Shown here: positions 1 through 50,115 of the stretch, one piece after another
Layout of the letters: each line of letters begins with the position of its first letter
Numbering within the stretch: position 1 is the stretch's first letter
Virus record (IMG/VR): IMGVR_UViG_3300034283_002057
Location: 1 to 50,115 of that record
Reading direction: 5' to 3' (one strand)
DNA: 50,115 nt
DNA from: a virus
Program-made: the position numbers and the translations under genes
Notes under the pieces: model-generated
What the model was told of the DNA's origin: nothing
Database searches by the model: none
The model's input: the letters and a program-made list of their open reading frames with translations, nothing else

Positions 1-985
1 TTATAGTCTCCTCAAGTTCTTGAAAACCTTTCTGGAGTTCCTTTGCTTTATTTTGAGCGTCTGTAATTCTATTTAACCGAAACTCTTCTTCAATTGTTTG
101 AGTACAAGTGGGGCATACCGTATTTTCAGTAAAGAACTTATGCTCTTTAGTAATGGCAGATACTTTCTGCGAAATTTTACCCTTAAGATTGTTTAGTTTT
201 ACTAACTTATCATCGGCACCAATGAGTTCTTCCTGATCTTTAGTGTAGGTAAAAATATGCTCTTCAGTTTTGGCACTTTCGGTCATATAAACGCCAACTT
301 CGGCATCTAAATTGGCAATCTTTTCTCTGTTAGCAGTTATGTTGGCATTACCACGATTCTCCAACTCTTCGATGAAGTTTTGTTGCATTTTCATCTTTTC
401 TTTCAAATTCTCTTTACGCAACTCAAGAGATTTGACCTGATCTTTCTGAGTACGAATTCTATCCTTGATAAGATTATTCATTGCAGAGAAGATACGGATA
501 TCCAAAAGATCTTCAATCACTTCTCGACGATGTGCTGTTGGAAGTTGCATAAAAGGAACAAAAGTACTACTACCCAGAATCACAATCTGAGTAAAAGACT
601 TGTAGTTTACCTTAAGAATATTCTCTTCTAGAATTCTTTGATTAGCACGGTCATCTGCTTCCTTATGCAGAGATTGACCGTTTACCTCAATATCAAAGAC
701 ATTTGGTTTAATTCCACGACGGACAAGATATTCACGATTATTTGTAGAAAACTCAATTTCAACTAGGCAATCTTTTTCATTAGTAGTGTTGACTAGTTGA
801 GGTTTATTTATTTTTCTAAATGGTTTGTTGAAAAGAACAAAGGTAAGTGCGTCCAATATTGTGGATTTACCAGCACCATTTGTACCAATAATCAAATTCG
901 TATTATGCTTTTCAAAATCAACTTCAGTCCAATGATTTCCAGTAGAAAGAAAATTGCGCCATTTAATCTTGTGAAATACTAACAT
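1..985 (-). CDS. 46: gp46-like recombination endonuclease subunit (SbcC/Rad50 type), 3' end missing
   Basis: Large subunit of the gp46-gp47 nuclease, which resects DNA ends for recombination-dependent phage replication. The ORF starts at ATG 985 and runs off the left edge, giving 328 residues of a protein that is about 560 in T4. A Walker A motif (GTNGAGKST, about residues 33-41) lies close to the N-terminus, and a long charged coiled-coil arm follows. A zinc-hook motif C-P-T-C is seen at about residues 291-294 (bases 104-115), as in Rad50/SbcC, so the second coiled-coil arm and Walker B lobe lie outside the window. The start overlaps the upstream small gene by 23 bases. A GGAGG ribosome site lies inside that gene, just before the ATG. 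Confidence 0.93.
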   Translation of the reverse strand, partial: MLVFHKIKWRNFLSTGNHWTEVDFEKHNTNLIIGTNGAGKSTILDALTFVLFNKPFRKINKPQLVNTTNEKDCLVEIEFSTNNREYLVRRGIKPNVFDIEVNGQSLHKEADDRANQRILEENILKVNYKSFTQIVILGSSTFVPFMQLPTAHRREVIEDLLDIRIFSAMNNLIKDRIRTQKDQVKSLELRKENLKEKMKMQQNFIEELENRGNANITANREKIANLDAEVGVYMTESAKTEEHIFTYTKDQEELIGADDKLVKLNNLKGKISQKVSAITKEHKFFTENTVCPTCTQTIEEEFRLNRITDAQNKAKELQKGFQELEETI

Positions 986-1238
986 TTTTAGGAGGAATTA
1001 CGATATCGTCAGGAGTGATCACAGCATACTTGTAATTATACAATTTACAAGTCTTTATTGCAAGGTCGTCGTCAACTTCAACAACGTCCATTTCAGTTTC
1101 TTCTTGGTCTTCCAACATCAAAGCATAACGAGTGGCATCATCTTCTTCTTCAAAGAGAAATAAAACTTTATGTCCATATTGGTCTTGGACGGCATATGCA
1201 CCATCGTCTTTTCTATCTTTGAGAGTAAGAAGAAACAT
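963..1238 (-). CDS. DUF3110-like small protein between gp46 and gp47
   Basis: A 91-residue protein resembling the cyanobacterial DUF3110 family. It has a short beta start, a central block FEEEDDATRYALMLEDQ like the family's F-E-x-E-D-D-A-x-R-Y/F segment, and a C-terminus with V-x-P-P. It has no membrane segment and is acidic. Its start codon touches the gp47 stop with no gap, and its 3' end overlaps gp46 by 23 bases, so it is embedded in the recombination nuclease operon. The family has no established biochemical role that I know of. The position suggests a small accessory of the nuclease or host-derived cargo; that is inference. The family call is from memory of its motif, not a search. Confidence 0.75.
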   Translation of the reverse strand: MFLLTLKDRKDDGAYAVQDQYGHKVLFLFEEEDDATRYALMLEDQEETEMDVVEVDDDLAIKTCKLYNYKYAVITPDDIVIPPKNVSISQD

Positions 1239-2276
1239 TTATTCTACCTCGCAAGCTTGTCGATAAAGATCTTGAAAAATACCTTTGATAACATTTTTAT
1301 CAAATTCAAATTCTGCTTCGTCAATATAACGATTTAGAATAGACATTGTATTTTCTTCTTCATCAATTTCAAAATCTTCATTTTCTTGAATTTCAAAATT
1401 TTCTACAATTTTTAAATCTTGAATTCCTGCTGTGTAAAGTTTATCAATGAATTTTTCAAAATCTTTTGGTTTAGATTTTTTGCGAACAATCACCTTTACA
1501 ATTTTGTTTTCATACTCAGTTATATCAAACAATTGATGGGGAGTATCCTCATAATAAATGTTATAAAATAATTTATAAGGATTATTAATTGGAGTGTGCT
1601 CTAAAGTTTCAGTATCAAAGATATGAAATCCACGAGTATCATTTACATCCGTCCAGTACATTTCATAAGGATTACCAAGATAGAACACAGTTCCATTATC
1701 AGAACGAGTGTGGTAATGACCAGAAAATACCTTTGTGAAGTTTGAAAAAATATTCGCTTCCAGTCCATGCTCCTCCATTACAAGATGTCTATTAACACGA
1801 AATCCTTTGAGTTCTAAATGACCCATAGCAACTTTTGCTTTAGATTTTTTAATTACCTTTAAGGTTTCGTCATAGTTCTCACTACAAATCCAAGGAATAA
1901 AAGTCATATCTATTCCACCAACTTTAGTATTTGTTGGAGAACTATAAGTTTTAATATTTGGATAGTCCTTGAGAAGAAGAGCAGGAGAATTTACATTATT
2001 TGTATTTTTATAGTAGCAATCATGATTACCAATAATCATATGAACATTGTACTTTTTGAGAGGTTCAAAAACAACTCTTTTTGCCCATTCAAGACTTTGA
2101 TAATCAATTGACTTACGACTATCAAAGGCATCACCCATATGAATTACTGCTTCCACTCCATGTTCTTCAAGAGCAGGAAAAAATACATTTTTATAAAAAA
2201 GTTCAAAGTAATCATGAATATGCTTTGAACCTTTCTTGCACCCATAGTGAGTATCGGTAAGAATTGCTACCTTCAT
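1239..2276 (-). CDS. 47: gp47-like recombination endonuclease subunit (SbcD/Mre11 phosphoesterase)
   Basis: Nuclease subunit partnering gp46. The 345 residues are close to the T4 length. All calcineurin-like metallophosphoesterase motifs are present: D-T-H-Y-G (D8, H10), G-D (48-49), G-N-H-D (83-86), G-H (H153) and G-H-Y-H (186-189), which bind the two metal ions. The C-terminal part is acidic, typical of the region that contacts the gp46 ATPase arms. Its ATG overlaps the gp55 stop as ATGA (4 bases) and its TAA abuts the next ATG, so gp55, gp47, the DUF3110-like protein and gp46 look like one translationally coupled operon read from the sigma-70 promoter at 2827-2855. Confidence 0.96.
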   Translation of the reverse strand: MKVAILTDTHYGCKKGSKHIHDYFELFYKNVFFPALEEHGVEAVIHMGDAFDSRKSIDYQSLEWAKRVVFEPLKKYNVHMIIGNHDCYYKNTNNVNSPALLLKDYPNIKTYSSPTNTKVGGIDMTFIPWICSENYDETLKVIKKSKAKVAMGHLELKGFRVNRHLVMEEHGLEANIFSNFTKVFSGHYHTRSDNGTVFYLGNPYEMYWTDVNDTRGFHIFDTETLEHTPINNPYKLFYNIYYEDTPHQLFDITEYENKIVKVIVRKKSKPKDFEKFIDKLYTAGIQDLKIVENFEIQENEDFEIDEEENTMSILNRYIDEAEFEFDKNVIKGIFQDLYRQACEVE

Positions 2277-2794
2277 CGATTTCCGTTTCTGTATTGGATG
2301 TTGTCCTTCATCGTATTATAGTCTGAATTACTGCCAGAAAGCAACCCATCATCAACGGTCATAACCTCATCAAACCCCGTGCGTTCGATAATCTTAGTTT
2401 TAATATCCAGTTGCTTCTTTTCCTTTTGAATTCTTCTCAGAAATGCGTAGTGAATAATCTGAGTGAAGTATGCAAAAGGATTCTTTGACTTTTCTGGATC
2501 AAAGTTATGAATATACTGAACACAATTCTCAATTCCATCAGAAATCATATCCTCACGGAACATATAATTGACAAAGTTTGGTTTATATGATAAATGTGTG
2601 GCAATCTTCAAAAAGCATTCTCCAAGATAGTTTGGAATCGGTGGCTTACCATCCCAGTGCTTACCCCTATCTTGTTTAGTGGGGTCTCTATTGAACTTCT
2701 CATTGAATGATTTTTCAACCTTTGATCGGTAAACAATCATCGCCTCTAAAAGTTCTTTATTATTTACATAGTGTTCTGTTTTTTTCTTAGGCAT
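2273..2794 (-). CDS. 55: gp55-like late-transcription sigma factor
   Basis: Small sigma-70-family factor that directs host RNA polymerase to TATAAATA late promoters. It has 173 residues, near T4 gp55. The middle of the protein resembles sigma region 2: a helix around MISDGIENCVQYIHNFD, then FAYFTQIIHYAFLRRIQKEK, the core-binding and -10-reading helices. Region 4 is absent, as in gp55. The N-terminus is basic (PKKK). The ribosome site is weak. Upstream lies a strong host-type promoter, so the late factor is probably made before the late genes it controls. Several good late boxes occur in this window, consistent with an active gp55. Confidence 0.93.
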   Translation of the reverse strand: MPKKKTEHYVNNKELLEAMIVYRSKVEKSFNEKFNRDPTKQDRGKHWDGKPPIPNYLGECFLKIATHLSYKPNFVNYMFREDMISDGIENCVQYIHNFDPEKSKNPFAYFTQIIHYAFLRRIQKEKKQLDIKTKIIERTGFDEVMTVDDGLLSGSNSDYNTMKDNIQYRNGNR

Positions 2795-2826
2795 AGCATT
2801 GGACTTATATAATATAGGTTATCCTT

Positions 2827-2855
2827 ATTATAACACACCTATGGGGGCTTGACAA
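2827..2855 (-). promoter_or_regulatory. sigma-70-type promoter for the gp55-gp47-gp46 operon
   Basis: On the minus strand a -35 box TTGTCA (2850-2855, one mismatch to TTGACA) and a perfect -10 box TATAAT (2827-2832) are separated by exactly 17 bases. Transcription would start near 2820, about 25 bases before the gp55 ATG. It is in the 110-base gap between gp55 and the next gene upstream. This is the arrangement expected for early expression by host polymerase. Confidence 0.8.
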
Positions 2856-2904
2856 GTTACGAATTTATGTGTAGACTACCTTTGTCCCGGTTGAAGATCA
2901 GGAT

Positions 2905-3312
2905 TTAGCTTTCTTTAAGTCCTTTAAAGATTCTTTCAAGACTCTTACGAGCATCTTCAACCGAAGATACGTAACCCATCTTCGAAGAAGGTTTTACTTG
3001 ACCTGCAGGATTGTAAAGATCAATACTATCATTATCTTCAATATAATTATTGTAAATATCAAGTAATTTTTTATCTTTAGTTTCAGTTATCGTAATAATT
3101 TTATCAAGTTTTACAATAAAGAAATCATCATCAGATAATTCCATCCAAGGTTTTACCTTAAGATAAGTTCCTTGTTGATTATTATAAGTTTTCATTGTTA
3201 CTGGATTCTGAAGCACTAGTACTGGATCTCCATCATTCTCATCCACAAGGACTAACGATAGAATCTCTTCACCTGATACTAGTTTTATAACTGCGTAAAA
3301 CTCTTCTCCCAT
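2905..3312 (-). CDS. conserved cyanophage protein, possibly Sm-like fold
   Basis: A 135-residue soluble acidic protein. I recognise the type as a common neighbour of uvsW and gp55 in cyanophages but know no function. The N-terminal half (about residues 5-75) alternates short strands in a pattern like Sm/LSm small beta-barrels: YAVIKLVSGEEILSLVLVDE, then V-L-V-L-Q-N-P, then a strand pair around FFIVKLDKIITI. The C-terminal 50 residues look helical and charged. An Sm-type fold would suggest RNA binding, but this is inferred from the strand pattern only. The ATG overlaps the uvsW stop by one base (TAATG), so it is probably co-transcribed with uvsW. Confidence 0.7.
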   Translation of the reverse strand: MGEEFYAVIKLVSGEEILSLVLVDENDGDPVLVLQNPVTMKTYNNQQGTYLKVKPWMELSDDDFFIVKLDKIITITETKDKKLLDIYNNYIEDNDSIDLYNPAGQVKPSSKMGYVSSVEDARKSLERIFKGLKES

Positions 3313-4775
3313 TAGTTTTTAAAAGGTATATTTACAATATCATAATTAAAGTTTTCTTCATTATAGACTTTGATACGTTCAATTAAATGATTGAGAGTAT
3401 AATTCTTTCTCGACTTATAACTGATATCATCGGCAATATCATATAGAGTTGCCTTTGTCTTATTATTTCCTTTTCTTAAGACTCTTCCGATTGACTGGAG
3501 ATTACGGATTCTAGACTTCGAAGGTGAAGCAAAAATAACATTATGTAAATTTTTAATGTTAATTCCCGTACTAAAAGTTCCATACGATGCCACAATAATC
3601 GCATTGTTTTCTTTTTCAGTAATTTCTCGGACTTTCTCACGATTTTCAGTATCAACTCCACCATGCACAAAAAAGACTTGGCGATCTTCATTGACACTGT
3701 TATTTATTAATTCATATAGAGGTTGTCCGTGACCTTCAACTCTGGCGAAGAGAATTAGAGTATTTCCTTTAAGGTCAAGAGCAAGATTCTTAATAAACTT
3801 ATTTCTTTTTTCGTGATTGATAATATACTGAACTTCTTCTTCAAAGTTTTCAAATTTATGTGCTGGGTGCTTCAGTAGAAGAATATTAATATCAAGTTTT
3901 GCAACATGACCTTTTTTCATTAACTCATCAGTCTTAATGATCTTATAAGACGGGCCAAATAATCCTTCCAATACCCACTTATGAGTCTGTGTACCATCTA
4001 AAGTTCCTGTAAATCCAAACCGATATTTTGCATCAGAAAGTTTAGACATTATAGATACTAATGACTTCGATTTAAACTGGTGTGCTTCATCTCCTACGAC
4101 CACATTAAATCTTGAGAAATATTGTCTGGGAAGTTTGTAGATGGACTGCCAAGTGGTGATAATCACCTGAGAATCCGTCTCCCTTTCTTTACCAGCGTAA
4201 ATCTTGTGGCAATATGATCCCACATCAAATCCGTAATCTTCAAAATCTTTATACATCTGCTCTACAAGCGATGTCGTTGGGACAACTACGAGAATACTTT
4301 GTCCTTTCTCAACGTAATATCTCACAATCGAATATATCATCAACGACTTTCCAGAAGCAGTTGGAGATATCAACAACTTTCTATTATGTCTTAATGCGTC
4401 GTATACTCCCTCAACTTGGTAATCGCGGGGAGCATACTTGCAGATAGAATTCATGTAATCTTTTACACCTTCCTTTGAGATATTTTCATTCACCTCAAAA
4501 GGAAGTCCATAGTATTTGTTATTGACAAACTCATAAGTATAATTATGTTGCTCACAAAATCTTATGAGTTTGTCTAATAGACCTACGTATATTTCTCTTG
4601 TGTTTACGTTGAAGAGATATATGAATCCATCCCACCACTTATTTTTGTAAGCAGGAGCAAATTTAGCATTTGGTACTTCAAATTGAAATGCATCTCTTAA
4701 CTCATAGTAAACGTGTGCTTCTGCCTCAACTTGAAGGTACACTTCATTCTTTTTAGATATAATCAAATGGGACAT
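3312..4775 (-). CDS. uvsW: UvsW-like DNA/RNA helicase
   Basis: Superfamily 2 helicase that unwinds R-loops and branched DNA, helping the switch from origin to recombination-dependent replication. It has 487 residues. Visible motifs: an N-terminal double-stranded-DNA-binding-like domain (1-100), Q-motif-like APRDYQVEGV (115-124), Walker A PTASGKS (138-144), DEAH box (229-232), motif III FTGTL (255-259) and motif VI QSIGRVLRKG near residue 438. All catalytic motifs are intact. In T4 uvsW is a late gene; here an AATAAATA late-like box lies 22 bases upstream of the ATG. Its stop overlaps the start of the next gene by one base. Confidence 0.96.
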   Translation of the reverse strand: MSHLIISKKNEVYLQVEAEAHVYYELRDAFQFEVPNAKFAPAYKNKWWDGFIYLFNVNTREIYVGLLDKLIRFCEQHNYTYEFVNNKYYGLPFEVNENISKEGVKDYMNSICKYAPRDYQVEGVYDALRHNRKLLISPTASGKSLMIYSIVRYYVEKGQSILVVVPTTSLVEQMYKDFEDYGFDVGSYCHKIYAGKERETDSQVIITTWQSIYKLPRQYFSRFNVVVGDEAHQFKSKSLVSIMSKLSDAKYRFGFTGTLDGTQTHKWVLEGLFGPSYKIIKTDELMKKGHVAKLDINILLLKHPAHKFENFEEEVQYIINHEKRNKFIKNLALDLKGNTLILFARVEGHGQPLYELINNSVNEDRQVFFVHGGVDTENREKVREITEKENNAIIVASYGTFSTGINIKNLHNVIFASPSKSRIRNLQSIGRVLRKGNNKTKATLYDIADDISYKSRKNYTLNHLIERIKVYNEENFNYDIVNIPFKN

Positions 4776-4796
4776 TCATAAAATATCAGTTATGAT

Positions 4797-4804
4797 TATT
4801 TATT
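4797..4804 (-). promoter_or_regulatory. weak late-promoter-like box before uvsW
   Basis: The minus strand reads AATAAATA, 7 of 8 matches to the T4 late consensus TATAAATA, 22 bases upstream of the uvsW ATG in the short gap behind uvsY. The distance matches the better boxes in this window. Single-base mismatch and AT-rich context keep confidence low. Confidence 0.4.
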
Positions 4805-4808
4805 TCTA

Positions 4809-5240
4809 TTAATTAAACCCTGCTTGGAAACGGTGCCATTCAATAGCATTTTTGATTTGAAATGTTCTGTTTGAAATTGTTTTAATAACCTCTTCCAAGA
4901 ACTTAAGCATAATGTCATAGTATCTTATTTTGAGTTCTACCTTACTCAACTTCTCATCCCCATCCATATGCCTCTGTAATGCCTCTTTGTCCCGAACTTT
5001 ATACGGAAATGGTTCTTCTTCGTAGACCTCTATGGGTGCCTTTCCTGTGTAGTAGTTGTAGCGTTCAAGTTTAACTCTGTTGTAAGTCTCTCTTGCTTTT
5101 TCTCTGAGTAGGGTAATTGTATTGTATACTGTATAATACTTTGAGTGAAGTTGTGGAATTTTTAAAGATTCATCGTGCAAATTATCAGGATCGATGACAG
5201 AATCTCTCTGCCACATTTCCTGGATTTCATCAAGATTCAT
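4809..5240 (-). CDS. uvsY: UvsY-like recombination mediator
   Basis: Helps UvsX recombinase load onto single-stranded DNA coated by gp32. It has 143 residues against about 137 in T4. The protein is almost entirely helical and highly charged, with an N-terminal helix (LDEIQEMWQRDS), a conserved middle YYTVYNTITLLREKARETYNRVK, and a C-terminal amphipathic region that in T4 UvsY makes the hexamer. The S-K-Y-Y and Y-Y-T-G-K positions agree with the family. The start overlaps the stop of the upstream tail-tube-like gene by 4 bases (ATGA). It lies next to uvsW, as in other cyanophages. Confidence 0.92.
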   Translation of the reverse strand: MNLDEIQEMWQRDSVIDPDNLHDESLKIPQLHSKYYTVYNTITLLREKARETYNRVKLERYNYYTGKAPIEVYEEEPFPYKVRDKEALQRHMDGDEKLSKVELKIRYYDIMLKFLEEVIKTISNRTFQIKNAIEWHRFQAGFN

Positions 5241-5779
5241 AGACCTGTGGTAATGTTGTAGATAGTATACTTGAAAGATACCTCTGCTGTAAAGTATCGA
5301 ATATCAGTTTGAGTTGAGTCAAATTCCAATGAAGTTAATGAAACTGGAAATAAATCTTTAAATTTAACAATCGCATTTGTGTTATAGTTACTATCTAAAA
5401 TATAAAGACTTCCATCACTAAATGCTCTTTTAGGATCTAGTGATTGTGTTACATCATCTTGATTAGTAAGTAGATCTCTATAATTTTGTGTGCTTTCTGG
5501 AAATCCTAAACCAGTTAACCAATTATGTATTGCCATATAGTTGACAAGATCTTCATCAACTAAAAATTTTAGAGATAGATCTGCATAAGTAAGTATATCA
5601 CCGGGTACATCAATATTTTTTAAGTAAGTATTTTGTGTCTCAGTTTGTAGTGATATTTCTGGAATTTTGGTACTAGTGCAAAAAAATGAAACTTTTGGTT
5701 CTTTTGCAATAGTAAATTTAAATCCTACTGGAGATAAAAAATTTCTATTTGAAATTTGATTTGCAAGAGCATTTGCCAT
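5237..5779 (-). CDS. second tail-tube-like (gp19-fold) structural protein
   Basis: A 180-residue beta-rich protein with the layout of T4 gp19-family tube proteins: an N-terminal F-x-F-T-I strand, a kink segment TSTKIPEISL like the gp19 A-x-x-L-P loop, V-P-G-D-I-L-T-Y-A-D-L-S-L-K-F matching the gp19 V-A-G-D-R-x-F strand, a helix with N-W-L-T-G-L, and a C-terminal strand ending FKYTIYNI. It is clearly divergent from the main tube protein at 11824-12414. It could be a tube initiator or terminator ring (gp54/gp48-like position in the tail) or another minor tube component; I cannot tell which. It is coupled by ATGA overlap to uvsY, far from the other tail genes. Confidence 0.72.
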   Translation of the reverse strand: MANALANQISNRNFLSPVGFKFTIAKEPKVSFFCTSTKIPEISLQTETQNTYLKNIDVPGDILTYADLSLKFLVDEDLVNYMAIHNWLTGLGFPESTQNYRDLLTNQDDVTQSLDPKRAFSDGSLYILDSNYNTNAIVKFKDLFPVSLTSLEFDSTQTDIRYFTAEVSFKYTIYNITTGL

Positions 5780-5781
5780 TA

Positions 5782-5952
5782 TTATTTCATGGGAATGTTG
5801 ACGGGTTCTAATCTAAATGTTGTGTTAGGAACTGGTTTTGAACCTGGACCAATTTGACCCTTTTTTGCCTTATTCAAATTTTCTTGCGATTTTCTATCAA
5901 GACGAATAACATTTTTCGAAAGATCTTCTTGGAATTGGTGAAAATATTTCAT
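5782..5952 (-). CDS. 56-residue protein behind the major capsid gene
   Basis: Short ORF, ATG at 5952, stop TAA at 5782-5784. Sequence features: an N-terminus MKYFHQFQEDLS, a basic helical middle (LDRKSQENLNKAKKGQ), and a proline-rich end (PGSKPVPNTTFRLEPV). The start MK-x-aromatic-x-x-F recalls the capsid-targeting leaders of T4 internal proteins (MKTYQEFIAE), but lacks the I/L-x-E cleavage signature. It lies directly after the gp23 terminator and only 2 bases before the tail-tube-like gene, so it is probably read with that gene or by read-through from gp23. No homologue is known to me. Confidence 0.65.
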   Translation of the reverse strand: MKYFHQFQEDLSKNVIRLDRKSQENLNKAKKGQIGPGSKPVPNTTFRLEPVNIPMK

Positions 5953-5970
5953 TTTTATTTTTATTTAGAT

Positions 5971-5997
5971 AAAAAAAAGGGATCCCGAAGGATCCCC
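5971..5997 (-). terminator. intrinsic terminator downstream of gp23
   Basis: On the minus strand a 7-bp perfect stem GGGATCC/GGATCCC (extended by a G at 5997) closes a very stable UUCG tetraloop and is followed by eight T residues (5971-5978). This is a textbook Rho-independent terminator, 20 bases past the gp23 stop, and probably limits the very abundant capsid transcript. Confidence 0.93.
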
Positions 5998-6003
5998 ATA
6001 AGA

Positions 6004-6024
6004 TATGTGAGAAAGACTCACATA
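6004..6024 (-). other. hairpin overlapping the gp23 stop codon
   Basis: A perfect 8-bp inverted repeat TATGTGAG/CTCACATA with a 5-base loop covers the last codons and TGA stop of gp23. It sits only 6 bases from the terminator hairpin at 5979-5997. There is no T-tract directly after it, so it is more likely an mRNA-stabilising or terminator-assisting structure than a terminator on its own. Confidence 0.7.
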
Positions 6025-7433
6025 AGGTTAGCAACCTTAACTCTTCTGTAGTATACGTTAGAGTTGGTAGCAATGTTGTCTGGAGCGGTTGGGGTAGTAG
6101 CACCCTTCGCAAATGGATTCGCGACGATTCCATAACGAGTCTTGAATCCGATTTTTGGTTGGAAGGTTTGCTCACCAACAGCACGTACCATCTGGAGAGG
6201 TACATATGGGCAGTAGAAGAGACCAGCATCATAAGGAGATGCACCCTTATAACCGACAACGTAGAACTGGTTAGCAGCAACGTTTGCCGAATATGGGTCG
6301 ATGTAGACTCTATACTTACCTTGGAGAACACCAGCGAAGGTGTTACCAGTGTCATCAACGTTCAGGTTAGCGTTGAGTGCAGGGGTGTAATCAAGAACAC
6401 CTGCCATGGTGAGTGCCGAAGCAACGTCAGCAGAGCAGAGGATCATGTTACCCTTCCCTCTACGAGTTTGCTGTGCAATTGCGTTTGCATCGCGCTCGAT
6501 TTGGAAGATGAGACCCTTGAACTTCTCAACCGACCAACGACCGTTGGAGTCAACGTCGAGGTCAAAAGTACCAGCGGTAGCGGTGTTAACCTGAGCACCA
6601 GGAACAGCAACCTTATAAACGGTACGGATGATTTCTCTGTTGATTTCAGCGAGAATCTCAGTGCTGAGGATGTTAGCAAGCTCAGCCTCTGCATTCAGAC
6701 CATGAATTGCCTTCAGGTCTTGTGCGAGTTCGAGTGAGTACTCAGCTTTCAGTGCGCGTGACTTAGCAGTAACGGTGAGTTTCTCGATTGAGAAAGCCAT
6801 CTCGTTAAAGTAGTTGGTATCTCCGTCGCCAAGTGCTTCAGAATTGCCAGTAGTCATACCTTCGCCAACGTTGTACTGGTTTGCACCAGTAGCAGCGTTG
6901 GTGGATTGATCAGTTGGGCTAAGAATTGAAGGATTGCTTCCACCTTGAGCGGTTGTACCAAGACCAACGGCTCCGTCGATGAAACCTGCAGATAGACTGC
7001 GACGGTTATTCTGACCGGAGAATGCCGAATCTACTTCGTTGTAGAAAGTCTCAGCACCACTCTGATTCTGATAACGTGAACGCATCGCGAAGATGAGTCC
7101 AGTAGGACCATTCATTGGTTGAACGCCACACAGATCATAAGCGATCAGGTTAGGCATTGAGCGTCTGATCAGGGAGATCAGAACGGGGTCGAAACCAGCA
7201 ACAGGAGAACCTGTGCCGCCAGCGGCGCTACCACCAAAACCACCAGTACCGGCAGAGTTGGTTGGGGAAGCTTCGTTAAGGAAAGAACGCTCTTCGCGGA
7301 GTTCTCTCTCTTGGTTTTCTAGCAGGATTGCGGTTACAGATCTACGATGTGAATCTTTGATTTGATCCATTCCTTGGTAATCAAGGATTGGAGCCCACTT
7401 CTCCTGCAGATATTCGGTGTTGTACATCTGCAT
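6018..7433 (-). CDS. 23: gp23-like major capsid protein
   Basis: Precursor of the hexameric capsid shell protein, HK97 fold. It has 471 residues; T4 gp23 is 521. The N-terminal 54 residues are charged and helical, and a gp21 protease site L-N-E/A is visible after E54 (FLNEASPTN), the counterpart of the T4 cleavage at residue 65. A Gly/Ala/Ser-rich linker follows and then the conserved core with P-N-L-I-A-Y-D-L-C-G-V-Q-P-M and the I-N-x-E-I-I-R-T spine helix. There is no separate gp24 vertex gene here, as expected for cyanophages. AGAGGT before the ATG is a good ribosome site. A TATAAATC late box lies 31 bases upstream and strong hairpins lie downstream. Confidence 0.97.
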   Translation of the reverse strand: MQMYNTEYLQEKWAPILDYQGMDQIKDSHRRSVTAILLENQERELREERSFLNEASPTNSAGTGGFGGSAAGGTGSPVAGFDPVLISLIRRSMPNLIAYDLCGVQPMNGPTGLIFAMRSRYQNQSGAETFYNEVDSAFSGQNNRRSLSAGFIDGAVGLGTTAQGGSNPSILSPTDQSTNAATGANQYNVGEGMTTGNSEALGDGDTNYFNEMAFSIEKLTVTAKSRALKAEYSLELAQDLKAIHGLNAEAELANILSTEILAEINREIIRTVYKVAVPGAQVNTATAGTFDLDVDSNGRWSVEKFKGLIFQIERDANAIAQQTRRGKGNMILCSADVASALTMAGVLDYTPALNANLNVDDTGNTFAGVLQGKYRVYIDPYSANVAANQFYVVGYKGASPYDAGLFYCPYVPLQMVRAVGEQTFQPKIGFKTRYGIVANPFAKGATTPTAPDNIATNSNVYYRRVKVANLM

Positions 7434-7464
7434 TTTGGTTTTACCTCTTTAAAAAGTTTTGTTT

Positions 7465-7472
7465 GATTTATA
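7465..7472 (-). promoter_or_regulatory. late promoter for gp23
   Basis: TATAAATC on the minus strand (7 of 8 matches to the T4 late box), in the 48-base gap between gp22 and gp23, with the box edge 31 bases before the gp23 ATG. Spacing is the same as for the perfect boxes elsewhere in the window. Confidence 0.65.
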
Positions 7473-7481
7473 ATTTAAAAA

Positions 7482-8687
7482 TCACTTGTTAGCGACTCTA
7501 CTGAGAGTCTGAAGATATGCTTCCATAATTGGGGAAACTGAAGAGTGTTCAGATCCTTCGAAGGAAACTTCTTCTGATAAATTCTCAGTTACATCTCTTT
7601 GAGTACTAGTATTTGTTGGGAAATAAGACTCCCTCAGAGTTACCAGTTTCTCACGATAGTTTGCTTCACTATCAAACTCAACATTTTCGGCAAGAGAAGC
7701 GAGTTTGTCCTTCTGAGAAAGTGCAAGACCCTCAGCGACATCTGCAAAAATTACATCAGCAACTGACTCTGCTAATCTTCTATTAAGAGCAACATTTCTT
7801 TGAATTTGCTCGTTGAGTTTTTCTTCCATTTCATCAAGTTTATCTACCATACTCTCGATTACATCATATCTATCTTCAGGGATTGTTACATAATGATCTT
7901 CAAAAAGACTCTTCATTCCTTGGAGGAATGATTCGGTCATTTCAGTCTTGAGACCGTGCTCAACTGCAAGTGCATTCTCTTGAATCCACTCGTCAGCAAC
8001 ATATTCAAGATAAGTATCTACACGCTCAGTTAGTTCTTCTTTAATAAACTGAACTTCTTCAATAAGTGCATTTTCATAAGTTTCTTGAAGTTCTTCTTTA
8101 ATTTCTGAAACTTTAGAACGAATCGCAGCTTCAAAAATAGTACGTGCTTTCTCTTGGAATTCCTCAGAAAGCTCCTCACCAGCAAGGAGAGCATTGACAT
8201 CTTCTTCGATGTCAAACTCTTCCTTCATTTCATCCTCATCATCTTCTTCTTTTTCGCCCTCGCCTTCACCAGGCTCTTCTTTTCCTTTCTTATGCTTACC
8301 TTCTTTATGCTTACCACCCTTTTCTTCCTCTTGAGAAGCTTCGGCAACTACTTCTTCATCTTCGTCGAGTTCTTCTTCATCGACAAGATCTTCATCCTCA
8401 TCAACTTCTTCCTTTGCCATTGTTGGCATAGGTTCTGCAGCAGCTGCTTTAGCATTAACAACATTTCTTACCTGAGCAAGAGTTGCTCCAGGTGTTTTTA
8501 GAGTTGCTGAATCATCGTCTGGACGATAATTTTGTGGAGTAGGACCACCCAAATCCTCCCAAGCACCAGTTTGCCCAGGAATCATGACTCCAGAAGCATT
8601 CTGTGCAATGGTGCTCATTGGTTCGGCAGGTGCAGCTCCTTTGGTTACTACGTTTTCCATTTCTTGTAAATTTCTACCAACGGACAT
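7482..8687 (-). CDS. 22: gp22-like prohead core scaffold protein
   Basis: Main internal scaffold on which the gp23 shell assembles, later degraded by gp21. Its 401 residues make it longer than T4 gp22 (269). The C-terminal half is a long helical, acidic scaffold. Residues about 93-165 form a striking low-complexity block of Asp/Glu runs interrupted by a Lys/Gly patch (KGGKHKEGKHKKGKEE). The N-terminal part contains a duplicated peptide: NVVTKGAAPAEPMSTIA (12-28) and NVVNAKAAAAEPMPTMA (75-91). Several L-x-E motifs are possible gp21 cuts. It lies between gp21 and gp23 as in T4, with a perfect TATAAATA box 28 bases upstream of its ATG. Confidence 0.9.
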   Translation of the reverse strand: MSVGRNLQEMENVVTKGAAPAEPMSTIAQNASGVMIPGQTGAWEDLGGPTPQNYRPDDDSATLKTPGATLAQVRNVVNAKAAAAEPMPTMAKEEVDEDEDLVDEEELDEDEEVVAEASQEEEKGGKHKEGKHKKGKEEPGEGEGEKEEDDEDEMKEEFDIEEDVNALLAGEELSEEFQEKARTIFEAAIRSKVSEIKEELQETYENALIEEVQFIKEELTERVDTYLEYVADEWIQENALAVEHGLKTEMTESFLQGMKSLFEDHYVTIPEDRYDVIESMVDKLDEMEEKLNEQIQRNVALNRRLAESVADVIFADVAEGLALSQKDKLASLAENVEFDSEANYREKLVTLRESYFPTNTSTQRDVTENLSEEVSFEGSEHSSVSPIMEAYLQTLSRVANK

Positions 8688-8714
8688 TTGATTGATTGTG
8701 TTATAATCTATATT

Positions 8715-8722
8715 TATTTATA
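8715..8722 (-). promoter_or_regulatory. late promoter for gp22
   Basis: Perfect TATAAATA on the minus strand in the 37-base gap between gp21 and gp22; the box edge is 28 bases from the gp22 ATG. Confidence 0.78.
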
Positions 8723-8724
8723 AA

Positions 8725-9375
8725 TTAAAGATTTGCTAAGAAATCTTGGAACAGTTGAACTTTATGTTCATCTAATCTTTTTTGATCAACTAAAGTGTTG
8801 ATTCTTCTTTGTGTATTATTTGCAAGTTGTTCACGAAGGATTCCTCCTTCCCAAACCCACTCCTTACCTTCCATAATACCTTGAACAAAAGCATCAGGAG
8901 CAGAAGGATCAGCAACAATATCGGCAGCAGTTGCTAGCATAAAATCTTCACCAACAATTTTATGACCTTCGTTGGTCATTTTTAATGAACCAACACCACG
9001 AGAAGAAACACCAAGCATAACTCCTTCACCAATAAGAGATTTTGCAATCTTACCCATTGGAGTTTCAAGAAGTTGTGCCTTGCCAATGAAATTATTACCA
9101 TCTCTATAAAGTTCACAGATTTTATGTGAAACTCTATCAAGATTTACGGTTGGTCCATCTGGATGACCAAGTTCTCCAAGAGCACGACCTTTCTGAACAA
9201 AATTTTCATTATAGCGATTTACCTCTCTTTCCATGATAGAAAGAGGATACATTCTGCCGTTTCTATTAATTTGTTCTGCCTGCAAGAAAATACCTTTAAT
9301 GTAAGATTTTTTGGCAGACCCTTTACCTTCGGTAATAAATTCTACTTTTGAAATTTCTTCTGTGATGAGTTTCAT
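8725..9375 (-). CDS. 21: gp21-like prohead maturation protease
   Basis: Serine protease that cleaves scaffold, capsid and internal proteins inside the prohead after I/L-x-E. It has 216 residues, close to T4 (212). Conserved segments: F-L-Q-A-E-Q-I-N-R-N-G-R-M-Y-P, ALGELGHP with the catalytic His (H71), GVSSRGVGS with the catalytic Ser (S124) and D-P-S-A-P-D-A-F. The N-terminus contains I-T-E/G (F-I-T-E-G), a likely self-cleavage site. It is followed by gp22 and gp23 in T4 order. Confidence 0.94.
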   Translation of the reverse strand: MKLITEEISKVEFITEGKGSAKKSYIKGIFLQAEQINRNGRMYPLSIMEREVNRYNENFVQKGRALGELGHPDGPTVNLDRVSHKICELYRDGNNFIGKAQLLETPMGKIAKSLIGEGVMLGVSSRGVGSLKMTNEGHKIVGEDFMLATAADIVADPSAPDAFVQGIMEGKEWVWEGGILREQLANNTQRRINTLVDQKRLDEHKVQLFQDFLANL

Positions 9376-9376
9376 T

Positions 9377-9904
9377 TTATTCGGAAACTAATTGGACTAC
9401 TTCTGTAATATTTAAATTTGTTGTTCCACTATCTGCAAGAGCTGCAACTTTAACGCTTCTTGCAATTGTGGCGTTTGTAGTTGTAATTACACCCACAATT
9501 GAAGATGTATTTGTAGACAAAGTAATTGTTGTTTCTGTTGCTTGTGTAACTAGTTGATGAACAGTATTAATTCCAGAAGGTTGAGCACCCTCTATTGTTG
9601 CATAATCACCAACTACAAATGGATTACCTGCGTTATCTGGTAAAGTTACAATTGTGGAAGATCCTGTAGTAATACCAGAAACTTTTTGTCTAGCAATTCT
9701 TTCTTTTAAAACTTCAGTACCATAAGGTGGCAGATAAAAAGAATTGGTGGTAACTAATGGATCTCCTCCAGTTTCAACATAAACTGCAGTAAATCCTGTA
9801 GCAACTCTGATATAACCACTTTTTAGGGCGATTGGATTACTAGTTGCCGCTACAGAAACAGTTGGAGAAATTCTATTTACATTTTGGACTATTTTTATTG
9901 CCAT
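9377..9904 (-). CDS. unknown beta-rich structural protein in the gp68 position
   Basis: A 175-residue protein rich in Thr, Val, Ile and Ser, with few charged residues and alternating strand-like segments; no membrane segment or enzymatic motif. It occupies the place of prohead core gene 68 in T4 (between 67 and 21) but does not resemble the helical, charged gp68. The middle (about 75-150) has repeated T-T-I-T-L-S and V-V-I-T-T-T-N-type strands, like virion decoration or adaptor domains. Position between the protease and the gp67-like gene suggests a head component, for example a decoration protein. Its ATG overlaps the upstream stop by one base (TAATG). Confidence 0.72.
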   Translation of the reverse strand: MAIKIVQNVNRISPTVSVAATSNPIALKSGYIRVATGFTAVYVETGGDPLVTTNSFYLPPYGTEVLKERIARQKVSGITTGSSTIVTLPDNAGNPFVVGDYATIEGAQPSGINTVHQLVTQATETTITLSTNTSSIVGVITTTNATIARSVKVAALADSGTTNLNITEVVQLVSE

Positions 9905-10071
9905 TATTCATTATCTCCTGTTTGATCATCACCACTAAACATCATTGATGCAACTTCTGGTCTAATAGAATCAATTTTTTCTGCAGATTTAGTATAAAGT
10001 AACTGTTTAATCGCATCAGAAATATCAGACGGAGATCCATCAGTTGCAATCAAGTCGATAAGTTCTTCCAT
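9904..10071 (-). CDS. gp67-like small prohead core protein (by position)
   Basis: A 55-residue acidic, helical protein: MEELIDLIATDGSP at the start, ISDAIKQLLYTKSAEKIDSIRPEVA in the middle, and an acidic tail SGDDQTGDNE. It sits immediately after the portal gene gp20, which is the place of prohead core gene 67 in T4. Tiny proteins of this kind are annotated as gp67/68-like in cyanophages. Sequence similarity is too short to prove it. The stop overlaps the next ATG as TAATG, and a perfect late box lies 24 bases upstream of its start. Confidence 0.72.
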   Translation of the reverse strand: MEELIDLIATDGSPSDISDAIKQLLYTKSAEKIDSIRPEVASMMFSGDDQTGDNE

Positions 10072-10094
10072 AAAATTTTTTGTTAATATATGGT

Positions 10095-10102
10095 TATTTA
10101 TA
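10095..10102 (-). promoter_or_regulatory. late promoter for the gp67-like/175-residue/gp21 group
   Basis: Perfect TATAAATA on the minus strand, overlapping the gp20 stop codon and 24 bases before the ATG at 10071. There is no obvious terminator between gp20 and this gene, so it adds to read-through from gp20. Confidence 0.75.
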
Positions 10103-11792
10103 TTTTTCCACCTTTAGGTTCTGGTATTTCTACTGCTGTAGCATCCATAGATGGTTCCATTGGAATTTCGCCACCGGCGCCTTGTTGAATGTCTTGCCCA
10201 GCAATCTCCCCACCACCAGGTATTGGATTTCCCATTTCATCTACTGGAGCATTGGGATCTGGTAAAATACCCTTAGCAATTTCATCCTCAATTTGAAGAT
10301 CAATTTCAATAATTTCGGAATCAGTTTGACGAAGAATTTTTTTACGAACGTATTCGGTTGAATAATATTTGCCAATATAAGGTTCAATGGTAGTTGCAAG
10401 AGTTAATCTATTTGTCAAAAGTTCTGCTTCCTTTAATTCTGAAAAATGATTATCATATAAAAAGTCATACTGAATGTGATCACTCATTTGTTCCCAATCT
10501 TCTGGGGAAACTATATTTTTTAGTAATAATTGAGTGCGAAGAATATCATTAAATAAATTTGCAAATCTTTTTCTTAAACGACCAACAAATTTTGAGAACA
10601 TTAATTCATCTCTTAAAATTTCGGATGATCTTCCAAGATTAAAACCATCTCCACCTCCAGCAATTCTTGTTTCTGGAACTCCTAGTGCTCTATAAAGTTT
10701 CTTTTGGAAATATTCAATATCGGACAATTCGCCAAGATTTTGACCCCCAGGAAGAGTAGTAATTTCAGTTCCTCTACCACCCTCTCTCCTTGGTAACCAA
10801 AAGTCCTCAAGCATACTCATAAACTTACGATCATCACGAACTTCGCCAGTATTGGCATCATAAACAAGTTTGTTACGATAACGACTCATAACTTCTTTGA
10901 GATATTGCTCCGCTTTTACTTTAGGGAGATTGCCAACATCAATGTAAAAAATACGACGCTCTGGTGCTCTAGATAATCTATAGATGACAAGAGAATCCTC
11001 AATCATTCTTAATTGATTGAGTGCTTTAATTGCTTTATGGAGATATGATAGAATAGTACCTTTATTCCTATCAACTAAACCTGAAGTGCAATATGTAATT
11101 GAATCTTTTGCAATTTTAACTGATTTTTTAGATCCACCACTAATTGTTCCAGATGGGAAATTTGGAGTAGGAGTATAGACGAAATATTCTTCAATTTCTG
11201 GAAAGTTATATTCTTGATCTTGTCCAAAAGATCTTGATAATAAATTTAAATTTCTTGCATCATTTGCATCATTGCCAGTCTTTTTTTCTTGACGGACATG
11301 CTTTATTTTCATTGGGTCAATATATCTCAAATCCTGAATTCCTGCCTCAGGATTTTTTTGATCAATAACTTTTAAATAAAATAAACGTCCATCAATGTAC
11401 CAATTTCTAAAAATTTCATGAGACTTTTTATCAAAGTCCATGATTTCCTTAATATATTTAAATTCTGCTCTTATAACCTCCTTTAAGCGATCACTTGCGT
11501 TTAAGTTTGTCAATTCAATTTCTACGGGAGAATCGTAAAGATCACTGACAATTGCTTCATTTACAACACTTTCAATGGCACCATCACATTCTGGGTGAAG
11601 TGCCATTTCACGATAACGACGAATTAAATCGTACTCTGTCCTATAGACACCCTCAATATCTACATATTGTCCATAAAATCCAGATTGAATAAAATGATCA
11701 ACCCCGTCCTCATTATTTGGAGGAACGGGGGCGACTATAGATTTGGATTTTTGTTCGTTATCCTCAATCGAAAAACCAAAAAGTTTCGCCAT
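10098..11792 (-). CDS. 20: gp20-like portal vertex protein
   Basis: Dodecameric portal through which DNA enters and leaves the head and on which neck proteins dock. It has 564 residues; T4 gp20 is 524. Conserved cyanophage gp20 stretches are visible, including YRTEYDLIRRYREMALHPEC, AIVSDLYDSPVEIEL, the stem/tunnel region around YRLSRAPERRIFYIDVGNLP, and the FWLPRREGGRGTEITTLPGG segment that is used as a cyanophage marker. The C-terminus is Pro/Gly-rich and probably flexible. Upstream there is only a weak ACTAAATA box (11821-11828), so it may be read from the gp18-gp19 transcript. Confidence 0.97.
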   Translation of the reverse strand: MAKLFGFSIEDNEQKSKSIVAPVPPNNEDGVDHFIQSGFYGQYVDIEGVYRTEYDLIRRYREMALHPECDGAIESVVNEAIVSDLYDSPVEIELTNLNASDRLKEVIRAEFKYIKEIMDFDKKSHEIFRNWYIDGRLFYLKVIDQKNPEAGIQDLRYIDPMKIKHVRQEKKTGNDANDARNLNLLSRSFGQDQEYNFPEIEEYFVYTPTPNFPSGTISGGSKKSVKIAKDSITYCTSGLVDRNKGTILSYLHKAIKALNQLRMIEDSLVIYRLSRAPERRIFYIDVGNLPKVKAEQYLKEVMSRYRNKLVYDANTGEVRDDRKFMSMLEDFWLPRREGGRGTEITTLPGGQNLGELSDIEYFQKKLYRALGVPETRIAGGGDGFNLGRSSEILRDELMFSKFVGRLRKRFANLFNDILRTQLLLKNIVSPEDWEQMSDHIQYDFLYDNHFSELKEAELLTNRLTLATTIEPYIGKYYSTEYVRKKILRQTDSEIIEIDLQIEDEIAKGILPDPNAPVDEMGNPIPGGGEIAGQDIQQGAGGEIPMEPSMDATAVEIPEPKGGKI

Positions 11793-11823
11793 TTTATAAA
11801 TTTAAACTGATTATATGTTATAT

Positions 11824-12414
11824 TTAGTTGATATCCTCTCCACCAGCTGCTGGAGAATTACCTTTCATTGCTTCCCACCAGAGAATTTGGAACTCTACAG
11901 GAAATTCCTGAATGTTTGGGGTATTATAATCTAGAGTAATCGCTCCAATAGAAGTTGGGAAAATATCATAAAAATGATATGCCCTAAGAGTTGATCCATC
12001 ACGATCAAGTTGGTAAACAAATGCATCTGCAGTATATGCAGTTGGATCAGTTTCACCAGTGTTATCAGAAACTCTGTTGATTTTGTTCATCCAGTTTTCA
12101 AATGCTGAACGAATAGCAAAATCTGTGTCATTAATGACGGTTACTGTCCAACTTTCGAATGTTCTATCGCCAGCAACTTTTAATGTTCTTCCTCTAAAGG
12201 GAACATCAATTGGTGCAACGTTAGATGCTGGTAAATTTGCACCCTTGACTAAAAATCTTGCCTTATCAAGAACATTAGTGTCTGCTTGTGCAATATCTGG
12301 GAATGAAAGAACAACCTCAAAGAGATTACTTCTAGCACCACCACCTGTTAACTTACTTTTAAAGTCAGTAATCTTTCTTAGTGGAGGTGGATTTAATTGT
12401 TGTCTAGTTGCCAT
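11824..12414 (-). CDS. 19: gp19-like tail tube protein
   Basis: Main protein of the inner tail tube. It has 196 residues against 163 in T4. Typical elements are SNLFEVVLSFP, the loop KGANLPASNV, FRGRTLKVAGDRTFESWTVTV with the family's A-G-D-R-x-F-x-x-W-T-V-T-V, and a C-terminal strand pair around FPVEFQILWWEA. The N-terminus has an extra basic, proline-rich stretch (QQLNPPPLRK). It follows the sheath gene by 19 bases and shares its late promoter. Confidence 0.95.
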   Translation of the reverse strand: MATRQQLNPPPLRKITDFKSKLTGGGARSNLFEVVLSFPDIAQADTNVLDKARFLVKGANLPASNVAPIDVPFRGRTLKVAGDRTFESWTVTVINDTDFAIRSAFENWMNKINRVSDNTGETDPTAYTADAFVYQLDRDGSTLRAYHFYDIFPTSIGAITLDYNTPNIQEFPVEFQILWWEAMKGNSPAAGGEDIN

Positions 12415-12433
12415 GGTAGTTTAAACCTCTAAA

Positions 12434-14608
12434 TTAAAAGTTTCCGATTACTTCTTCAAAGTCAACACCAGTTTTGGTGGCAATAAAGTTGAGACCAATG
12501 AAGTTAATTGATCTTGCAGGTTTGATGTAAATGTCGGCAACAAATTCATTGTTGTCGATTACAGCAGCAGTGTTGTTTGTTTCATCACAAATAACAACAT
12601 AGTCAAAGATTCCTCTCTTAGCTTGGACATCGCGTAAGAATGGTTCAATGGTGTTTACAAAGTTAGTTCTTGTAATCTCATCATTGAATTCAAAGAGAGC
12701 GTCTTTAGCCGCCTGAGAAATTGCATATTCAAGATAGATAAACAGACGACGAACGTTGATTCTATCAAATGCTGACGCCTTACCGTATCCAGTCTTATCA
12801 CCAAACAGAATGATTCCTGCTCCAGGTGAGAAGATTACTGGATTAATTCTATTTGAATAGAGACGATCTCTTTGTGTCTTAGATGGGTTATATGCAAGTT
12901 TGACTGCATTGAGGATAGCACCTCTTGATGTACCTGCAGGAGAATACCAAGCAAAGTTGTTGATATCATTGCGAGCACAAAGACCTGCAATATCTCCATT
13001 CAATGGAACATATCTGAATGTATTTGAGAACCTATCATACATGTACTTATAACCACTATCAAATACTGCATAAGTTGATGATGTAACGGGAGCATAAAAC
13101 TCAATTACATTCTCAGTAATATCAGCGGCAGATTTTACTGTTACTGAGGTTTGGGATGAAGTGTCTGAAAGTGCTGCTCCTCTGTATGGAGAAATAAATG
13201 CGACTGCATCTTTTCTCAGTTCGGCAACAGAAATTAGTTTATTTGCGAGTGCTTGTGCATCATTGATATTGTAAGCAGCAGATCCCATCAGGAGGAAATC
13301 TACCTTAAAGTTTTCCGTATTTTCAAATAAATCATAACCATTGGAAAGTTCTGCTAAAGTTGCAGTCAGAGATCCTGTGGTTGTAATCCCTGTCTGTCCA
13401 TGGTAATCTAAACCACCTGCTAGAGTATTTGTTGAAGATCCTGCTGCTGCAAATTTAATTCCATTTGCTTCTTGGTTCCAAGCAACATCAGACTCAAGCA
13501 CAAATCCAGAACTATATCCAGTGGTTACAATTCCTGTTGGAGAATTAAGTGCAAAAATATATTCTGAGTTATTTGCAAGATACTTTCTCCAGTAAGATGG
13601 ATTGCCTACTGAGAATTCTGCATCAGATGCCTTAGAAAGCGCGAGGTGCTTCTCAAGAATTGTTCCGGCATTTCCAGTTACTGTGCCTAGAGAATCAACA
13701 ACTACGACGTGAACTTCATCAAATCTTGAGTTTCTTGCTGCAGCGTATGCAGAAGTGCCAGGTCTTGAGGCAATATTGTTCCAAGAAATGGTTGAAGTAC
13801 TTGTAAGACCTAATGTTTGTTGATCAAACCAATCAAGTCTTGAAGTGTAAGAGGTCGATCCAGTTGCAACTATTCCTCCATTTGTGTGAATAGCGACACT
13901 TCCTGAAGAAGAGAATGCATAAATTCCCGATGGTTGATAGTCAACTTCAGTTTCAGTTCCTGCCGCAGATACGTGGGAGAGTACTTTTACAGATACATTA
14001 GATCCTGATATTTCAGTGATAATACCCTTTAAATATCCGTCAAGCACTGAAGTACTTCCTGCTCCAGGATTGACTCTACCTGCAACAGATTGAGTAACAC
14101 CATATCCAATTGCAATTTCTGCGGAAGTGCTAACACCAACCAGGATTTGATCCGCTTTGGAGTCAATAATACCAACTTTGATTCCGTTTGACCAAGAACC
14201 TGGATTTCTTGCAGCAACTACAACACCTGCAAGAGTATTCTCATCATACCCTAAAGCATTATAGTGATCTAAACTATCAATTTTAACGCTAGCTGCTGCG
14301 CCAACAGTAGTTGGAACAAAACCATTTCTTAAATCGTTGTCATTTGCTCTTACGACTCTTAATGAACCACCATAAGCTAAGTATGAAGAAGCGGTCAACC
14401 AATACTCATAATGTTTGTCTGTTGGATATGGTTCTCCAAAATTGACGAGTAAATCATTTTCATTTTCTACTAGGGTTGGTGAATCAATTGGCCCTTTTGC
14501 AAAGGGAGCTACAATTGCACCAACTTTGTCAGATGAAGGAGTAGTTCTTCCAATTGTTAAATCAATTTCTCTTACTACAATTCCAGGAGATGCTAAATTT
14601 AGCGGCAT
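12434..14608 (-). CDS. 18: gp18-like contractile tail sheath protein
   Basis: Sheath subunit that contracts to drive the tube into the cell. It has 724 residues; T4 gp18 is 659. The N-terminus (SPGIVVREIDLT...VGAIVAPFAKGP) is the standard start of myovirus sheath proteins, and the C-terminal region (RRLFIYLEYAISQA, FVNTIEPFLRDVQAKRGI, then a D-x-Y-I-K-P-A-R-S-I-N-F-I strand) is the conserved interlocking part. The middle (about residues 90-420) is a variable, Gly/Ser/Thr-rich, surface-exposed region. A perfect late box lies 37 bases upstream. Confidence 0.96.
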   Translation of the reverse strand: MPLNLASPGIVVREIDLTIGRTTPSSDKVGAIVAPFAKGPIDSPTLVENENDLLVNFGEPYPTDKHYEYWLTASSYLAYGGSLRVVRANDNDLRNGFVPTTVGAAASVKIDSLDHYNALGYDENTLAGVVVAARNPGSWSNGIKVGIIDSKADQILVGVSTSAEIAIGYGVTQSVAGRVNPGAGSTSVLDGYLKGIITEISGSNVSVKVLSHVSAAGTETEVDYQPSGIYAFSSSGSVAIHTNGGIVATGSTSYTSRLDWFDQQTLGLTSTSTISWNNIASRPGTSAYAAARNSRFDEVHVVVVDSLGTVTGNAGTILEKHLALSKASDAEFSVGNPSYWRKYLANNSEYIFALNSPTGIVTTGYSSGFVLESDVAWNQEANGIKFAAAGSSTNTLAGGLDYHGQTGITTTGSLTATLAELSNGYDLFENTENFKVDFLLMGSAAYNINDAQALANKLISVAELRKDAVAFISPYRGAALSDTSSQTSVTVKSAADITENVIEFYAPVTSSTYAVFDSGYKYMYDRFSNTFRYVPLNGDIAGLCARNDINNFAWYSPAGTSRGAILNAVKLAYNPSKTQRDRLYSNRINPVIFSPGAGIILFGDKTGYGKASAFDRINVRRLFIYLEYAISQAAKDALFEFNDEITRTNFVNTIEPFLRDVQAKRGIFDYVVICDETNNTAAVIDNNEFVADIYIKPARSINFIGLNFIATKTGVDFEEVIGNF

Positions 14609-14644
14609 CTTTATTCTCCGTACTAACCAGAATTATTCTAAAAG

Positions 14645-14652
14645 TATTTATA
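14645..14652 (-). promoter_or_regulatory. late promoter for gp18-gp19
   Basis: Perfect TATAAATA on the minus strand in the 51-base gap between the gp17 stop and the gp18 ATG, 37 bases from the start codon. Confidence 0.78.
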
Positions 14653-14659
14653 AATTCCC

Positions 14660-16360
14660 TTATCTATAATCCCACATATAAGACCGATCACCATATTCAT
14701 CAACATTCCATACTTCTAAAGCATTATTTTCATTTTTTGATCCGGCAAATATCCACCGATCTCCAGTTTCTTCATCAATAGTAACACTAAAATCATCCAA
14801 CCCATCTGCAATAAATCCAAATGGTGACATATCTTGTTCTATCTGATTTTTCTGCTCCTCATAAATTCTTTTACGAACATCGTTGTTCGTCATTTCTTTA
14901 AAATAATCTTGAGCAACTAACCAAGAAAAAATGACCAAACACATTGCCAAATCATCATTACATCCTTCTTCTGCCTCAAATGAATTCTTTCTTTGAATAA
15001 AAGTAGTTAGTTCTGAAATAATATCATAATCTTTTACAAGTAACTTATCATCTTCAATTAATGTCCTTAAATTGGAACATCCCAATTTTTTAACTGCAGC
15101 AGTCATACGAACTCCAAGTTGGGATTTCTTACCACTAAATCCAGAACCCACAATCTGACCAGCACGACCTCTCATCGCACACATTAAAACATTATCATAT
15201 TCCAAATCAAAGTGTAAGATACTCGCTACTTGATCACCAATATCATTTACTTCAATCAATAACCAAGAATCATTATACCCCTTTGCCACTTCATGTATAA
15301 TACTTGGAAATAGCATTGGTTTAATTTCATTATTTTTATATTTTGCTACAATCCTGTATGGGAAATTGGTAATATCAAAAACAATAAATGCAGAGTAATC
15401 ATTGCCAATACCACGAGCAACGTCTACTGTGATTAGATAATTATTTTCCTCTTTCGGATGCTCATAAACATCTAACCCAGCATTTCTTTTAAGTGGATCA
15501 TCATAGACAAGAGTTCTTAATTTTGCTGCATTAATTAAAGTATCGACAGATCCTAAGAATTCGCATTCAAACTCGACTTTGAATTGTTGCTCACTAGTGT
15601 TTGCAATCGTCTGCTCTTTCCATTTAGCGTCTCTACCAGGCACCTCAGACCAATGGACATCTGTGGGCACATATTCGTTCTTGCCCCTCTCAGAGTCGTG
15701 CCACATACGGTAGAAGTGATTCATACCGCGAGGTGTGGAAACAATAATTACCTTTGTGCTTTGACCAGAAGAAATAGTAGGATAAACAGAGGCAAAGAAG
15801 TCATCAGCAATGTGATTTGGGATGAATGCGAATTCGTCCAAAAAGATGACATTATAGGATCCGCCTCGGACAGCAGATGAAGAAGTAGAGTTTGATGAAA
15901 TTTTTGATCCATTTTCCAATTCAAGTGATCCTTTGTTCCAAGAGATAATACCCTGTTGCATCCACTTGGGTAGGTTCTCATAGGCGAGTTGTAATCTCCC
16001 AAGCAGATCCCTTGCAGTGGATGCTTTGTTCGCTAAGATGGCAATATTGACATTATCGTTAAAAACAGCGTAGTGGAGCAGGTAGGATACGCAGGTGGTT
16101 GATTTACCAGTCTGTCGTGGCATCTTACAAATGTTAAATCTATTCTCGTGGAAGTTTTTTACAAGTTTCTCTTGAAATGGATACATCTCAAAAGGAACAA
16201 GACCGTGATCCAGAGAAACGATCTTAATATAGTTCTTTGCAAAATATACGGGATCTTCCTTACACTTCAAGAACTCAATAATTTGTTCTTCTGTGAATTG
16301 TATTTGTGTATTTGCTCTTTTAAGTAGAGGATTACCAAGATAGATGTCATTATTTGGCAT
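14660..16360 (-). CDS. 17: gp17-like large terminase subunit
   Basis: DNA packaging motor and nuclease. It has 566 residues; T4 gp17 is 610. ATPase motifs: Walker A RQTGKST (82-88), Walker B VIFLDE (171-176, catalytic E176) and the coupling motif STPRG (208-212). The RNase H-like nuclease domain has acidic residues at D313 (TVDVARG), E370/D373 (IEVNDIGD) and D469-D470 (CNDDLA). All catalytic residues appear intact. Unlike T4, gp16 is not adjacent: three unknown genes separate the two terminase subunits. Confidence 0.97.
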   Translation of the reverse strand: MPNNDIYLGNPLLKRANTQIQFTEEQIIEFLKCKEDPVYFAKNYIKIVSLDHGLVPFEMYPFQEKLVKNFHENRFNICKMPRQTGKSTTCVSYLLHYAVFNDNVNIAILANKASTARDLLGRLQLAYENLPKWMQQGIISWNKGSLELENGSKISSNSTSSSAVRGGSYNVIFLDEFAFIPNHIADDFFASVYPTISSGQSTKVIIVSTPRGMNHFYRMWHDSERGKNEYVPTDVHWSEVPGRDAKWKEQTIANTSEQQFKVEFECEFLGSVDTLINAAKLRTLVYDDPLKRNAGLDVYEHPKEENNYLITVDVARGIGNDYSAFIVFDITNFPYRIVAKYKNNEIKPMLFPSIIHEVAKGYNDSWLLIEVNDIGDQVASILHFDLEYDNVLMCAMRGRAGQIVGSGFSGKKSQLGVRMTAAVKKLGCSNLRTLIEDDKLLVKDYDIISELTTFIQRKNSFEAEEGCNDDLAMCLVIFSWLVAQDYFKEMTNNDVRKRIYEEQKNQIEQDMSPFGFIADGLDDFSVTIDEETGDRWIFAGSKNENNALEVWNVDEYGDRSYMWDYR

Positions 16361-16365
16361 AAAAA

Positions 16366-17640
16366 TTACCTTTGTTCAATCCAGTTTAATACTGCAAGTG
16401 CTTTTTTGTTAGTATTAGGACTTGCACAAACAAGTGTATAAGTATCACTGATTGTTCCAATGCCACTTCTACCTAACTGAAGTGCTGCTTTATCATCAAG
16501 ATCAACTAACGCACCACTACCATTAATTACAAAACCACTCAAAAGATCACTTCCACCAGATACTGCAGTTTGAGTGATATTATACTGCATAAAAGAGTTT
16601 GGATCGGGATGATTTATCCAAGTTCCTCCAGTTAGTGTTGCATTTTGTAGAAGTTGCCAATAAACATTCGTATTATCATCAGTTGCTGCCTGTAATGATC
16701 TCAAAAGCATTACACCAGTTAGATTATTAGATTTTAAACGAATGCTTATAATTGGATAATATGTATTTGCGGATGCCATTGTTGTCCCTGTGATGGGATT
16801 TGATATGCTCAAAAGAGTTCCAAGTTTTTCTGGTTCTCCTTCCTGAATAAGAGAATTAGAACCTTGATAAAGATAATGAGTTCCTGCAACACCAGTTACA
16901 TTTTCTATCTCAAGTCTAATCGGCAAGAATGGAGTAGAACACCAAACTCCTGGATTGGTATTTGCATTATCAAAAGTATGAGATGCAATAGTCTCATTCT
17001 TCATTAACCAAGCAAATTGAATTATACCTGCACCATACCATTCATAATTGATAGAAATCATTTGTTGTTTTGTTGGATCTGCAGTTACTCCAGTCCAACC
17101 ATTTCCATCAAACTTTTCACCATTCCAATCATCTCTGTATACTCTGGTTTCTGTGGTAATTCCAGTTACACTACTGCGAATTACATAAGAATATGTTCCC
17201 TCATTATCCTCAAAGAAAACACCATTATTGTCATCAAACAATCCAAATCTTCTACGAATTCCTACCTGTGGATTATCAAGACGAATTGCAAACGCAAGAG
17301 TTGCACCTCTACCAGGAATGTATCTCATCACATTCTTGGTTTGACGAATTACTTTGCTTCCTGTAGTGGAACCAACTTGCATTATAACATTACTGGCATT
17401 TGCATTAAATGTTGCAGTTCCAACTCCAACTACTCTTTCATCCCATACATCAGTTTCTTTACCATACTGAAAGGTGTTAAAGAATACTGTTTGATATGGA
17501 GATATTTTGAATCTGTTGTTATTAGTAAACTGAGGTCTCCAATCTGTTTGGTTTCCCCAGTGATCTGCGATATTATAAACTTCAAAAAGTGTCCTTTCTT
17601 GATTTAGAAAGTCCTGCGTACTCTTATTCCACTGTGCCAT
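16366..17640 (-). CDS. unknown 424-residue virion-type protein between terminase genes
   Basis: Soluble, Asn/Thr/Gly/aromatic-rich, beta-dominated protein without signal peptide or membrane segment. The start contains WGNQTDWRPQF and FKISPYQTVFFNTFQYGKETDVWDE; the middle looks like a lectin-type sandwich (GATLAFAIRL, RRRFGLFDDNNGVFFEDNEG, INYEWYGAGIIQFAWLM) that recalls concanavalin-like folds; the end is a short domain with LVCASPNTNKKALAVLNWIEQR. Similar proteins occur beside terminase in other marine phages, probably as virion components, but I know no assigned role. It is packed 5 bases upstream of gp17 and 3 bases downstream of the next gene. Confidence 0.8.
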   Translation of the reverse strand: MAQWNKSTQDFLNQERTLFEVYNIADHWGNQTDWRPQFTNNNRFKISPYQTVFFNTFQYGKETDVWDERVVGVGTATFNANASNVIMQVGSTTGSKVIRQTKNVMRYIPGRGATLAFAIRLDNPQVGIRRRFGLFDDNNGVFFEDNEGTYSYVIRSSVTGITTETRVYRDDWNGEKFDGNGWTGVTADPTKQQMISINYEWYGAGIIQFAWLMKNETIASHTFDNANTNPGVWCSTPFLPIRLEIENVTGVAGTHYLYQGSNSLIQEGEPEKLGTLLSISNPITGTTMASANTYYPIISIRLKSNNLTGVMLLRSLQAATDDNTNVYWQLLQNATLTGGTWINHPDPNSFMQYNITQTAVSGGSDLLSGFVINGSGALVDLDDKAALQLGRSGIGTISDTYTLVCASPNTNKKALAVLNWIEQR

Positions 17641-17643
17641 TAA

Positions 17644-17952
17644 TTATTCACCCCACGATAATCTTTCTGGTCTATATCTCTCTGCGTTTTTGATTTTTAT
17701 AGAATTAGATTCTATTGGGTATATATTATGAACAATCGCTCCAGGATATTCTCCTTGTAGTTGTTCTGCCAATTCATTTTTTGATAACATTTTTCCTTCA
17801 ACTTCCATACGATATAATCTTCCTTTCCAAACTACATCAGCAAGAAAAGATTCGTTTGCTGTTTCTGGTTGGGAAGAATTCATATAAAGATTGCCGTTAA
17901 AATCACCGGCAATATTGATGCTTTCTGAAATAAACTGTTGAAATGATTTCAT
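17644..17952 (-). CDS. small protein with capsid-targeting-like leader
   Basis: A 102-residue protein. Its first ten residues MKSFQQFISE closely match the T4 internal-protein leader MKTYQEFIAE, which targets proteins into the prohead and is removed by gp21 after I-A-E; here I-S-E is followed by S. The remaining protein is mixed alpha/beta with FLADVVWKGRLYRMEVEGKMLSKNELAEQL and a basic end (NAERYRPERLSWGE). It lies in the packaging/head cluster, one base from the 486-residue protein. I infer an internal head protein; the mature function is unknown. Confidence 0.72.
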   Translation of the reverse strand: MKSFQQFISESINIAGDFNGNLYMNSSQPETANESFLADVVWKGRLYRMEVEGKMLSKNELAEQLQGEYPGAIVHNIYPIESNSIKIKNAERYRPERLSWGE

Positions 17953-17953
17953 T

Positions 17954-19414
17954 TTAGTTACAGTTCCAACGACGAAGTGCTTTATTGATTCTTGAATCTG
18001 GATCTCTTGCGGTTTTTTTAGAAGTGAGTTTATCCTTCATCCCAGACATGCGCCGACAGAATGAAGCACGACGCTTTGCTCTTTTACCTTTTGGTTTCTT
18101 TTCAGTTACAGCAGTTTGGAGTTTTGAACCAGGATTCTCACGACGATATGCTTTAACCGCAGCAGAACTTAAACCATCAGTATTGTCTTTACGATTGACT
18201 TTTTGCCAGTCTTCTGATAATCCAAAATCTGCTCTCCAATTTGAGTATTCTTCTGCTTTCATTTCACCACTATCAACATAATCTGCAGCAGAGTCCAGAT
18301 AATCTGCTGCTTTTGTAATTTTTGATTGTACCCACGCCTCAATATTACCTTCCCCTTTCATTTTTTCGCGAAGTCTCTTCGCAGCAGAAATAATTGTAGA
18401 TAGTTCTGATCTTGCCATAGAGTGTTCATGATCATATGACTCTGGGAAATTTCCAGGATGAACTGTAGCAATATTGTATTTTAATTGATTAGTTGTTAAT
18501 GCTGATGGAGTTGAAAACATATCCCAATATTTTGGTCCATATTTACACTCACTTCTAGTTTCGTCTTTTTGACATTTTGGGCAGTATCTAATCATTTCTT
18601 TTTCTTCATTTGCTTTAACACATCGATTATATGTTTTTCCAAAAAGTGTTTGAGTTCCTTTCTTCTTATACCCTTTCCAACATTTTTGTGCCTCATCAAT
18701 TATAGTTTCTTCAGACTTCGTTCCCCAATTAGCAGCGCCAACTTTACGACACTTGACTAGTGCTCCCGATGCATATGCACTTGGCCAAACATCATATCTT
18801 GATTTTACTTTACTATAGCAGGCATCTTTTTTACCACTACCTTTACCAGGTTTATCTTTTACTTCTTGCAAATTAAATTCTTCTTTCATTTTTTTCTTTG
18901 GTTTATCGGTAGAAACGTAAGTTGGTTTTGCAGCACCTGATTTACGTTGTTGTCCAGGATCTGCTACTTTTTTTCTTCTTGCTGCTGAACGTCTTTGTGC
19001 TGGTGTCATTCTTGCTCTTTTAGAAGATGAAACACACTTTGGAACTCCCTCTCCAGGTTCATCGCTTGCACATGTTCCTCCAGTTACTACATTTACCCAA
19101 CCAGGTTTTCCTTTTTTACCTTTTGATTTGGATTTTCCAAACCATGCACGAAGACCCTCTTCATTAATTTTAACATCCTTGAACTTTTTATGTTCTTTTT
19201 TAGCAGATGCTTCCATTTTTTTCAGGCGAGTATAATAATCTGGAATCTCATCTAAATGTTGAAGAGCAATTTCGATAGCAAGTTTTTGATTCTTGGTATG
19301 TTCGTGTTCAATTGGGGCACCCATATCGAGTTGCTTCTGAATAAACGAAACTTCAAGGCGATGCTTTTTAGCAATCTGTTCCACGGTTTTATATGGTTTC
19401 AATTGCTCATTCAT
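17954..19414 (-). CDS. basic modular protein, possible internal-head polyprotein
   Basis: A 486-residue, strongly basic, Cys-containing protein. Modules: residues 1-68 resemble DUF5661 (VEQIAKKHRLEVSFIQKQL, H-E-H, A-x-x-I-A-L-x-H-L-D-E); 85-170 a Gly/Lys-rich segment with C115 and C127 and a histone-tail-like run (MTPAQRRSAARRKK); 195-232 CYSKVKSRYDVWPSAYASG with C199/C222; 242-268 a C245/C265 unit; 275-292 a Cys cluster C278-P-K-C281 with C290; 331-382 a helical unit (MARSELSTIISAAKRLREKM, IEAWVQSKITKAADYLD); 440-486 a basic tail like DUF6321. Candidate gp21 cuts lie between modules: I-N-E85, L-Q-E184, I-D-E241/A, L-S-E401. Domain names are from memory. It may be packaged with DNA, but that is inference. 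Confidence 0.78.
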   Translation of the reverse strand: MNEQLKPYKTVEQIAKKHRLEVSFIQKQLDMGAPIEHEHTKNQKLAIEIALQHLDEIPDYYTRLKKMEASAKKEHKKFKDVKINEEGLRAWFGKSKSKGKKGKPGWVNVVTGGTCASDEPGEGVPKCVSSSKRARMTPAQRRSAARRKKVADPGQQRKSGAAKPTYVSTDKPKKKMKEEFNLQEVKDKPGKGSGKKDACYSKVKSRYDVWPSAYASGALVKCRKVGAANWGTKSEETIIDEAQKCWKGYKKKGTQTLFGKTYNRCVKANEEKEMIRYCPKCQKDETRSECKYGPKYWDMFSTPSALTTNQLKYNIATVHPGNFPESYDHEHSMARSELSTIISAAKRLREKMKGEGNIEAWVQSKITKAADYLDSAADYVDSGEMKAEEYSNWRADFGLSEDWQKVNRKDNTDGLSSAAVKAYRRENPGSKLQTAVTEKKPKGKRAKRRASFCRRMSGMKDKLTSKKTARDPDSRINKALRRWNCN

Positions 19415-19427
19415 CTGTTAAATCTTA

Positions 19428-19850
19428 TTACTCTTTATTATTTAGAAAACCTTGCTTGAGTAATTTTGATAATTCTGAAGTTGATCCCACAAATACTGCA
19501 TTGTTGGTGACATTATTAGTTGTTTTAACATTATCTTCCTCCACATCTTTAAGTTTTTTCTGAAGGTCAATCAATTTATCTGTTGTATCGGCAACACTTT
19601 TAATTAATTGACCAGCAACTTCATATGCTCTTGGAGATCCACCTTCTCCAGCAAGTTCCATAATCCCATTAATTGCTTCTTGACCCTTTTCGATTAAGGA
19701 GTAAAGATTTGCTCTTGTGTATTCATAATCTTTTTGAATATCATCAGTTTTTATAGGAGATATATTCAAATCTTCTTTCACTTTTTCTATTTCAACAATT
19801 TCACTTTTAATATTGAGAGCAGAATCTAACCCGTCATATTGATTTTTCAT
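19428..19850 (-). CDS. 16: gp16-like small terminase subunit
   Basis: Ring-forming subunit that regulates the gp17 packaging motor. It has 140 residues against 164 in T4. The central segment DYEYTRANLYSLIEKGQEAINGIMELA, then S-P-R-A-Y-E-V-A-G-Q-L-I-K-S-V-A-D-T-T-D-K-L-I-D-L-Q-K-K-L matches the coiled-coil core of T4-type gp16. The C-terminus (TNNAVFVGSTSELSKLLKQ) is the segment that contacts gp17 in T4 relatives. It follows gp15 by 6 bases. Confidence 0.92.
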   Translation of the reverse strand: MKNQYDGLDSALNIKSEIVEIEKVKEDLNISPIKTDDIQKDYEYTRANLYSLIEKGQEAINGIMELAGEGGSPRAYEVAGQLIKSVADTTDKLIDLQKKLKDVEEDNVKTTNNVTNNAVFVGSTSELSKLLKQGFLNNKE

Positions 19851-19856
19851 AATTTA

Positions 19857-20654
19857 TCAAATATCTCTTTGTTGTGTTGGACTATAAGATTTGGAATCTC
19901 CAAAAGTTTCCCAAACTTCATTAAATCCAAAGTCATCTTCAGGATCTGCATCAATTGGATCAGGAGTGAGAGTATATCTCATTTCCCTTTTTGCTGTTGC
20001 AGTATCTGTAGAGTTATAATAATCAACTTGTACCTTACGAATAAGACCCTCACTACTATCTGCAATTGGACCAAATAGATAGGTTTTTGCGGTAAAGTTG
20101 AGAGTATAAATTAAAATTCTTCTAGTAGAAAAATCTCCCTCATAATCATCAGTGAAAGAAACACTATCTAAAACAATAGGAATATCTCTTTTCTCTCCGA
20201 TTGAGGATATCAAGTCTACAGTTAAATTAAATGATGGTTGAAAGTATGGAAGTATTTGTTCTACTACTTGTAAAGCATCATCTTGCAATTTTGTCATTAT
20301 ATTTAACTGAAACCCAATATTATATGGCACTGGCATGAAAACTTTTTTAAAATTATTGCCATCTACTGCTTTGAAAGTTTGTGTAATGCCAGATTTTCTT
20401 GTAGAATCATATTGAATAGATGTCATCTCAAATGACATTCTAGGTAATGTCATTGCAATTGGTTTATTTAATTCTGGTTGTTGGTTTATACGCGCTAAAA
20501 ACTTTTGAATTGGTCCATACGATAAGGGGACTTTCATCTCACTTATACTATTACCAGATGAGTCTTTATGTCTTATGTAAATTTCATTAAAAACTGTTCC
20601 AAAAGAAATAACAGTTTTTCTAATAATTTCGTGATAATAGTAAGTTCCTAACAT
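19857..20654 (-). CDS. 15: gp15-like tail terminator / sheath stabiliser
   Basis: Hexameric ring that caps the tail tube and sheath and joins them to the neck. It has 265 residues against 272 in T4. Recognisable parts: MLGTYYYHEIIRKTVISFGTVFN, VPLSYGPIQKFLARINQQP, and LPRMSFEMTSIQYDSTRK, which are well conserved in T4-like phages. The start overlaps the gp14 stop by one base (TAATG). Confidence 0.95.
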   Translation of the reverse strand: MLGTYYYHEIIRKTVISFGTVFNEIYIRHKDSSGNSISEMKVPLSYGPIQKFLARINQQPELNKPIAMTLPRMSFEMTSIQYDSTRKSGITQTFKAVDGNNFKKVFMPVPYNIGFQLNIMTKLQDDALQVVEQILPYFQPSFNLTVDLISSIGEKRDIPIVLDSVSFTDDYEGDFSTRRILIYTLNFTAKTYLFGPIADSSEGLIRKVQVDYYNSTDTATAKREMRYTLTPDPIDADPEDDFGFNEVWETFGDSKSYSPTQQRDI

Positions 20655-22045
20655 TAAAATGTACCAAATGGATTTGATTCTGAAAAATCTATGATGCCGT
20701 CAGCCGCATTTTCAATTTCAATATTTTCACTATATTTATCATACTGATCCCAAGTATCATATGATTGTATAGAATAAGATGCACCAGACGTAGAACCAAC
20801 TAATAACTCTCCGGGATAAAACTCTTTTGTTCCAGCGTTATTTACAAAAGATACTTTAAGTATTTTTGTATCAAAATCCCAAGATTTAACCCTTCCTCTA
20901 GTAGCAGAAATTGATCCAACCACTTCTTCATTAAACATGTAAGTACCAATTCCAGAAAGAACAGGTGGTGGTGCAATTGTAATAGTAGGTGGATCAGTAT
21001 ATCCTGCCCCAGGATTTACAATTCTAATAGAATTAATTGTTTGTCCTGCACCAACCATTGCCATCGCTACTGCAGATTGTCCGATACCAACAGATCCTGC
21101 AATACTTACTATAGGTGAATTTACATATCCACTGCCAGAATTTGTAATAACAAATCTACTAATTCCACTTCTACTGGTTTCAATTGAACAAGTAGCAATT
21201 GCATTAGTTCCACCTCCACCAACTATAGAAATTGTTGGTGCTACAGTGTACCCTGCACCAGCATTTGTTAATATAATGGATTCGATGGAATAAACTCCTG
21301 CTCTAGAAGTTGTAATGGCAATAGCACTGGCATTTTGACCACCCACCGGTGCTGATGAAATTTGTACAATAGGAGTTGAGATATAATTATATCCATCATT
21401 ATTTAAAAATATTTGACGCACATATCCAGTATTAATTGTAGCAGTAGCAGTTGCTGCAGATCCTGTCCCAATTAACTGAAGTGTTGTAATATACCCCTCA
21501 TCTTTAATTTGAGTATCAATTTCTTCAATTGACGTATCAATAACTTCATCCTCATATTCAAATAACTCACATTTTAATTCATACATATAAAGTTTTCCTA
21601 ATTGGTAAAAATTCACTTCATGTTCAACAAATTTAACTTCAAATAATCTTTCACCCAATGGAAAATAAACCAAATCTCCTTCTCTTGGCCTAGATGATAG
21701 TTCAATTTCATTATCAACTGATGATTCTAAAAATGGAGAAATAAAATCTTCGAACCTTTCTTTCGAAATTACTAAACTAAGTTCATCCTTTAAACTTACT
21801 CCAAATTTTGAAAGAATGTCCCCCTGACCTGTATATCCATCATAATTGTTAATGTATGCTTCAATTGCATAATTATCATCAAACTTGGAAGATTGAATTT
21901 CTCTGATAATAGTCTGTTTCCTCACAAATTTTCGCGGAATATAAATTACATCCACTCCATATATTTTTAAGTGTTCGTTAATTAAATCTTGTACAAGTCT
22001 TTGTTCTCCAGGAGAACCTTGTAGAAAAAAAGGATTAAGTGCCAT
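20654..22045 (-). CDS. 14: gp14-like neck protein with a repeat insertion
   Basis: Neck protein that with gp13 seals the packaged head and receives the tail. It has 463 residues against 256 in T4. The conserved gp14 frame is split: the N-terminal part (MALNPFFLQGSPGEQRLVQD to LFEYEDEVID, about 1-170) and the C-terminal part (YDKYSENIEIENAADGIIDF, S-N-P-F-G-T-F at the end). Between them, residues about 195-365 form an insertion of four repeats centred on G-Y (DGYNYISTP, GAGYTVAP, GSGYVNSP, GAGYTDPP), spaced 41-45 residues. The same repeat occurs in gp7, gp8 and the 2450-residue protein. An additional small beta unit (368-430) with ATRGRVKSWD follows. Confidence 0.9.
   Translation of the reverse strand: MALNPFFLQGSPGEQRLVQDLINEHLKIYGVDVIYIPRKFVRKQTIIREIQSSKFDDNYAIEAYINNYDGYTGQGDILSKFGVSLKDELSLVISKERFEDFISPFLESSVDNEIELSSRPREGDLVYFPLGERLFEVKFVEHEVNFYQLGKLYMYELKCELFEYEDEVIDTSIEEIDTQIKDEGYITTLQLIGTGSAATATATINTGYVRQIFLNNDGYNYISTPIVQISSAPVGGQNASAIAITTSRAGVYSIESIILTNAGAGYTVAPTISIVGGGGTNAIATCSIETSRSGISRFVITNSGSGYVNSPIVSIAGSVGIGQSAVAMAMVGAGQTINSIRIVNPGAGYTDPPTITIAPPPVLSGIGTYMFNEEVVGSISATRGRVKSWDFDTKILKVSFVNNAGTKEFYPGELLVGSTSGASYSIQSYDTWDQYDKYSENIEIENAADGIIDFSESNPFGTF
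20966..21403 (-). repeat. four GY-type protein repeats inside gp14
   Basis: Codes for gp14 residues about 215-360. Each unit reads roughly hydrophobic-N-x-G-x-G-Y-x-x-x-P-x-I-x-I followed by a Gly/Ala/Thr-rich strand segment. The units diverge at DNA level, so they are an old protein repeat and not a recent tandem duplication. Confidence 0.75.
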
Positions 22046-22047
22046 TA

Positions 22048-22890
22048 TTAACCAATAAAATCGTAAGGTGGAAGTTCGTATTCCATGGTCATTCTCTGCT
22101 TTATATCTTCCAATTCTTTTTCAGCATCTTCATATAATTCTCTACCATTCAATTCAATTCCACCAGGAAGTTTTACTCCTCTGAATTTGATTAGATTTTG
22201 CCCCCACTGTTTTTTCATAAGAGCGGTCAGATATTTTTTCATAAAACTATCATTATAAATTTTAGTAAAACTGGAGGGATCTAATGCCCTATAGCAATCG
22301 ATTACCAAGAAGTTTCCTACAGTTTGTGATGCCCAATCAATATCCAAATACATCCTATTTTGTCTTTTATTAAATCTAATTTGTTTATCAGTTGTCAAAA
22401 GAAAATCAATATCTTCTAAGTAACTTTTTACCATAGCATACTGCAATAATTCAACAGAATTAAAATAATATAAATCATTCAAAAATAACTGATATTTAAT
22501 ACTAAACATTCCTCCCGAAATGGAACTAGTATCAAATCTAAATACTTTTTCAATACCAATTACTGAATCTGGAACTTGGATGAAATTGGAAGTTTCGTAA
22601 AAATTAAATGTTGTAGTACCAATACCACTAATATTTGCAGATCCAGTAGTGGTTACTATTCCTACACCATTTGTTCCCTTCCCTCTACCTCTATCAATAT
22701 CTTCTTGTGTAATTTTATATTTCAAGTACATTCTTTCAACACCATCAAAGTGTCTTTCATTGAAGTATTGTAAAGCATCATCAACCAAATCATCAATTTG
22801 GTCATCATCCAAATTAATTTCTAATACTGGAGCACCAAGTTTTCTGAGGCAATAATCTACTAGTTCTTGCCTAGTTGCAGGTTTTGCCAT
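22048..22890 (-). CDS. 13: gp13-like neck protein (head completion)
   Basis: Binds the portal and with gp14 completes the head. I choose ATG 22890, giving 280 residues that begin MAKPATRQELVDYCLRKLG, the usual cyanophage gp13 start. A longer frame to 22923 would add 11 residues but would run into the upstream gene, whereas ATG 22890 overlaps that gene's stop by one base (TAATG), as several gene pairs here do. The family segment LEINLDDDQIDDLVDDALQYF is clear, as is the C-terminal KKQWGQNLIKFRG and the final P-P-Y-D-F-I-G. T4 gp13 is 309 residues. Confidence 0.94.
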   Translation of the reverse strand: MAKPATRQELVDYCLRKLGAPVLEINLDDDQIDDLVDDALQYFNERHFDGVERMYLKYKITQEDIDRGRGKGTNGVGIVTTTGSANISGIGTTTFNFYETSNFIQVPDSVIGIEKVFRFDTSSISGGMFSIKYQLFLNDLYYFNSVELLQYAMVKSYLEDIDFLLTTDKQIRFNKRQNRMYLDIDWASQTVGNFLVIDCYRALDPSSFTKIYNDSFMKKYLTALMKKQWGQNLIKFRGVKLPGGIELNGRELYEDAEKELEDIKQRMTMEYELPPYDFIG

Positions 22891-23354
22891 TAATAGATTC
22901 CTCCATCTATTGAATTTGACCAAACTGGAACACCAGAATTATCTGTTGCCATTATATAGTTAGTATAATCTATAGAATTGCTGGTAGATCCAGTAGAAAC
23001 TAACTGATTATTTTGATTAAAATATGCAATTCCATAAGGTTGACCTTGATCATAAAAAATTGCTTGATCTACTACAAGAAAACCAGTTATGTATGCATTG
23101 TTAGAAGTAAATTCATCAAATCTTAAATCATCTTGAACATAAAGATCACCACCAATATAAACATCATTTATAAAAGTTGCTACACCGACAAAAGTTGATA
23201 TTCCACTAACGTTTAATTGTGTAACTGATGCGATTCCACCAATTACATTTTCCGCAGTTACTGCAGTTTCTGCCCTACCTCCAGCAGATCCAGATACACT
23301 AGCTACTACTTTTACTGCATTTTGTTGCCCAACTCGGACTTTAATGTCTGCCAT
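22890..23354 (-). CDS. unknown structural protein upstream of gp13
   Basis: A 154-residue beta-rich protein. The N-terminus (MADIKVRVGQQNAVKVVAS) is a short adaptor-like unit; the middle VTQLNVSGISTFVGVATFINDVYIGGDLYVQDDLRFDE resembles the strand repeats of tail-fibre or whisker shafts, and the C-terminus (AYFNQNNQLVSTG... YIMATDNSGVPVWS) resembles fibre tips or attachment units. It takes the place of fibritin wac in T4, but I see no long coiled coil. A neck- or fibre-associated protein is likely; the exact role is unknown. It overlaps the 114-residue gene at 23354 and gp13 at 22890 by one base each. Confidence 0.75.
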   Translation of the reverse strand: MADIKVRVGQQNAVKVVASVSGSAGGRAETAVTAENVIGGIASVTQLNVSGISTFVGVATFINDVYIGGDLYVQDDLRFDEFTSNNAYITGFLVVDQAIFYDQGQPYGIAYFNQNNQLVSTGSTSNSIDYTNYIMATDNSGVPVWSNSIDGGIY

Positions 23355-23698
23355 TATCGAGTAACTCCCTCAGTTACAAGAACCATTCCCTCAATAACTC
23401 TATTCTTTATATTATAATTATCTATAATTACTACATCATATACATATCTCCCTGGTTTTAAATTTGCAGTTTGTTCTGCAGTTAAACTTAATAAAATTTT
23501 TCCAGAAGATTGTGGTGCTTCAATTTCAGCAGTAAAAGAGGTAGAAGAAGAACTACCTGCCCACTTTCTCATTTGAGACTGTACAGTGTAATTTGTTAAA
23601 TTAAAAGAAGAATTTGTGTCAGATCCCTCTAAAGTAAATGATTGAGTAAAATCTGACCCAGAACTCACCACTAAATTATTTACATATACAGCTGCCAT
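23354..23698 (-). CDS. small structural protein, BppU-like immunoglobulin-type fold
   Basis: A 114-residue protein. The pattern SGSDFTQSFTLEGSDTN, Y-T-V-Q-S-Q-M-R-K, then I-L-L-S-L-T-A-E-Q-T-A-N-L-K-P-G-R-Y-V-Y-D-V-V matches the beta-sandwich seen at the N-terminus of phage BppU-type baseplate proteins and many neck/tail adaptor proteins. No enzymatic motif. It is the first gene of the neck group, with a perfect late box 24 bases upstream of its ATG. The fold is inferred from the motif, not from a search. Confidence 0.76.
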   Translation of the reverse strand: MAAVYVNNLVVSSGSDFTQSFTLEGSDTNSSFNLTNYTVQSQMRKWAGSSSSTSFTAEIEAPQSSGKILLSLTAEQTANLKPGRYVYDVVIIDNYNIKNRVIEGMVLVTEGVTR

Positions 23699-23721
23699 TT
23701 ATTTTTTTAATCTCTACTTTC

Positions 23722-23729
23722 TATTTATA
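23722..23729 (-). promoter_or_regulatory. late promoter for the neck/packaging gene cluster
   Basis: Perfect TATAAATA on the minus strand in the 33-base gap between the 56-residue gene and the 114-residue gene; 24 bases from the ATG at 23698. No good promoter follows until 14652, so it may serve the whole run from here through gp17. Confidence 0.78.
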
Positions 23730-23731
23730 TT

Positions 23732-23902
23732 TTAATTTTTACATAAAGATGTAACAACTTCTTGTTGTTTTAAATACAATTTACAATAAAGTTTAGCAAA
23801 AATTTTTAGTTCTTCTTCATTTAAACTATCAATTACTCTGGAGTGTTTTTCATATTCAAATAGTTTATCTATTGACTCCAATTGAATTTCATTTGGATCC
23901 AT
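23732..23902 (-). CDS. 56-residue helical protein
   Basis: Short ORF, ATG at 23902 and stop TAA at 23732. The product is helical and mixed in charge (MDPNEIQLESIDKLFEYEKH, then EEELKIFAKLYCKLYLKQQE) with two Cys. It overlaps the end of the next gene upstream by 14 bases. I recognise no family. The tight packing between structural genes and lack of other content in the interval support it being real; it may be a small assembly factor. Confidence 0.62.
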   Translation of the reverse strand: MDPNEIQLESIDKLFEYEKHSRVIDSLNEEELKIFAKLYCKLYLKQQEVVTSLCKN

Positions 23903-24092
23903 TTACAATCTCCCTCAATAAAGATTTAATTTCCTCAATATCCCTTTTCATTTCATCTAGTTCCTTTCTTTGAGTATTTCTATTGTTTAAACTATTGACA
24001 TATTGATTATATGATATATTGTCATGGTTGACAATTGCACCTGTTTCTTCATCCCTATATAAATTTGGATGTCCTTTGACTGGTATCATCAT
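23889..24092 (-). CDS. small coiled-coil protein downstream of the DUF4815 protein
   Basis: Up to 67 residues. The N-terminal part (VKGHPNLYRDEETGAIVNHD) resembles a short beta unit that I have seen in cyanophages and other marine phages; the C-terminal half (RKELDEMKRDIEEIKSLLREI) is a clear heptad coiled coil, suggesting oligomerisation. Two ATGs in tandem (24092 and 24089) overlap the TGA of the giant upstream gene as ATGATGA; either could be used. Possibly an assembly partner or small chaperone of a tail protein. Confidence 0.72.
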   Translation of the reverse strand: MMIPVKGHPNLYRDEETGAIVNHDNISYNQYVNSLNNRNTQRKELDEMKRDIEEIKSLLREIVNGSK

Positions 24093-27000
24093 CTGATTGC
24101 AATACTCCTTAAATCTTTAAATCTTGGTGGATGTGCTTGATTTGTAGATGACATTACAATCTTTATAATATATCCAGTAAACTCTCCAAGATTATTTGCA
24201 GAAAATTCATATTCTAAGAATTCATTTTCTCCACTGGAACGCACAAATACGTCAGGTAATCCACTATTCTTTGCAGGATCTACAACATCAAGATATCCAT
24301 CATTATTATTGTCTATAGTTAGATTATCATATCCTGGGAATAATTCAAATGATTGTGTAACCTCACTAGAATCTGGTCTAATCAAACTATATAATACTCT
24401 AAAATCTGAAGAAGAATGTCTATAAGCAGACAATATTACTTTCAGAGAAGTTGCAGACTGAGAAAGTCTAACTGTATTTGATACATAAACTGCAGAATGT
24501 GGATCTTCAGTAAAAGAATTAACTCTATTATCAATAGAATAATTGGATATTGGTGAATTAATTCTGTTACTATGGAAATCTGTAAAGGAATTATCTAAAA
24601 AGATTTGAGGAGAAACATACTTATTTGTTGTTTGCAAAGTAATTGCTGTAGTAAATGATTTACTTCTTGGTAATTCGGTTAAGTATTCGATTTCATTTAC
24701 TTTGGAACAAACTATTCTAGTAGATGATAATTGATTAAGAGAATTTAATTGAATATCTTCATAACCTAAGTCATTAAATGATGTTTCATTTCCAGAAACA
24801 CTTGTTCCGCTCACGGTTCTGATTTTTGCAGAAACTGAAGTTAAATCTGTTGGAGATATAATTCTGTAAAATGGTACAATGGAATCATATTGAATATTTT
24901 CAGTAGCAAATACACTATCTCCCCCATAATTTAACTCAGTTGTGAATGAAAGTTGTGGATATCCTGTAGAATCGGAACCTCTGCTTAGACCATTAGAAGT
25001 TCTGTCAATCTCAATATAATAACTATCAAGATCTATTCCAAAGTCACTAATATCATGAGTTGTATTGATTCTACTCAAAGAAACTCCATTAAATTCATAT
25101 TTGTAAATTGGAGTATTTGTATCATGAGGAACTGCAAGTGTAGAAAAATGTCCTCTTGATAGTGTTTCTAAAGTCCCAGATCCAATACTTTCGTATCTAA
25201 TAATTTCATTTTCTACGATTACATATCCCGGATTTGTTCCATTAACGTTTTTTCCTTCAAATGTATTAAAGTTTGCAGTGCTTGCAACCGAAATTGAAGT
25301 AGAAGATGCAGTTATAGATTGGGATAATGTAGTTGGTGAAACGTTTGGCAATACTCCAGAAATTGCAACTTTGTTGTTAGGTGCATACATTCCATGATTG
25401 AAATGATTTACTTTAACAAAATTTCCACCATAAAGAGATCCAGTAGGAGTAGAACTTCTAATAAAAGTAGAACCCATAGTAACTGCATTGTTGGAATTAT
25501 CATAGTATACTAAATTAGAAGTTCCATCTGTAGTAAATGATTCTCCCTGAACATTACTCAGATATAAAGTATCGATGCCGTTGTTATTTCCTGTAATCGT
25601 TATTCTTGCATTTCTTCCACTATTACTTGAAACGGAAGAGGTTACAATACCAACAACGTCTCCAACTGCGTAACCATTTCCGGGATTTACTACACTAATT
25701 GCAGATATTGAAGAAGTACCTGCAGAAACACTGGTAATATTTAAAGTAAGTCCAGATCCACTTCCAATAATATTGAATGTAGATACATTGGAGTCTGTTA
25801 CATAGTTAAATCCTCCAGTAGTAATTCCAACAGAAGAAACAGAACATCCGGTACCCACAATATATCCATAGTTATATGTTTTGACACTTTCACTTATTTT
25901 TCTTCCAGTTGTTAAGATACCAATAGTATTTGCATTTGTAGTTGTTGTTATACCTACACTTAATCTTCTAGGAAATGCTGTTAGTGGACTACTCTGCAGA
26001 TTTTTAACATATCCATTACTTTCATTCAATGTTGGATTATAGAAATATACAGTTGATGGTGTGTTAGTTATGAAGTTTGCACGATATAAAATAAACTTCA
26101 TATCCTTCGTTTGATCTGCAGTCCATATGGATCCATTTTGCGATTTAAATAGACTTCCTATAGCAAATTGTTGTCCATATTTCCCTGCATCTCCTTGTGG
26201 TAAATTTGCAGATCTAAATGTTTTTTGATTTTGTTCTGCAACAAATACTTCATACTCTACACTTTCTGGTGCGAGGAGAACAATTGCATACTCAGAATTA
26301 GGTGCAAGATAAATGGGATAATCAAATGTAACTCTTGTTGCTACGGAAGCATCATTTGAAATATTAATTTGATCTGGTCTAAGTGTGACCGAATTTCCAA
26401 TTACTGTTCTTGTTGGTGTTCCAAGTTCTAAAGTTCTAATTTGAACCGTCAAAGGATTATTTGCAGTATCTTTTCTATAAAAGAATAAATCAACTTCAGT
26501 TACATAAGCACCATTTTCATCATCATTTTGTGTTTGACTTCCTCCCACACTAAATGACTGTGCTAAGGGGTCATAATATTCTGTTGTGGTTACAACTTTT
26601 GTATTAGTAAGAGTTACAGTTGTAGTAGTTGTCCTTGTAGTAGTTACTGTGTCTGTATTGGTAATGGTCCTTTCATATAGTTCTAAAGTTCCATCAGATA
26701 CATAATTAGTCTCTGCTGATGATATACTTGCACTTCCAGAAGCTGGAATTTCGTTTGTTGAACTAGATGTAACCTTATATGTTTTATTTCCAGTATTAAT
26801 TCTTACATCAGGTGCTGGTACAGTGTTTGGATCTCTAATAAAGAAAGAACCGATCATATCACCAAAATTATCAGATATTAACCTTAAATCTTTTACATAC
26901 GCAATAGATCCACTTGTTTGTCCAACAAGTTTTGCACCTTTAACTAAATATCCAGAGTAAAGACCTTGAGATTCTTCGGAAAGTGAATAAGTGTCTACAT

Positions 27001-30000
27001 TTAAGACTTTTGATGATGTACTATAAGCATTTGGTAGGGATTCTGATTTAATATATGGATTTACATTAAATGTTGTTGTTGGGGAATTGTATGATCCAAA
27101 TTTATGATTTGGGGTTGCAACCCTAAAGGAAATAATTTTTTTATTTTGACTATCATATCCAACAACAGTTTCACCAACTGTAAATGCCGAAGATGCTCCA
27201 CTATTTTGTAAAGAAGTACTGTCTGCAATCTCAATAAGTTTTGGGATAAAGTCTACCGAACTATTACCATCTAAAAACTGATAATACCTCGTATATGGTT
27301 TTAAGTTAGAAATAGAAAACTCAGTGTTTCTAGATCTCATATATTCTTCTCGACTACTTTGCAATAAATTATTGACAGATGAAGTAGATCTAGTTGTATT
27401 TGAAACATCAGAAACACTTTGACTACTAGAGAGAGATTGGGTAGTATTTGAAGTTGTTTCAGTTTGTCCTCGTCTATCAAAATTAGCAACTCTTCTGTTG
27501 TTATTAACTGTTACATTTCTATTCTCAGTTTCTACTGCGCTCCTTTCAACTAAAACATAATCTGTAACAGATATTACTTTATCTGGTAATTGTATTGTTC
27601 TAACCCAATTATCTCTTTCTGGGAATAATTTTATTGATCCAATATATGTTACTACATGATATGGGTTTACATTTTCTACTTGAGGACTTCCATCAATTTC
27701 TGTTACTATTAGTTGTGATAACCATTTTTCGGAATCATATTTAAGAGTAACTGTTGAACCAGTTTTCTTTACATTAGAATCTAATAATTCATAATTTGTG
27801 GATAAATCTATGCTTTCATCAGTTGCGCTCTCTGCAGGTGCAAGGTAATTTTTTAAACTATTTCTCGAAATGATTGGTCTCATTTCTTGAGATTCTCTAT
27901 CAACCTCAATTGAAGAAAAGAGTTTATTTATCCTTTCAGTGTCTTTAAAATCATCCACAAAAAATCCAGTTTTAAATCTATTAAAACCCTGAGAATCTTG
28001 TACTTGTAGAGTTTGTGTACTTAGTTCTAAAAGTGATAATGAAGTTACTCGCTCAAGATTTTTGACTCTATTTTCAATTAGACCAATATCTCTCATAGTA
28101 TATCTTCTATTATCTACAAGAGACAATAGTGCATTTTTTACATTATACAAATATGGAGGTAGGGTAATTGTTGCCAACTCCATTAAGTCGTCTATTTTTG
28201 AAGGAGATTTTGGATTTTGAGAAGATAATCCCTCCAAGTAAACAAAGTTTCCATTTTTATTTAAATATATTTTATCAACTCTTCCCAAATAATAATCATA
28301 TCCAATAATAGTGTTTTCATTTGGAGTTAAATTGAGTTTAATTAATGAACTAAAATTTCTATTTGAAAAATCGAAAGGTGAAGAAGTATTTGTAGTGAAT
28401 ATGGGTACTTTTGGTCTAAAATCTAAAGTATCGGATGCTCTAACATTATTATTTCCAACCAAAGGAACATCAGAATTAAATTGTTCCTTATTGTAACTTG
28501 CTACAGTGTACACATCTCCGTTATCATTTGGAGGAACGCTATAATAGTCAAATACTATCAAAAGTTTCTTTGATGGTTCAGTTTCTCCCTTATTTCTAAT
28601 TAATTTTGAGTAATCATAATATTGCTCTTTTTGCCCTTTATCTAAAATAAATTTATTAGTAATATCATTATAATTTCCAAAAGTTATAAAATCTATTTCT
28701 CCAGTAATATTTGATTCTTTAAAAGTTACAATCTCATTACTATTAAATCTATTTGAATTTAGATAAACAATCTCGACACTGTTAGTGGACTTTGATACAA
28801 CTCTAGCAACACAACCACTTTCTGATCCTATAATATTTTCACCAACAATAGCATTTGTACCAACATTTAAAATAGAACTAAACGATAAACTATCTAAAGT
28901 TGGATTTGATGTGTTTAAAGATTCGTATACTGCCAATACCCTAGAAACATCTGGATAATTGAGAGAAATTTCTTCATCTTGAACTCTCAACCCATAATAT
29001 TGATTATAAACTAGACCATCATTAATAGAAGTACTAATCCCAGTTCCTGATTCGGGATACTTTGAATAGATTACATTTAAAGTATTACTACGATTATATT
29101 GTTTTTGCTTACTTTGTACCCCATTTTTAATAAAAGTTGCATTAATTGATGATGTTGTTTTTCCAGAAGTAAGTTTTGATAATGTTACTTGATTATTTGA
29201 TAAAGAAAACTGATCTGGTGTTAAAGATTGTGTAGTACCATCGGTATAATGAACTGAATAACGCTCTTCGTCAAAAGATGCAAATAATGCTGTTGATAAT
29301 CCAGAGGGTAGTGAGAAATCGGATACTGAAAGAACTATTGGACTACTTGAAGATTTAGCACTAGTAGATTGTGCGCTAAAAGTTAGAATAGAATCATTTA
29401 AATCTATTTGTGATATATTTGAATTAGGTAACTCGGCATATAAATATCCCTTATCTGAGTTTCTAATTTTTGGAACTCCAAGACTAAATGATATATTTGT
29501 TACGGATCCCACAGCACCATCACAAATTCCACTAACTGTGGCAATTCCTGAAACAGTTATTGAATTTCCAGTAGAACTTATACTATCAACTCTATTAAAA
29601 GTTTCATCTGATATGTTGGGGGATTGATATCTTATTATAGATCCAACCTTAATTGTATTAAAAAATTTCCCTGGAGAAGTTACTACTCCGCCATTGATGT
29701 TGATAGTGTCAGAAGCATTAAAACCAATTGGAAGTTGCTTGTCTAATACAGAGTCTCCAATAAAAGCAGTTGTAAATCCGGATGTTGATGTGGGTTGATA
29801 TACTTGCTTAATGTCCTCACTATTATATGCAGTAATATTGGCAATAGATCTGGGATATAATTCCAGACCATTAATAATAATTTGTTCTCCTATAATAAAA
29901 GTTCCCGATGTTTGTGTCAATTTAATTGTTGTTGTTCCATCTCCTGCTCCAGATGCGTATCCACTTGCCCCACTACTTTTACCTTTAACATAAGATGAGG

Positions 30001-31441
30001 ATGGTAGTTGATTCGCTGCTAGACCTTGATTTAAAACTAGAGTTGTATAAGTTTGTATGTCATAAAGATATAAATCCCAATTAGTAGTTGCTCCAGAATA
30101 AGCAGCATCGGTTAATCTGAAGTTATAAACTCTAGCATCTCCAATTTTAGTATTTGAAGATGGATTCCCAGAAGCACTTCTTCTTATCGAATGAAGTTCT
30201 ATAGATTCATTTTGTTTTGGAGATCCAGTTATATTATTAATTCTCAATAAATTTCCCATTTCAAAAGGAATATTTACATTTCTTTCGTTTTGAGTTTCTC
30301 TTGGTTTACTTACATCCAAAATAGTGGTTGTAACTTTTTCAATATCGTAACCCTTCACATATGCTTTTCCTGGTGATAATTTCACACACATTAAATCATC
30401 GGATGGAGTATTTCCAGACTCAGTTTTTTGATTGTCAAAAAATAGTCCATTATTTCCAAGTCTGCTATTTAAAGAATTGTGTAAAGAAATTTTAAATGGT
30501 TCTACAGAATAATTACCCGATTCATCAAAAGTTCTTTGTGCCAGATAATCTTTGATTAAAGAATACTGAGTTTTGACATTAACTTTTTTAATCTCGCCAT
30601 TTTCAATTCTTAGTATTTCAATAAAGTCAGTATCATTTTCTACACTGTCAATAGTTTTTTTAGTAAGGGATAAACCTATTTTAAATCTATCTGCTCCAGG
30701 GGCAGCATAATTTGTAAATCCTTTTGCATTATCATAAAGAGAAGAATCCTCTTTAGCAGTTATAATTTCTTCGGATACTTTAAGTCCTACTCTATATGAT
30801 GGTGTATTTGTATAATAATCTAGAATAATAGTTTGCTTAGATACCCTTGCAAATGTACCTCTCACAAAATAAATTCCATCGTCGATGGAAGCAGCAGAAC
30901 CTGTAGAAGTAGCATCTGTAGGTATCAAAGATGCAAAAGGAGTTCCTGATGCAATTGTAGTATTTCCATAAACAATACTTTCATTTGATACTAATGATTC
31001 TCCATCTTGGAATGGATTGATATTAAAATCATTGTCAGAATTTATATACTTCACATAGATTGTAACATAATCTAAATTATTGGTTGAATTTGGTATTTCG
31101 ACCTTTTGAACAAATGCGGTGATTCCCGAAATTTGACCTTCTACCAATTTTCCTACATATTGTTCAATATATGCTGATATGTTAACTCCAAAAGAAGTGG
31201 AATTTAATTTTACAGCAAAAAAGTTAGAATCATAAGTAGTGCTTCCCGGAATCACTACAGATCCTTCTTTAAAAATATGACTACCAAATGATTCAATTTG
31301 ATTTTGTAAAATTGATTGAATATTATTTAATTCTCTTGACTGTACTGGTCTTCCTGGATTGAAAAGAACTTTGTAAAAATTCTTTTCAGAATCAAAGTCA
31401 TCAAAATATGGACTTACATTTAGATTTGTCTTTTGTGCCAT
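24089..31441 (-). CDS. giant DUF4815-type virion protein (2450 residues)
   Basis: Very large baseplate or fibre-associated protein. Residues 1-80 carry the DUF4815 start (TNLNVSPYFDDFDSEKNFYKVLFNPGRPVQSRELNNIQSIL split here as YFDDFD and GRPVQSREL). The rest is beta-rich with many Ser/Thr/Asn. A central part near 1300-1400 is polar and low-complexity (NVTVNNNRRVANFDRRGQTE, then many Ser/Thr). Another region (about 1700-1800) has L-R-P-D-Q-I-N and Y-L-A-P-N-S-E-Y-A-I-V-L-L, typical of cyanophage tail proteins. A GY repeat (VVNPGNGYAVGDVV) lies near 1920 and an E-N-E-I-I-R-Y-x-x-I...R-G unit near 2080. It lies 3 bases from gp8, in the place of T4 gp9-gp12. The exact role is not known. Confidence 0.9.
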   Translation of the reverse strand: MAQKTNLNVSPYFDDFDSEKNFYKVLFNPGRPVQSRELNNIQSILQNQIESFGSHIFKEGSVVIPGSTTYDSNFFAVKLNSTSFGVNISAYIEQYVGKLVEGQISGITAFVQKVEIPNSTNNLDYVTIYVKYINSDNDFNINPFQDGESLVSNESIVYGNTTIASGTPFASLIPTDATSTGSAASIDDGIYFVRGTFARVSKQTIILDYYTNTPSYRVGLKVSEEIITAKEDSSLYDNAKGFTNYAAPGADRFKIGLSLTKKTIDSVENDTDFIEILRIENGEIKKVNVKTQYSLIKDYLAQRTFDESGNYSVEPFKISLHNSLNSRLGNNGLFFDNQKTESGNTPSDDLMCVKLSPGKAYVKGYDIEKVTTTILDVSKPRETQNERNVNIPFEMGNLLRINNITGSPKQNESIELHSIRRSASGNPSSNTKIGDARVYNFRLTDAAYSGATTNWDLYLYDIQTYTTLVLNQGLAANQLPSSSYVKGKSSGASGYASGAGDGTTTIKLTQTSGTFIIGEQIIINGLELYPRSIANITAYNSEDIKQVYQPTSTSGFTTAFIGDSVLDKQLPIGFNASDTININGGVVTSPGKFFNTIKVGSIIRYQSPNISDETFNRVDSISSTGNSITVSGIATVSGICDGAVGSVTNISFSLGVPKIRNSDKGYLYAELPNSNISQIDLNDSILTFSAQSTSAKSSSSPIVLSVSDFSLPSGLSTALFASFDEERYSVHYTDGTTQSLTPDQFSLSNNQVTLSKLTSGKTTSSINATFIKNGVQSKQKQYNRSNTLNVIYSKYPESGTGISTSINDGLVYNQYYGLRVQDEEISLNYPDVSRVLAVYESLNTSNPTLDSLSFSSILNVGTNAIVGENIIGSESGCVARVVSKSTNSVEIVYLNSNRFNSNEIVTFKESNITGEIDFITFGNYNDITNKFILDKGQKEQYYDYSKLIRNKGETEPSKKLLIVFDYYSVPPNDNGDVYTVASYNKEQFNSDVPLVGNNNVRASDTLDFRPKVPIFTTNTSSPFDFSNRNFSSLIKLNLTPNENTIIGYDYYLGRVDKIYLNKNGNFVYLEGLSSQNPKSPSKIDDLMELATITLPPYLYNVKNALLSLVDNRRYTMRDIGLIENRVKNLERVTSLSLLELSTQTLQVQDSQGFNRFKTGFFVDDFKDTERINKLFSSIEVDRESQEMRPIISRNSLKNYLAPAESATDESIDLSTNYELLDSNVKKTGSTVTLKYDSEKWLSQLIVTEIDGSPQVENVNPYHVVTYIGSIKLFPERDNWVRTIQLPDKVISVTDYVLVERSAVETENRNVTVNNNRRVANFDRRGQTETTSNTTQSLSSSQSVSDVSNTTRSTSSVNNLLQSSREEYMRSRNTEFSISNLKPYTRYYQFLDGNSSVDFIPKLIEIADSTSLQNSGASSAFTVGETVVGYDSQNKKIISFRVATPNHKFGSYNSPTTTFNVNPYIKSESLPNAYSTSSKVLNVDTYSLSEESQGLYSGYLVKGAKLVGQTSGSIAYVKDLRLISDNFGDMIGSFFIRDPNTVPAPDVRINTGNKTYKVTSSSTNEIPASGSASISSAETNYVSDGTLELYERTITNTDTVTTTRTTTTTVTLTNTKVVTTTEYYDPLAQSFSVGGSQTQNDDENGAYVTEVDLFFYRKDTANNPLTVQIRTLELGTPTRTVIGNSVTLRPDQINISNDASVATRVTFDYPIYLAPNSEYAIVLLAPESVEYEVFVAEQNQKTFRSANLPQGDAGKYGQQFAIGSLFKSQNGSIWTADQTKDMKFILYRANFITNTPSTVYFYNPTLNESNGYVKNLQSSPLTAFPRRLSVGITTTTNANTIGILTTGRKISESVKTYNYGYIVGTGCSVSSVGITTGGFNYVTDSNVSTFNIIGSGSGLTLNITSVSAGTSSISAISVVNPGNGYAVGDVVGIVTSSVSSNSGRNARITITGNNNGIDTLYLSNVQGESFTTDGTSNLVYYDNSNNAVTMGSTFIRSSTPTGSLYGGNFVKVNHFNHGMYAPNNKVAISGVLPNVSPTTLSQSITASSTSISVASTANFNTFEGKNVNGTNPGYVIVENEIIRYESIGSGTLETLSRGHFSTLAVPHDTNTPIYKYEFNGVSLSRINTTHDISDFGIDLDSYYIEIDRTSNGLSRGSDSTGYPQLSFTTELNYGGDSVFATENIQYDSIVPFYRIISPTDLTSVSAKIRTVSGTSVSGNETSFNDLGYEDIQLNSLNQLSSTRIVCSKVNEIEYLTELPRSKSFTTAITLQTTNKYVSPQIFLDNSFTDFHSNRINSPISNYSIDNRVNSFTEDPHSAVYVSNTVRLSQSATSLKVILSAYRHSSSDFRVLYSLIRPDSSEVTQSFELFPGYDNLTIDNNNDGYLDVVDPAKNSGLPDVFVRSSGENEFLEYEFSANNLGEFTGYIIKIVMSSTNQAHPPRFKDLRSIAIR

Positions 31442-31444
31442 TTC

Positions 31445-33046
31445 TTAGAATTCCAGGATAATTTTAATGTCTTCTTTTTGTCTAATGTTGCGAGAAACGA
31501 GAGGTCTATTATCAATATAAATTATATCTCCCGTCTTTTTATTTATCTCGGGATTTGCAAGTCCATTTGTAAATTCAATTCCTAAGTTTATAATCGCACC
31601 ATTAACTGTTGTAGTAATTCCACTTAAAGATGAAATTTTAGTTCCATTAAATCCACTATTTTCGCCAACAATAGTTCCTCCAGAATTGCTAAAATTAATA
31701 TTAGCATTTCCGTTCGTTGAAACTCCAACATAGTCAGTTTGATCGTGAGTTGATCCATAATACAAAGATCTATCTCTAAAGTATTTTAAGACTTTTGTAT
31801 CAGAATCATATGATGCAACATACCCAACTGCTATTCTGGTGCTAATGCCAACAGTAACGTTTTGAGTTATTTTTTCTCCAATTGTGGGGGGAATAGTATT
31901 TACTGAACTAAAATTAATTGCGTAAAGACCTGAGAATTGAGTGTCTGTAAAAGTCTCAATTCCTACAAATTTTGATGGATTTTTTAATATACCAATCTGA
32001 CAAAACTTGGTATTGATTGGAAAGTCTCTAGAAGAATCATCAAATCTACTATAAATCATCACCTTATCAGCACCCAGTTCTTTATATAAATCATATCCAT
32101 GACCTTTAGAGGGTGGAATTATTGGAATAAGTTTTGCTGGATTTGGAATATTTCCAGATGGTTGAATAGATCCCAAGTCAACTATCCCATAAGTATATCC
32201 TTTACCACCAGAAACTACTGTAGTGTTAATGATTTCTCCATTGGAATTTATCTCCACAGAAACTTCTCCACCAGTTCCATTTCCCAAAATAGGAACAGTA
32301 TGAGATCCCGTAGAATAATTTTTTCCAGGATTATCAATATAAACAGTTTTTATTTGATTATCATTTACTTCAGAGTTTCCATTTTCTCTTACCGAAACAA
32401 TTTGAGAATCAGTAGAAGTACTCCAATTATTGGGGAGAGTAATATATTCTGTAGAGTCAAACTTTACAATATCTCCGGGAGAAACGGTAAATAAGTATTT
32501 CCAAAAATATCCATCTCCACCAGTTCCTGCTACTGATGGTTCAAAAACAGTGTGTGTTGGTTCATATAAGGACTGATTTCCTGATGTATTAATTCCACTC
32601 GATCCATTTTTAGTGCAAATATAAACTTTATAGTCACTATTTAAAACATAATATTCGGAATCATATAATCTTGCTCTTTTTGCTACTGGACTAAGGTTGT
32701 TAATACTGTAGTCATGTCTATACATATCATATTTCTTGCCTCTTACCCAATCAACTCTTTTTACAACTCGTCTTATATTTGATGATGTAATTTTTTTTCC
32801 AAAAAGAAGAGTATCTTCATACTGAGTTAAATAATCTAAATTATCTATAGGATTTGGAACTACACCATTTGTTACTGGAGATCCCACAGGAGTTGTTCCA
32901 CCATCCCAATTTTCATTTCTGCCAAATCCAGTATATCTGTTTGGATTAGTTAAACCAACCCAAACATAATATGAATCATTATCTACTGATTCTATAAAAT
33001 TAGTAGCATTAAGAATTCTAAATTGATCTGTTACAAGTGCAGACAT
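31445..33046 (-). CDS. 8: gp8-like baseplate wedge protein
   Basis: Baseplate wedge subunit. It has 533 residues, longer than T4 gp8 (334). Correspondences with T4 gp8: the start ATxFRxxN-like QFRILNATNFIE, YTGFGRNENW, a G-Y-F-W-K-Y-L-F-T-V-S-P-G-D unit matching T4 G-Y-V-W-E-Y-L-F-E-I-P-P, T-E-Y-I-T-L-P matching N-E-Y-I-V-V-P, CQIGILKNP matching the I-S-I-I-T-N-P strand, and the last residues DIIYIDNRPLVSR...ILEF matching the T4 C-terminus. An insertion near 235-300 carries two GY repeats (NPGKNYSTG, GGKGYTYG). It has its own perfect late box. Confidence 0.9.
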   Translation of the reverse strand: MSALVTDQFRILNATNFIESVDNDSYYVWVGLTNPNRYTGFGRNENWDGGTTPVGSPVTNGVVPNPIDNLDYLTQYEDTLLFGKKITSSNIRRVVKRVDWVRGKKYDMYRHDYSINNLSPVAKRARLYDSEYYVLNSDYKVYICTKNGSSGINTSGNQSLYEPTHTVFEPSVAGTGGDGYFWKYLFTVSPGDIVKFDSTEYITLPNNWSTSTDSQIVSVRENGNSEVNDNQIKTVYIDNPGKNYSTGSHTVPILGNGTGGEVSVEINSNGEIINTTVVSGGKGYTYGIVDLGSIQPSGNIPNPAKLIPIIPPSKGHGYDLYKELGADKVMIYSRFDDSSRDFPINTKFCQIGILKNPSKFVGIETFTDTQFSGLYAINFSSVNTIPPTIGEKITQNVTVGISTRIAVGYVASYDSDTKVLKYFRDRSLYYGSTHDQTDYVGVSTNGNANINFSNSGGTIVGENSGFNGTKISSLSGITTTVNGAIINLGIEFTNGLANPEINKKTGDIIYIDNRPLVSRNIRQKEDIKIILEF

Positions 33047-33066
33047 TTATATTGCTGTTTTTTTTA

Positions 33067-33074
33067 TATTTATA
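33067..33074 (-). promoter_or_regulatory. late promoter for gp8 and the giant DUF4815 gene
   Basis: Perfect TATAAATA on the minus strand in the 33-base gap between the 3919-residue gene and gp8; 21 bases from the gp8 ATG. Confidence 0.75.
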
Positions 33075-33079
33075 TGAGA

Positions 33080-36000
33080 TTAGGTTACCACCTTATCTTT
33101 TTTTACTAAAGATCCATTATTTCTCAATCCAAATCCTCTTCTCTGTATAACTGGATAAGTTGAAAGGCCTGCATTATATCCTTCACTACTTATACCTATA
33201 CTGGATGTGTATCCAGTAACAGCAATTGATACTGGTGATGAAGATCTGCTAAATCCAGATAATCTACCCCAACTCATTCTTCCTACAGGATAGTTAAGAG
33301 TTCCAGTAGTTGCAATTCCAACAATAGAAGTATTTGATGCAATATTGCATGTTATAATCCCTGTCGTAGAATTAAACGCATGAACTTTATAGATATTATT
33401 TAAATATGATGTACTGATTGCAACAATATTGGAATTTGAAGAATCAATGGATGTTACCCCACTACCAACATTAGTATTTGAAATGTAAACAGGATATCCA
33501 ACTTGAAGATCTGGTGGTGATGGATTTAAAGTAAATTTGAGTGCTAAAGGTACTCCGATCCCTGTAGTTGTAGCAATTCCAACAATAGAAGCACTAGATC
33601 CTTTAATATCATTTACACCCGTTAAAATTTCATATTGTGTGGAAAAATCTGTAGTTGCTATTCCAACATTTGTATTAGTAAACACAATTGCATTAAAACC
33701 TATTGGAAGAGTACTTGGATATTCATTTTCATAATCAAATAATGAAATATCATCAACAAAGATTTGAGTGATAGAATCATTAAAGTCTCCAATAATGTTT
33801 GCAGTAGGATAAATTTGTGATTCAATAGAATCTCTAGACTTGGAAACAATATCTCCATTAATTAATAAGTCAACTTTTTGCTTAGTCCAATAGAGCGGTT
33901 TTTCATTAGTAGAATCAATTCCTTGAGAAACATATAGATTAGTTTCAACTTTATCGGATCCAGTAATATCATAAACTATTCTCTTATCTTGAGTAATGGT
34001 ATTGTTAATGTTACTATTATTGCTGAAGACCTGGACAGTATCTCCTACTTTAATGGTTTCTGCGATATCTTCTTGGATACTATCTATACCCCTGGTTCCT
34101 CTATAGAAGAATATTGCAATATTATCTTCAGGTTTTGGGGGAACTGTAAATATGAATGATGTACCACCATTAAACTGATAAGAACTTCCTGGTTCTTGCA
34201 AAATTCCATTTACAAAAATGAGGAGAACATTATTTAAATTTACTGACTGAGAATCAGGTAGATTTTCATCAACTTCGAAACTTAATAACTCAGATTTATA
34301 GAATAATGGGAATCTAGTTCTTACACTATCCTGATAATTTTTAATAGAGTCAATATAATCTAATTCACCAAACTGCCAAGCAGCAAAAGAGTCTGTAAAT
34401 GTATCAAGAACAGTTAATTCAAATTCACTAATTGGAGATGCTAATCTTGCATCTGTCACTAGTCCTACTGGTTTAAATACATCACCTCTTCTAAACCCAT
34501 ATCCATTTCTTGTAATTTTGAAGTCTGTTACTTCAAAATAAGTAGATCCTATTCCAGTAGTGGAACTTGCACCAACTTCAACATTTAGGAGTAGTCCAGT
34601 TCCAGTATCTGTAGTTGTACCCACACTTAAACGAGAGACACCAATCACTGGTAAATTTTCATAGGAAGGTGATGAAACATTGATTGTTGGATTTGAGTAA
34701 CCACTTCCTCCTCCAACAATATTGAAGGACAATGTTCCTCCAGCGCCTACAATAGCAGTAATAGTCGCCGCAGACCCACTGTGACCTGATTCTGTGACTG
34801 CTACAGATACATTTCCCCTATATCCAGATCCAATAATATCTTGAGTGCCTAACCCTACAGATACTATAGATCCTCCAGAAACAACCGCAGTAACTGAAGC
34901 ACCTACTAACGGAGCGTAACCTAAACCAGAAGTTGATCCCAATGAAACAATTATACCTCCGCGAGGTAATTGATTCATGTTAATATCATAATCAGAGGTA
35001 TACGGTCCAGTATCGGATCTAATGCCAGTAAATGTAATCGATGTTATTCCCGTTACTATATTCTCGGTGATAACATAATTATTTGAAGAATTATTTAATG
35101 TAGTTGGTGATTGGAAAATACTATTAATAAAAACTATTCCATTTCCACCACTAGTACCCAGTCCAACAGTGTTTATTCCTTGAGAAGTTAAAATAAAAGT
35201 TTGACCTATTCCCGTAAAATTCTCAGAAATATCATCATAAATTTGATTTGAAGTATAATCTTGCCTTAAGAACACTCTACCAGAAAATGTTGCTCTTTCT
35301 CTTGGGAGAGCATTTTCATCAGGACCAATTAAATCTAATTGGTTTCCTCTCGGCGGTTGAGTAAAATAAATTTTATTTCCAGAAATATTATAAGATCCCC
35401 TATAAACCCTAACAATAGAAGTGTCCGTATGTATACCTGCAGTAGATCCTACAAATCCCCTAGTAACCTCTACTAATGGAATATTTCCAGTAAAGGTAAT
35501 CGGTCCGACACTTGTAGTTCCTAAACCAACGTTTTTAACACCAACATACTCATCATCTATTTTTAATAAGTCGGTAGGATTAATAGAACTAATTCCACTT
35601 AAAGCAAAAATAGTAGATGCGACACTAATTTGACCTCCATTATTTGATAGTGTGTGAGTTACATAAGAATATGAGATTGGATACTGTGCAAGATTATTAA
35701 TTGTAATTAAAGACTTTTCATTCTTTTTAAACATTTCCAATTCGTGAGCATTTCCTAAACCCAATGATGTAAATGTTACACCAATTCCCTGCTCAGCATA
35801 TTCTTTCTTAGTAGCAATTTTAATTGTATCTTTTGTTTCTCTAATAGCATATACAACTTCTGGTAATAGTGTTGTAACTACTCCAACATAATTTTCTGTG
35901 GCACCAATTCCTATTGGGGAAGTTCCAATGCCAATAAATGTTGATTTTGGTCTATAGATTAATTTCTCTCCAGTATTGAAGAAATGATTGGTAATTGTGC

Positions 36001-39000
36001 ATATTCCAGTTGCAAAGTCCAATGAAGTTGATGGATCAAAAGTCTTCATGAATATTTCACTCTCTTCACAATTTGCTTCAAAATCTAACTTATTTCTAAA
36101 CTGAGAGTTTATTCCAAAATAATTTGCAATTTTTACTGATTGACTAACTGGAGAATAATCTAGATCTGGAGGTATATTTGTAACATCTAAATCAGTATAA
36201 AAACACTCATTGAATGAAATTATTTCTATGTCTCCAGAAATAGAAACATCTGGATAGAATCTAAGAGTAAAGTTGGTCGAATCAACACTTGCTCCAAAAG
36301 TTCCTATTCCACTATTACTTCCAATTGATAAAAATGGATACTGTAATGTAGATACATTTGTACCATCATAAACGGTCATTACTTGATGTAAAGCAGTGGT
36401 TTTTCCTAAACCAACTCTTATAACAGATTTTACTGAAGTGAATAATGTCTTATCTAAAATAATTACACTAGTAGAACCAGAAGAAACATTATTATAATTA
36501 GATTCAAAAACAACTGTTCTTTCATTAGTGTTTATTTGTCCAGGAAGTTTAAATCTATAAAAATCTCCACCCAACGCTGTTGTCCCAAATCCAACATTCT
36601 TGGATCTTACAATTATATTTTCAGACTCTGTATTTGTATAATTTAATGATAAGATTCCCCCAGATAAGGAAGCACCGAATGATCCTATAGCACGATAACT
36701 CTCGCCTTCTTCACCATCAAAATAATATTCGGCAATGTAAGTATCGGATCCATCATGGGTCAAATAAATCTCAACATAATTCATGATAGAACTATCATTA
36801 TTCAATATATGAATATTTGAATAAACTGATGAATATTTTGTGGAATCTAAATTAATAATGGATGTAGTTATCCCACTAGAAACAATTCTGTTTTGAGATA
36901 TTAAATCTACACAATTTAAACTTTGGGTAGATCCAATTGCAGACTTACTAGTAAATGTATCTTGCAATATTTTGATATCAAAAGAAGAATCAAAAGGATC
37001 TTCTGGTACAAATTTTAGGTAAAATGCGCCTCCTTCATCCACATACCCTTCAATATTTGCTAGGAATGAATCTGGATTGAAAATTGTAGATCCATAACCT
37101 GTTGTACCTGTAGAAAATTCTCCTTTATACAATGTAAATATATTTTCATTATTATTGATAGTTACTATTTCACTAAATTGAGTTTCATTATTCAATATAT
37201 TTTTTACTTGTAATAAAAATTTATTGTATCCATTTGAAGAAACTATTGGAAGAATATTGGAAACATTTTCTCTTTCATCATCACTACTGGAAAATTGTGA
37301 ACTAATATCATCAATTTTTAAAACTCTATTTGTTTTGCATAAAACATAGTCTGAAAGACGAATGTTATCAAACTTTATAAACTTAGATTTATTGTCAATA
37401 GTATCTACATCAACTACAAGATCAAAATTATTAATAGTATCTACTCTATTATCTTCAACAAACATATTAATCAGAGATAATGTAGATTCTGTAGTTCCTA
37501 TTCCAGATTGGACATTTTGCTCAATTTGAGTGTCTGCAAAGTTTTTAGTACCACTAGTATGGAGTAGATTATTTACAGGAGTTACTATTTCTTCCCATGT
37601 TTTACTACTCTTCACTGTATATGATAGATTTTGATAGTAATCATTATCTGGTGTTACCTGTGTGTTTTCACTTAGTTTTCCAGTATCATTTTCCCATCCA
37701 AAATTTTGAAGATTGAAGTACCCAATGCTGTATATTCCATTTGCACTCTTAATAACGTCAATCTTTGCCTCACTAAATGATTGTAGACCTCTTATCCTTT
37801 CATTTGGAGAAAGTTTATAATTTCCGGAGACTCTTACACTGTTTTCGTCACAATCAGTTACAACTAAATCTCTAGTTATAAAACCAAGTCCATTGTCAGA
37901 AGACAAAGTTTCTCCTATTGAAAATGGTAAAAACTTTTGAGTAACTTCAAATTCTGGATAACTGTTATAATTTGTTATAGATGCATATGACTCTTGAATA
38001 GTTTTTGCTATACCAGGATTGGTAGTTAGTCCAGAAACACTAAATTCTAATCTGTCTGGGTTTAATCCAAAGTAATTTATTACTGTAAAAAATCTATATC
38101 CATAATCTGAAGAATTAAATCCATCACCAGATGAATCCGCCTTTTCAATTCCCTCCACAAATATTCTGTCACCAACTGCAAAGGGAGCAGAAGTGAATCC
38201 TGCTATGGGAGTAGTTAAAATGCAAGTGACTATGCCGGATGAAGAAGATTGGACTCTTTGTATTGAAGTTGAATTTGAATTGTTGATTGCTCTAATTGTA
38301 ACTGGTTTAATTGGGAGACCTTTGGGTTCTACTTCAATTTTTACTTCACCGATTGAAGATCCAGTTAAACTTGCCTTTAAAAATCCAGATTCAATCAATT
38401 CACCAGTGTCAGAGTCTATTAATATTAAATCTGGCGCTGAAGTATAATTTTGTCCACCATTTAAGATAGTTATAGAATCAATACTATTTGAAGAAGAAAT
38501 ATAAACGGATTGTGGAATATTTGCAGTTGGTCTTAAAGTTTTATCTGAAGCATATTCAAATCCCTCATTTACGATTCTACTCTGCGTAATCTTACCAATA
38601 GTTTCAGATGATGGAATAATGAATGCACCTTCACCATTTGTAGAATTAGATCCTGCAAAACGAGGAAGTGATTTATAATCATATCCACCAGAAATAAGAT
38701 TTACCTTATTAATTCCTCCGGTTGCTGTAGTGGAACTAGTGGTGTATTCTAATACATTACAATCATTTTTCCGATAAGAAAGTCTTTCTGGAATATTCTT
38801 TAAAGAAACTGTAAAAGTAGTAGTTGCTATTCCAATTATATTATACTCTGCTTTATACTTACTATCTACAAATATTATTTCGGAGTAATTGGAAACATCA
38901 GAATCTGCAGTACTAATATATCCAGACTTTTCTAGATTATAATAGAGTTTTTCTGGAACAGAATCTGTGTAATTGATAGTTAATGTGGCATTTGTGGATA

Positions 39001-42000
39001 CACCTACAGTGCCAACTCCAGAAATTGAAAGTGATTCGGTAGTTGCAATTGAAACAAATTCCTTATTAAAATCTTGATCATAATAAATTTTGAAATTGTA
39101 ACCAGACAAGGAAGAATCTGATAAGTCAAATACAAGATTATTATTTTTAATTGATTCAATTTGAGGATTAACTAAACTAATATTTTGTGTTCCAATTCCT
39201 GTACTTAATATGTTGAGGAATGTTGGATTGTTTGAAATAGAATCTAAATATGTATCACATAATTTTATATTATTACTATCTACTTTATAAACATAGTAAT
39301 TTCCAGTAACAATACCTGCAGGTATAGAATCCGCTTCATATAAGATTTTATCTCCGGTTATAAGATTATGAGAATTTATTGTAATTTGATTAGTTATTGT
39401 ATTAATTCCAGAAGAACTAAAAGATGTTGGATTAATAACTAAACTATTTGTATAAGAATTAAATTTAACTCTAATAGCAGTAGAAGTTCCTATTCCTACA
39501 GATAAATCTGGATTCACATTTAATGTTACTTTATCACCAACTGATAAATTGTGAGATGTTGAAACAGAAACTACTGTGTTTATTTTATTAACATCTGCAG
39601 TAACTTGAGTAAAGTTTGATTCTATTGAGTATCTGTAATCATCATTTGCAGACGACCAACTGGTATTTCTAAAAAATAATCCATTAGTATTTGTCGTTAG
39701 TCCAACATTAGTTACTATACCAATATAATCTTTAGATTTGTTAATTGCATACAATGTTTCAGAATTACCACTTAAAATATTGAAAGAAGCACTCGTAGAA
39801 GTATTTGAAACTGCAATAGGATCGCCACCAGTTGGTTTTCTGAAGATTACTTGCTGACCAGTAACAAATGGGTGATTTGGTATAAAAATACTTTGAGTTG
39901 GAATAAAAGTATTATATGTTGTTATTCCAATATTATAGGTTACATTTATACCTATTCCAACTGTTGTACCAATTCCTACCGATTTTGTGGGGTTATAATA
40001 TACTATATTATTTACTTTTGACTCAAAATAATCTGAAGAATTATTTACGGTAAATGAATCTGGGAGGAAGTAAACTGGAGTTGTCTGAGTATGTATTCCA
40101 CCACTTACATTTCTACTTACTCTAACCACACCAAAATTATTGTAGATATTGAGAACTGAAAAAATTTCATTATCAATTTTAAAACTACTTCCAACTGCAA
40201 CATTTTGTGGTATTGATGTTAAATAAACATCAGTTACTATTCCTGTAGAAGCATACGCCGGAATTTGCTTATCTAGTATTGTGGAATAGGTTGTTAATCC
40301 AATTTGATATGCCCCATTAAGATTGGAAACTTGATCAGATAATCCAGAGATATTGATATTGTCTCTATTTAAAAATTCATGGTATGGTGCAATATAAACT
40401 CTAACAGTATTTCCATTCACCCAAGTAATAAGAGAATCATTATATGATTGAATAGTAGTATTAATATCATTTATTTGTTTACCTTTTATTTCTGATACTT
40501 TTGCAAATATTCCAATACCTTCAGTATCACTTTCGTCAAATGTTATTTGATCGTTTACTTTGTAATTAGACCCAGAATTTACAACCTCTAAAGCAGAAAC
40601 ACTACCGGAAGACACTGATTCAATCAGTGTCTTTTGTTCTATAATTTCATTTGATTCTACAATAAAATCATTGTCTGCATATTCCTCATTTACCTTGTAG
40701 GGGAACGTATTTCTAATTAGTGAAGAATTATTAAAATCGAATGATTGATCTAAAGATAAATTTTCTTCAATATATGGTGATCTGTATTCATTACCAATAA
40801 AATACGGAAACTTTCCAACAATATTTCCATTGTCATTAGTCTTAACTGTTGCAAAATATGCATAAATTCCCTCTGGAAAATCTTTAGTTTTTCCAAATCT
40901 TCCGTTATATTGATCCAAATCTCCACTATTTGTAAACTCATAATCTTCTACAAAATAACCAAAAGGAAAACTTGAAGTAGATGGTCGATTTTCAATATTT
41001 GCTTGAGAATAACCAGGTTCTAATTTTTTAACAAGTCTAGTATCATTGGGATCTGAATACCCATAAGATCCATAAATTGGATTTCCATCATATGCCCATC
41101 CAATAATATCGGAGTGAGTTGTAGTTGCTCCATTGTCTTTAATATTATTTTTTATATTTCCAGAATAACCAACAATAGCATATTCTAAATTATTGTCAGT
41201 TTCAACTAGTATTTCTGTCGCTGGATCTCTATAATTTCCACTTTGAATTCCATACTTATATGAGTTATTCAGAGTTAAAGACCTTACACTAGATTCAAAT
41301 ACTGCATTTTTGCCTGCAGAAATAGCAAAAACTACTGTATCTGTACTGGTATATCCTGCTCCTGGATTAACAACAACAACATCTACTATTTTATTATCGG
41401 AAACTATTGGTCTAAGATTTGCCCCAATACCACTACCAGATACAACTAAATCTGGTGTAGAATAGTAATCTTGCCCACCATATAATACTGATACATCAAC
41501 TATTCTACCATTTTCAATCAGTGGTTTAAATTGTGATTCTTTTCCATTCTTTACAACAACTTGAGGTCTCTGATGTGTATTTAAGATCAAAGATCCATAA
41601 TCAGATCCTTTTTCATAGGTATAAACTTGATCAATATTTCCTCTAATTATTGGAGTTGTAACAATAGATCCTCTAACTTGAGTACTTCCCAATCCAACAG
41701 ATGTATATTCAACCGATAGCACAATATCAGGATAATTAAAAATTTGATATCCAGATCCAGTCGTTGAAAACTTCACATAATTTTTTCTTTCGTAATTGGA
41801 AGTATCTGTCCCGTTAATTCCAGCATAACAAAGTCTAAACTTGTTAGAATCTAATTTTAATACTTGATACCTTGCTGAAGTTGATAGTCCAGATATAGCA
41901 GTAGTTTCATAACTGTAAGTTACAATCTCTCCATTTGAAAATCCATGATTTTCAAATTCTATCGTATGGTTATAAGTAGATATTCCAATTGGTTTTACTC

Positions 42001-44839
42001 TTAACTTTCTATTTGTGTACCCATTTCCACTATTGATTACTTTTATTTCGGATAATTTATTCTTTACCTCAGTTTTAAACTTTTGAATTCCAACATTTCC
42101 AATTGTGGTAAATCCAACAGTATTAATCCCCGCAGAATAATCCGATAAACTTTGGTAAATTTCAATAGTTCTATCATTAATTATTTTAGAATAATAAGTT
42201 GCACCATTTATAAGTGTTTTGGATTGATCTAAGTTTGATCCCCCAAAAGTTCCAATTCCTATTGGACTGAAGTTATTGCTATTATAAACAATAGGTTGAC
42301 CATTTATTAGATTATGATTTTTTGTGAATGCAATTCTTTCATTAACAAAATCTAGACCACCACCATTAGAAAGAGGTCTAGCATCAAATTCAATTTCTCT
42401 AACGTATTTTTCTATAATTGGTTGGAAACTTGCACCAGAACCATTACCTCCAGTAAGTGCTACAGAAACAATAACGTCTACATCAAAGTCTTGAGGATCT
42501 ACAAATATTTTTTCAACAGATCCTTTAACTACAGGTTGTATAAGAGCATTGCCAGTTGATAAACTTAATGATGGTGGATTTATAACATCATATCCACTTC
42601 CACCATTGAGTACATTGACATTATCTAAAGGACCATAGTAAACTTTATCTTGAGTTTTATAATTGTATATTTCAACACCATTTTTTAATAATCCAATAGG
42701 ACCTGGAACAGTTTCATATATTTTATTATCACCAATTGTCTGATTTAACTTAAATTTTCTAAGAAGTTTTTGTGGAGAAATTGTCTTAGATCTTTGAGAA
42801 TATAATACAAACCTATGAATTCCCGATACGATTCCATTTGAGAATTGTCCAAAAGTGACATAACCATTGGATCCAATAGTAGAGTTGCTCAGATATAACC
42901 TAATTCTTGTATTATTAATGTTCGAATCCGAATTAGTTAATACCTCAACATAGTAAGGTCCTTCTACTAAACCTTCTATGGTATTTGTATTTTGGGTATA
43001 ATAGTATACTTTGTCTCCAGTTATGAATGAAACAGGATTTTTTATTCCGAAAGAAATTTGACTATAAGATCCATTGTTTTCCTCTTCCAAACTAGTCGCA
43101 GTGTATTCAAAAACATTAGTTTGTATTGGATATGCTGGAATAGAATTGGAAGCAATATACAAACTGTCGGAATTTTCATCATAAAGATTTTGTACATCAG
43201 AAGTTATTTTATTATTTCCAAACTGAATTGGTACAATCGTAGATGATGCTTTTTTAACTTTTCTTCTAATATCGTAGTTTACATCAGAATTTAAGGAAGA
43301 AGTACTTACATTAATTGTTATTTCATTTCCAGAAATTGATATGACATTTACATTTTCAAAACCAGAAATTACAGTCTCACTATTTCGCAGTAAAACTTCA
43401 ATTGAATCTCCAACTGCCAAACTTGTGTTGTCTATAGAAGATTTTGTTGTAAGAGTACTAGAAACAAAAGAATCTATTTGATATCTAGAACTGGTATTAT
43501 AAATCCATGTATTTGCAAAAATTTTATCTATTTCCCCACCTTTGGATATAATTTTTCCAAGATTTTGTGGATATATCTCTTCTCCCTCTAAGAAATTGTA
43601 TGAATTTGAATTTATAACTATATTAGATAAAACTCCAGTAATTATAAACTCTACCTTTTTAGTTGTGTCTCCGTCTTCATATCCATAATAAGTATCATTA
43701 GATATAATTTTAGAAGTCTTGCTAATATTAATTGATTGATTAGAATCTATGTAACATCCTAAAAATTGATTAATAGTTTTTTCGGAATAAAATATTTCAT
43801 TCTCATTATAAAAAATACTTCCAGATTCTGCAAATCCTACTGTAGAATCTACAGTAATTATTGTACCAACATTATTTAAAGTAACATCTTCAACTACTTT
43901 AGTATTTGGTGTTATAGAAAAAGTGCCTGTAATATTTGGATAAGTGTCATCATATCCAATAAAAAAGTTTAGTTTGTAATATGTCTTTCCCTTTCTAGTG
44001 ATTGTTTCTACTTCAGAGACTGATGCAGTAGTATTTTCATCAGTAGATTTTTTAATTGTCTGACCAGATAACTTAGTAGGGTCACCAGAAATTACATCAA
44101 CTATGGCAACATTTCTTCTTATAAATTTGGCATCAGATGGTTTAATTAAAAATTGCTCCAAGTCTACTACAGTTGGAGTTTCGCCAAACAAAACATTAAA
44201 TAAAATTCTGAAGGATTCTGCAGTTCCTTTTGATTCGTAAAGAGTTCTTGCCTCTTTTATAAAATTTCCAACATTTAAATTTGAAGTAAAATCTAGACCT
44301 TCAAGACCTGGAGTTAAACTAAATTTAATTTTTTTATAAAATTCCTGTAAAAATAATGAACTAAGATTTTCAATAACCGTACCTGCAGAGTGAGATGCAG
44401 CCGAAGATTCGGTAAAAACTAATTCTTGATATTCCAAATCTTTGTGATAATTTGTAATACCACTAAAACCACGAACACACCCAGTGAATGTATTTGTTGT
44501 AATTCCAGTATATGTAATTATTTCATCATCAATTTTTAACAGTCCATAAGAAGAAGGAAATCCTTTAGTTGATGTGACAGTAACAATTCCAGAAGATGCG
44601 GAAATATGAGTTGTTAATCCTGTAGATCCTACAATAACTTCAGGAATAAGACTATCGAGGTTTATATATTGATCTAAATTCTCAGCAATATCTACCGGAC
44701 CACCTTGATACTCTTGAGAAATATAATACTGCTTTAAAAATTCAGATGCCTTTGGATTTTCATCTAAAACAAATTCTGGTAATTGACTATCAATTATTTG
44801 CTGTACTTTTACTCTTGACTCGAAACCATTTTGTACCAT
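33080..44839 (-). CDS. 7: giant gp7-like baseplate wedge protein (3919 residues)
   Basis: The largest gene in the window, 11.76 kb. Residues about 20-60 and 195-330 resemble the C-terminal part of T4 gp7: Y201-E-S-K-G-T-A-E-S-F-R-I-L-F-N-V-L-F against T4 Y-S-T-K-G-I-E-A-S-Y-K-F-L-F-K-V-L-Y, then L-S-G-Q-T-I and a K-T-Y-Y-K-L-N strand. T4 gp7 is 1032 residues. The remainder is a beta-rich chain with GY repeats (near 750, 940, 1120-1165, 1420, 2055, 2130, 3380), E-N-E-I-x-x-Y/R-G-x-x-G units, and a YHYH-type domain at about 1235-1390 (IIGWAYDGNPIYGSYGY, LDQYNGRF, FPEGIYAYFAT, FPYFIGNEYR). Residues about 3530-3660 resemble T4 gp10. It is 1 base from gp6, as gp7 is next to gp6 in T4. Confidence 0.88.
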   Translation of the reverse strand: MVQNGFESRVKVQQIIDSQLPEFVLDENPKASEFLKQYYISQEYQGGPVDIAENLDQYINLDSLIPEVIVGSTGLTTHISASSGIVTVTSTKGFPSSYGLLKIDDEIITYTGITTNTFTGCVRGFSGITNYHKDLEYQELVFTESSAASHSAGTVIENLSSLFLQEFYKKIKFSLTPGLEGLDFTSNLNVGNFIKEARTLYESKGTAESFRILFNVLFGETPTVVDLEQFLIKPSDAKFIRRNVAIVDVISGDPTKLSGQTIKKSTDENTTASVSEVETITRKGKTYYKLNFFIGYDDTYPNITGTFSITPNTKVVEDVTLNNVGTIITVDSTVGFAESGSIFYNENEIFYSEKTINQFLGCYIDSNQSINISKTSKIISNDTYYGYEDGDTTKKVEFIITGVLSNIVINSNSYNFLEGEEIYPQNLGKIISKGGEIDKIFANTWIYNTSSRYQIDSFVSSTLTTKSSIDNTSLAVGDSIEVLLRNSETVISGFENVNVISISGNEITINVSTSSLNSDVNYDIRRKVKKASSTIVPIQFGNNKITSDVQNLYDENSDSLYIASNSIPAYPIQTNVFEYTATSLEEENNGSYSQISFGIKNPVSFITGDKVYYYTQNTNTIEGLVEGPYYVEVLTNSDSNINNTRIRLYLSNSTIGSNGYVTFGQFSNGIVSGIHRFVLYSQRSKTISPQKLLRKFKLNQTIGDNKIYETVPGPIGLLKNGVEIYNYKTQDKVYYGPLDNVNVLNGGSGYDVINPPSLSLSTGNALIQPVVKGSVEKIFVDPQDFDVDVIVSVALTGGNGSGASFQPIIEKYVREIEFDARPLSNGGGLDFVNERIAFTKNHNLINGQPIVYNSNNFSPIGIGTFGGSNLDQSKTLINGATYYSKIINDRTIEIYQSLSDYSAGINTVGFTTIGNVGIQKFKTEVKNKLSEIKVINSGNGYTNRKLRVKPIGISTYNHTIEFENHGFSNGEIVTYSYETTAISGLSTSARYQVLKLDSNKFRLCYAGINGTDTSNYERKNYVKFSTTGSGYQIFNYPDIVLSVEYTSVGLGSTQVRGSIVTTPIIRGNIDQVYTYEKGSDYGSLILNTHQRPQVVVKNGKESQFKPLIENGRIVDVSVLYGGQDYYSTPDLVVSGSGIGANLRPIVSDNKIVDVVVVNPGAGYTSTDTVVFAISAGKNAVFESSVRSLTLNNSYKYGIQSGNYRDPATEILVETDNNLEYAIVGYSGNIKNNIKDNGATTTHSDIIGWAYDGNPIYGSYGYSDPNDTRLVKKLEPGYSQANIENRPSTSSFPFGYFVEDYEFTNSGDLDQYNGRFGKTKDFPEGIYAYFATVKTNDNGNIVGKFPYFIGNEYRSPYIEENLSLDQSFDFNNSSLIRNTFPYKVNEEYADNDFIVESNEIIEQKTLIESVSSGSVSALEVVNSGSNYKVNDQITFDESDTEGIGIFAKVSEIKGKQINDINTTIQSYNDSLITWVNGNTVRVYIAPYHEFLNRDNINISGLSDQVSNLNGAYQIGLTTYSTILDKQIPAYASTGIVTDVYLTSIPQNVAVGSSFKIDNEIFSVLNIYNNFGVVRVSRNVSGGIHTQTTPVYFLPDSFTVNNSSDYFESKVNNIVYYNPTKSVGIGTTVGIGINVTYNIGITTYNTFIPTQSIFIPNHPFVTGQQVIFRKPTGGDPIAVSNTSTSASFNILSGNSETLYAINKSKDYIGIVTNVGLTTNTNGLFFRNTSWSSANDDYRYSIESNFTQVTADVNKINTVVSVSTSHNLSVGDKVTLNVNPDLSVGIGTSTAIRVKFNSYTNSLVINPTSFSSSGINTITNQITINSHNLITGDKILYEADSIPAGIVTGNYYVYKVDSNNIKLCDTYLDSISNNPTFLNILSTGIGTQNISLVNPQIESIKNNNLVFDLSDSSLSGYNFKIYYDQDFNKEFVSIATTESLSISGVGTVGVSTNATLTINYTDSVPEKLYYNLEKSGYISTADSDVSNYSEIIFVDSKYKAEYNIIGIATTTFTVSLKNIPERLSYRKNDCNVLEYTTSSTTATGGINKVNLISGGYDYKSLPRFAGSNSTNGEGAFIIPSSETIGKITQSRIVNEGFEYASDKTLRPTANIPQSVYISSSNSIDSITILNGGQNYTSAPDLILIDSDTGELIESGFLKASLTGSSIGEVKIEVEPKGLPIKPVTIRAINNSNSTSIQRVQSSSSGIVTCILTTPIAGFTSAPFAVGDRIFVEGIEKADSSGDGFNSSDYGYRFFTVINYFGLNPDRLEFSVSGLTTNPGIAKTIQESYASITNYNSYPEFEVTQKFLPFSIGETLSSDNGLGFITRDLVVTDCDENSVRVSGNYKLSPNERIRGLQSFSEAKIDVIKSANGIYSIGYFNLQNFGWENDTGKLSENTQVTPDNDYYQNLSYTVKSSKTWEEIVTPVNNLLHTSGTKNFADTQIEQNVQSGIGTTESTLSLINMFVEDNRVDTINNFDLVVDVDTIDNKSKFIKFDNIRLSDYVLCKTNRVLKIDDISSQFSSSDDERENVSNILPIVSSNGYNKFLLQVKNILNNETQFSEIVTINNNENIFTLYKGEFSTGTTGYGSTIFNPDSFLANIEGYVDEGGAFYLKFVPEDPFDSSFDIKILQDTFTSKSAIGSTQSLNCVDLISQNRIVSSGITTSIINLDSTKYSSVYSNIHILNNDSSIMNYVEIYLTHDGSDTYIAEYYFDGEEGESYRAIGSFGASLSGGILSLNYTNTESENIIVRSKNVGFGTTALGGDFYRFKLPGQINTNERTVVFESNYNNVSSGSTSVIILDKTLFTSVKSVIRVGLGKTTALHQVMTVYDGTNVSTLQYPFLSIGSNSGIGTFGASVDSTNFTLRFYPDVSISGDIEIISFNECFYTDLDVTNIPPDLDYSPVSQSVKIANYFGINSQFRNKLDFEANCEESEIFMKTFDPSTSLDFATGICTITNHFFNTGEKLIYRPKSTFIGIGTSPIGIGATENYVGVVTTLLPEVVYAIRETKDTIKIATKKEYAEQGIGVTFTSLGLGNAHELEMFKKNEKSLITINNLAQYPISYSYVTHTLSNNGGQISVASTIFALSGISSINPTDLLKIDDEYVGVKNVGLGTTSVGPITFTGNIPLVEVTRGFVGSTAGIHTDTSIVRVYRGSYNISGNKIYFTQPPRGNQLDLIGPDENALPRERATFSGRVFLRQDYTSNQIYDDISENFTGIGQTFILTSQGINTVGLGTSGGNGIVFINSIFQSPTTLNNSSNNYVITENIVTGITSITFTGIRSDTGPYTSDYDINMNQLPRGGIIVSLGSTSGLGYAPLVGASVTAVVSGGSIVSVGLGTQDIIGSGYRGNVSVAVTESGHSGSAATITAIVGAGGTLSFNIVGGGSGYSNPTINVSSPSYENLPVIGVSRLSVGTTTDTGTGLLLNVEVGASSTTGIGSTYFEVTDFKITRNGYGFRRGDVFKPVGLVTDARLASPISEFELTVLDTFTDSFAAWQFGELDYIDSIKNYQDSVRTRFPLFYKSELLSFEVDENLPDSQSVNLNNVLLIFVNGILQEPGSSYQFNGGTSFIFTVPPKPEDNIAIFFYRGTRGIDSIQEDIAETIKVGDTVQVFSNNSNINNTITQDKRIVYDITGSDKVETNLYVSQGIDSTNEKPLYWTKQKVDLLINGDIVSKSRDSIESQIYPTANIIGDFNDSITQIFVDDISLFDYENEYPSTLPIGFNAIVFTNTNVGIATTDFSTQYEILTGVNDIKGSSASIVGIATTTGIGVPLALKFTLNPSPPDLQVGYPVYISNTNVGSGVTSIDSSNSNIVAISTSYLNNIYKVHAFNSTTGIITCNIASNTSIVGIATTGTLNYPVGRMSWGRLSGFSRSSSPVSIAVTGYTSSIGISSEGYNAGLSTYPVIQRRGFGLRNNGSLVKKDKVVT

Positions 44840-44840
44840 A

Positions 44841-46796
44841 TTATGACCTCGTTAAACTCCCGTTCGAATAACTTGAGCGATAAGAATTTTTTGTAAAGAC
44901 AATACCAGAAATGTCCTCACCAGATGCAATAGTATCCTTTACCATATTTATTTGACTTTTTGAAATGTCAAAAGAGACATAAAGATCTTTCAGTCCCACA
45001 ACATCATTTGATTCCGGATATGCTTGTATTTCAATGATATCATTTTTAAGAGAAGTTGATGTAATGGTAACTGTGTTAATAATTATTTCTCCAGTTTCAT
45101 AATTAACTACTCCAGCAGATTGTATAATAACAAATGGTTGTATGGAAACATTAGATTGTGTTTCCATACTTGTATTATTTGTTGGTTTTACAATTGCAAT
45201 AACACCAGTTTTACCATCAGAATTTGGAACATCGCTGAAATAAACAACATCTGGTTCATTTTGTATTGTAAATCCTGATGACTTTATATTATATCCGTAT
45301 TGATTTACGTGGAATTGATTTCCAAAACAAATTTCATATTGTGCTTGTTTATTTACTAGTGCTTTTAAATCTCTTCTTATTCTCACTCTGGTAATATTTG
45401 ATGTAATAGCATTATCCGTACCGTCTATAACTTGTAAGACTTTACTATATTTAAATCTTCCACCAAATTTATTTAAATTAACAGACTGTGAATACTTTGT
45501 CAGAGATGTATTTATTTTTGTTTTTAAATCGGAAGAACTTGCAATCTGACTTTCATTATAATAAATGTAAGACTCAATTTCAACATAGAGAATCTTGAGA
45601 TCTATGATTTTTGCATTTATTCCAGAAACACTATATTGTTTCAATTTTGAAAGTATGTTGTCTTTATCAAAATCAGAAACAAAAGTACCATTCTTTGGTT
45701 TAATGCTAATTAAAACAGTTCCAAATTGGGGAGGTGATAACTCTTCTCCACCAATCACAGAAATGGACTCTGCATTTCCATATATTTTGGATTTTATGAT
45801 CGTTTCATAATCACTTGCAGTTACTGCTCTATACTGAGAGGCATATAACCTTGGAGCAAAATAACGAATGGAGTCTATAGTTTCAATTTCAGAACCATTC
45901 TGGGATCTTTGATTTGTTGTAACTGTGATTGTGTTTTGTGGAATTACATTCCTATCATCAGAATCTCTTAAAGATCCTGCAAAAGTGAATGTTTCTACAC
46001 CATTACCATCTTTTCCACTTGTTATGATGTAGTTGCTGGTAATAATTGCACCATTTTCTAGTTTCTGTCCAAAAAATCCATCCCCAAAAAGAAGTTGATA
46101 TTTTTCATCTTGAACTTCTTGAATCAAAAAGATTTGAGAATTTGAATCAACTTGAAAAATATTATCAACTAATGAATATTTTATTCCGAGTCCACTATCA
46201 CTTGATCCTTTTACATAAACTCTAATTGTAGAACTATCAATAAAAGAGTTTTCAAGTATAAATCTTTGATCTAAAGAAGCATTTACAGTAAATCTTTTTG
46301 TAAGAAAAGTTCCTTCTTTAATTGAGATACTATCAAATGATGCTATTCCATTTACCACTGGAACTGTGATGTTCTCGGGAATAGAAAAAACATAAGAGGT
46401 GCCTTTTACCGATCCAGTGCATACAAGACCTGCCTGCAAGGTCACTGTGGGGGTATAGACTGGTGTACCGTCTTGTAGGAAACTGTTGGGTGATACGGTT
46501 ACTGTAAACGATACAATTGCCTCGGAGGCATTTCTAGAGTATGGAACATATCCAATATTTCTTGCAAGAGATACTACATTTTCTCTTACGGTTGCAGAGT
46601 CCAAGAAGGACTCATTTATAACCATATTAGAGTTAAATGCTGTAATGTATGTGTTATACGCTAAGGTATCGATTAAGACAGAAAAATTGGATCCTTCAAA
46701 ATCAAAGTCCGTAAATGTAGAGTTAGCACGGAGATAATCTTTGATCGAAGTCTTTATTTGATCGAAATCTAGATTTGTAAATTTAGTAAAAGGCAT
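44841..46796 (-). CDS. 6: gp6-like baseplate wedge protein
   Basis: Wedge subunit forming the continuous inner ring of the baseplate. It has 651 residues against 660 in T4. The N-terminus (FTNLDFDQIKTSIKDYLRAN, F-x-G-S-N-F-S-V-L-I-D-T-L-A-Y-N-T, ESFLDSATVRENVVSLARNIGYVP) is the conserved gp6/J-type region. The middle has a V-T-A-S-D-Y-E-T-I-I unit followed by V-I-G-G-E-E-L-S-P-P-Q-F-G, and S-I-K-P-K. The genes on both sides are only one base away. Confidence 0.95.
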   Translation of the reverse strand: MPFTKFTNLDFDQIKTSIKDYLRANSTFTDFDFEGSNFSVLIDTLAYNTYITAFNSNMVINESFLDSATVRENVVSLARNIGYVPYSRNASEAIVSFTVTVSPNSFLQDGTPVYTPTVTLQAGLVCTGSVKGTSYVFSIPENITVPVVNGIASFDSISIKEGTFLTKRFTVNASLDQRFILENSFIDSSTIRVYVKGSSDSGLGIKYSLVDNIFQVDSNSQIFLIQEVQDEKYQLLFGDGFFGQKLENGAIITSNYIITSGKDGNGVETFTFAGSLRDSDDRNVIPQNTITVTTNQRSQNGSEIETIDSIRYFAPRLYASQYRAVTASDYETIIKSKIYGNAESISVIGGEELSPPQFGTVLISIKPKNGTFVSDFDKDNILSKLKQYSVSGINAKIIDLKILYVEIESYIYYNESQIASSSDLKTKINTSLTKYSQSVNLNKFGGRFKYSKVLQVIDGTDNAITSNITRVRIRRDLKALVNKQAQYEICFGNQFHVNQYGYNIKSSGFTIQNEPDVVYFSDVPNSDGKTGVIAIVKPTNNTSMETQSNVSIQPFVIIQSAGVVNYETGEIIINTVTITSTSLKNDIIEIQAYPESNDVVGLKDLYVSFDISKSQINMVKDTIASGEDISGIVFTKNSYRSSYSNGSLTRS

Positions 46797-46797
46797 T

Positions 46798-47199
46798 TTA
46801 TCTTGTTGCCTCTAGTATGAATGAAAATTGTTGCGCTGGTATCTCTTGTCCAATAATATCAAATGCGATCGTTACTTCAAATTCATTAAGATCTGGTATG
46901 GGGTCAACTTGAACAACTGTATTTGCCACTCTCTGCTCATAATTATTAATCACTTCAATAATTTGATCTTGAATTGTAGAAGCAGTTGCATAATCAACAA
47001 AATCAAATAAACTGCTTCTTACATTTGATCCAAGAGTAGGATTAAAAAATCTTTCTGTTGGAATTGTTTCAACTAAATTGCGAACTGAGCGAATAATTGC
47101 TCTTTCATTTGTTAAAACAGACAGATCTTTAGTCACCGGATGTGGGTCAAAAGATAAACTAATATCTTTAAAAGATCTGGATATCCTGGTGACTGACAT
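46798..47199 (-). CDS. 25: gp25-like baseplate protein
   Basis: Sheath-initiator baseplate protein, with a lysozyme-like name in some families but a structural role here. It has 133 residues, T4 gp25 is 132. Characteristic: F-K-D-I-S-L-S-F-D-P-H-P-V-T-K-D-L, the E-R-A-I-I-R-S-V-R-N-L-V segment, T-E-R-F-F-N-P-T-L-G-S-N-V-R that contains the conserved E-P-R/E-R-F motif zone, and a C-terminal strand repeat. It is next to gp6 as in many myoviruses. Confidence 0.95.
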   Translation of the reverse strand: MSVTRISRSFKDISLSFDPHPVTKDLSVLTNERAIIRSVRNLVETIPTERFFNPTLGSNVRSSLFDFVDYATASTIQDQIIEVINNYEQRVANTVVQVDPIPDLNEFEVTIAFDIIGQEIPAQQFSFILEATR

Positions 47200-47219
47200 T
47201 TTTAAATAAATTCTTTACT

Positions 47220-47227
47220 TATTTATG
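47220..47227 (-). promoter_or_regulatory. late-promoter-like box before gp25
   Basis: CATAAATA on the minus strand, one mismatch to TATAAATA, overlapping the stop codon of the 82-residue gene and 21 bases from the gp25 ATG. It would serve gp25, gp6 and the giant gp7. Confidence 0.5.
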
Positions 47228-47471
47228 ATGATTTCCAAGATGTTCCATATGTTGGTTCAGTACCATAGTCCCAATCATCATAATCATCATCATTACGAAT
47301 TTTTTCATGCAATTCTTGTTGTTTTTTTAAGTCATGACGAGGTGCAAGATCATGCATAACTTCTTGAATTATTCTTCCTTGAGGTTGAGGACGATAATCT
47401 GTAGCAAGATGTGTGGTTCCCCACATAGATTTCATGTGTTCCCAATCTCTATCAACTGGTAAATTTGACAT
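47223..47471 (-). CDS. 82-residue acidic protein
   Basis: Soluble protein rich in Asp, Tyr, His and Trp: SNLPVDRDWEHMKSMWGTT at the start, a middle GRIIQEVMHDLAPRHDLKK, and an acidic, aromatic end (NDDDYDDWDYGTEPTYG). I recall this as a conserved cyanophage gene near gp25 but know no function. An AGGAG ribosome site lies 6-10 bases before the ATG, at the foot of an 8-bp hairpin (47480-47500) that could affect its translation. The residue pattern gives no enzyme motif; metal or protein binding are both possible. Confidence 0.78.
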   Translation of the reverse strand: MSNLPVDRDWEHMKSMWGTTHLATDYRPQPQGRIIQEVMHDLAPRHDLKKQQELHEKIRNDDDYDDWDYGTEPTYGTSWKSS

Positions 47472-47479
47472 TTTAGCTC

Positions 47480-47530
47480 CTGTTTTAGTGAATAAAACAG
47501 AACTTTTATAAAGGAGGTTGCTATCTCCTT
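47480..47530 (-). other. two tandem hairpins between speD and the 82-residue gene
   Basis: Hairpin one: perfect 8-bp stem CTGTTTTA/TAAAACAG, loop 5 bases (47480-47500). Hairpin two: 6-bp stem AAGGAG/CTCCTT, loop 8 bases (47511-47530). On the minus strand the second precedes the first, in the 67 bases after the speD stop. Neither has a real T-tract after it, so termination is uncertain. The first touches the ribosome site AGGAG of the next gene. Confidence 0.55.
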
Positions 47531-47538
47531 ATTTGTAT

Positions 47539-47865
47539 TTAACGATTCAGTTCTCTGATGTTATAATTGTCTGAATTTAGGTATTTTAAGAGTTCTAAAG
47601 CAATTAATTTTGGATTTCCTTCACCACATGTGTAAACATCGATGGCAAGACATCCATTTTCGGGCCATGTATGGCAGGAAACATGACTTTCTGCAAGTGC
47701 AATGACGATTGTACATCCCTGAGGAAGAAAACAATGGGAAAATGTGTTTAAAATCGTCATTTTTGCACGATTTATTCCCCTAATCATGGCATTTTGAAGC
47801 GATTCTACATCATTAATCGCTTCAAAATTAACATCATACACCTCTAAGAGCAGGTGTTTACCCAT
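47539..47865 (-). CDS. speD: S-adenosylmethionine decarboxylase (SpeD), auxiliary metabolic gene
   Basis: Makes decarboxylated S-adenosylmethionine, the aminopropyl donor for spermidine synthesis. The signature LAESHVSCHTWPENG...AIDVYTCG is that of prokaryotic SpeD: autocleavage between Glu and Ser creates the pyruvoyl group on Ser (residue 60 counted from the ATG at 47865), with the catalytic His five residues further on and the active-site Cys in the Y-T-C-G block. A frame with a TTG start at 47895 would add ten residues (118 in total). I prefer ATG 47865 because MGKHLLLEVYD aligns with the usual SpeD start and the AATAAATA box 37 bases upstream would start transcription near 47896. With this start it has 108 residues. 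Likely supports nucleic-acid condensation or host metabolism during infection. Confidence 0.93.
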   Translation of the reverse strand: MGKHLLLEVYDVNFEAINDVESLQNAMIRGINRAKMTILNTFSHCFLPQGCTIVIALAESHVSCHTWPENGCLAIDVYTCGEGNPKLIALELLKYLNSDNYNIRELNR

Positions 47866-47901
47866 CGACTTATGTTCCAATTCAGGTTTCAGCAAAAAAT
47901 T

Positions 47902-47909
47902 TATTTATT
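47902..47909 (-). promoter_or_regulatory. weak late-promoter-like box before speD
   Basis: AATAAATA on the minus strand, 7 of 8 to the late consensus, overlapping the stop of the 196-residue gene and 37 bases before the speD ATG at 47865. The local sequence is AT-rich. Confidence 0.38.
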
Positions 47910-48495
47910 TTATATAAAATCCCTTCCGAAAATAATCAGAATCCTCAATAAACATCATATTTTCATATTTTTCACTTCCCCATACTGGTATTGCTATTGA
48001 ATTATTATATCTAAAGTCTGGATTTTGGCGAAAATGAACTTCTATTAATTTTCCATTGATGAATTCACAATTAATCCATTCATAATCACCCTTTAAATCT
48101 TTTAAAATATTGGGAAATTTGACTTCTAAGTCGATTTTTTCCCATTTTTTCCATTTATAATATGGATCATCTTCATCACGAGTCCCAAGAACAACTAATT
48201 CCGATTTTCCATTTCTAAAATCAACACTTAAATGCTCTCCTTCAAAGATTTCACACCAAAATTCTGATGGGTGTATATCATCTGTCGTCTTTTCTATCCA
48301 TTCTTTACGAGCAAAACGTCCCATCCCAAGTAAATTGAATGATGGTCGAACAATATAAAAGTCGGGTTTTGGAACAGTAGTCCCAGCAGGACCACATGTA
48401 TATTCCAAAACCCGACTTAAAAATAATTTATTATAAACCCAGAGGTCTGATGGATGTATTTGATTCCATTCATCATCACACTCTAGGTAATACAT
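47905..48495 (-). CDS. unknown 196-residue protein upstream of speD
   Basis: Soluble, aromatic-rich protein: MYYLECDDEWNQIHPSDLWVYNKL, then SRVLEYTCGPAGTTVPKPDFYIVRPSFNLLGMGRFARKEWI, and a C-terminal half of alternating strands (KIDLEVKFPNI, EFINGKLIEVHFRQNPDFRY). The stretch P-D-F-Y-I-V-R-P-S-x-N-L-x-G-M-G-R recalls nucleotide-binding loops of ATP-grasp-like proteins, and V-H-F-R-Q-N-P-D a metal/ligand loop, but I cannot assign a family. Its start overlaps the stop of the 48-residue gene by one base (TAATG). Context: an accessory block read from the promoter at 49591-49619. Confidence 0.8.
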   Translation of the reverse strand: MYYLECDDEWNQIHPSDLWVYNKLFLSRVLEYTCGPAGTTVPKPDFYIVRPSFNLLGMGRFARKEWIEKTTDDIHPSEFWCEIFEGEHLSVDFRNGKSELVVLGTRDEDDPYYKWKKWEKIDLEVKFPNILKDLKGDYEWINCEFINGKLIEVHFRQNPDFRYNNSIAIPVWGSEKYENMMFIEDSDYFRKGFYIK

Positions 48496-48641
48496 TATCC
48501 TTTACCTTGACCCCTATACTTTTTACGCGCCCCATTACGAGAAGACGCAGCGTACTTAGTTCCTCCACCTGATCCCTGACGAGATTTCTTAGGAGGCCCT
48601 GGAATATAAGAACTATTTTTCAGTGATCCGCCTTTTGCCAT
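48495..48641 (-). CDS. 48-residue basic Gly/Ser/Lys-rich protein
   Basis: Short ORF starting at ATG 48641. Product begins MAKGGSLKNSSYIPGPPKKS and ends GARKKYRGQGKG; it is highly basic (many Lys and Arg, one Asp/Glu at most), probably disordered and nucleic-acid binding. I recognise such tiny proteins from cyanophage genomes near speD. It overlaps the previous gene by 22 bases and the next one by one base (TAATG). Confidence 0.72.
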   Translation of the reverse strand: MAKGGSLKNSSYIPGPPKKSRQGSGGGTKYAASSRNGARKKYRGQGKG

Positions 48642-48808
48642 AATTTGTTCTCCATTAAAATTTCAGTTTCAAGATCTTCAGGTCTTGGGGAACCTGTCTG
48701 ATAAAATTCTACCGACAGATCCTCCATGACATCGAAATATTCTTCCTCTGTAAGATTTGTATAAATTCTACGACCCTTACAGAGGATATTGTAAGATTCG
48801 TTAGTCAT
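48620..48808 (-). CDS. 62-residue acidic protein
   Basis: I place the start at ATG 48808, one base after the glycosyltransferase stop, rather than at 48961, where the longer frame is an overlap of the glycosyltransferase gene. The product starts MTNESYNILCKGRRIYTNLT and continues EEEYFDVMEDLSVEFYQTGS-P-R-P-E; this resembles a small conserved cyanophage protein that I recall but that has no assigned function. The C-K-G-R-R-I-Y and E-E-Y-F-D-V-M-E-D-L-S segments are amphipathic. It has one Cys and no metal motif. Confidence 0.78.
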   Translation of the reverse strand: MTNESYNILCKGRRIYTNLTEEEYFDVMEDLSVEFYQTGSPRPEDLETEILMENKLWQKADH

Positions 48809-48809
48809 C

Positions 48810-49568
48810 TCAAATAATTCTTGTCTTTTCGTGTCCAACGCGAATGCGAGGATCACACCAGATTTCAAATCCTGCTTCTTTTGCATCCAAACAGAATGAT
48901 ACATCTTCTCCACACATGTCTTGTACTTGACCAGACTCAAAGACTTGCATCTTAGGAGCAAACCAAGGATACTTCATTTCGGGATGTTCAAATACACCAT
49001 TCTTAATCAGAAGCCAACCAAAACCTGCATAGTCAACTGTGAAGGGTTTCCGACGCTTTGAGATGCTTTCAACGTTTTCGTGATTCATAACACCACCATT
49101 GCCACGGAAATCATCTTCATCCAACCAATGTGCAACTGAGGTCGTGTGCCCATCTTCGGTTGCATACCAACCAGAAGCAATGTCCTTATCCATCAGAATC
49201 AATTGCCAAAAACTATTACTATTGAAAACGATGTCAGAATCAATCCAAAGTTGCCAATCATAATTTAGTTTGCCATCCCAGGGAATCTGATCGGGTCCTC
49301 GCAGTACATTCGCACCTAAACATTTGCATCTTGCAAAGTTTACCATGGATGAATAGTCTTGCGAGATCTGGATGCTTGCTCCCGCTTGTACAAGGTCAAA
49401 ACAAAGTTGTACAAAGTTTTTGAGGTAAGTATATGAAACTCCTCTTCCTGGAAGACAAAAGACAATGGACTTTCCGCGTACCATTTCTTTTGCGAGATTA
49501 TAATCCCATTCTTCTGTACTATTTCCAACGCGGGGCGCTGCTGCTTTTACTGTAAATCCTTTAGCCAT
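48810..49568 (-). CDS. GT-A-fold glycosyltransferase-like protein
   Basis: A 252-residue protein with glycosyltransferase family 2-like layout. The N-terminal IVFCLPGRGVSYTYLKNFVQL is the nucleotide-sugar strand-loop; W-I-D-S-D (D110-x-D112) is the metal-binding D-x-D motif; G-E-D-V-S-F-C near residue 218 and the C-terminal R-V-G-H-E supply the acid and metal His typical for GT-A enzymes. An unusual opening (KGFTVKAAAPRVGNS) precedes it. The substrate cannot be read from the sequence; candidates are host-surface or phage-glycan modification. It is the first gene of a tight block and has a host-type promoter 22 bases upstream of its ATG. Confidence 0.87.
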   Translation of the reverse strand: MAKGFTVKAAAPRVGNSTEEWDYNLAKEMVRGKSIVFCLPGRGVSYTYLKNFVQLCFDLVQAGASIQISQDYSSMVNFARCKCLGANVLRGPDQIPWDGKLNYDWQLWIDSDIVFNSNSFWQLILMDKDIASGWYATEDGHTTSVAHWLDEDDFRGNGGVMNHENVESISKRRKPFTVDYAGFGWLLIKNGVFEHPEMKYPWFAPKMQVFESGQVQDMCGEDVSFCLDAKEAGFEIWCDPRIRVGHEKTRII

Positions 49569-49590
49569 AATTTCAAGTGATTACTTAAGT

Positions 49591-49619
49591 ATCATACTCT
49601 ATTATCTATAAGAAGTCAA
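49591..49619 (-). promoter_or_regulatory. sigma-70-type promoter for the glycosyltransferase/speD block
   Basis: -35 box TTGACT (49614-49619, 5 of 6) and -10 box TATGAT (49591-49596, 5 of 6), 17-base spacer, on the minus strand. The -35 box overlaps the stop codon of the AbrB-like gene. Transcription would begin near 49584 with a 15-base leader to the ATG at 49568. Host-type promoter implies early expression. Confidence 0.72.
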
Positions 49620-49786
49620 TCCGCCTCTGATAGAACGACTTCGCTACCCTCAACGGAAAATTTAATCTTGGTGTCTTCGTACCATTCTAAGTCATTCATA
49701 ATTTGCTCTGGGATTGTGATGTAATAGTCTCCACTAATTGGATCAACCTCTATGGACGCAAAAATATCTCCGGAATTTTTTTTCAT
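49616..49786 (-). CDS. 56-residue AbrB/SpoVT-like small protein
   Basis: Start ATG at 49786. The pattern FASIEVDPISGDYYITIPEQ, then L-E-W-x-E-D-T-K-I-K-F-S-V-E-G-S-E-V-V-L is the swapped-hairpin, double-psi-like strand arrangement of AbrB/MazE-type DNA-binding domains (D-x-x-G-x-x-x-I-x-I-P followed by L-W-x-x-G/T-x-x). At 56 residues it is the length of a single domain. It may be a transcription factor or antitoxin-like protein; no toxin partner is seen beside it. Its 3' end overlaps the promoter of the glycosyltransferase gene, so it could regulate it. Confidence 0.75.
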   Translation of the reverse strand: MKKNSGDIFASIEVDPISGDYYITIPEQIMNDLEWYEDTKIKFSVEGSEVVLSEAD

Positions 49787-49807
49787 TTGGTGTATATGAT
49801 GTTTCGA

Positions 49808-49815
49808 TTTTTATA
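49808..49815 (-). promoter_or_regulatory. weak late-promoter-like box before the AbrB-like gene
   Basis: TATAAAAA on the minus strand, 7 of 8 to TATAAATA, 22 bases before the ATG at 49786. It lies in a homopolymer-rich stretch, where such matches arise easily, so support is limited. Confidence 0.33.
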
Positions 49816-49888
49816 TATGAGGGTTTTTGTGTTTTTTTAGTGGGGGGATTTTTTTATTTTTAGAGTCTTATATTATGATCGCTTGGGT

Positions 49889-50045
49889 AACACTTTGTAG
49901 GTTAGGGTAGTGTTGGGTTTTTATATCGCATACCCGGGGCACCGCAACCGCGCCACCCTAACTGTCAAACACGAACGCATAAAGTATTCTAATCGTTCGT
50001 GATTAGGGCGGCAGAGTATAAACAACTGCCGCCCACGAACGTATA
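49889..50045. other. structured intergenic region (candidate RNA or processing element)
   Basis: Part of the 261-base gap between the AbrB-like gene and the partial gene at the right edge. It is GC-rich against an AT-rich genome and contains: stem GTTAGGGT (49901-49908)/ACCCTAAC (49955-49962), which encloses 46 bases; and a long hairpin with outer stem CGTTCGTG (49994-50001)/CACGAACG (50034-50041), inner stem GGCGGCAG (50007-50014)/CTGCCGCC (50026-50033), 11-base loop. A second CACGAACG (49970-49977) could pair with the same CGTTCGTG, giving mutually exclusive folds. No T-tract follows on either side, so it is not a standard terminator. The gap 49816-49870 is homopolymer-rich with no recognised element. 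Confidence 0.6.
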
Positions 50046-50047
50046 AT

Positions 50048-50115
50048 TTAGAGTCCGAACTTCTCCCTGCAGATAGGACCGATTCCCAACTCAATTGAGA
50101 GAGGATTAGTTAACT
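50048..50115 (-). CDS. 3' end of a DUF6011-like gene (cut by window edge)
   Basis: The last 22 codons before TAA 50048-50050 read TNPLSIELGIGPICREKFGL. The pattern L-T-N/D-P-x-S-I-x-x-G-I-G-P-x-C-R-x-K-F is the end of the DUF6011 type, a short zinc-binding unit whose first Cys pair would lie further upstream. One Cys is visible here. The stop is 6 bases before the long hairpin. Only the C-terminal fragment can be described. Confidence 0.68.
   Translation of the reverse strand, partial: LTNPLSIELGIGPICREKFGL

Follow-up and report, generated by a model that had tools for sequence, protein, structure and literature searches.

The T4 internal proteins of the IPIII type are small basic head proteins that begin with a leader of the form MK-S/T-F/Y-xx-F-I/L-x-E. 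The T4 prohead protease gp21 cleaves after L/I-x-E, and leader residues 8 and 10 control processing. In IPIII, an Asp at leader position 10 allows targeting and inhibits processing (PMC9026906). The T4 core proteins gp22, gp67 and gp68 contain several gp21 cut sites each and are processed in the prohead, but these are scaffold proteins without exchangeable domains, the fragments of which mostly leave the head. Head and ejection proteins of phiKZ and SPN3US are likewise matured after a short Glu motif by gp21-like proteases (gp175/gp245-type), although the proteins and the motif are different and the process chiefly removes propeptides and does not release shuffled modules. Cyanophage proteins of the phrog_727/T4-GC119/DUF6321 family, in contrast, are known only as hypothetical, and no processing, leader logic or role has been proposed for them in the papers that we found. 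One of them, SSM1_115 of phage S-SM1, was labeled T4-GC119, hypothetical protein, in 2010, and the gp16-gp17 interval was described as a hot spot of gene content (PMC3037559). A literature search on DUF6321 and DUF5661 returned no paper, and one on DUF5872 a single passing mention.

The window analyzed here is the whole stretch of a virus record of 50,115 bases, and contains a complete ORF on the minus strand coding for a protein of 486 aa that belongs to this family (phrog_727, E=3.1e-97) and lies in the same gp16-gp17 locus. Matches to the protein come from 504 phage records, most of them of Synechococcus and Prochlorococcus phages, and from many viral contigs; the nearest named phage found is S-SRM01 (77% identity in this protein). 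In the direction of transcription the gene order is TerS, the 486-aa ORF (its ATG located 13 bases past the TerS stop), a leader-bearing protein of 102 aa, a virion structural protein (phrog_1645), TerL and the sheath, with the gp21-type protease and scaffold and then gp23 farther downstream. The original prediction had placed the protein beside a leader-carrying protein and between terminase genes, which the positions of TerS, the leader gene and TerL bear out (Table 1). The same genome encodes an S77-type protease (PF03420), and an expected propeptide site FLNE/A near residue 54 of the gp23-type protein is a reference for this enzyme (slashes indicate the putative cut). The C-terminus of the protease (8725-8766, minus strand) reads KVQLFQDFLANL and that of the S-SZBM1 protease KISAFHEFLQSL; the leader-like F-xx-F-L tail of both could anchor the protease in the core. 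Set beside the window, the S-SRM01 record MW015081 (locus L084, 18830-20551 and 20614-22791) seems, from the order and lengths of its genes, to have the names 'tail sheath protein' and 'terminase large subunit' interchanged.

Table 1. Genes, modules and candidate cleavage sites of the window (486-aa protein residue numbers given for modules and sites).
Feature	Position	Strand	Evidence or remark
486-aa modular protein, phrog_727 family	17954..19414	-	Pfam and PHROG matches; DUF5661 at 12-68, DUF6321 at 409-483
TerS	19428-19850		gene preceding the 486-aa ORF
102-aa leader protein, phrog_1742, MKSFQQFISE/S cut-type site	17644..17952	-	homologous to module H of relatives
TerL	14660-16360		
gp21-type prohead serine protease (Peptidase_S77), presumed cutter	8725..9375	-	PF03420 E=7.9e-40; phrog_207 E=7e-82
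gp23-type major capsid protein	6018..7433	-	assigned by order beside gp22 and gp21
Module A (DUF5661), residues 1-85, ends KINE85	19160..19414	-	Pfam E=1.6e-13; invariant columns in alignment A1
Module B, residues 86-184, two Cys, pI 10.4, ends NLQE184	18863..19159	-	alone with leader MKTFNQFISE in L144
Module C, residues 185-241, two Cys, ends IIDE241	18692..18862	-	position shuffled in relatives; C-terminal in MS-detected S-CREM2 gp160
Module D, residues 242-273 (CWKGYKKKGT...C)	18596..18691	-	position shuffled; joint motif in 94% of non-redundant cases
Modules E+F, residues 274-401, zinc-ribbon-like CPKC and helical stretch, then linker YSNWRADFGLSE401	18212..18595	-	pI 5.7
Module G (DUF6321), residues 402-486, all-helical, pI 11.1	17957..18211	-	predicted fold; stand-alone genes with and without leader
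Candidate Glu E85 (INE/E), weakest of the four	19160..19162	-	motif kept at border in 24/30 aligned relatives
Candidate Glu E184 (LQE/V)	18863..18865	-	E invariant in alignment A1; motif 24/24
Candidate Glu E241 (IDE/A), closest fit to leader sites	18692..18694	-	D junction 94% vs 27% in shuffles
Candidate Glu E401 (LSE/D)	18212..18214	-	motif 30/30; G fold begins one residue later

We divided the protein by conservation into modules A to G and used these to search ORFs from about 400 loci. It had been described beforehand as a series of basic modules, each with a Cys pair or a His-rich or Lys/Arg-rich stretch. Basicity (pI 9.8 for the whole protein) holds for A, B, C, D and G and fails for the acidic segment 274-401, while the Cys pair is present in B, C, D and G, with three Cys in E and none in A, which has an EHEH cluster instead. 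At 486 aa, the protein is also large when set against the T4 internal proteins. E and F look like a single unit, without a site at the F border. Module G is confidently predicted to fold independently from residue 402 on: modeled alone with AlphaFold2 (residues 402-486) it is all-helical with a pLDDT of 94.9 and begins directly after E401. The model of the whole protein had a mean pLDDT of 50.5 and no readable fold, and the four candidate sites all fall in its low-confidence stretches, which is weak evidence. A Foldseek comparison of the module G model with the PDB gave no relative (best E=3.3) and a PDB sequence search with the 486-aa protein no match (best E=1.7), so that no function can be assigned from structure. 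Pfam matches of relatives to IF2_N (E=0.0038), L37ae and L33 were under the cut-off and were set aside, and a likeness of module B to DUF5872, for which there was no profile match, is not claimed here.

The polyprotein-type build of small domains that had been proposed agrees well with what is seen among relatives, in which the modules are shuffled into about 49 arrangements (e.g. ABCDEFG, ABCEFDG, FBCDG, FDBC, BFCDG, EBFCG or GD), some with additional module types at the ends. SSM1_115, encoded at this locus too, contains modules B, C, D and G. Genes with one or a few modules exist as well, many with a leader immediately ahead of the module, such as MKSFKQFLEE (D+G, L133), MKTFIQFIEE (G, L159), MLKFKDFILE (G, L162), MKTFNQFISE (B, L144) and MKKFKQFVDE (D+B, L168). 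SSZBM1_192, a separate S-SZBM1 gene of 165 aa at the same locus, has MKTFKQYITE/AKN, a Cys stretch and module G, whereas the podovirus P-SCSP1k encodes module G as a leaderless gene of 84 aa directly after the capsid gene. Leaderless stand-alone module G was observed in a T7-like cyanophage (L432, 5959-6213) and a Pelagibacter phage (L433, 3938-4222), in contrast to the leader-led and fused forms of T4-like phages. Module H, absent from the 486-aa protein and common in its relatives, is homologous to the neighboring 102-aa protein (hhalign probability 96.3, E=1.7e-9) and, as a separate gene, comes after MKSFQQFISE/S. Independent domains that also occur as separate genes, as would be expected of the parts of a polyprotein, are therefore B, G, D+G and H.

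The I/L-x-E motifs pointed out in the original prediction were all located at module junctions (KINE85/E, NLQE184/V, IIDE241/A and GLSE401/D), i.e. four sites in presumably accessible linkers, as would be expected of a gp21 substrate. Two more are present in the protein, one (LDE56) within the conserved DUF5661 domain and the other (LRE350) in a stretch predicted to be helical, and a total of six exceeds chance expectation only slightly (shuffle mean 2.74, P=0.047). None of 20,000 shuffles placed motifs in all four junction windows, but these windows were set knowing the motif positions, and the independent test of placement is the count at junctions across the family. Among non-redundant cases, hydrophobic-x-E (I, L, M, V or F at P3) was found upstream of B, C, D and G in 86, 89, 94 and 90%, compared with 23-29% in shuffles of the same linkers (maximum 42-51% in 1000). 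Pooling these four joints, the motif was present in 208 of 236 cases where 61.8 would be expected (z=21.7), and of the patterns tried only the fixed WQ of module G ranked higher. The E border had it in 58% (23% in shuffles) and the F border in only 3%. Within chains, all 16 non-redundant instances of module H were preceded by I/V/L-x-E, 14 of them with A or S after the Glu; here the shuffles were also high (mean 8.8 of 16, maximum 14), since hydrophobic residues and Glu abound in the linkers. Hence a conserved cleavage motif between units, the other mark of a polyprotein, is found at B, C, D, G and H but not at the F border. Given that the P3 and P1 codons vary at the joints, the constraint probably acts on the protein and not on a DNA recombination site, which we disfavor as the source of the motif. 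Two features of the joints count against a polyprotein: strict L/I at P3 is found in just 27, 51, 68 and 52% of them at B, C, D and G, and P1' is D, E, A, K, G or V, unlike the leaders, in which it is S in 42 of 63. Judging by the fit to leaders, IDE241/A would be the best candidate, followed by LSE401/D and LQE184/V, with INE85/E last since Glu at P1' appears in 0 of 63 leader sites.

Leaders themselves are found inside the chains. The 486-aa protein has no N-terminal capsid-targeting leader ending in L/I-x-E (its N-terminus is MNEQLKPYKTVEQ), which also speaks against the polyprotein reading, although relatives with few modules do carry one. A search with the leader pattern recovered 30 internal copies (21 distinct), all in the family of the 486-aa protein (e.g. 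KTFGNFMSE/ASAAW, KTFSTFISE/AKKS, KTFNQFVTE/AKKS or KTFQQFMED/WQ), whereas the 11,781 other ORFs (1.12 million aa) contained no copy and shuffled family sequences 0.4 on average, at most 3. Twenty-five of the 30 immediately precede module G, a position at which the 486-aa protein has only a degenerate leader, YSNWRADFGLSE401. The linker YSNWRADFGLSE and KTFGNFMSE would be candidate segments for head packaging. A different protein of the same locus, S-SZBM1_194 (707 aa; L408, 28253-30376), has an internal FITYREFIAE/GN leader ahead of its last module, so fused leaders extend beyond the module set of the 486-aa protein. The word YSWR-x-E-M/L-x(2)-E, which is that of the linker ahead of module G, was also seen in two other virion proteins, at the extreme C-terminus of S-SZBM1_139 (L409, 8989-10362; TYSWRREMGVDE followed by the stop) and near the N-terminus of S-CREM2 gp155 (L407, 492-1013; YSWREELSE/K), and may represent another type of targeting or cleavage peptide.

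Asp occupies position 10 in nine of the 21 distinct internal leaders, so that some joints may be for targeting only. This would suit a chain that is packaged but left uncut as a flexible string of domains, in which hydrophobic-x-E would be a remnant of fused leaders or needed just for core binding; the P1' residues that differ from those of leaders fit as well, and presence in virions needs no cutting. Remnants would be expected to degenerate, yet very different linkers retain the motif at the B, C, D and G joints, and the module H joints keep I/V/L-x-E/A or S in 14 of 16 cases, so we consider an uncut string unlikely. Cutting at one or more joints is rather probable, while cutting at all four sites of the 486-aa protein seems doubtful.

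Published mass spectrometry (MS) places relatives of the protein in virions. In S-CREM2, gp160, composed of modules B, D and C with joints NLEE/KKNCW and EISE/GKKDACY, was detected by 7 peptides (13.1% coverage), gp137, the C-terminal end of which is module G, by 4 peptides (4.1% coverage) and the leader-led gp136 by 8 peptides (PMC10665884, Table 3). The S-SCSM1 relative SSCSM1_29 is annotated as 'virion protein' in a record with, by our count, 48 features so tagged, compared with 45 MS-detected proteins (PMC9602691), so the tagged set nearly but not exactly matches the proteins detected. S-SZBM1 191, 192 and 194 are absent from the virion MS table (PMC9146016). Relatives were therefore detected in virions of S-CREM2 and S-SCSM1 and not of S-SZBM1, in MS of whole virions. 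The S-SZBM1 result weighs against the polyprotein reading, as do the low coverage of the relatives (4-13%) and the possibility of carry-over, about which the authors of the S-SCSM1 study caution (PMC9602691). Carry-over would be needed if this were a non-virion protein, e.g. a packaging or DNA-handling factor in keeping with its place between two terminase genes, with Glu-rich linkers that mimic the motif. However, composition-preserving shuffles fail to yield the motif, capsid-targeting leaders occur internally, and the S-CREM2 virion list lacks TerS and TerL but includes gp136, gp137 and gp160 (PMC10665884), all of which makes such a factor very improbable. The few or absent peptides, together with several sites along the chain that recall the fate of the T4 core proteins, could also point to a scaffold-type protein like gp22, gp67 and gp68, with a role in assembly and not as cargo, and gp21 fragments that mostly leave the head. 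Shuffled and exchangeable module content is unlike a scaffold, though, modules exist as separate genes even in a podovirus with a different assembly type, and relatives bearing B, C and G are still detected in virions; we regard this explanation as very unlikely. Packaging in the head, on the other hand, is highly likely.

The leader predicts packaging in part. Leader-led genes were identified by a position-specific score in S-CREM2 and S-SCSM1 and by eye in S-SZBM1. All four of S-CREM2 (gp6, gp13, gp136 and gp154) were MS-detected, as was one of two in S-SCSM1 (the NMNAT and not SSCSM1_30; a further match inside a longer ORF was discounted), and in S-SZBM1 140 was detected and 191 and 192 were not. 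NMNAT/cytidylyltransferases have leaders in S-SCSM1 (MKSFLQFLKE/A; L086, 38819-40048), S-CREM2 (gp154, MKNFSSFLTE/A; L083, 21609-22469) and S-SZBM1 (140, MRFRQFIIE/A; L409, 10390-11478), and a capsid-targeting leader would account for the packaging of these virion enzymes. S-CREM2 gp6, gp12 and gp14 (L405, 3837-5081, 7704-10313 and 10579-12846), a SAM hydrolase, a Cas9-like endonuclease and an APH-like kinase detected in the virion, have leader-like N-termini (MKDFDSFLEE, RFASFMAE/A at about residue 20 and VKRFDAFLTE, respectively) and are likely injected cargo.

On balance, we favor the view that the 486-aa gene codes for a modular internal-head polyprotein, a fusion of mini-proteins cut at some or all joints by a gp21-type protease. 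Separately folding small proteins, found elsewhere as single and often leader-led genes, would have been joined end to end, with the cleavage motif of the leader (hydrophobic-x-E) retained at the joints and, in some relatives, the entire leader. The chain would be made late and pulled into the prohead core by the leader-like segments, and we infer that the protease then cuts some or all joints during head maturation and that the released mini-proteins (about 30-130 aa, mostly basic and Cys-containing) stay with the DNA and are perhaps injected. It is their charge that suggests that the modules may be DNA-binding peptides. Such a protein would work like the T4 internal-protein system, with which it shares the gp21-type motif and stand-alone relatives of its modules that start with the same leader. 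It differs in having several modules in one chain and leaders or motif at internal positions, and it would be a variant and not a member of that system because it has no N-terminal leader. Several candidate sites, here recognized by their motifs, are what it has in common with gp22, gp67 and gp68.

More tentatively, the family could be a combinatorial cargo cassette of T4-like cyanophages, each phage releasing its own cocktail of injected mini-proteins, which phages would exchange with one another as a repertoire directed against host defences. If the polyprotein reading is true, a very common 'hypothetical protein' of marine T4-like phages (module G is present in 502 phage records) would become a defined head-cargo system, and capsid-targeting leaders could occupy inner positions of a chain. 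There would also be a sequence rule for which cyanophage proteins travel in the virion, one that suggests a reason for the presence of NMNAT-like cytidylyltransferases, SAM hydrolase and other enzymes in cyanophage virions.

Follow-up and report, generated by a model that had tools for sequence, protein, structure and literature searches.

A paired GxGY-turn beta module, apparently mobile, in loops of neck, baseplate and other virion proteins of T4-like cyanophages

Phage Ig-like domains (Big_2, I-set and FN3; Fraser et al. 2006, 2007, as cited in PMC10276861) are small beta domains present on many tail proteins and exchanged horizontally, and in the excerpts of PMC10276861 and PMC9230969 they are thought to bind surface carbohydrate weakly. 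In lactococcal phages of the 936 type, carbohydrate-binding modules are located on the neck, the tail tube and Dit, and their binding to host cells has been demonstrated, according to PMC6669499. The GY module described here resembles the Ig-like domains in its patchy insertion in several virion proteins, and the 936-phage modules in that one kind of decoration occurs on several virion proteins, the neck included. It differs from the former in having a unit built around a GxGY turn, which is usually paired and in many cases sits inside a loop of some other domain, and in that no Ig profile matched the GY proteins scanned; nor did any Pfam CBM family match them, which sets the module apart from the latter. 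No description of it was found in the open-access literature, and the sheath survey PMC9230969, in its excerpted passages, speaks of Ig-like sandwiches without describing such a module.

The window, by which we mean the whole stretch of DNA analysed, is a 50,115-base virus record with a T4-like structural operon on the minus strand, its nearest annotated relative being Synechococcus phage S-SRM01 (Kyanoviridae, Serangoonvirus). The gene order is that of P-SSM2, i.e., gp13, gp14, gp15, a DUF4815 protein, gp8 and a giant protein in the gp7 position. Four of these genes, all on the minus strand, are considered here: the 463-aa neck protein gp14 (20654..22045), identified by Pfam T4_neck-protein and by matches to T4 gp14 in the PDB; a 2450-aa DUF4815 / PHROG 358 protein (24089..31441), identified by Pfam and PHROG matches; the 533-aa baseplate wedge protein gp8 (31445..33046; Pfam Phage-Gp8, PHROG 438); and a 3919-aa giant (33080..44839), placed at gp7, the baseplate wedge initiator, by P-SSM2 gene order and a sequence match to P-SSM2 gp7. 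Residues 4-177 of gp14 constitute the T4 neck domain (98.9 bits against a cut-off of 25, E 4e-28), and this domain, together with the position beside gp13 and gp15, identifies it as a T4-type neck protein. In T4 the gp14 and gp8 genes and their order are as in the window, but T4 gp14 (256 aa) has neither a GY unit nor a counterpart of the C-terminal barrel in the alignment, and T4 gp8 is 334 aa long as against 533. The gp14 and gp15 genes of the window meet at 20654; in S-SRM01 a homing endonuclease gene (L002:22991-23518) separates their relatives. The ORF at 17954-19414 has a GY unit match in one fetched relative. Phage_tail_C_2 (PF25670) scored 11.5 bits (E 0.31) on window proteins, under its curated cut-off of 27.

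In the GY unit of about 40 residues, a long strand leads through the GxGY turn into a short strand, which is followed by one rich in Gly and Ala. We count four units in gp14, two in gp8, one or two in the DUF4815 protein and seven or eight sites in the giant. An HMM made from the four gp14 units alone separated from decoys in just one protein, the giant (6.9e-5 and 0.0011 at best, the best decoy having 0.0089); neither gp8 (best 0.72) nor the 2450-aa protein passed. After iteration on fetched relatives, with a decoy rate of about 1%, the HMM found four units in gp14 (residues 207-379), one in gp8 (230-271), one in the 2450-aa protein (1911-1958) and eight in the 3919-aa protein (739-3413), a broader HMM giving four, one, one and seven, respectively. 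Since such iteration is circular, a separate profile was built from 151 gp14 units only and aligned with hhalign to family alignments of the three other proteins. This gave 88.9% and 64.8% in gp8, which is why two units are assigned to it, 52.1% in the DUF4815 protein, and at least 50% at six of nine sites in the giant (best 91.7%, from a family alignment of four members), the weak sites of the giant scoring 9.8, 1.6 and 23.8%. In 152 control windows drawn from these three families, 50% was never reached, the highest value being 42.6%. In the DUF4815 protein a stretch upstream, residues 1860-1915, scored 71.4% and is a probable second unit by sequence match; when rerun, 1904-1962 scored 49.7% and the two units together 46.5%. 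Over the collected set, 1468 units were detected as against 38 in reversed sequences, and residues of about 190-358 of gp14 cross-matched PHROG baseplate, tail fibre and virion structural families. The original prediction had placed a shared motif in these four proteins, whose units should align in an HMM; they do align in a profile, and the motif lies at the positions it had given.

All sites lie on the minus strand. Those of gp14 (residues 207-249, 253-293, 294-336 and 336-368) occupy 20942..21427, as determined by HMM and AF2, and the gp8 pair (residues about 230-300) lies at 32147..32359. The one or two units of the DUF4815 protein (residues about 1862-1958; iterated HMM and hhalign) fall at 25568..25858. 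In the giant we find a pair at residues 1111-1187 (41279..41509; hhalign 89.9% and 87.8%), a unit at 1412-1453 (40481..40606; 68.4%), units at 2041-2146 (38402..38719; 80.2% and 87.7%, the middle one at 1.6% being without score), units at 3333-3413 (34601..34843; 23.8% and 91.7%) and a weak unit at about 736-800 (42440..42634; HMM 12.7 bits, hhalign 9.8%). The span of 20966-42600 originally proposed for the repeat does contain such sites, with the weak unit of the giant reaching slightly above 42600.

The AF2 model of gp14 (49 alignment rows) has a mean pLDDT of 76 and a pTM of 0.54, residues 201-360 lying at pLDDT 87-96 and 361-370 at 80; three strands are seen within units 1-3, and in unit 4 the third lies beyond residue 368. 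The gp8 model is poor overall (pLDDT 52), with residues 231-300 at 79-92. Strand order within the GY units is identical in the two models, which, for these two proteins, speaks against the different folds raised as a refutation with the original prediction. To the left of the gp14 array, residues of about 184-199 (21449..21496) form the first strand of the C-terminal barrel according to AF2 and VIA-align, spanned by VIA-align rows of 184-431 at Z about 6, the barrel profile giving it no score in the window; to the right, residues 365-431 (20753..20953; barrel profile and AF2) form the rest, and the profile of unit-free C-termini resumes there at position 26. The VIA-align matches suggest that the barrel folds from both sides of the GY array; they are to translation-factor barrels and may reflect only a common arrangement. 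Foldseek and VIA rows for the gp14 model, queried whole, were filled by the neck and barrel domains, and Foldseek returned nothing at E<=0.001 for the gp8 model. Against viral models gp14 gave 98 matches at E<=0.001, reported without aligned ranges; they include neck and structural proteins of cyanophages, as well as a P22 Gp10-like protein from an uncultured phage and one from Sylvanvirus. Judged from these models, the GY module may extend to giant viruses and to additional virion proteins. Besides GY, a small barrel module (FxxGExVxG-like) is common to gp14 (20753-21496) and gp8, where it covers residues 371-464 (31655..31936; VIA-align Z up to 5.8, low), and is weakly like aIF2-gamma domain III, the F1-ATPase barrel and the JBD30 baseplate.

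Cyanophage gp14 differs from that of T4 by this extra C-terminal barrel, with the motif FxxGExVxG...AxVKSWDxxTxxLxV. GY units were found neither in gp14 of T4 nor in that of Kuttervirus or Vibrio K489. A repeat-free gp14 was sought in sister phages and found, e.g., in S-RIM44, where the 292-aa protein has the barrel and no units; from this length, the window array adds about 170 residues, the figure of some 200 given originally holding for the comparison with T4. It had also been stated that the repeats split the neck protein; gp14 is indeed split, but it is the C-terminal barrel that is interrupted, the T4-like neck domain being intact. Among 208 distinct complete gp14 ORFs, the window included, 61 have no unit, two have one, 22 have two, three have three, 91 have four, 28 have five and one has six, the window protein being scored as five in this survey through a weak extra match at 186-206 which the broader HMM dropped.

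Sorting of insertion types by regular expression left many rows unclear, and a barrel profile built from 29 unit-free gp14 C-termini was used instead on the 147 gp14 rows with units (146 of 147 listed). In 99 of the 147, including the window, the right flank begins at profile position 24-26 and the left flank is unscorable. In 13 rows of the S-RIM8/S-MbCM7 kind, the left flank follows the profile to 40-53 before the units begin (30-42 bits among the rows listed). Given these positions, the arrays appear to lie in different loops, so that, as far as sequence profiles tell, GY arrays apparently occupy two loops of the gp14 barrel. The second site rests on the left flank, because right-flank matches of the S-RIM8/S-MbCM7 kind begin at 19-30 and overlap the left ones; a few rows of the window type have weak left matches (4-7 bits) reaching 39-44. 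On an N-domain tree of 111 rows, with A/B/C insertion labels assigned by hand and four rows labelled "other", the window-type group requires one change (support 57), and presence or absence of GY requires at least eight, six of them forced by supported branches.

Within gp14 the GY units change faster than their flanks. GY identity is below N-domain identity in all 13 listed pairs of 463-aa relatives (65% and 92%, respectively, for S-SRM01), and over 352 pairs median omega rises from 0.091 in the N-domain to 0.195 in the barrel and 0.254 in GY; a GY value under 1 is compatible with relaxed constraint no less than with adaptation. Synonymous difference in GY was significantly higher than in the flanks in seven and significantly lower in four of 361 pairs after Bonferroni correction, these 361 pairs being non-independent and the 11 that pass representing few distinct events, all on metagenomic contigs. 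For L043 against L042 it is 0.15 in the flanks and 0.56 in GY (p 4.5e-14), L046 behaving likewise against L042, and for L036 against L046 it is 0.53 and 0.26 (p 1.9e-6); L043 and L046 compared with L036 and L027 give 0.53 in the flank and 0.26-0.28 in GY. By these synonymous differences, gp14 of L043 and L046 looks like an array replacement, and some arrays look like cassettes that have been exchanged. A chimeric contig is less likely here, as the L043 and L046 records carry different metagenome numbers.

A two-unit GY query matched 437 of 50,697 phage records at E<=0.01, by name Synechococcus (321), Cyanophage (36), Prochlorococcus (22), Stenotrophomonas (17), Xanthomonas (11), Escherichia (9) and others, 379 of the 437 having cyanophage, Synechococcus or Prochlorococcus phage names. 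A scan of genome contigs confirmed at least 236 of at least 586 stretches, and the best 79 loci were kept, in each of which an HMM found a GY protein. Pfam scanning covered 32 of the 79 GY proteins from these loci. Of the Pseudomonas GY proteins of 240-290 aa, the five scanned are all lambda-like tail tubes, four more having the same layout; the other Pfam identities among the 32 are nine SusD, two CrtC-like lipocalins, one DUF2589 and one beta-lactamase-family protein with three units, several many-unit proteins matching no Pfam family. In eight of the nine SusD proteins the units are nested within the SusD_RagB match, and the SusD proteins of L380 and L408 have GY units in another position too, some 70 residues ahead of the usual one. 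GY units also occur in the sheaths of a Menderavirus, a Jilinvirus and FoX3. As seen in these sequences, then, the GY module extends past the cyanophage group.

Empty sites are found outside gp14 as well. The tail tube of phage D3, 77% identical to the Pseudomonas proteins, is continuous where those carry a GY pair, and the sheath of Vibrio phage MAR has no insert where the ECOO78 (Jilinvirus-type) and FoX3 sheaths carry one. The ep3 sheath is 97.5% identical to that of ECOO78, whose extra part is the GY pair, and itself matches the two-unit query. An AF2 survey table in PMC9230969 gives 475 and 2 for ep3 and 386 and 1 for MAR, entries that we read as length and domain type, and the same paper places additional sheath domains away from the contact with the tube. 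This fits a view of the sheath GY pair as an outer domain of its own.

Arrays of two or more units are even-numbered in 189 cases and odd-numbered in 35 (83 and 23 in cells, 106 and 12 in phages), a preference inflated by shared ancestry, since many of the fours in phages belong to one gp14 clade. There are also 87 single-unit arrays (32 in cells, 55 in phages), some of which are probably pairs with one unit missed. Nearly all inserts within known domains have two units, that of L403 having three. Judging by these counts, the module would usually be a two-unit pair of about 80 residues.

Searches of Pfam, NCBIfam and PDB sequences revealed no family for the GY unit; NCBIfam gave no match in the window proteins and none assignable to the unit in ten cellular carriers. 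Neither Big_2, I-set nor FN3 matched the window proteins at E<=1, and Pfam CBM families did not match them; none of these was found in the 32 of 79 cellular carriers or the three sheaths scanned. All that a PDB search with 32 units recovered were P-loop proteins, none better than E 0.04, which we take as chance matches on a Gly-rich stretch.

The reading that we favour, to which we assign a probability of roughly 0.6, is that GY is a mobile, as yet unnamed beta domain that ornaments virions much as the phage Ig-like domains do, and that it would face outward and mediate weak adhesion. The module would enter loops of unrelated proteins in frame, with the host fold preserved, and would spread by recombination; in the window phage it would decorate the neck (gp14), the baseplate (gp8 and the gp7 position) and the large DUF4815 protein. 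On the virion it may point outward and make weak contacts with cell-surface or environmental polysaccharide, by analogy with the Ig-like domains and the 936-phage modules. Against this, the conserved residues look structural and no binding site was found. The proposal of a mobile beta module in loops of separate proteins, part of the original prediction, is borne out by gp14 counts of 0-6, two apparent sites, empty sites, cassette-like exchange and nesting in unrelated folds; to it we now add that the gp14 array is placed in a barrel loop, that a second site is apparently used as well, that arrays look exchanged, that units tend to come in pairs and that the host proteins are widely varied. 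At the level of sequence it is established that the units share descent, that sites occur both empty and filled, and that in gp14 the copy number changes and the units diverge faster; the use of two different sites in gp14 is well supported. That the same units are instead convergent low-complexity Gly/Ala beta repeats forming no single family might be argued from their being short and Gly-rich, with some weak sites, but the absence of control matches (0 of 152), decoys near 1%, the 1468 units against 38 in reversed sequences and the retained register of G, Y and P make this disfavoured reading highly improbable.

Two further readings accept a single family but give it another role or none. 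The module could be a structural spacer or cement, stiffening or locking neighbouring subunits without binding to the host: the conserved residues, i.e., the Gly, Tyr and Pro of the turn, look structural, the count is mostly four in the clade of the window, and tail stabilisation is named as an option for extra sheath domains in the excerpt of PMC9230969. Its absence from S-RIM44-type cyanophage gp14 and from the D3 tail tube, however, implies that it is not generally needed for assembly, and its faster change than the rest of gp14 also speaks against this role, which we consider unlikely. Neutral hitchhiking, in which a foldable insert is tolerated by loops and kept by drift and recombination without a regular function, would suit its presence in very different proteins and its sporadic occurrence in cells, where at E<=1e-5, and counting the centre genome in each case, three of 79 Pseudomonas genus genomes and four of 80 Pedobacter phylum genomes have it; against this stand the concentration of phage matches under cyanophage-type names, the presence in four window proteins at once and an omega well below 1, and we regard it as distinctly improbable. 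In its widest form the mobile-ornament reading would make the GY pair an uncatalogued, non-Ig plug-in loop insert of bacteria, archaea and phages, which T4-like cyanophages have multiplied on several tail proteins and whose gp14 arrays they swap between lineages as cassettes, thereby tuning weak contacts of the virion with hosts or particles; we put this forward only tentatively, as somewhat doubtful in its entirety.

A shared building block of this kind is relevant to the tails of marine and freshwater cyanophages, many large proteins of which are annotated only as hypothetical or structural, and a Pfam-style GY model would also help in annotating bacterial surface proteins. Because filled and empty forms of one protein exist in nature (tail tube, sheath and gp14), the function of a virion ornament becomes directly testable. 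The units also offer a reason for a wrong orthologue label: the tail fibre of S-MbCM7 (L164:7119-16253) is annotated as "gp14; similar to T4-GC_117", and shared GY units have perhaps misled orthologue clustering. The giant in the gp7 position also has a YHYH domain (PF14240, E 7e-24) at residues 1233-1335 (about 40835-41143). A protein with both YHYH and GY, and with a weak baseplate-wedge match, is encoded on L335, a contig filed as a Euryarchaeota MAG, which is perhaps a viral contig.

Follow-up and report, generated by a model that had tools for sequence, protein, structure and literature searches.

What is the 3919-residue protein that lies among the baseplate genes of this T4-like cyanophage, and does any part of it stand in for gp10? 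A sequence-only reading had placed the protein at 33080-44839 and proposed that it may be a fusion of gp7 and gp10 of the T4 baseplate wedge, in which the part taken to come from gp10 lies near residues 3530-3660. The window, i.e., the whole stretch of 50115 bases that was analyzed, is a fragment of a T4-like cyanophage with its main genes on the minus strand (to which the coordinates given here for the giant, its domains, gp6, gp8 and the DUF4815 protein refer), and a single uninterrupted frame of 3919 codons indeed occupies 33080-44839. Our analysis makes it probable that this frame encodes the gp7-type wedge protein known from T4-like cyanophages, here in giant form, consisting of an N-terminal wedge core and a β-rich arm that would form the rim, with a C terminus that is not a gp10.

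The giant is a known object, a member of phrog_2885, a family whose annotation as gp7 is of long standing. The phrog_2885 profile, named "baseplate wedge subunit," matches it with an E value of 0 and 3550 bits (best stretch, residues 4-3328), and its last 510 residues match the family at positions 3597-3911. Among the ten named cyanophages compared, the closest full-length relative is the "baseplate wedge initiator" of S-SRM01 (QPX48159), with 69% identity over residues 1-3915. Phage records matching the giant number 461 for its first 340 residues and 93 for its last 470, and the names in both sets are all Synechococcus, Prochlorococcus, cyanophage or marine. Several relatives carry a gp7 annotation, including the 5195-aa PSSM2_111 of P-SSM2. 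The giant resembles these cyanophage gp7 proteins (P-SSM2 and S-SRM01, in phrog_2885) over its whole length, in gene place, in its N-terminal core and in its C-terminal modules; the differences are that lengths vary and that the B23, DSL-LC02 and S-SSM7 versions are split. A 6619-aa protein, S-SZBM1_208, which our sequence comparison identifies as a homologue of the giant, is listed among virion proteins with 71 peptides (PMC9146016).

Gene order tells the same story. On the minus strand, a gp25-like frame is followed by gp6 (44841-46796; Pfam Gp6-like), the giant, gp8 (31445-33046; Pfam Phage-Gp8, E 9.7e-12), a 2450-aa DUF4815 protein and then neck genes, which puts the giant between gp6 and gp8 as gp7 is in T4. 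The arrangement is kept in relatives: gp6 is immediately upstream in 74 of 74, gp8 is the next gene in 66 of 69 loci and, in every one of the 58 relatives in which this could be tested, the DUF4815 protein lies downstream of giant and gp8. In P-RSM4 the giant is separated from gp8 by a gene for gp9 and another for a 1380-aa YHYH protein.

The evidence that the start of the giant is a gp7 relative comes from profiles, predicted folds and this gene order. The gp7 signature that had been noticed in the first ~330 residues is there, with LYESKGTAESFRILFNVLF...LSGQTI in the giant and FYSTKGIEASYKFLFKVLY...LVGQTI in T4 gp7. When 36 query profiles were compared by HHalign with ten T4 profiles (gp25 not among them), giant residues 198-290 matched T4 gp7 residues 732-811 at 94.1% (E 1.2e-7) and the overlapping window 151-450 did so at 90.4%; the positive controls in this run, gp6 and gp8, matched their T4 counterparts at 100% and 98.4%, and everything else was below 4%. 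An AlphaFold2 model of residues 1-480 has a pLDDT of 63.2. With Foldseek, its best match was chain 9f4a_A0 from phage KP1, with an E value of 2.1e-3, which is above 1e-3, and a probability of 0.57. With VIA, residues 762-849 of 5iv5_BJ superimposed on giant residues 238-411 (Z 8.6, rmsd 2.4, 86 aligned residues) and 9f4a_A0 on residues 235-412 (Z 8.3), while the next-best match spanning the core residues, among the matches listed, had a Z of 6.8. Both PDB entries contain gp7, and the length and numbering of 5iv5_BJ and 9f4a_A0 indicate that these chains are gp7. Taken together, the profile and model comparisons show that residues ~198-411 (43607-44248) carry a gp7 core matching T4 gp7 residues 732-849, with two predicted β modules in and before it. 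The first of these (residues 70-162; 44354-44632), an insertion in the gp7 core, is predicted with a block pLDDT of 63-82, dipping to 47 at 131-140, and matches residues 479-560 of a JBD30 baseplate chain in VIA (Z 8.7); the second spans residues ~310-381. Further upstream, predicted helices at residues 6-43 (44711-44824), with pLDDT mostly below 50, probably correspond to the helical domain of gp7; by profile, this part is collinear with the T4 helical region, in weak matches (0.3 and 1.9%) below significance. The Pfam models for T4 gp7, Gp7_5th, Gp7_6th and Gp7_helical, have no match in the giant at E values up to 1, and we have therefore filed it as a distant homologue of cyanophage type, outside those Pfam families. 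Nor did a profile of the first 480 residues find anything among PDB sequences, and profile comparison showed no counterpart in the giant for the first ~640 residues of T4 gp7 or for domain VI of that protein. The layout is in effect turned round: in T4 gp7 the core lies near the C terminus after extra domains, whereas in the giant it is N-terminal with a huge arm after it. This layout should be a useful guide for model building in future maps of these viruses.

The C terminus is a different matter. The letters that had suggested gp10 are present: NGILQE and NLYVSQG start at residues 3544 and 3634 of the giant and at residues 314 and 405 of T4 gp10, a spacing of 90 versus 91 residues. Pure chance can be set aside for the pair, since in 2000 residue shuffles of gp10 an exact 7-mer together with an in-register 6-mer never occurred; a shared 7-mer alone occurred in 26. 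What is not confirmed is the parallel at the level of families. We aligned 62 distinct giant C termini, drawn from 87 with 80% coverage among 96 matches, and NLYVSQG, which had been held to carry the argument, is exact in 5 of these and in 2 of 29 gp10s, while NGILQE is exact in 17 and 4, respectively. The family consensus at the NLYVSQG site is ETNLYxxQGID in giants versus TDxxYVxxG in gp10s. To the eye, the stretch between the motifs in gp10 is a ~37-residue loop inside its strand-pair module, whereas in the giant a short module ends and another GD-strand segment of ~35 residues follows, and on this by-eye reading the near-equal spacing would not be structural. We think instead that a common strand module shared by the two proteins, together with recent letter changes, may explain the likeness. 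The strand module that contains VNGILQE in the giant (residues 3462-3592; 34064-34456, with NGILQE itself, residues 3544-3549, at 34193-34210) is common to the S-SZBM1, P-RSM4, S-SSM7, B23 and DSL-LC02 proteins and is modeled with a block pLDDT of 63-83 (model residues 91-170). NLYVSQG (residues 3634-3640; 33920-33940) falls in a low-confidence block with pLDDT 27-45 (model residues 181-270).

Profile and fold searches address the same question. A profile-profile comparison of the kind that had been suggested, made with HHalign, gave 0.7% for window 3451-3750 against gp10. In small windows, gp10 came first for all four C-terminal queries when these were compared with 109 windows of ten T4 proteins, at no more than 11.6%, and each gp10 match listed covers 12-33 columns, none of them over NLYVSQG. 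Conversely, when 75 windows cut from the giant and from the DUF4815 protein were compared with gp10, the two NGILQE windows ranked first and second (8.5 and 7.3%), aligning on gp10 residues 304-397, which are mostly gp10 domain 3. As far as profiles go, no other spot of the giant is as gp10-like as the NGILQE region, which reaches 3-12% when small windows are used. No Pfam domain of gp10 supports it further: the gp9/10 N-terminal domain (PF07880) is not found in the giant at E values up to 1, Gp10_D3 (PF22670), the domain holding NGILQE, is found neither in the giant at E values up to 1 nor in the segment up to 10, and Gp10_C (PF21939) is found neither in the giant nor, up to 10, in the C-terminal segment. 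Other phage fiber and virion families match the segment better than gp10 does, which is what the sequence-only reading had said would refute it; besides phrog_2885, the module at residues 3462-3600 matches phrog_701 (E 8.6e-6), phrog_18802 (E 1.5e-4) and the tail fiber family phrog_18673 (E 7.5e-4), with no match to the gp10 family phrog_958 at E values up to 10. The predicted model of the C-terminal part has an overall pLDDT of 59.0. With it, Foldseek found nothing in the PDB at an E value of 1e-3, and KP1 gp10 ranked 13th (E 0.2, probability 0.16), below tail and unrelated proteins. Among the 50 VIA matches listed there is no gp10 chain, but another domain fills these matches, which makes them uninformative on gp10. 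When predicted viral structures were searched, the top matches bearing a name were cyanophage proteins, wedge initiators among them. Neither end of the giant found a phage tail relative among PDB chains, whether by sequence or by profile. The other candidates gp9, gp11 and gp12 reach at most 0.3% by HHalign in the four windows from residue 3301 on. We conclude that the C terminus of the giant consists of β modules common to the giants of cyanophages and is most probably not a gp10: it shares with T4 gp10 the VNG-x-x-Q strand motif and NLYVSQG by letters, but differs in having no gp10 domain by sequence model, significant profile match or significant fold match. The earlier proposal is half right, in that the protein is homologous to gp7 and of the giant type already known from cyanophages, without a supported gp10 part.

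If the C terminus is not gp10, where is gp10 in these viruses? We searched ten complete cyanophage genomes, with T4 as control, and Gp10_C matched in T4 only, as did Gp10_D3 above its cut-off; the absence of a separate gp10 homologue, on which the sequence-only reading also depended, is borne out for these genomes by both models. The sole weak Gp10_D3 match (14.6 bits, E 0.0055, below cut-off) is in the DUF4815 protein of B23 (record positions 141925-142206, inside b23_0260, locus L276). The gp9/10 N-terminal domain was found in T4, S-SSM7 and P-RSM4. According to a 2010 review, cyanomyoviruses lack g10, g11 and g12, whose functions are probably performed by other proteins (PMC2984593). The absence of a separate gp10 leaves room for a gp10 that has been replaced or has diverged, and a true gp7-gp10 fusion would have answered what replaces it. 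The missing gene, the motif pair and the ranking of the NGILQE windows are what such a fusion has in its favor. Yet with no gp10 Pfam domain, a profile probability of 0.7% and motif letters that neither family conserves, we reject fusion by descent. Stoichiometry is a further difficulty, since Table 1 of PMC3004832 gives T4 six copies of gp7, each a monomer, and 18 of gp10, grouped in trimers, a ratio that a one-to-one fusion would break. We consider it very unlikely that this chain combines the two proteins and that its residues near 3530-3660 derive from gp10. Hardly better is the chance of a softer version, in which one chain per wedge supplies the gp7 core and, via its arm, the rim work of gp10, the VNGILQE module being what is left of an eroded gp10 domain 3, even though such a chain would explain the absence of gp10 from these phages.

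Two places to look for a replacement are the arm of the giant and the DUF4815 protein (24089-31441; 2450 aa, PF16075 E 3.3e-55), which by its position is a candidate for the gp10-type component that is missing. The latter might replace gp10 and other rim proteins while the giant mainly supplies gp7, although we consider this less likely than not; it is compatible with the giant being the gp7-type wedge protein described above. The invariable position of the DUF4815 gene, roughly where gp9 and gp10 come after gp8 in T4, speaks for it, as does the weak Gp10_D3 match in B23. Its homologue in S-SZBM1, S-SZBM1_203, is reported among virion proteins detected by mass spectrometry with an emPAI of 1.03 versus 0.41 for the giant (PMC9146016), a rough hint of more copies, but emPAI is a poor copy count here since the sheath has 0.72 in the same data despite 138 copies in T4 (PMC3004832). 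No window of the DUF4815 protein matches gp10 by HHalign profile, so it was rejected as a gp10 homologue; as a gp10 substitute, beyond the Gp10_D3 match and emPAI, it has position alone to recommend it. A different possibility is that the giant is mainly a fiber-like receptor-binding protein anchored by its gp7 core. It is modular, β-rich and variable in length (named relatives in which it is not split have ~3880 to 6619 residues), and it contains parts common to fiber families and a barrel resembling one in the phi92 endosialidase. Its end-to-end conservation with S-SRM01, and a mean column identity of 53% over its last 510 residues in 41 relatives, are less like a fast-changing host-range tip, and we hold this reading to be rather unlikely.

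How might the gp7-type giant that we favor work? By homology, its N-terminal core would lie in each wedge packed against the gp6 dimer and gp8, as gp7 does, and so nucleate the wedge. The remaining ~3500 residues would be a modular β-rich arm running outward to build the baseplate rim, and this arm might carry fibers or meet host receptors. We propose these roles for the arm because the insert at residues 70-162 and the arm (after residue ~410) are placed like the spike-holding parts of gp17 from Vibrio phage XM1. This 242-aa gp7 orthologue is described as having its core helices at residues 1-48 and as holding tail spikes by residues 80-106 and 201-242, an inner loop and C-terminal tail (PMC10457771). 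The two proteins share core helices at the N terminus, which in the giant are predicted with low confidence, and outward parts in an inner loop and a C-terminal tail, a likeness of layout seen without alignment, and they differ in that the arm of the giant is vastly longer. Among the papers listed in our literature search, there was none on a solved Kyanoviridae baseplate. The giant is naturally split into two frames in three relatives, a sign that the arm may be separable from the rest. In DSL-LC02 the two adjacent frames correspond to giant residues 1-2435 and 2471-3713, in B23 to residues 9-2875 and 2910-3888, and in S-SSM7 a 340-aa gp9-like gene lies between them. The protein encoded by this intervening gene (L008:12608-13627) bears a gp9/10 N-terminal domain. 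Of 40 IMG/VR loci that extend 9 kb or more upstream of the C-terminal match, three contain the beginning of the frame, and in one of these (L056) there is an N-terminal match near the frame start. In the S-SKS1 record (L004:8982-21374), the giant is spread over four frames that overlap, with no gene annotated for the first two, and this reflects either frame errors in the record or genuine splitting.

Other domains of the giant also have relatives elsewhere. A YHYH domain (PF14240) is found at residues 1233-1335 (40835-41143; hmmscan E 7.1e-24); in P-RSM4 and S-SZBM1, a YHYH domain occurs in a smaller protein of its own, encoded near the giant. The C-terminal β barrel at residues 3745-3857 (33269-33607) has a predicted fold like the FCCH domain of ubiquitin E1, with VIA Z scores of 8.5 to UBA6 residues 211-290 and 7.6 to phi92 endosialidase residues 256-337, values near 8 that can reflect a common arrangement. 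Pfam E1_FCCH gave a weak match in the S-SSM7 relative, at 19.1 bits and below its cut-off. Long central Gly-Tyr β repeats resembling those of the giant are seen in the neck protein at 20654-22045 (T4_neck-protein, residues 4-177). The small frame at 47539-47895 looks by its sequence like an S-adenosylmethionine decarboxylase, and S-SRM01 has an annotated S-adenosylmethionine decarboxylase just before its gp25.
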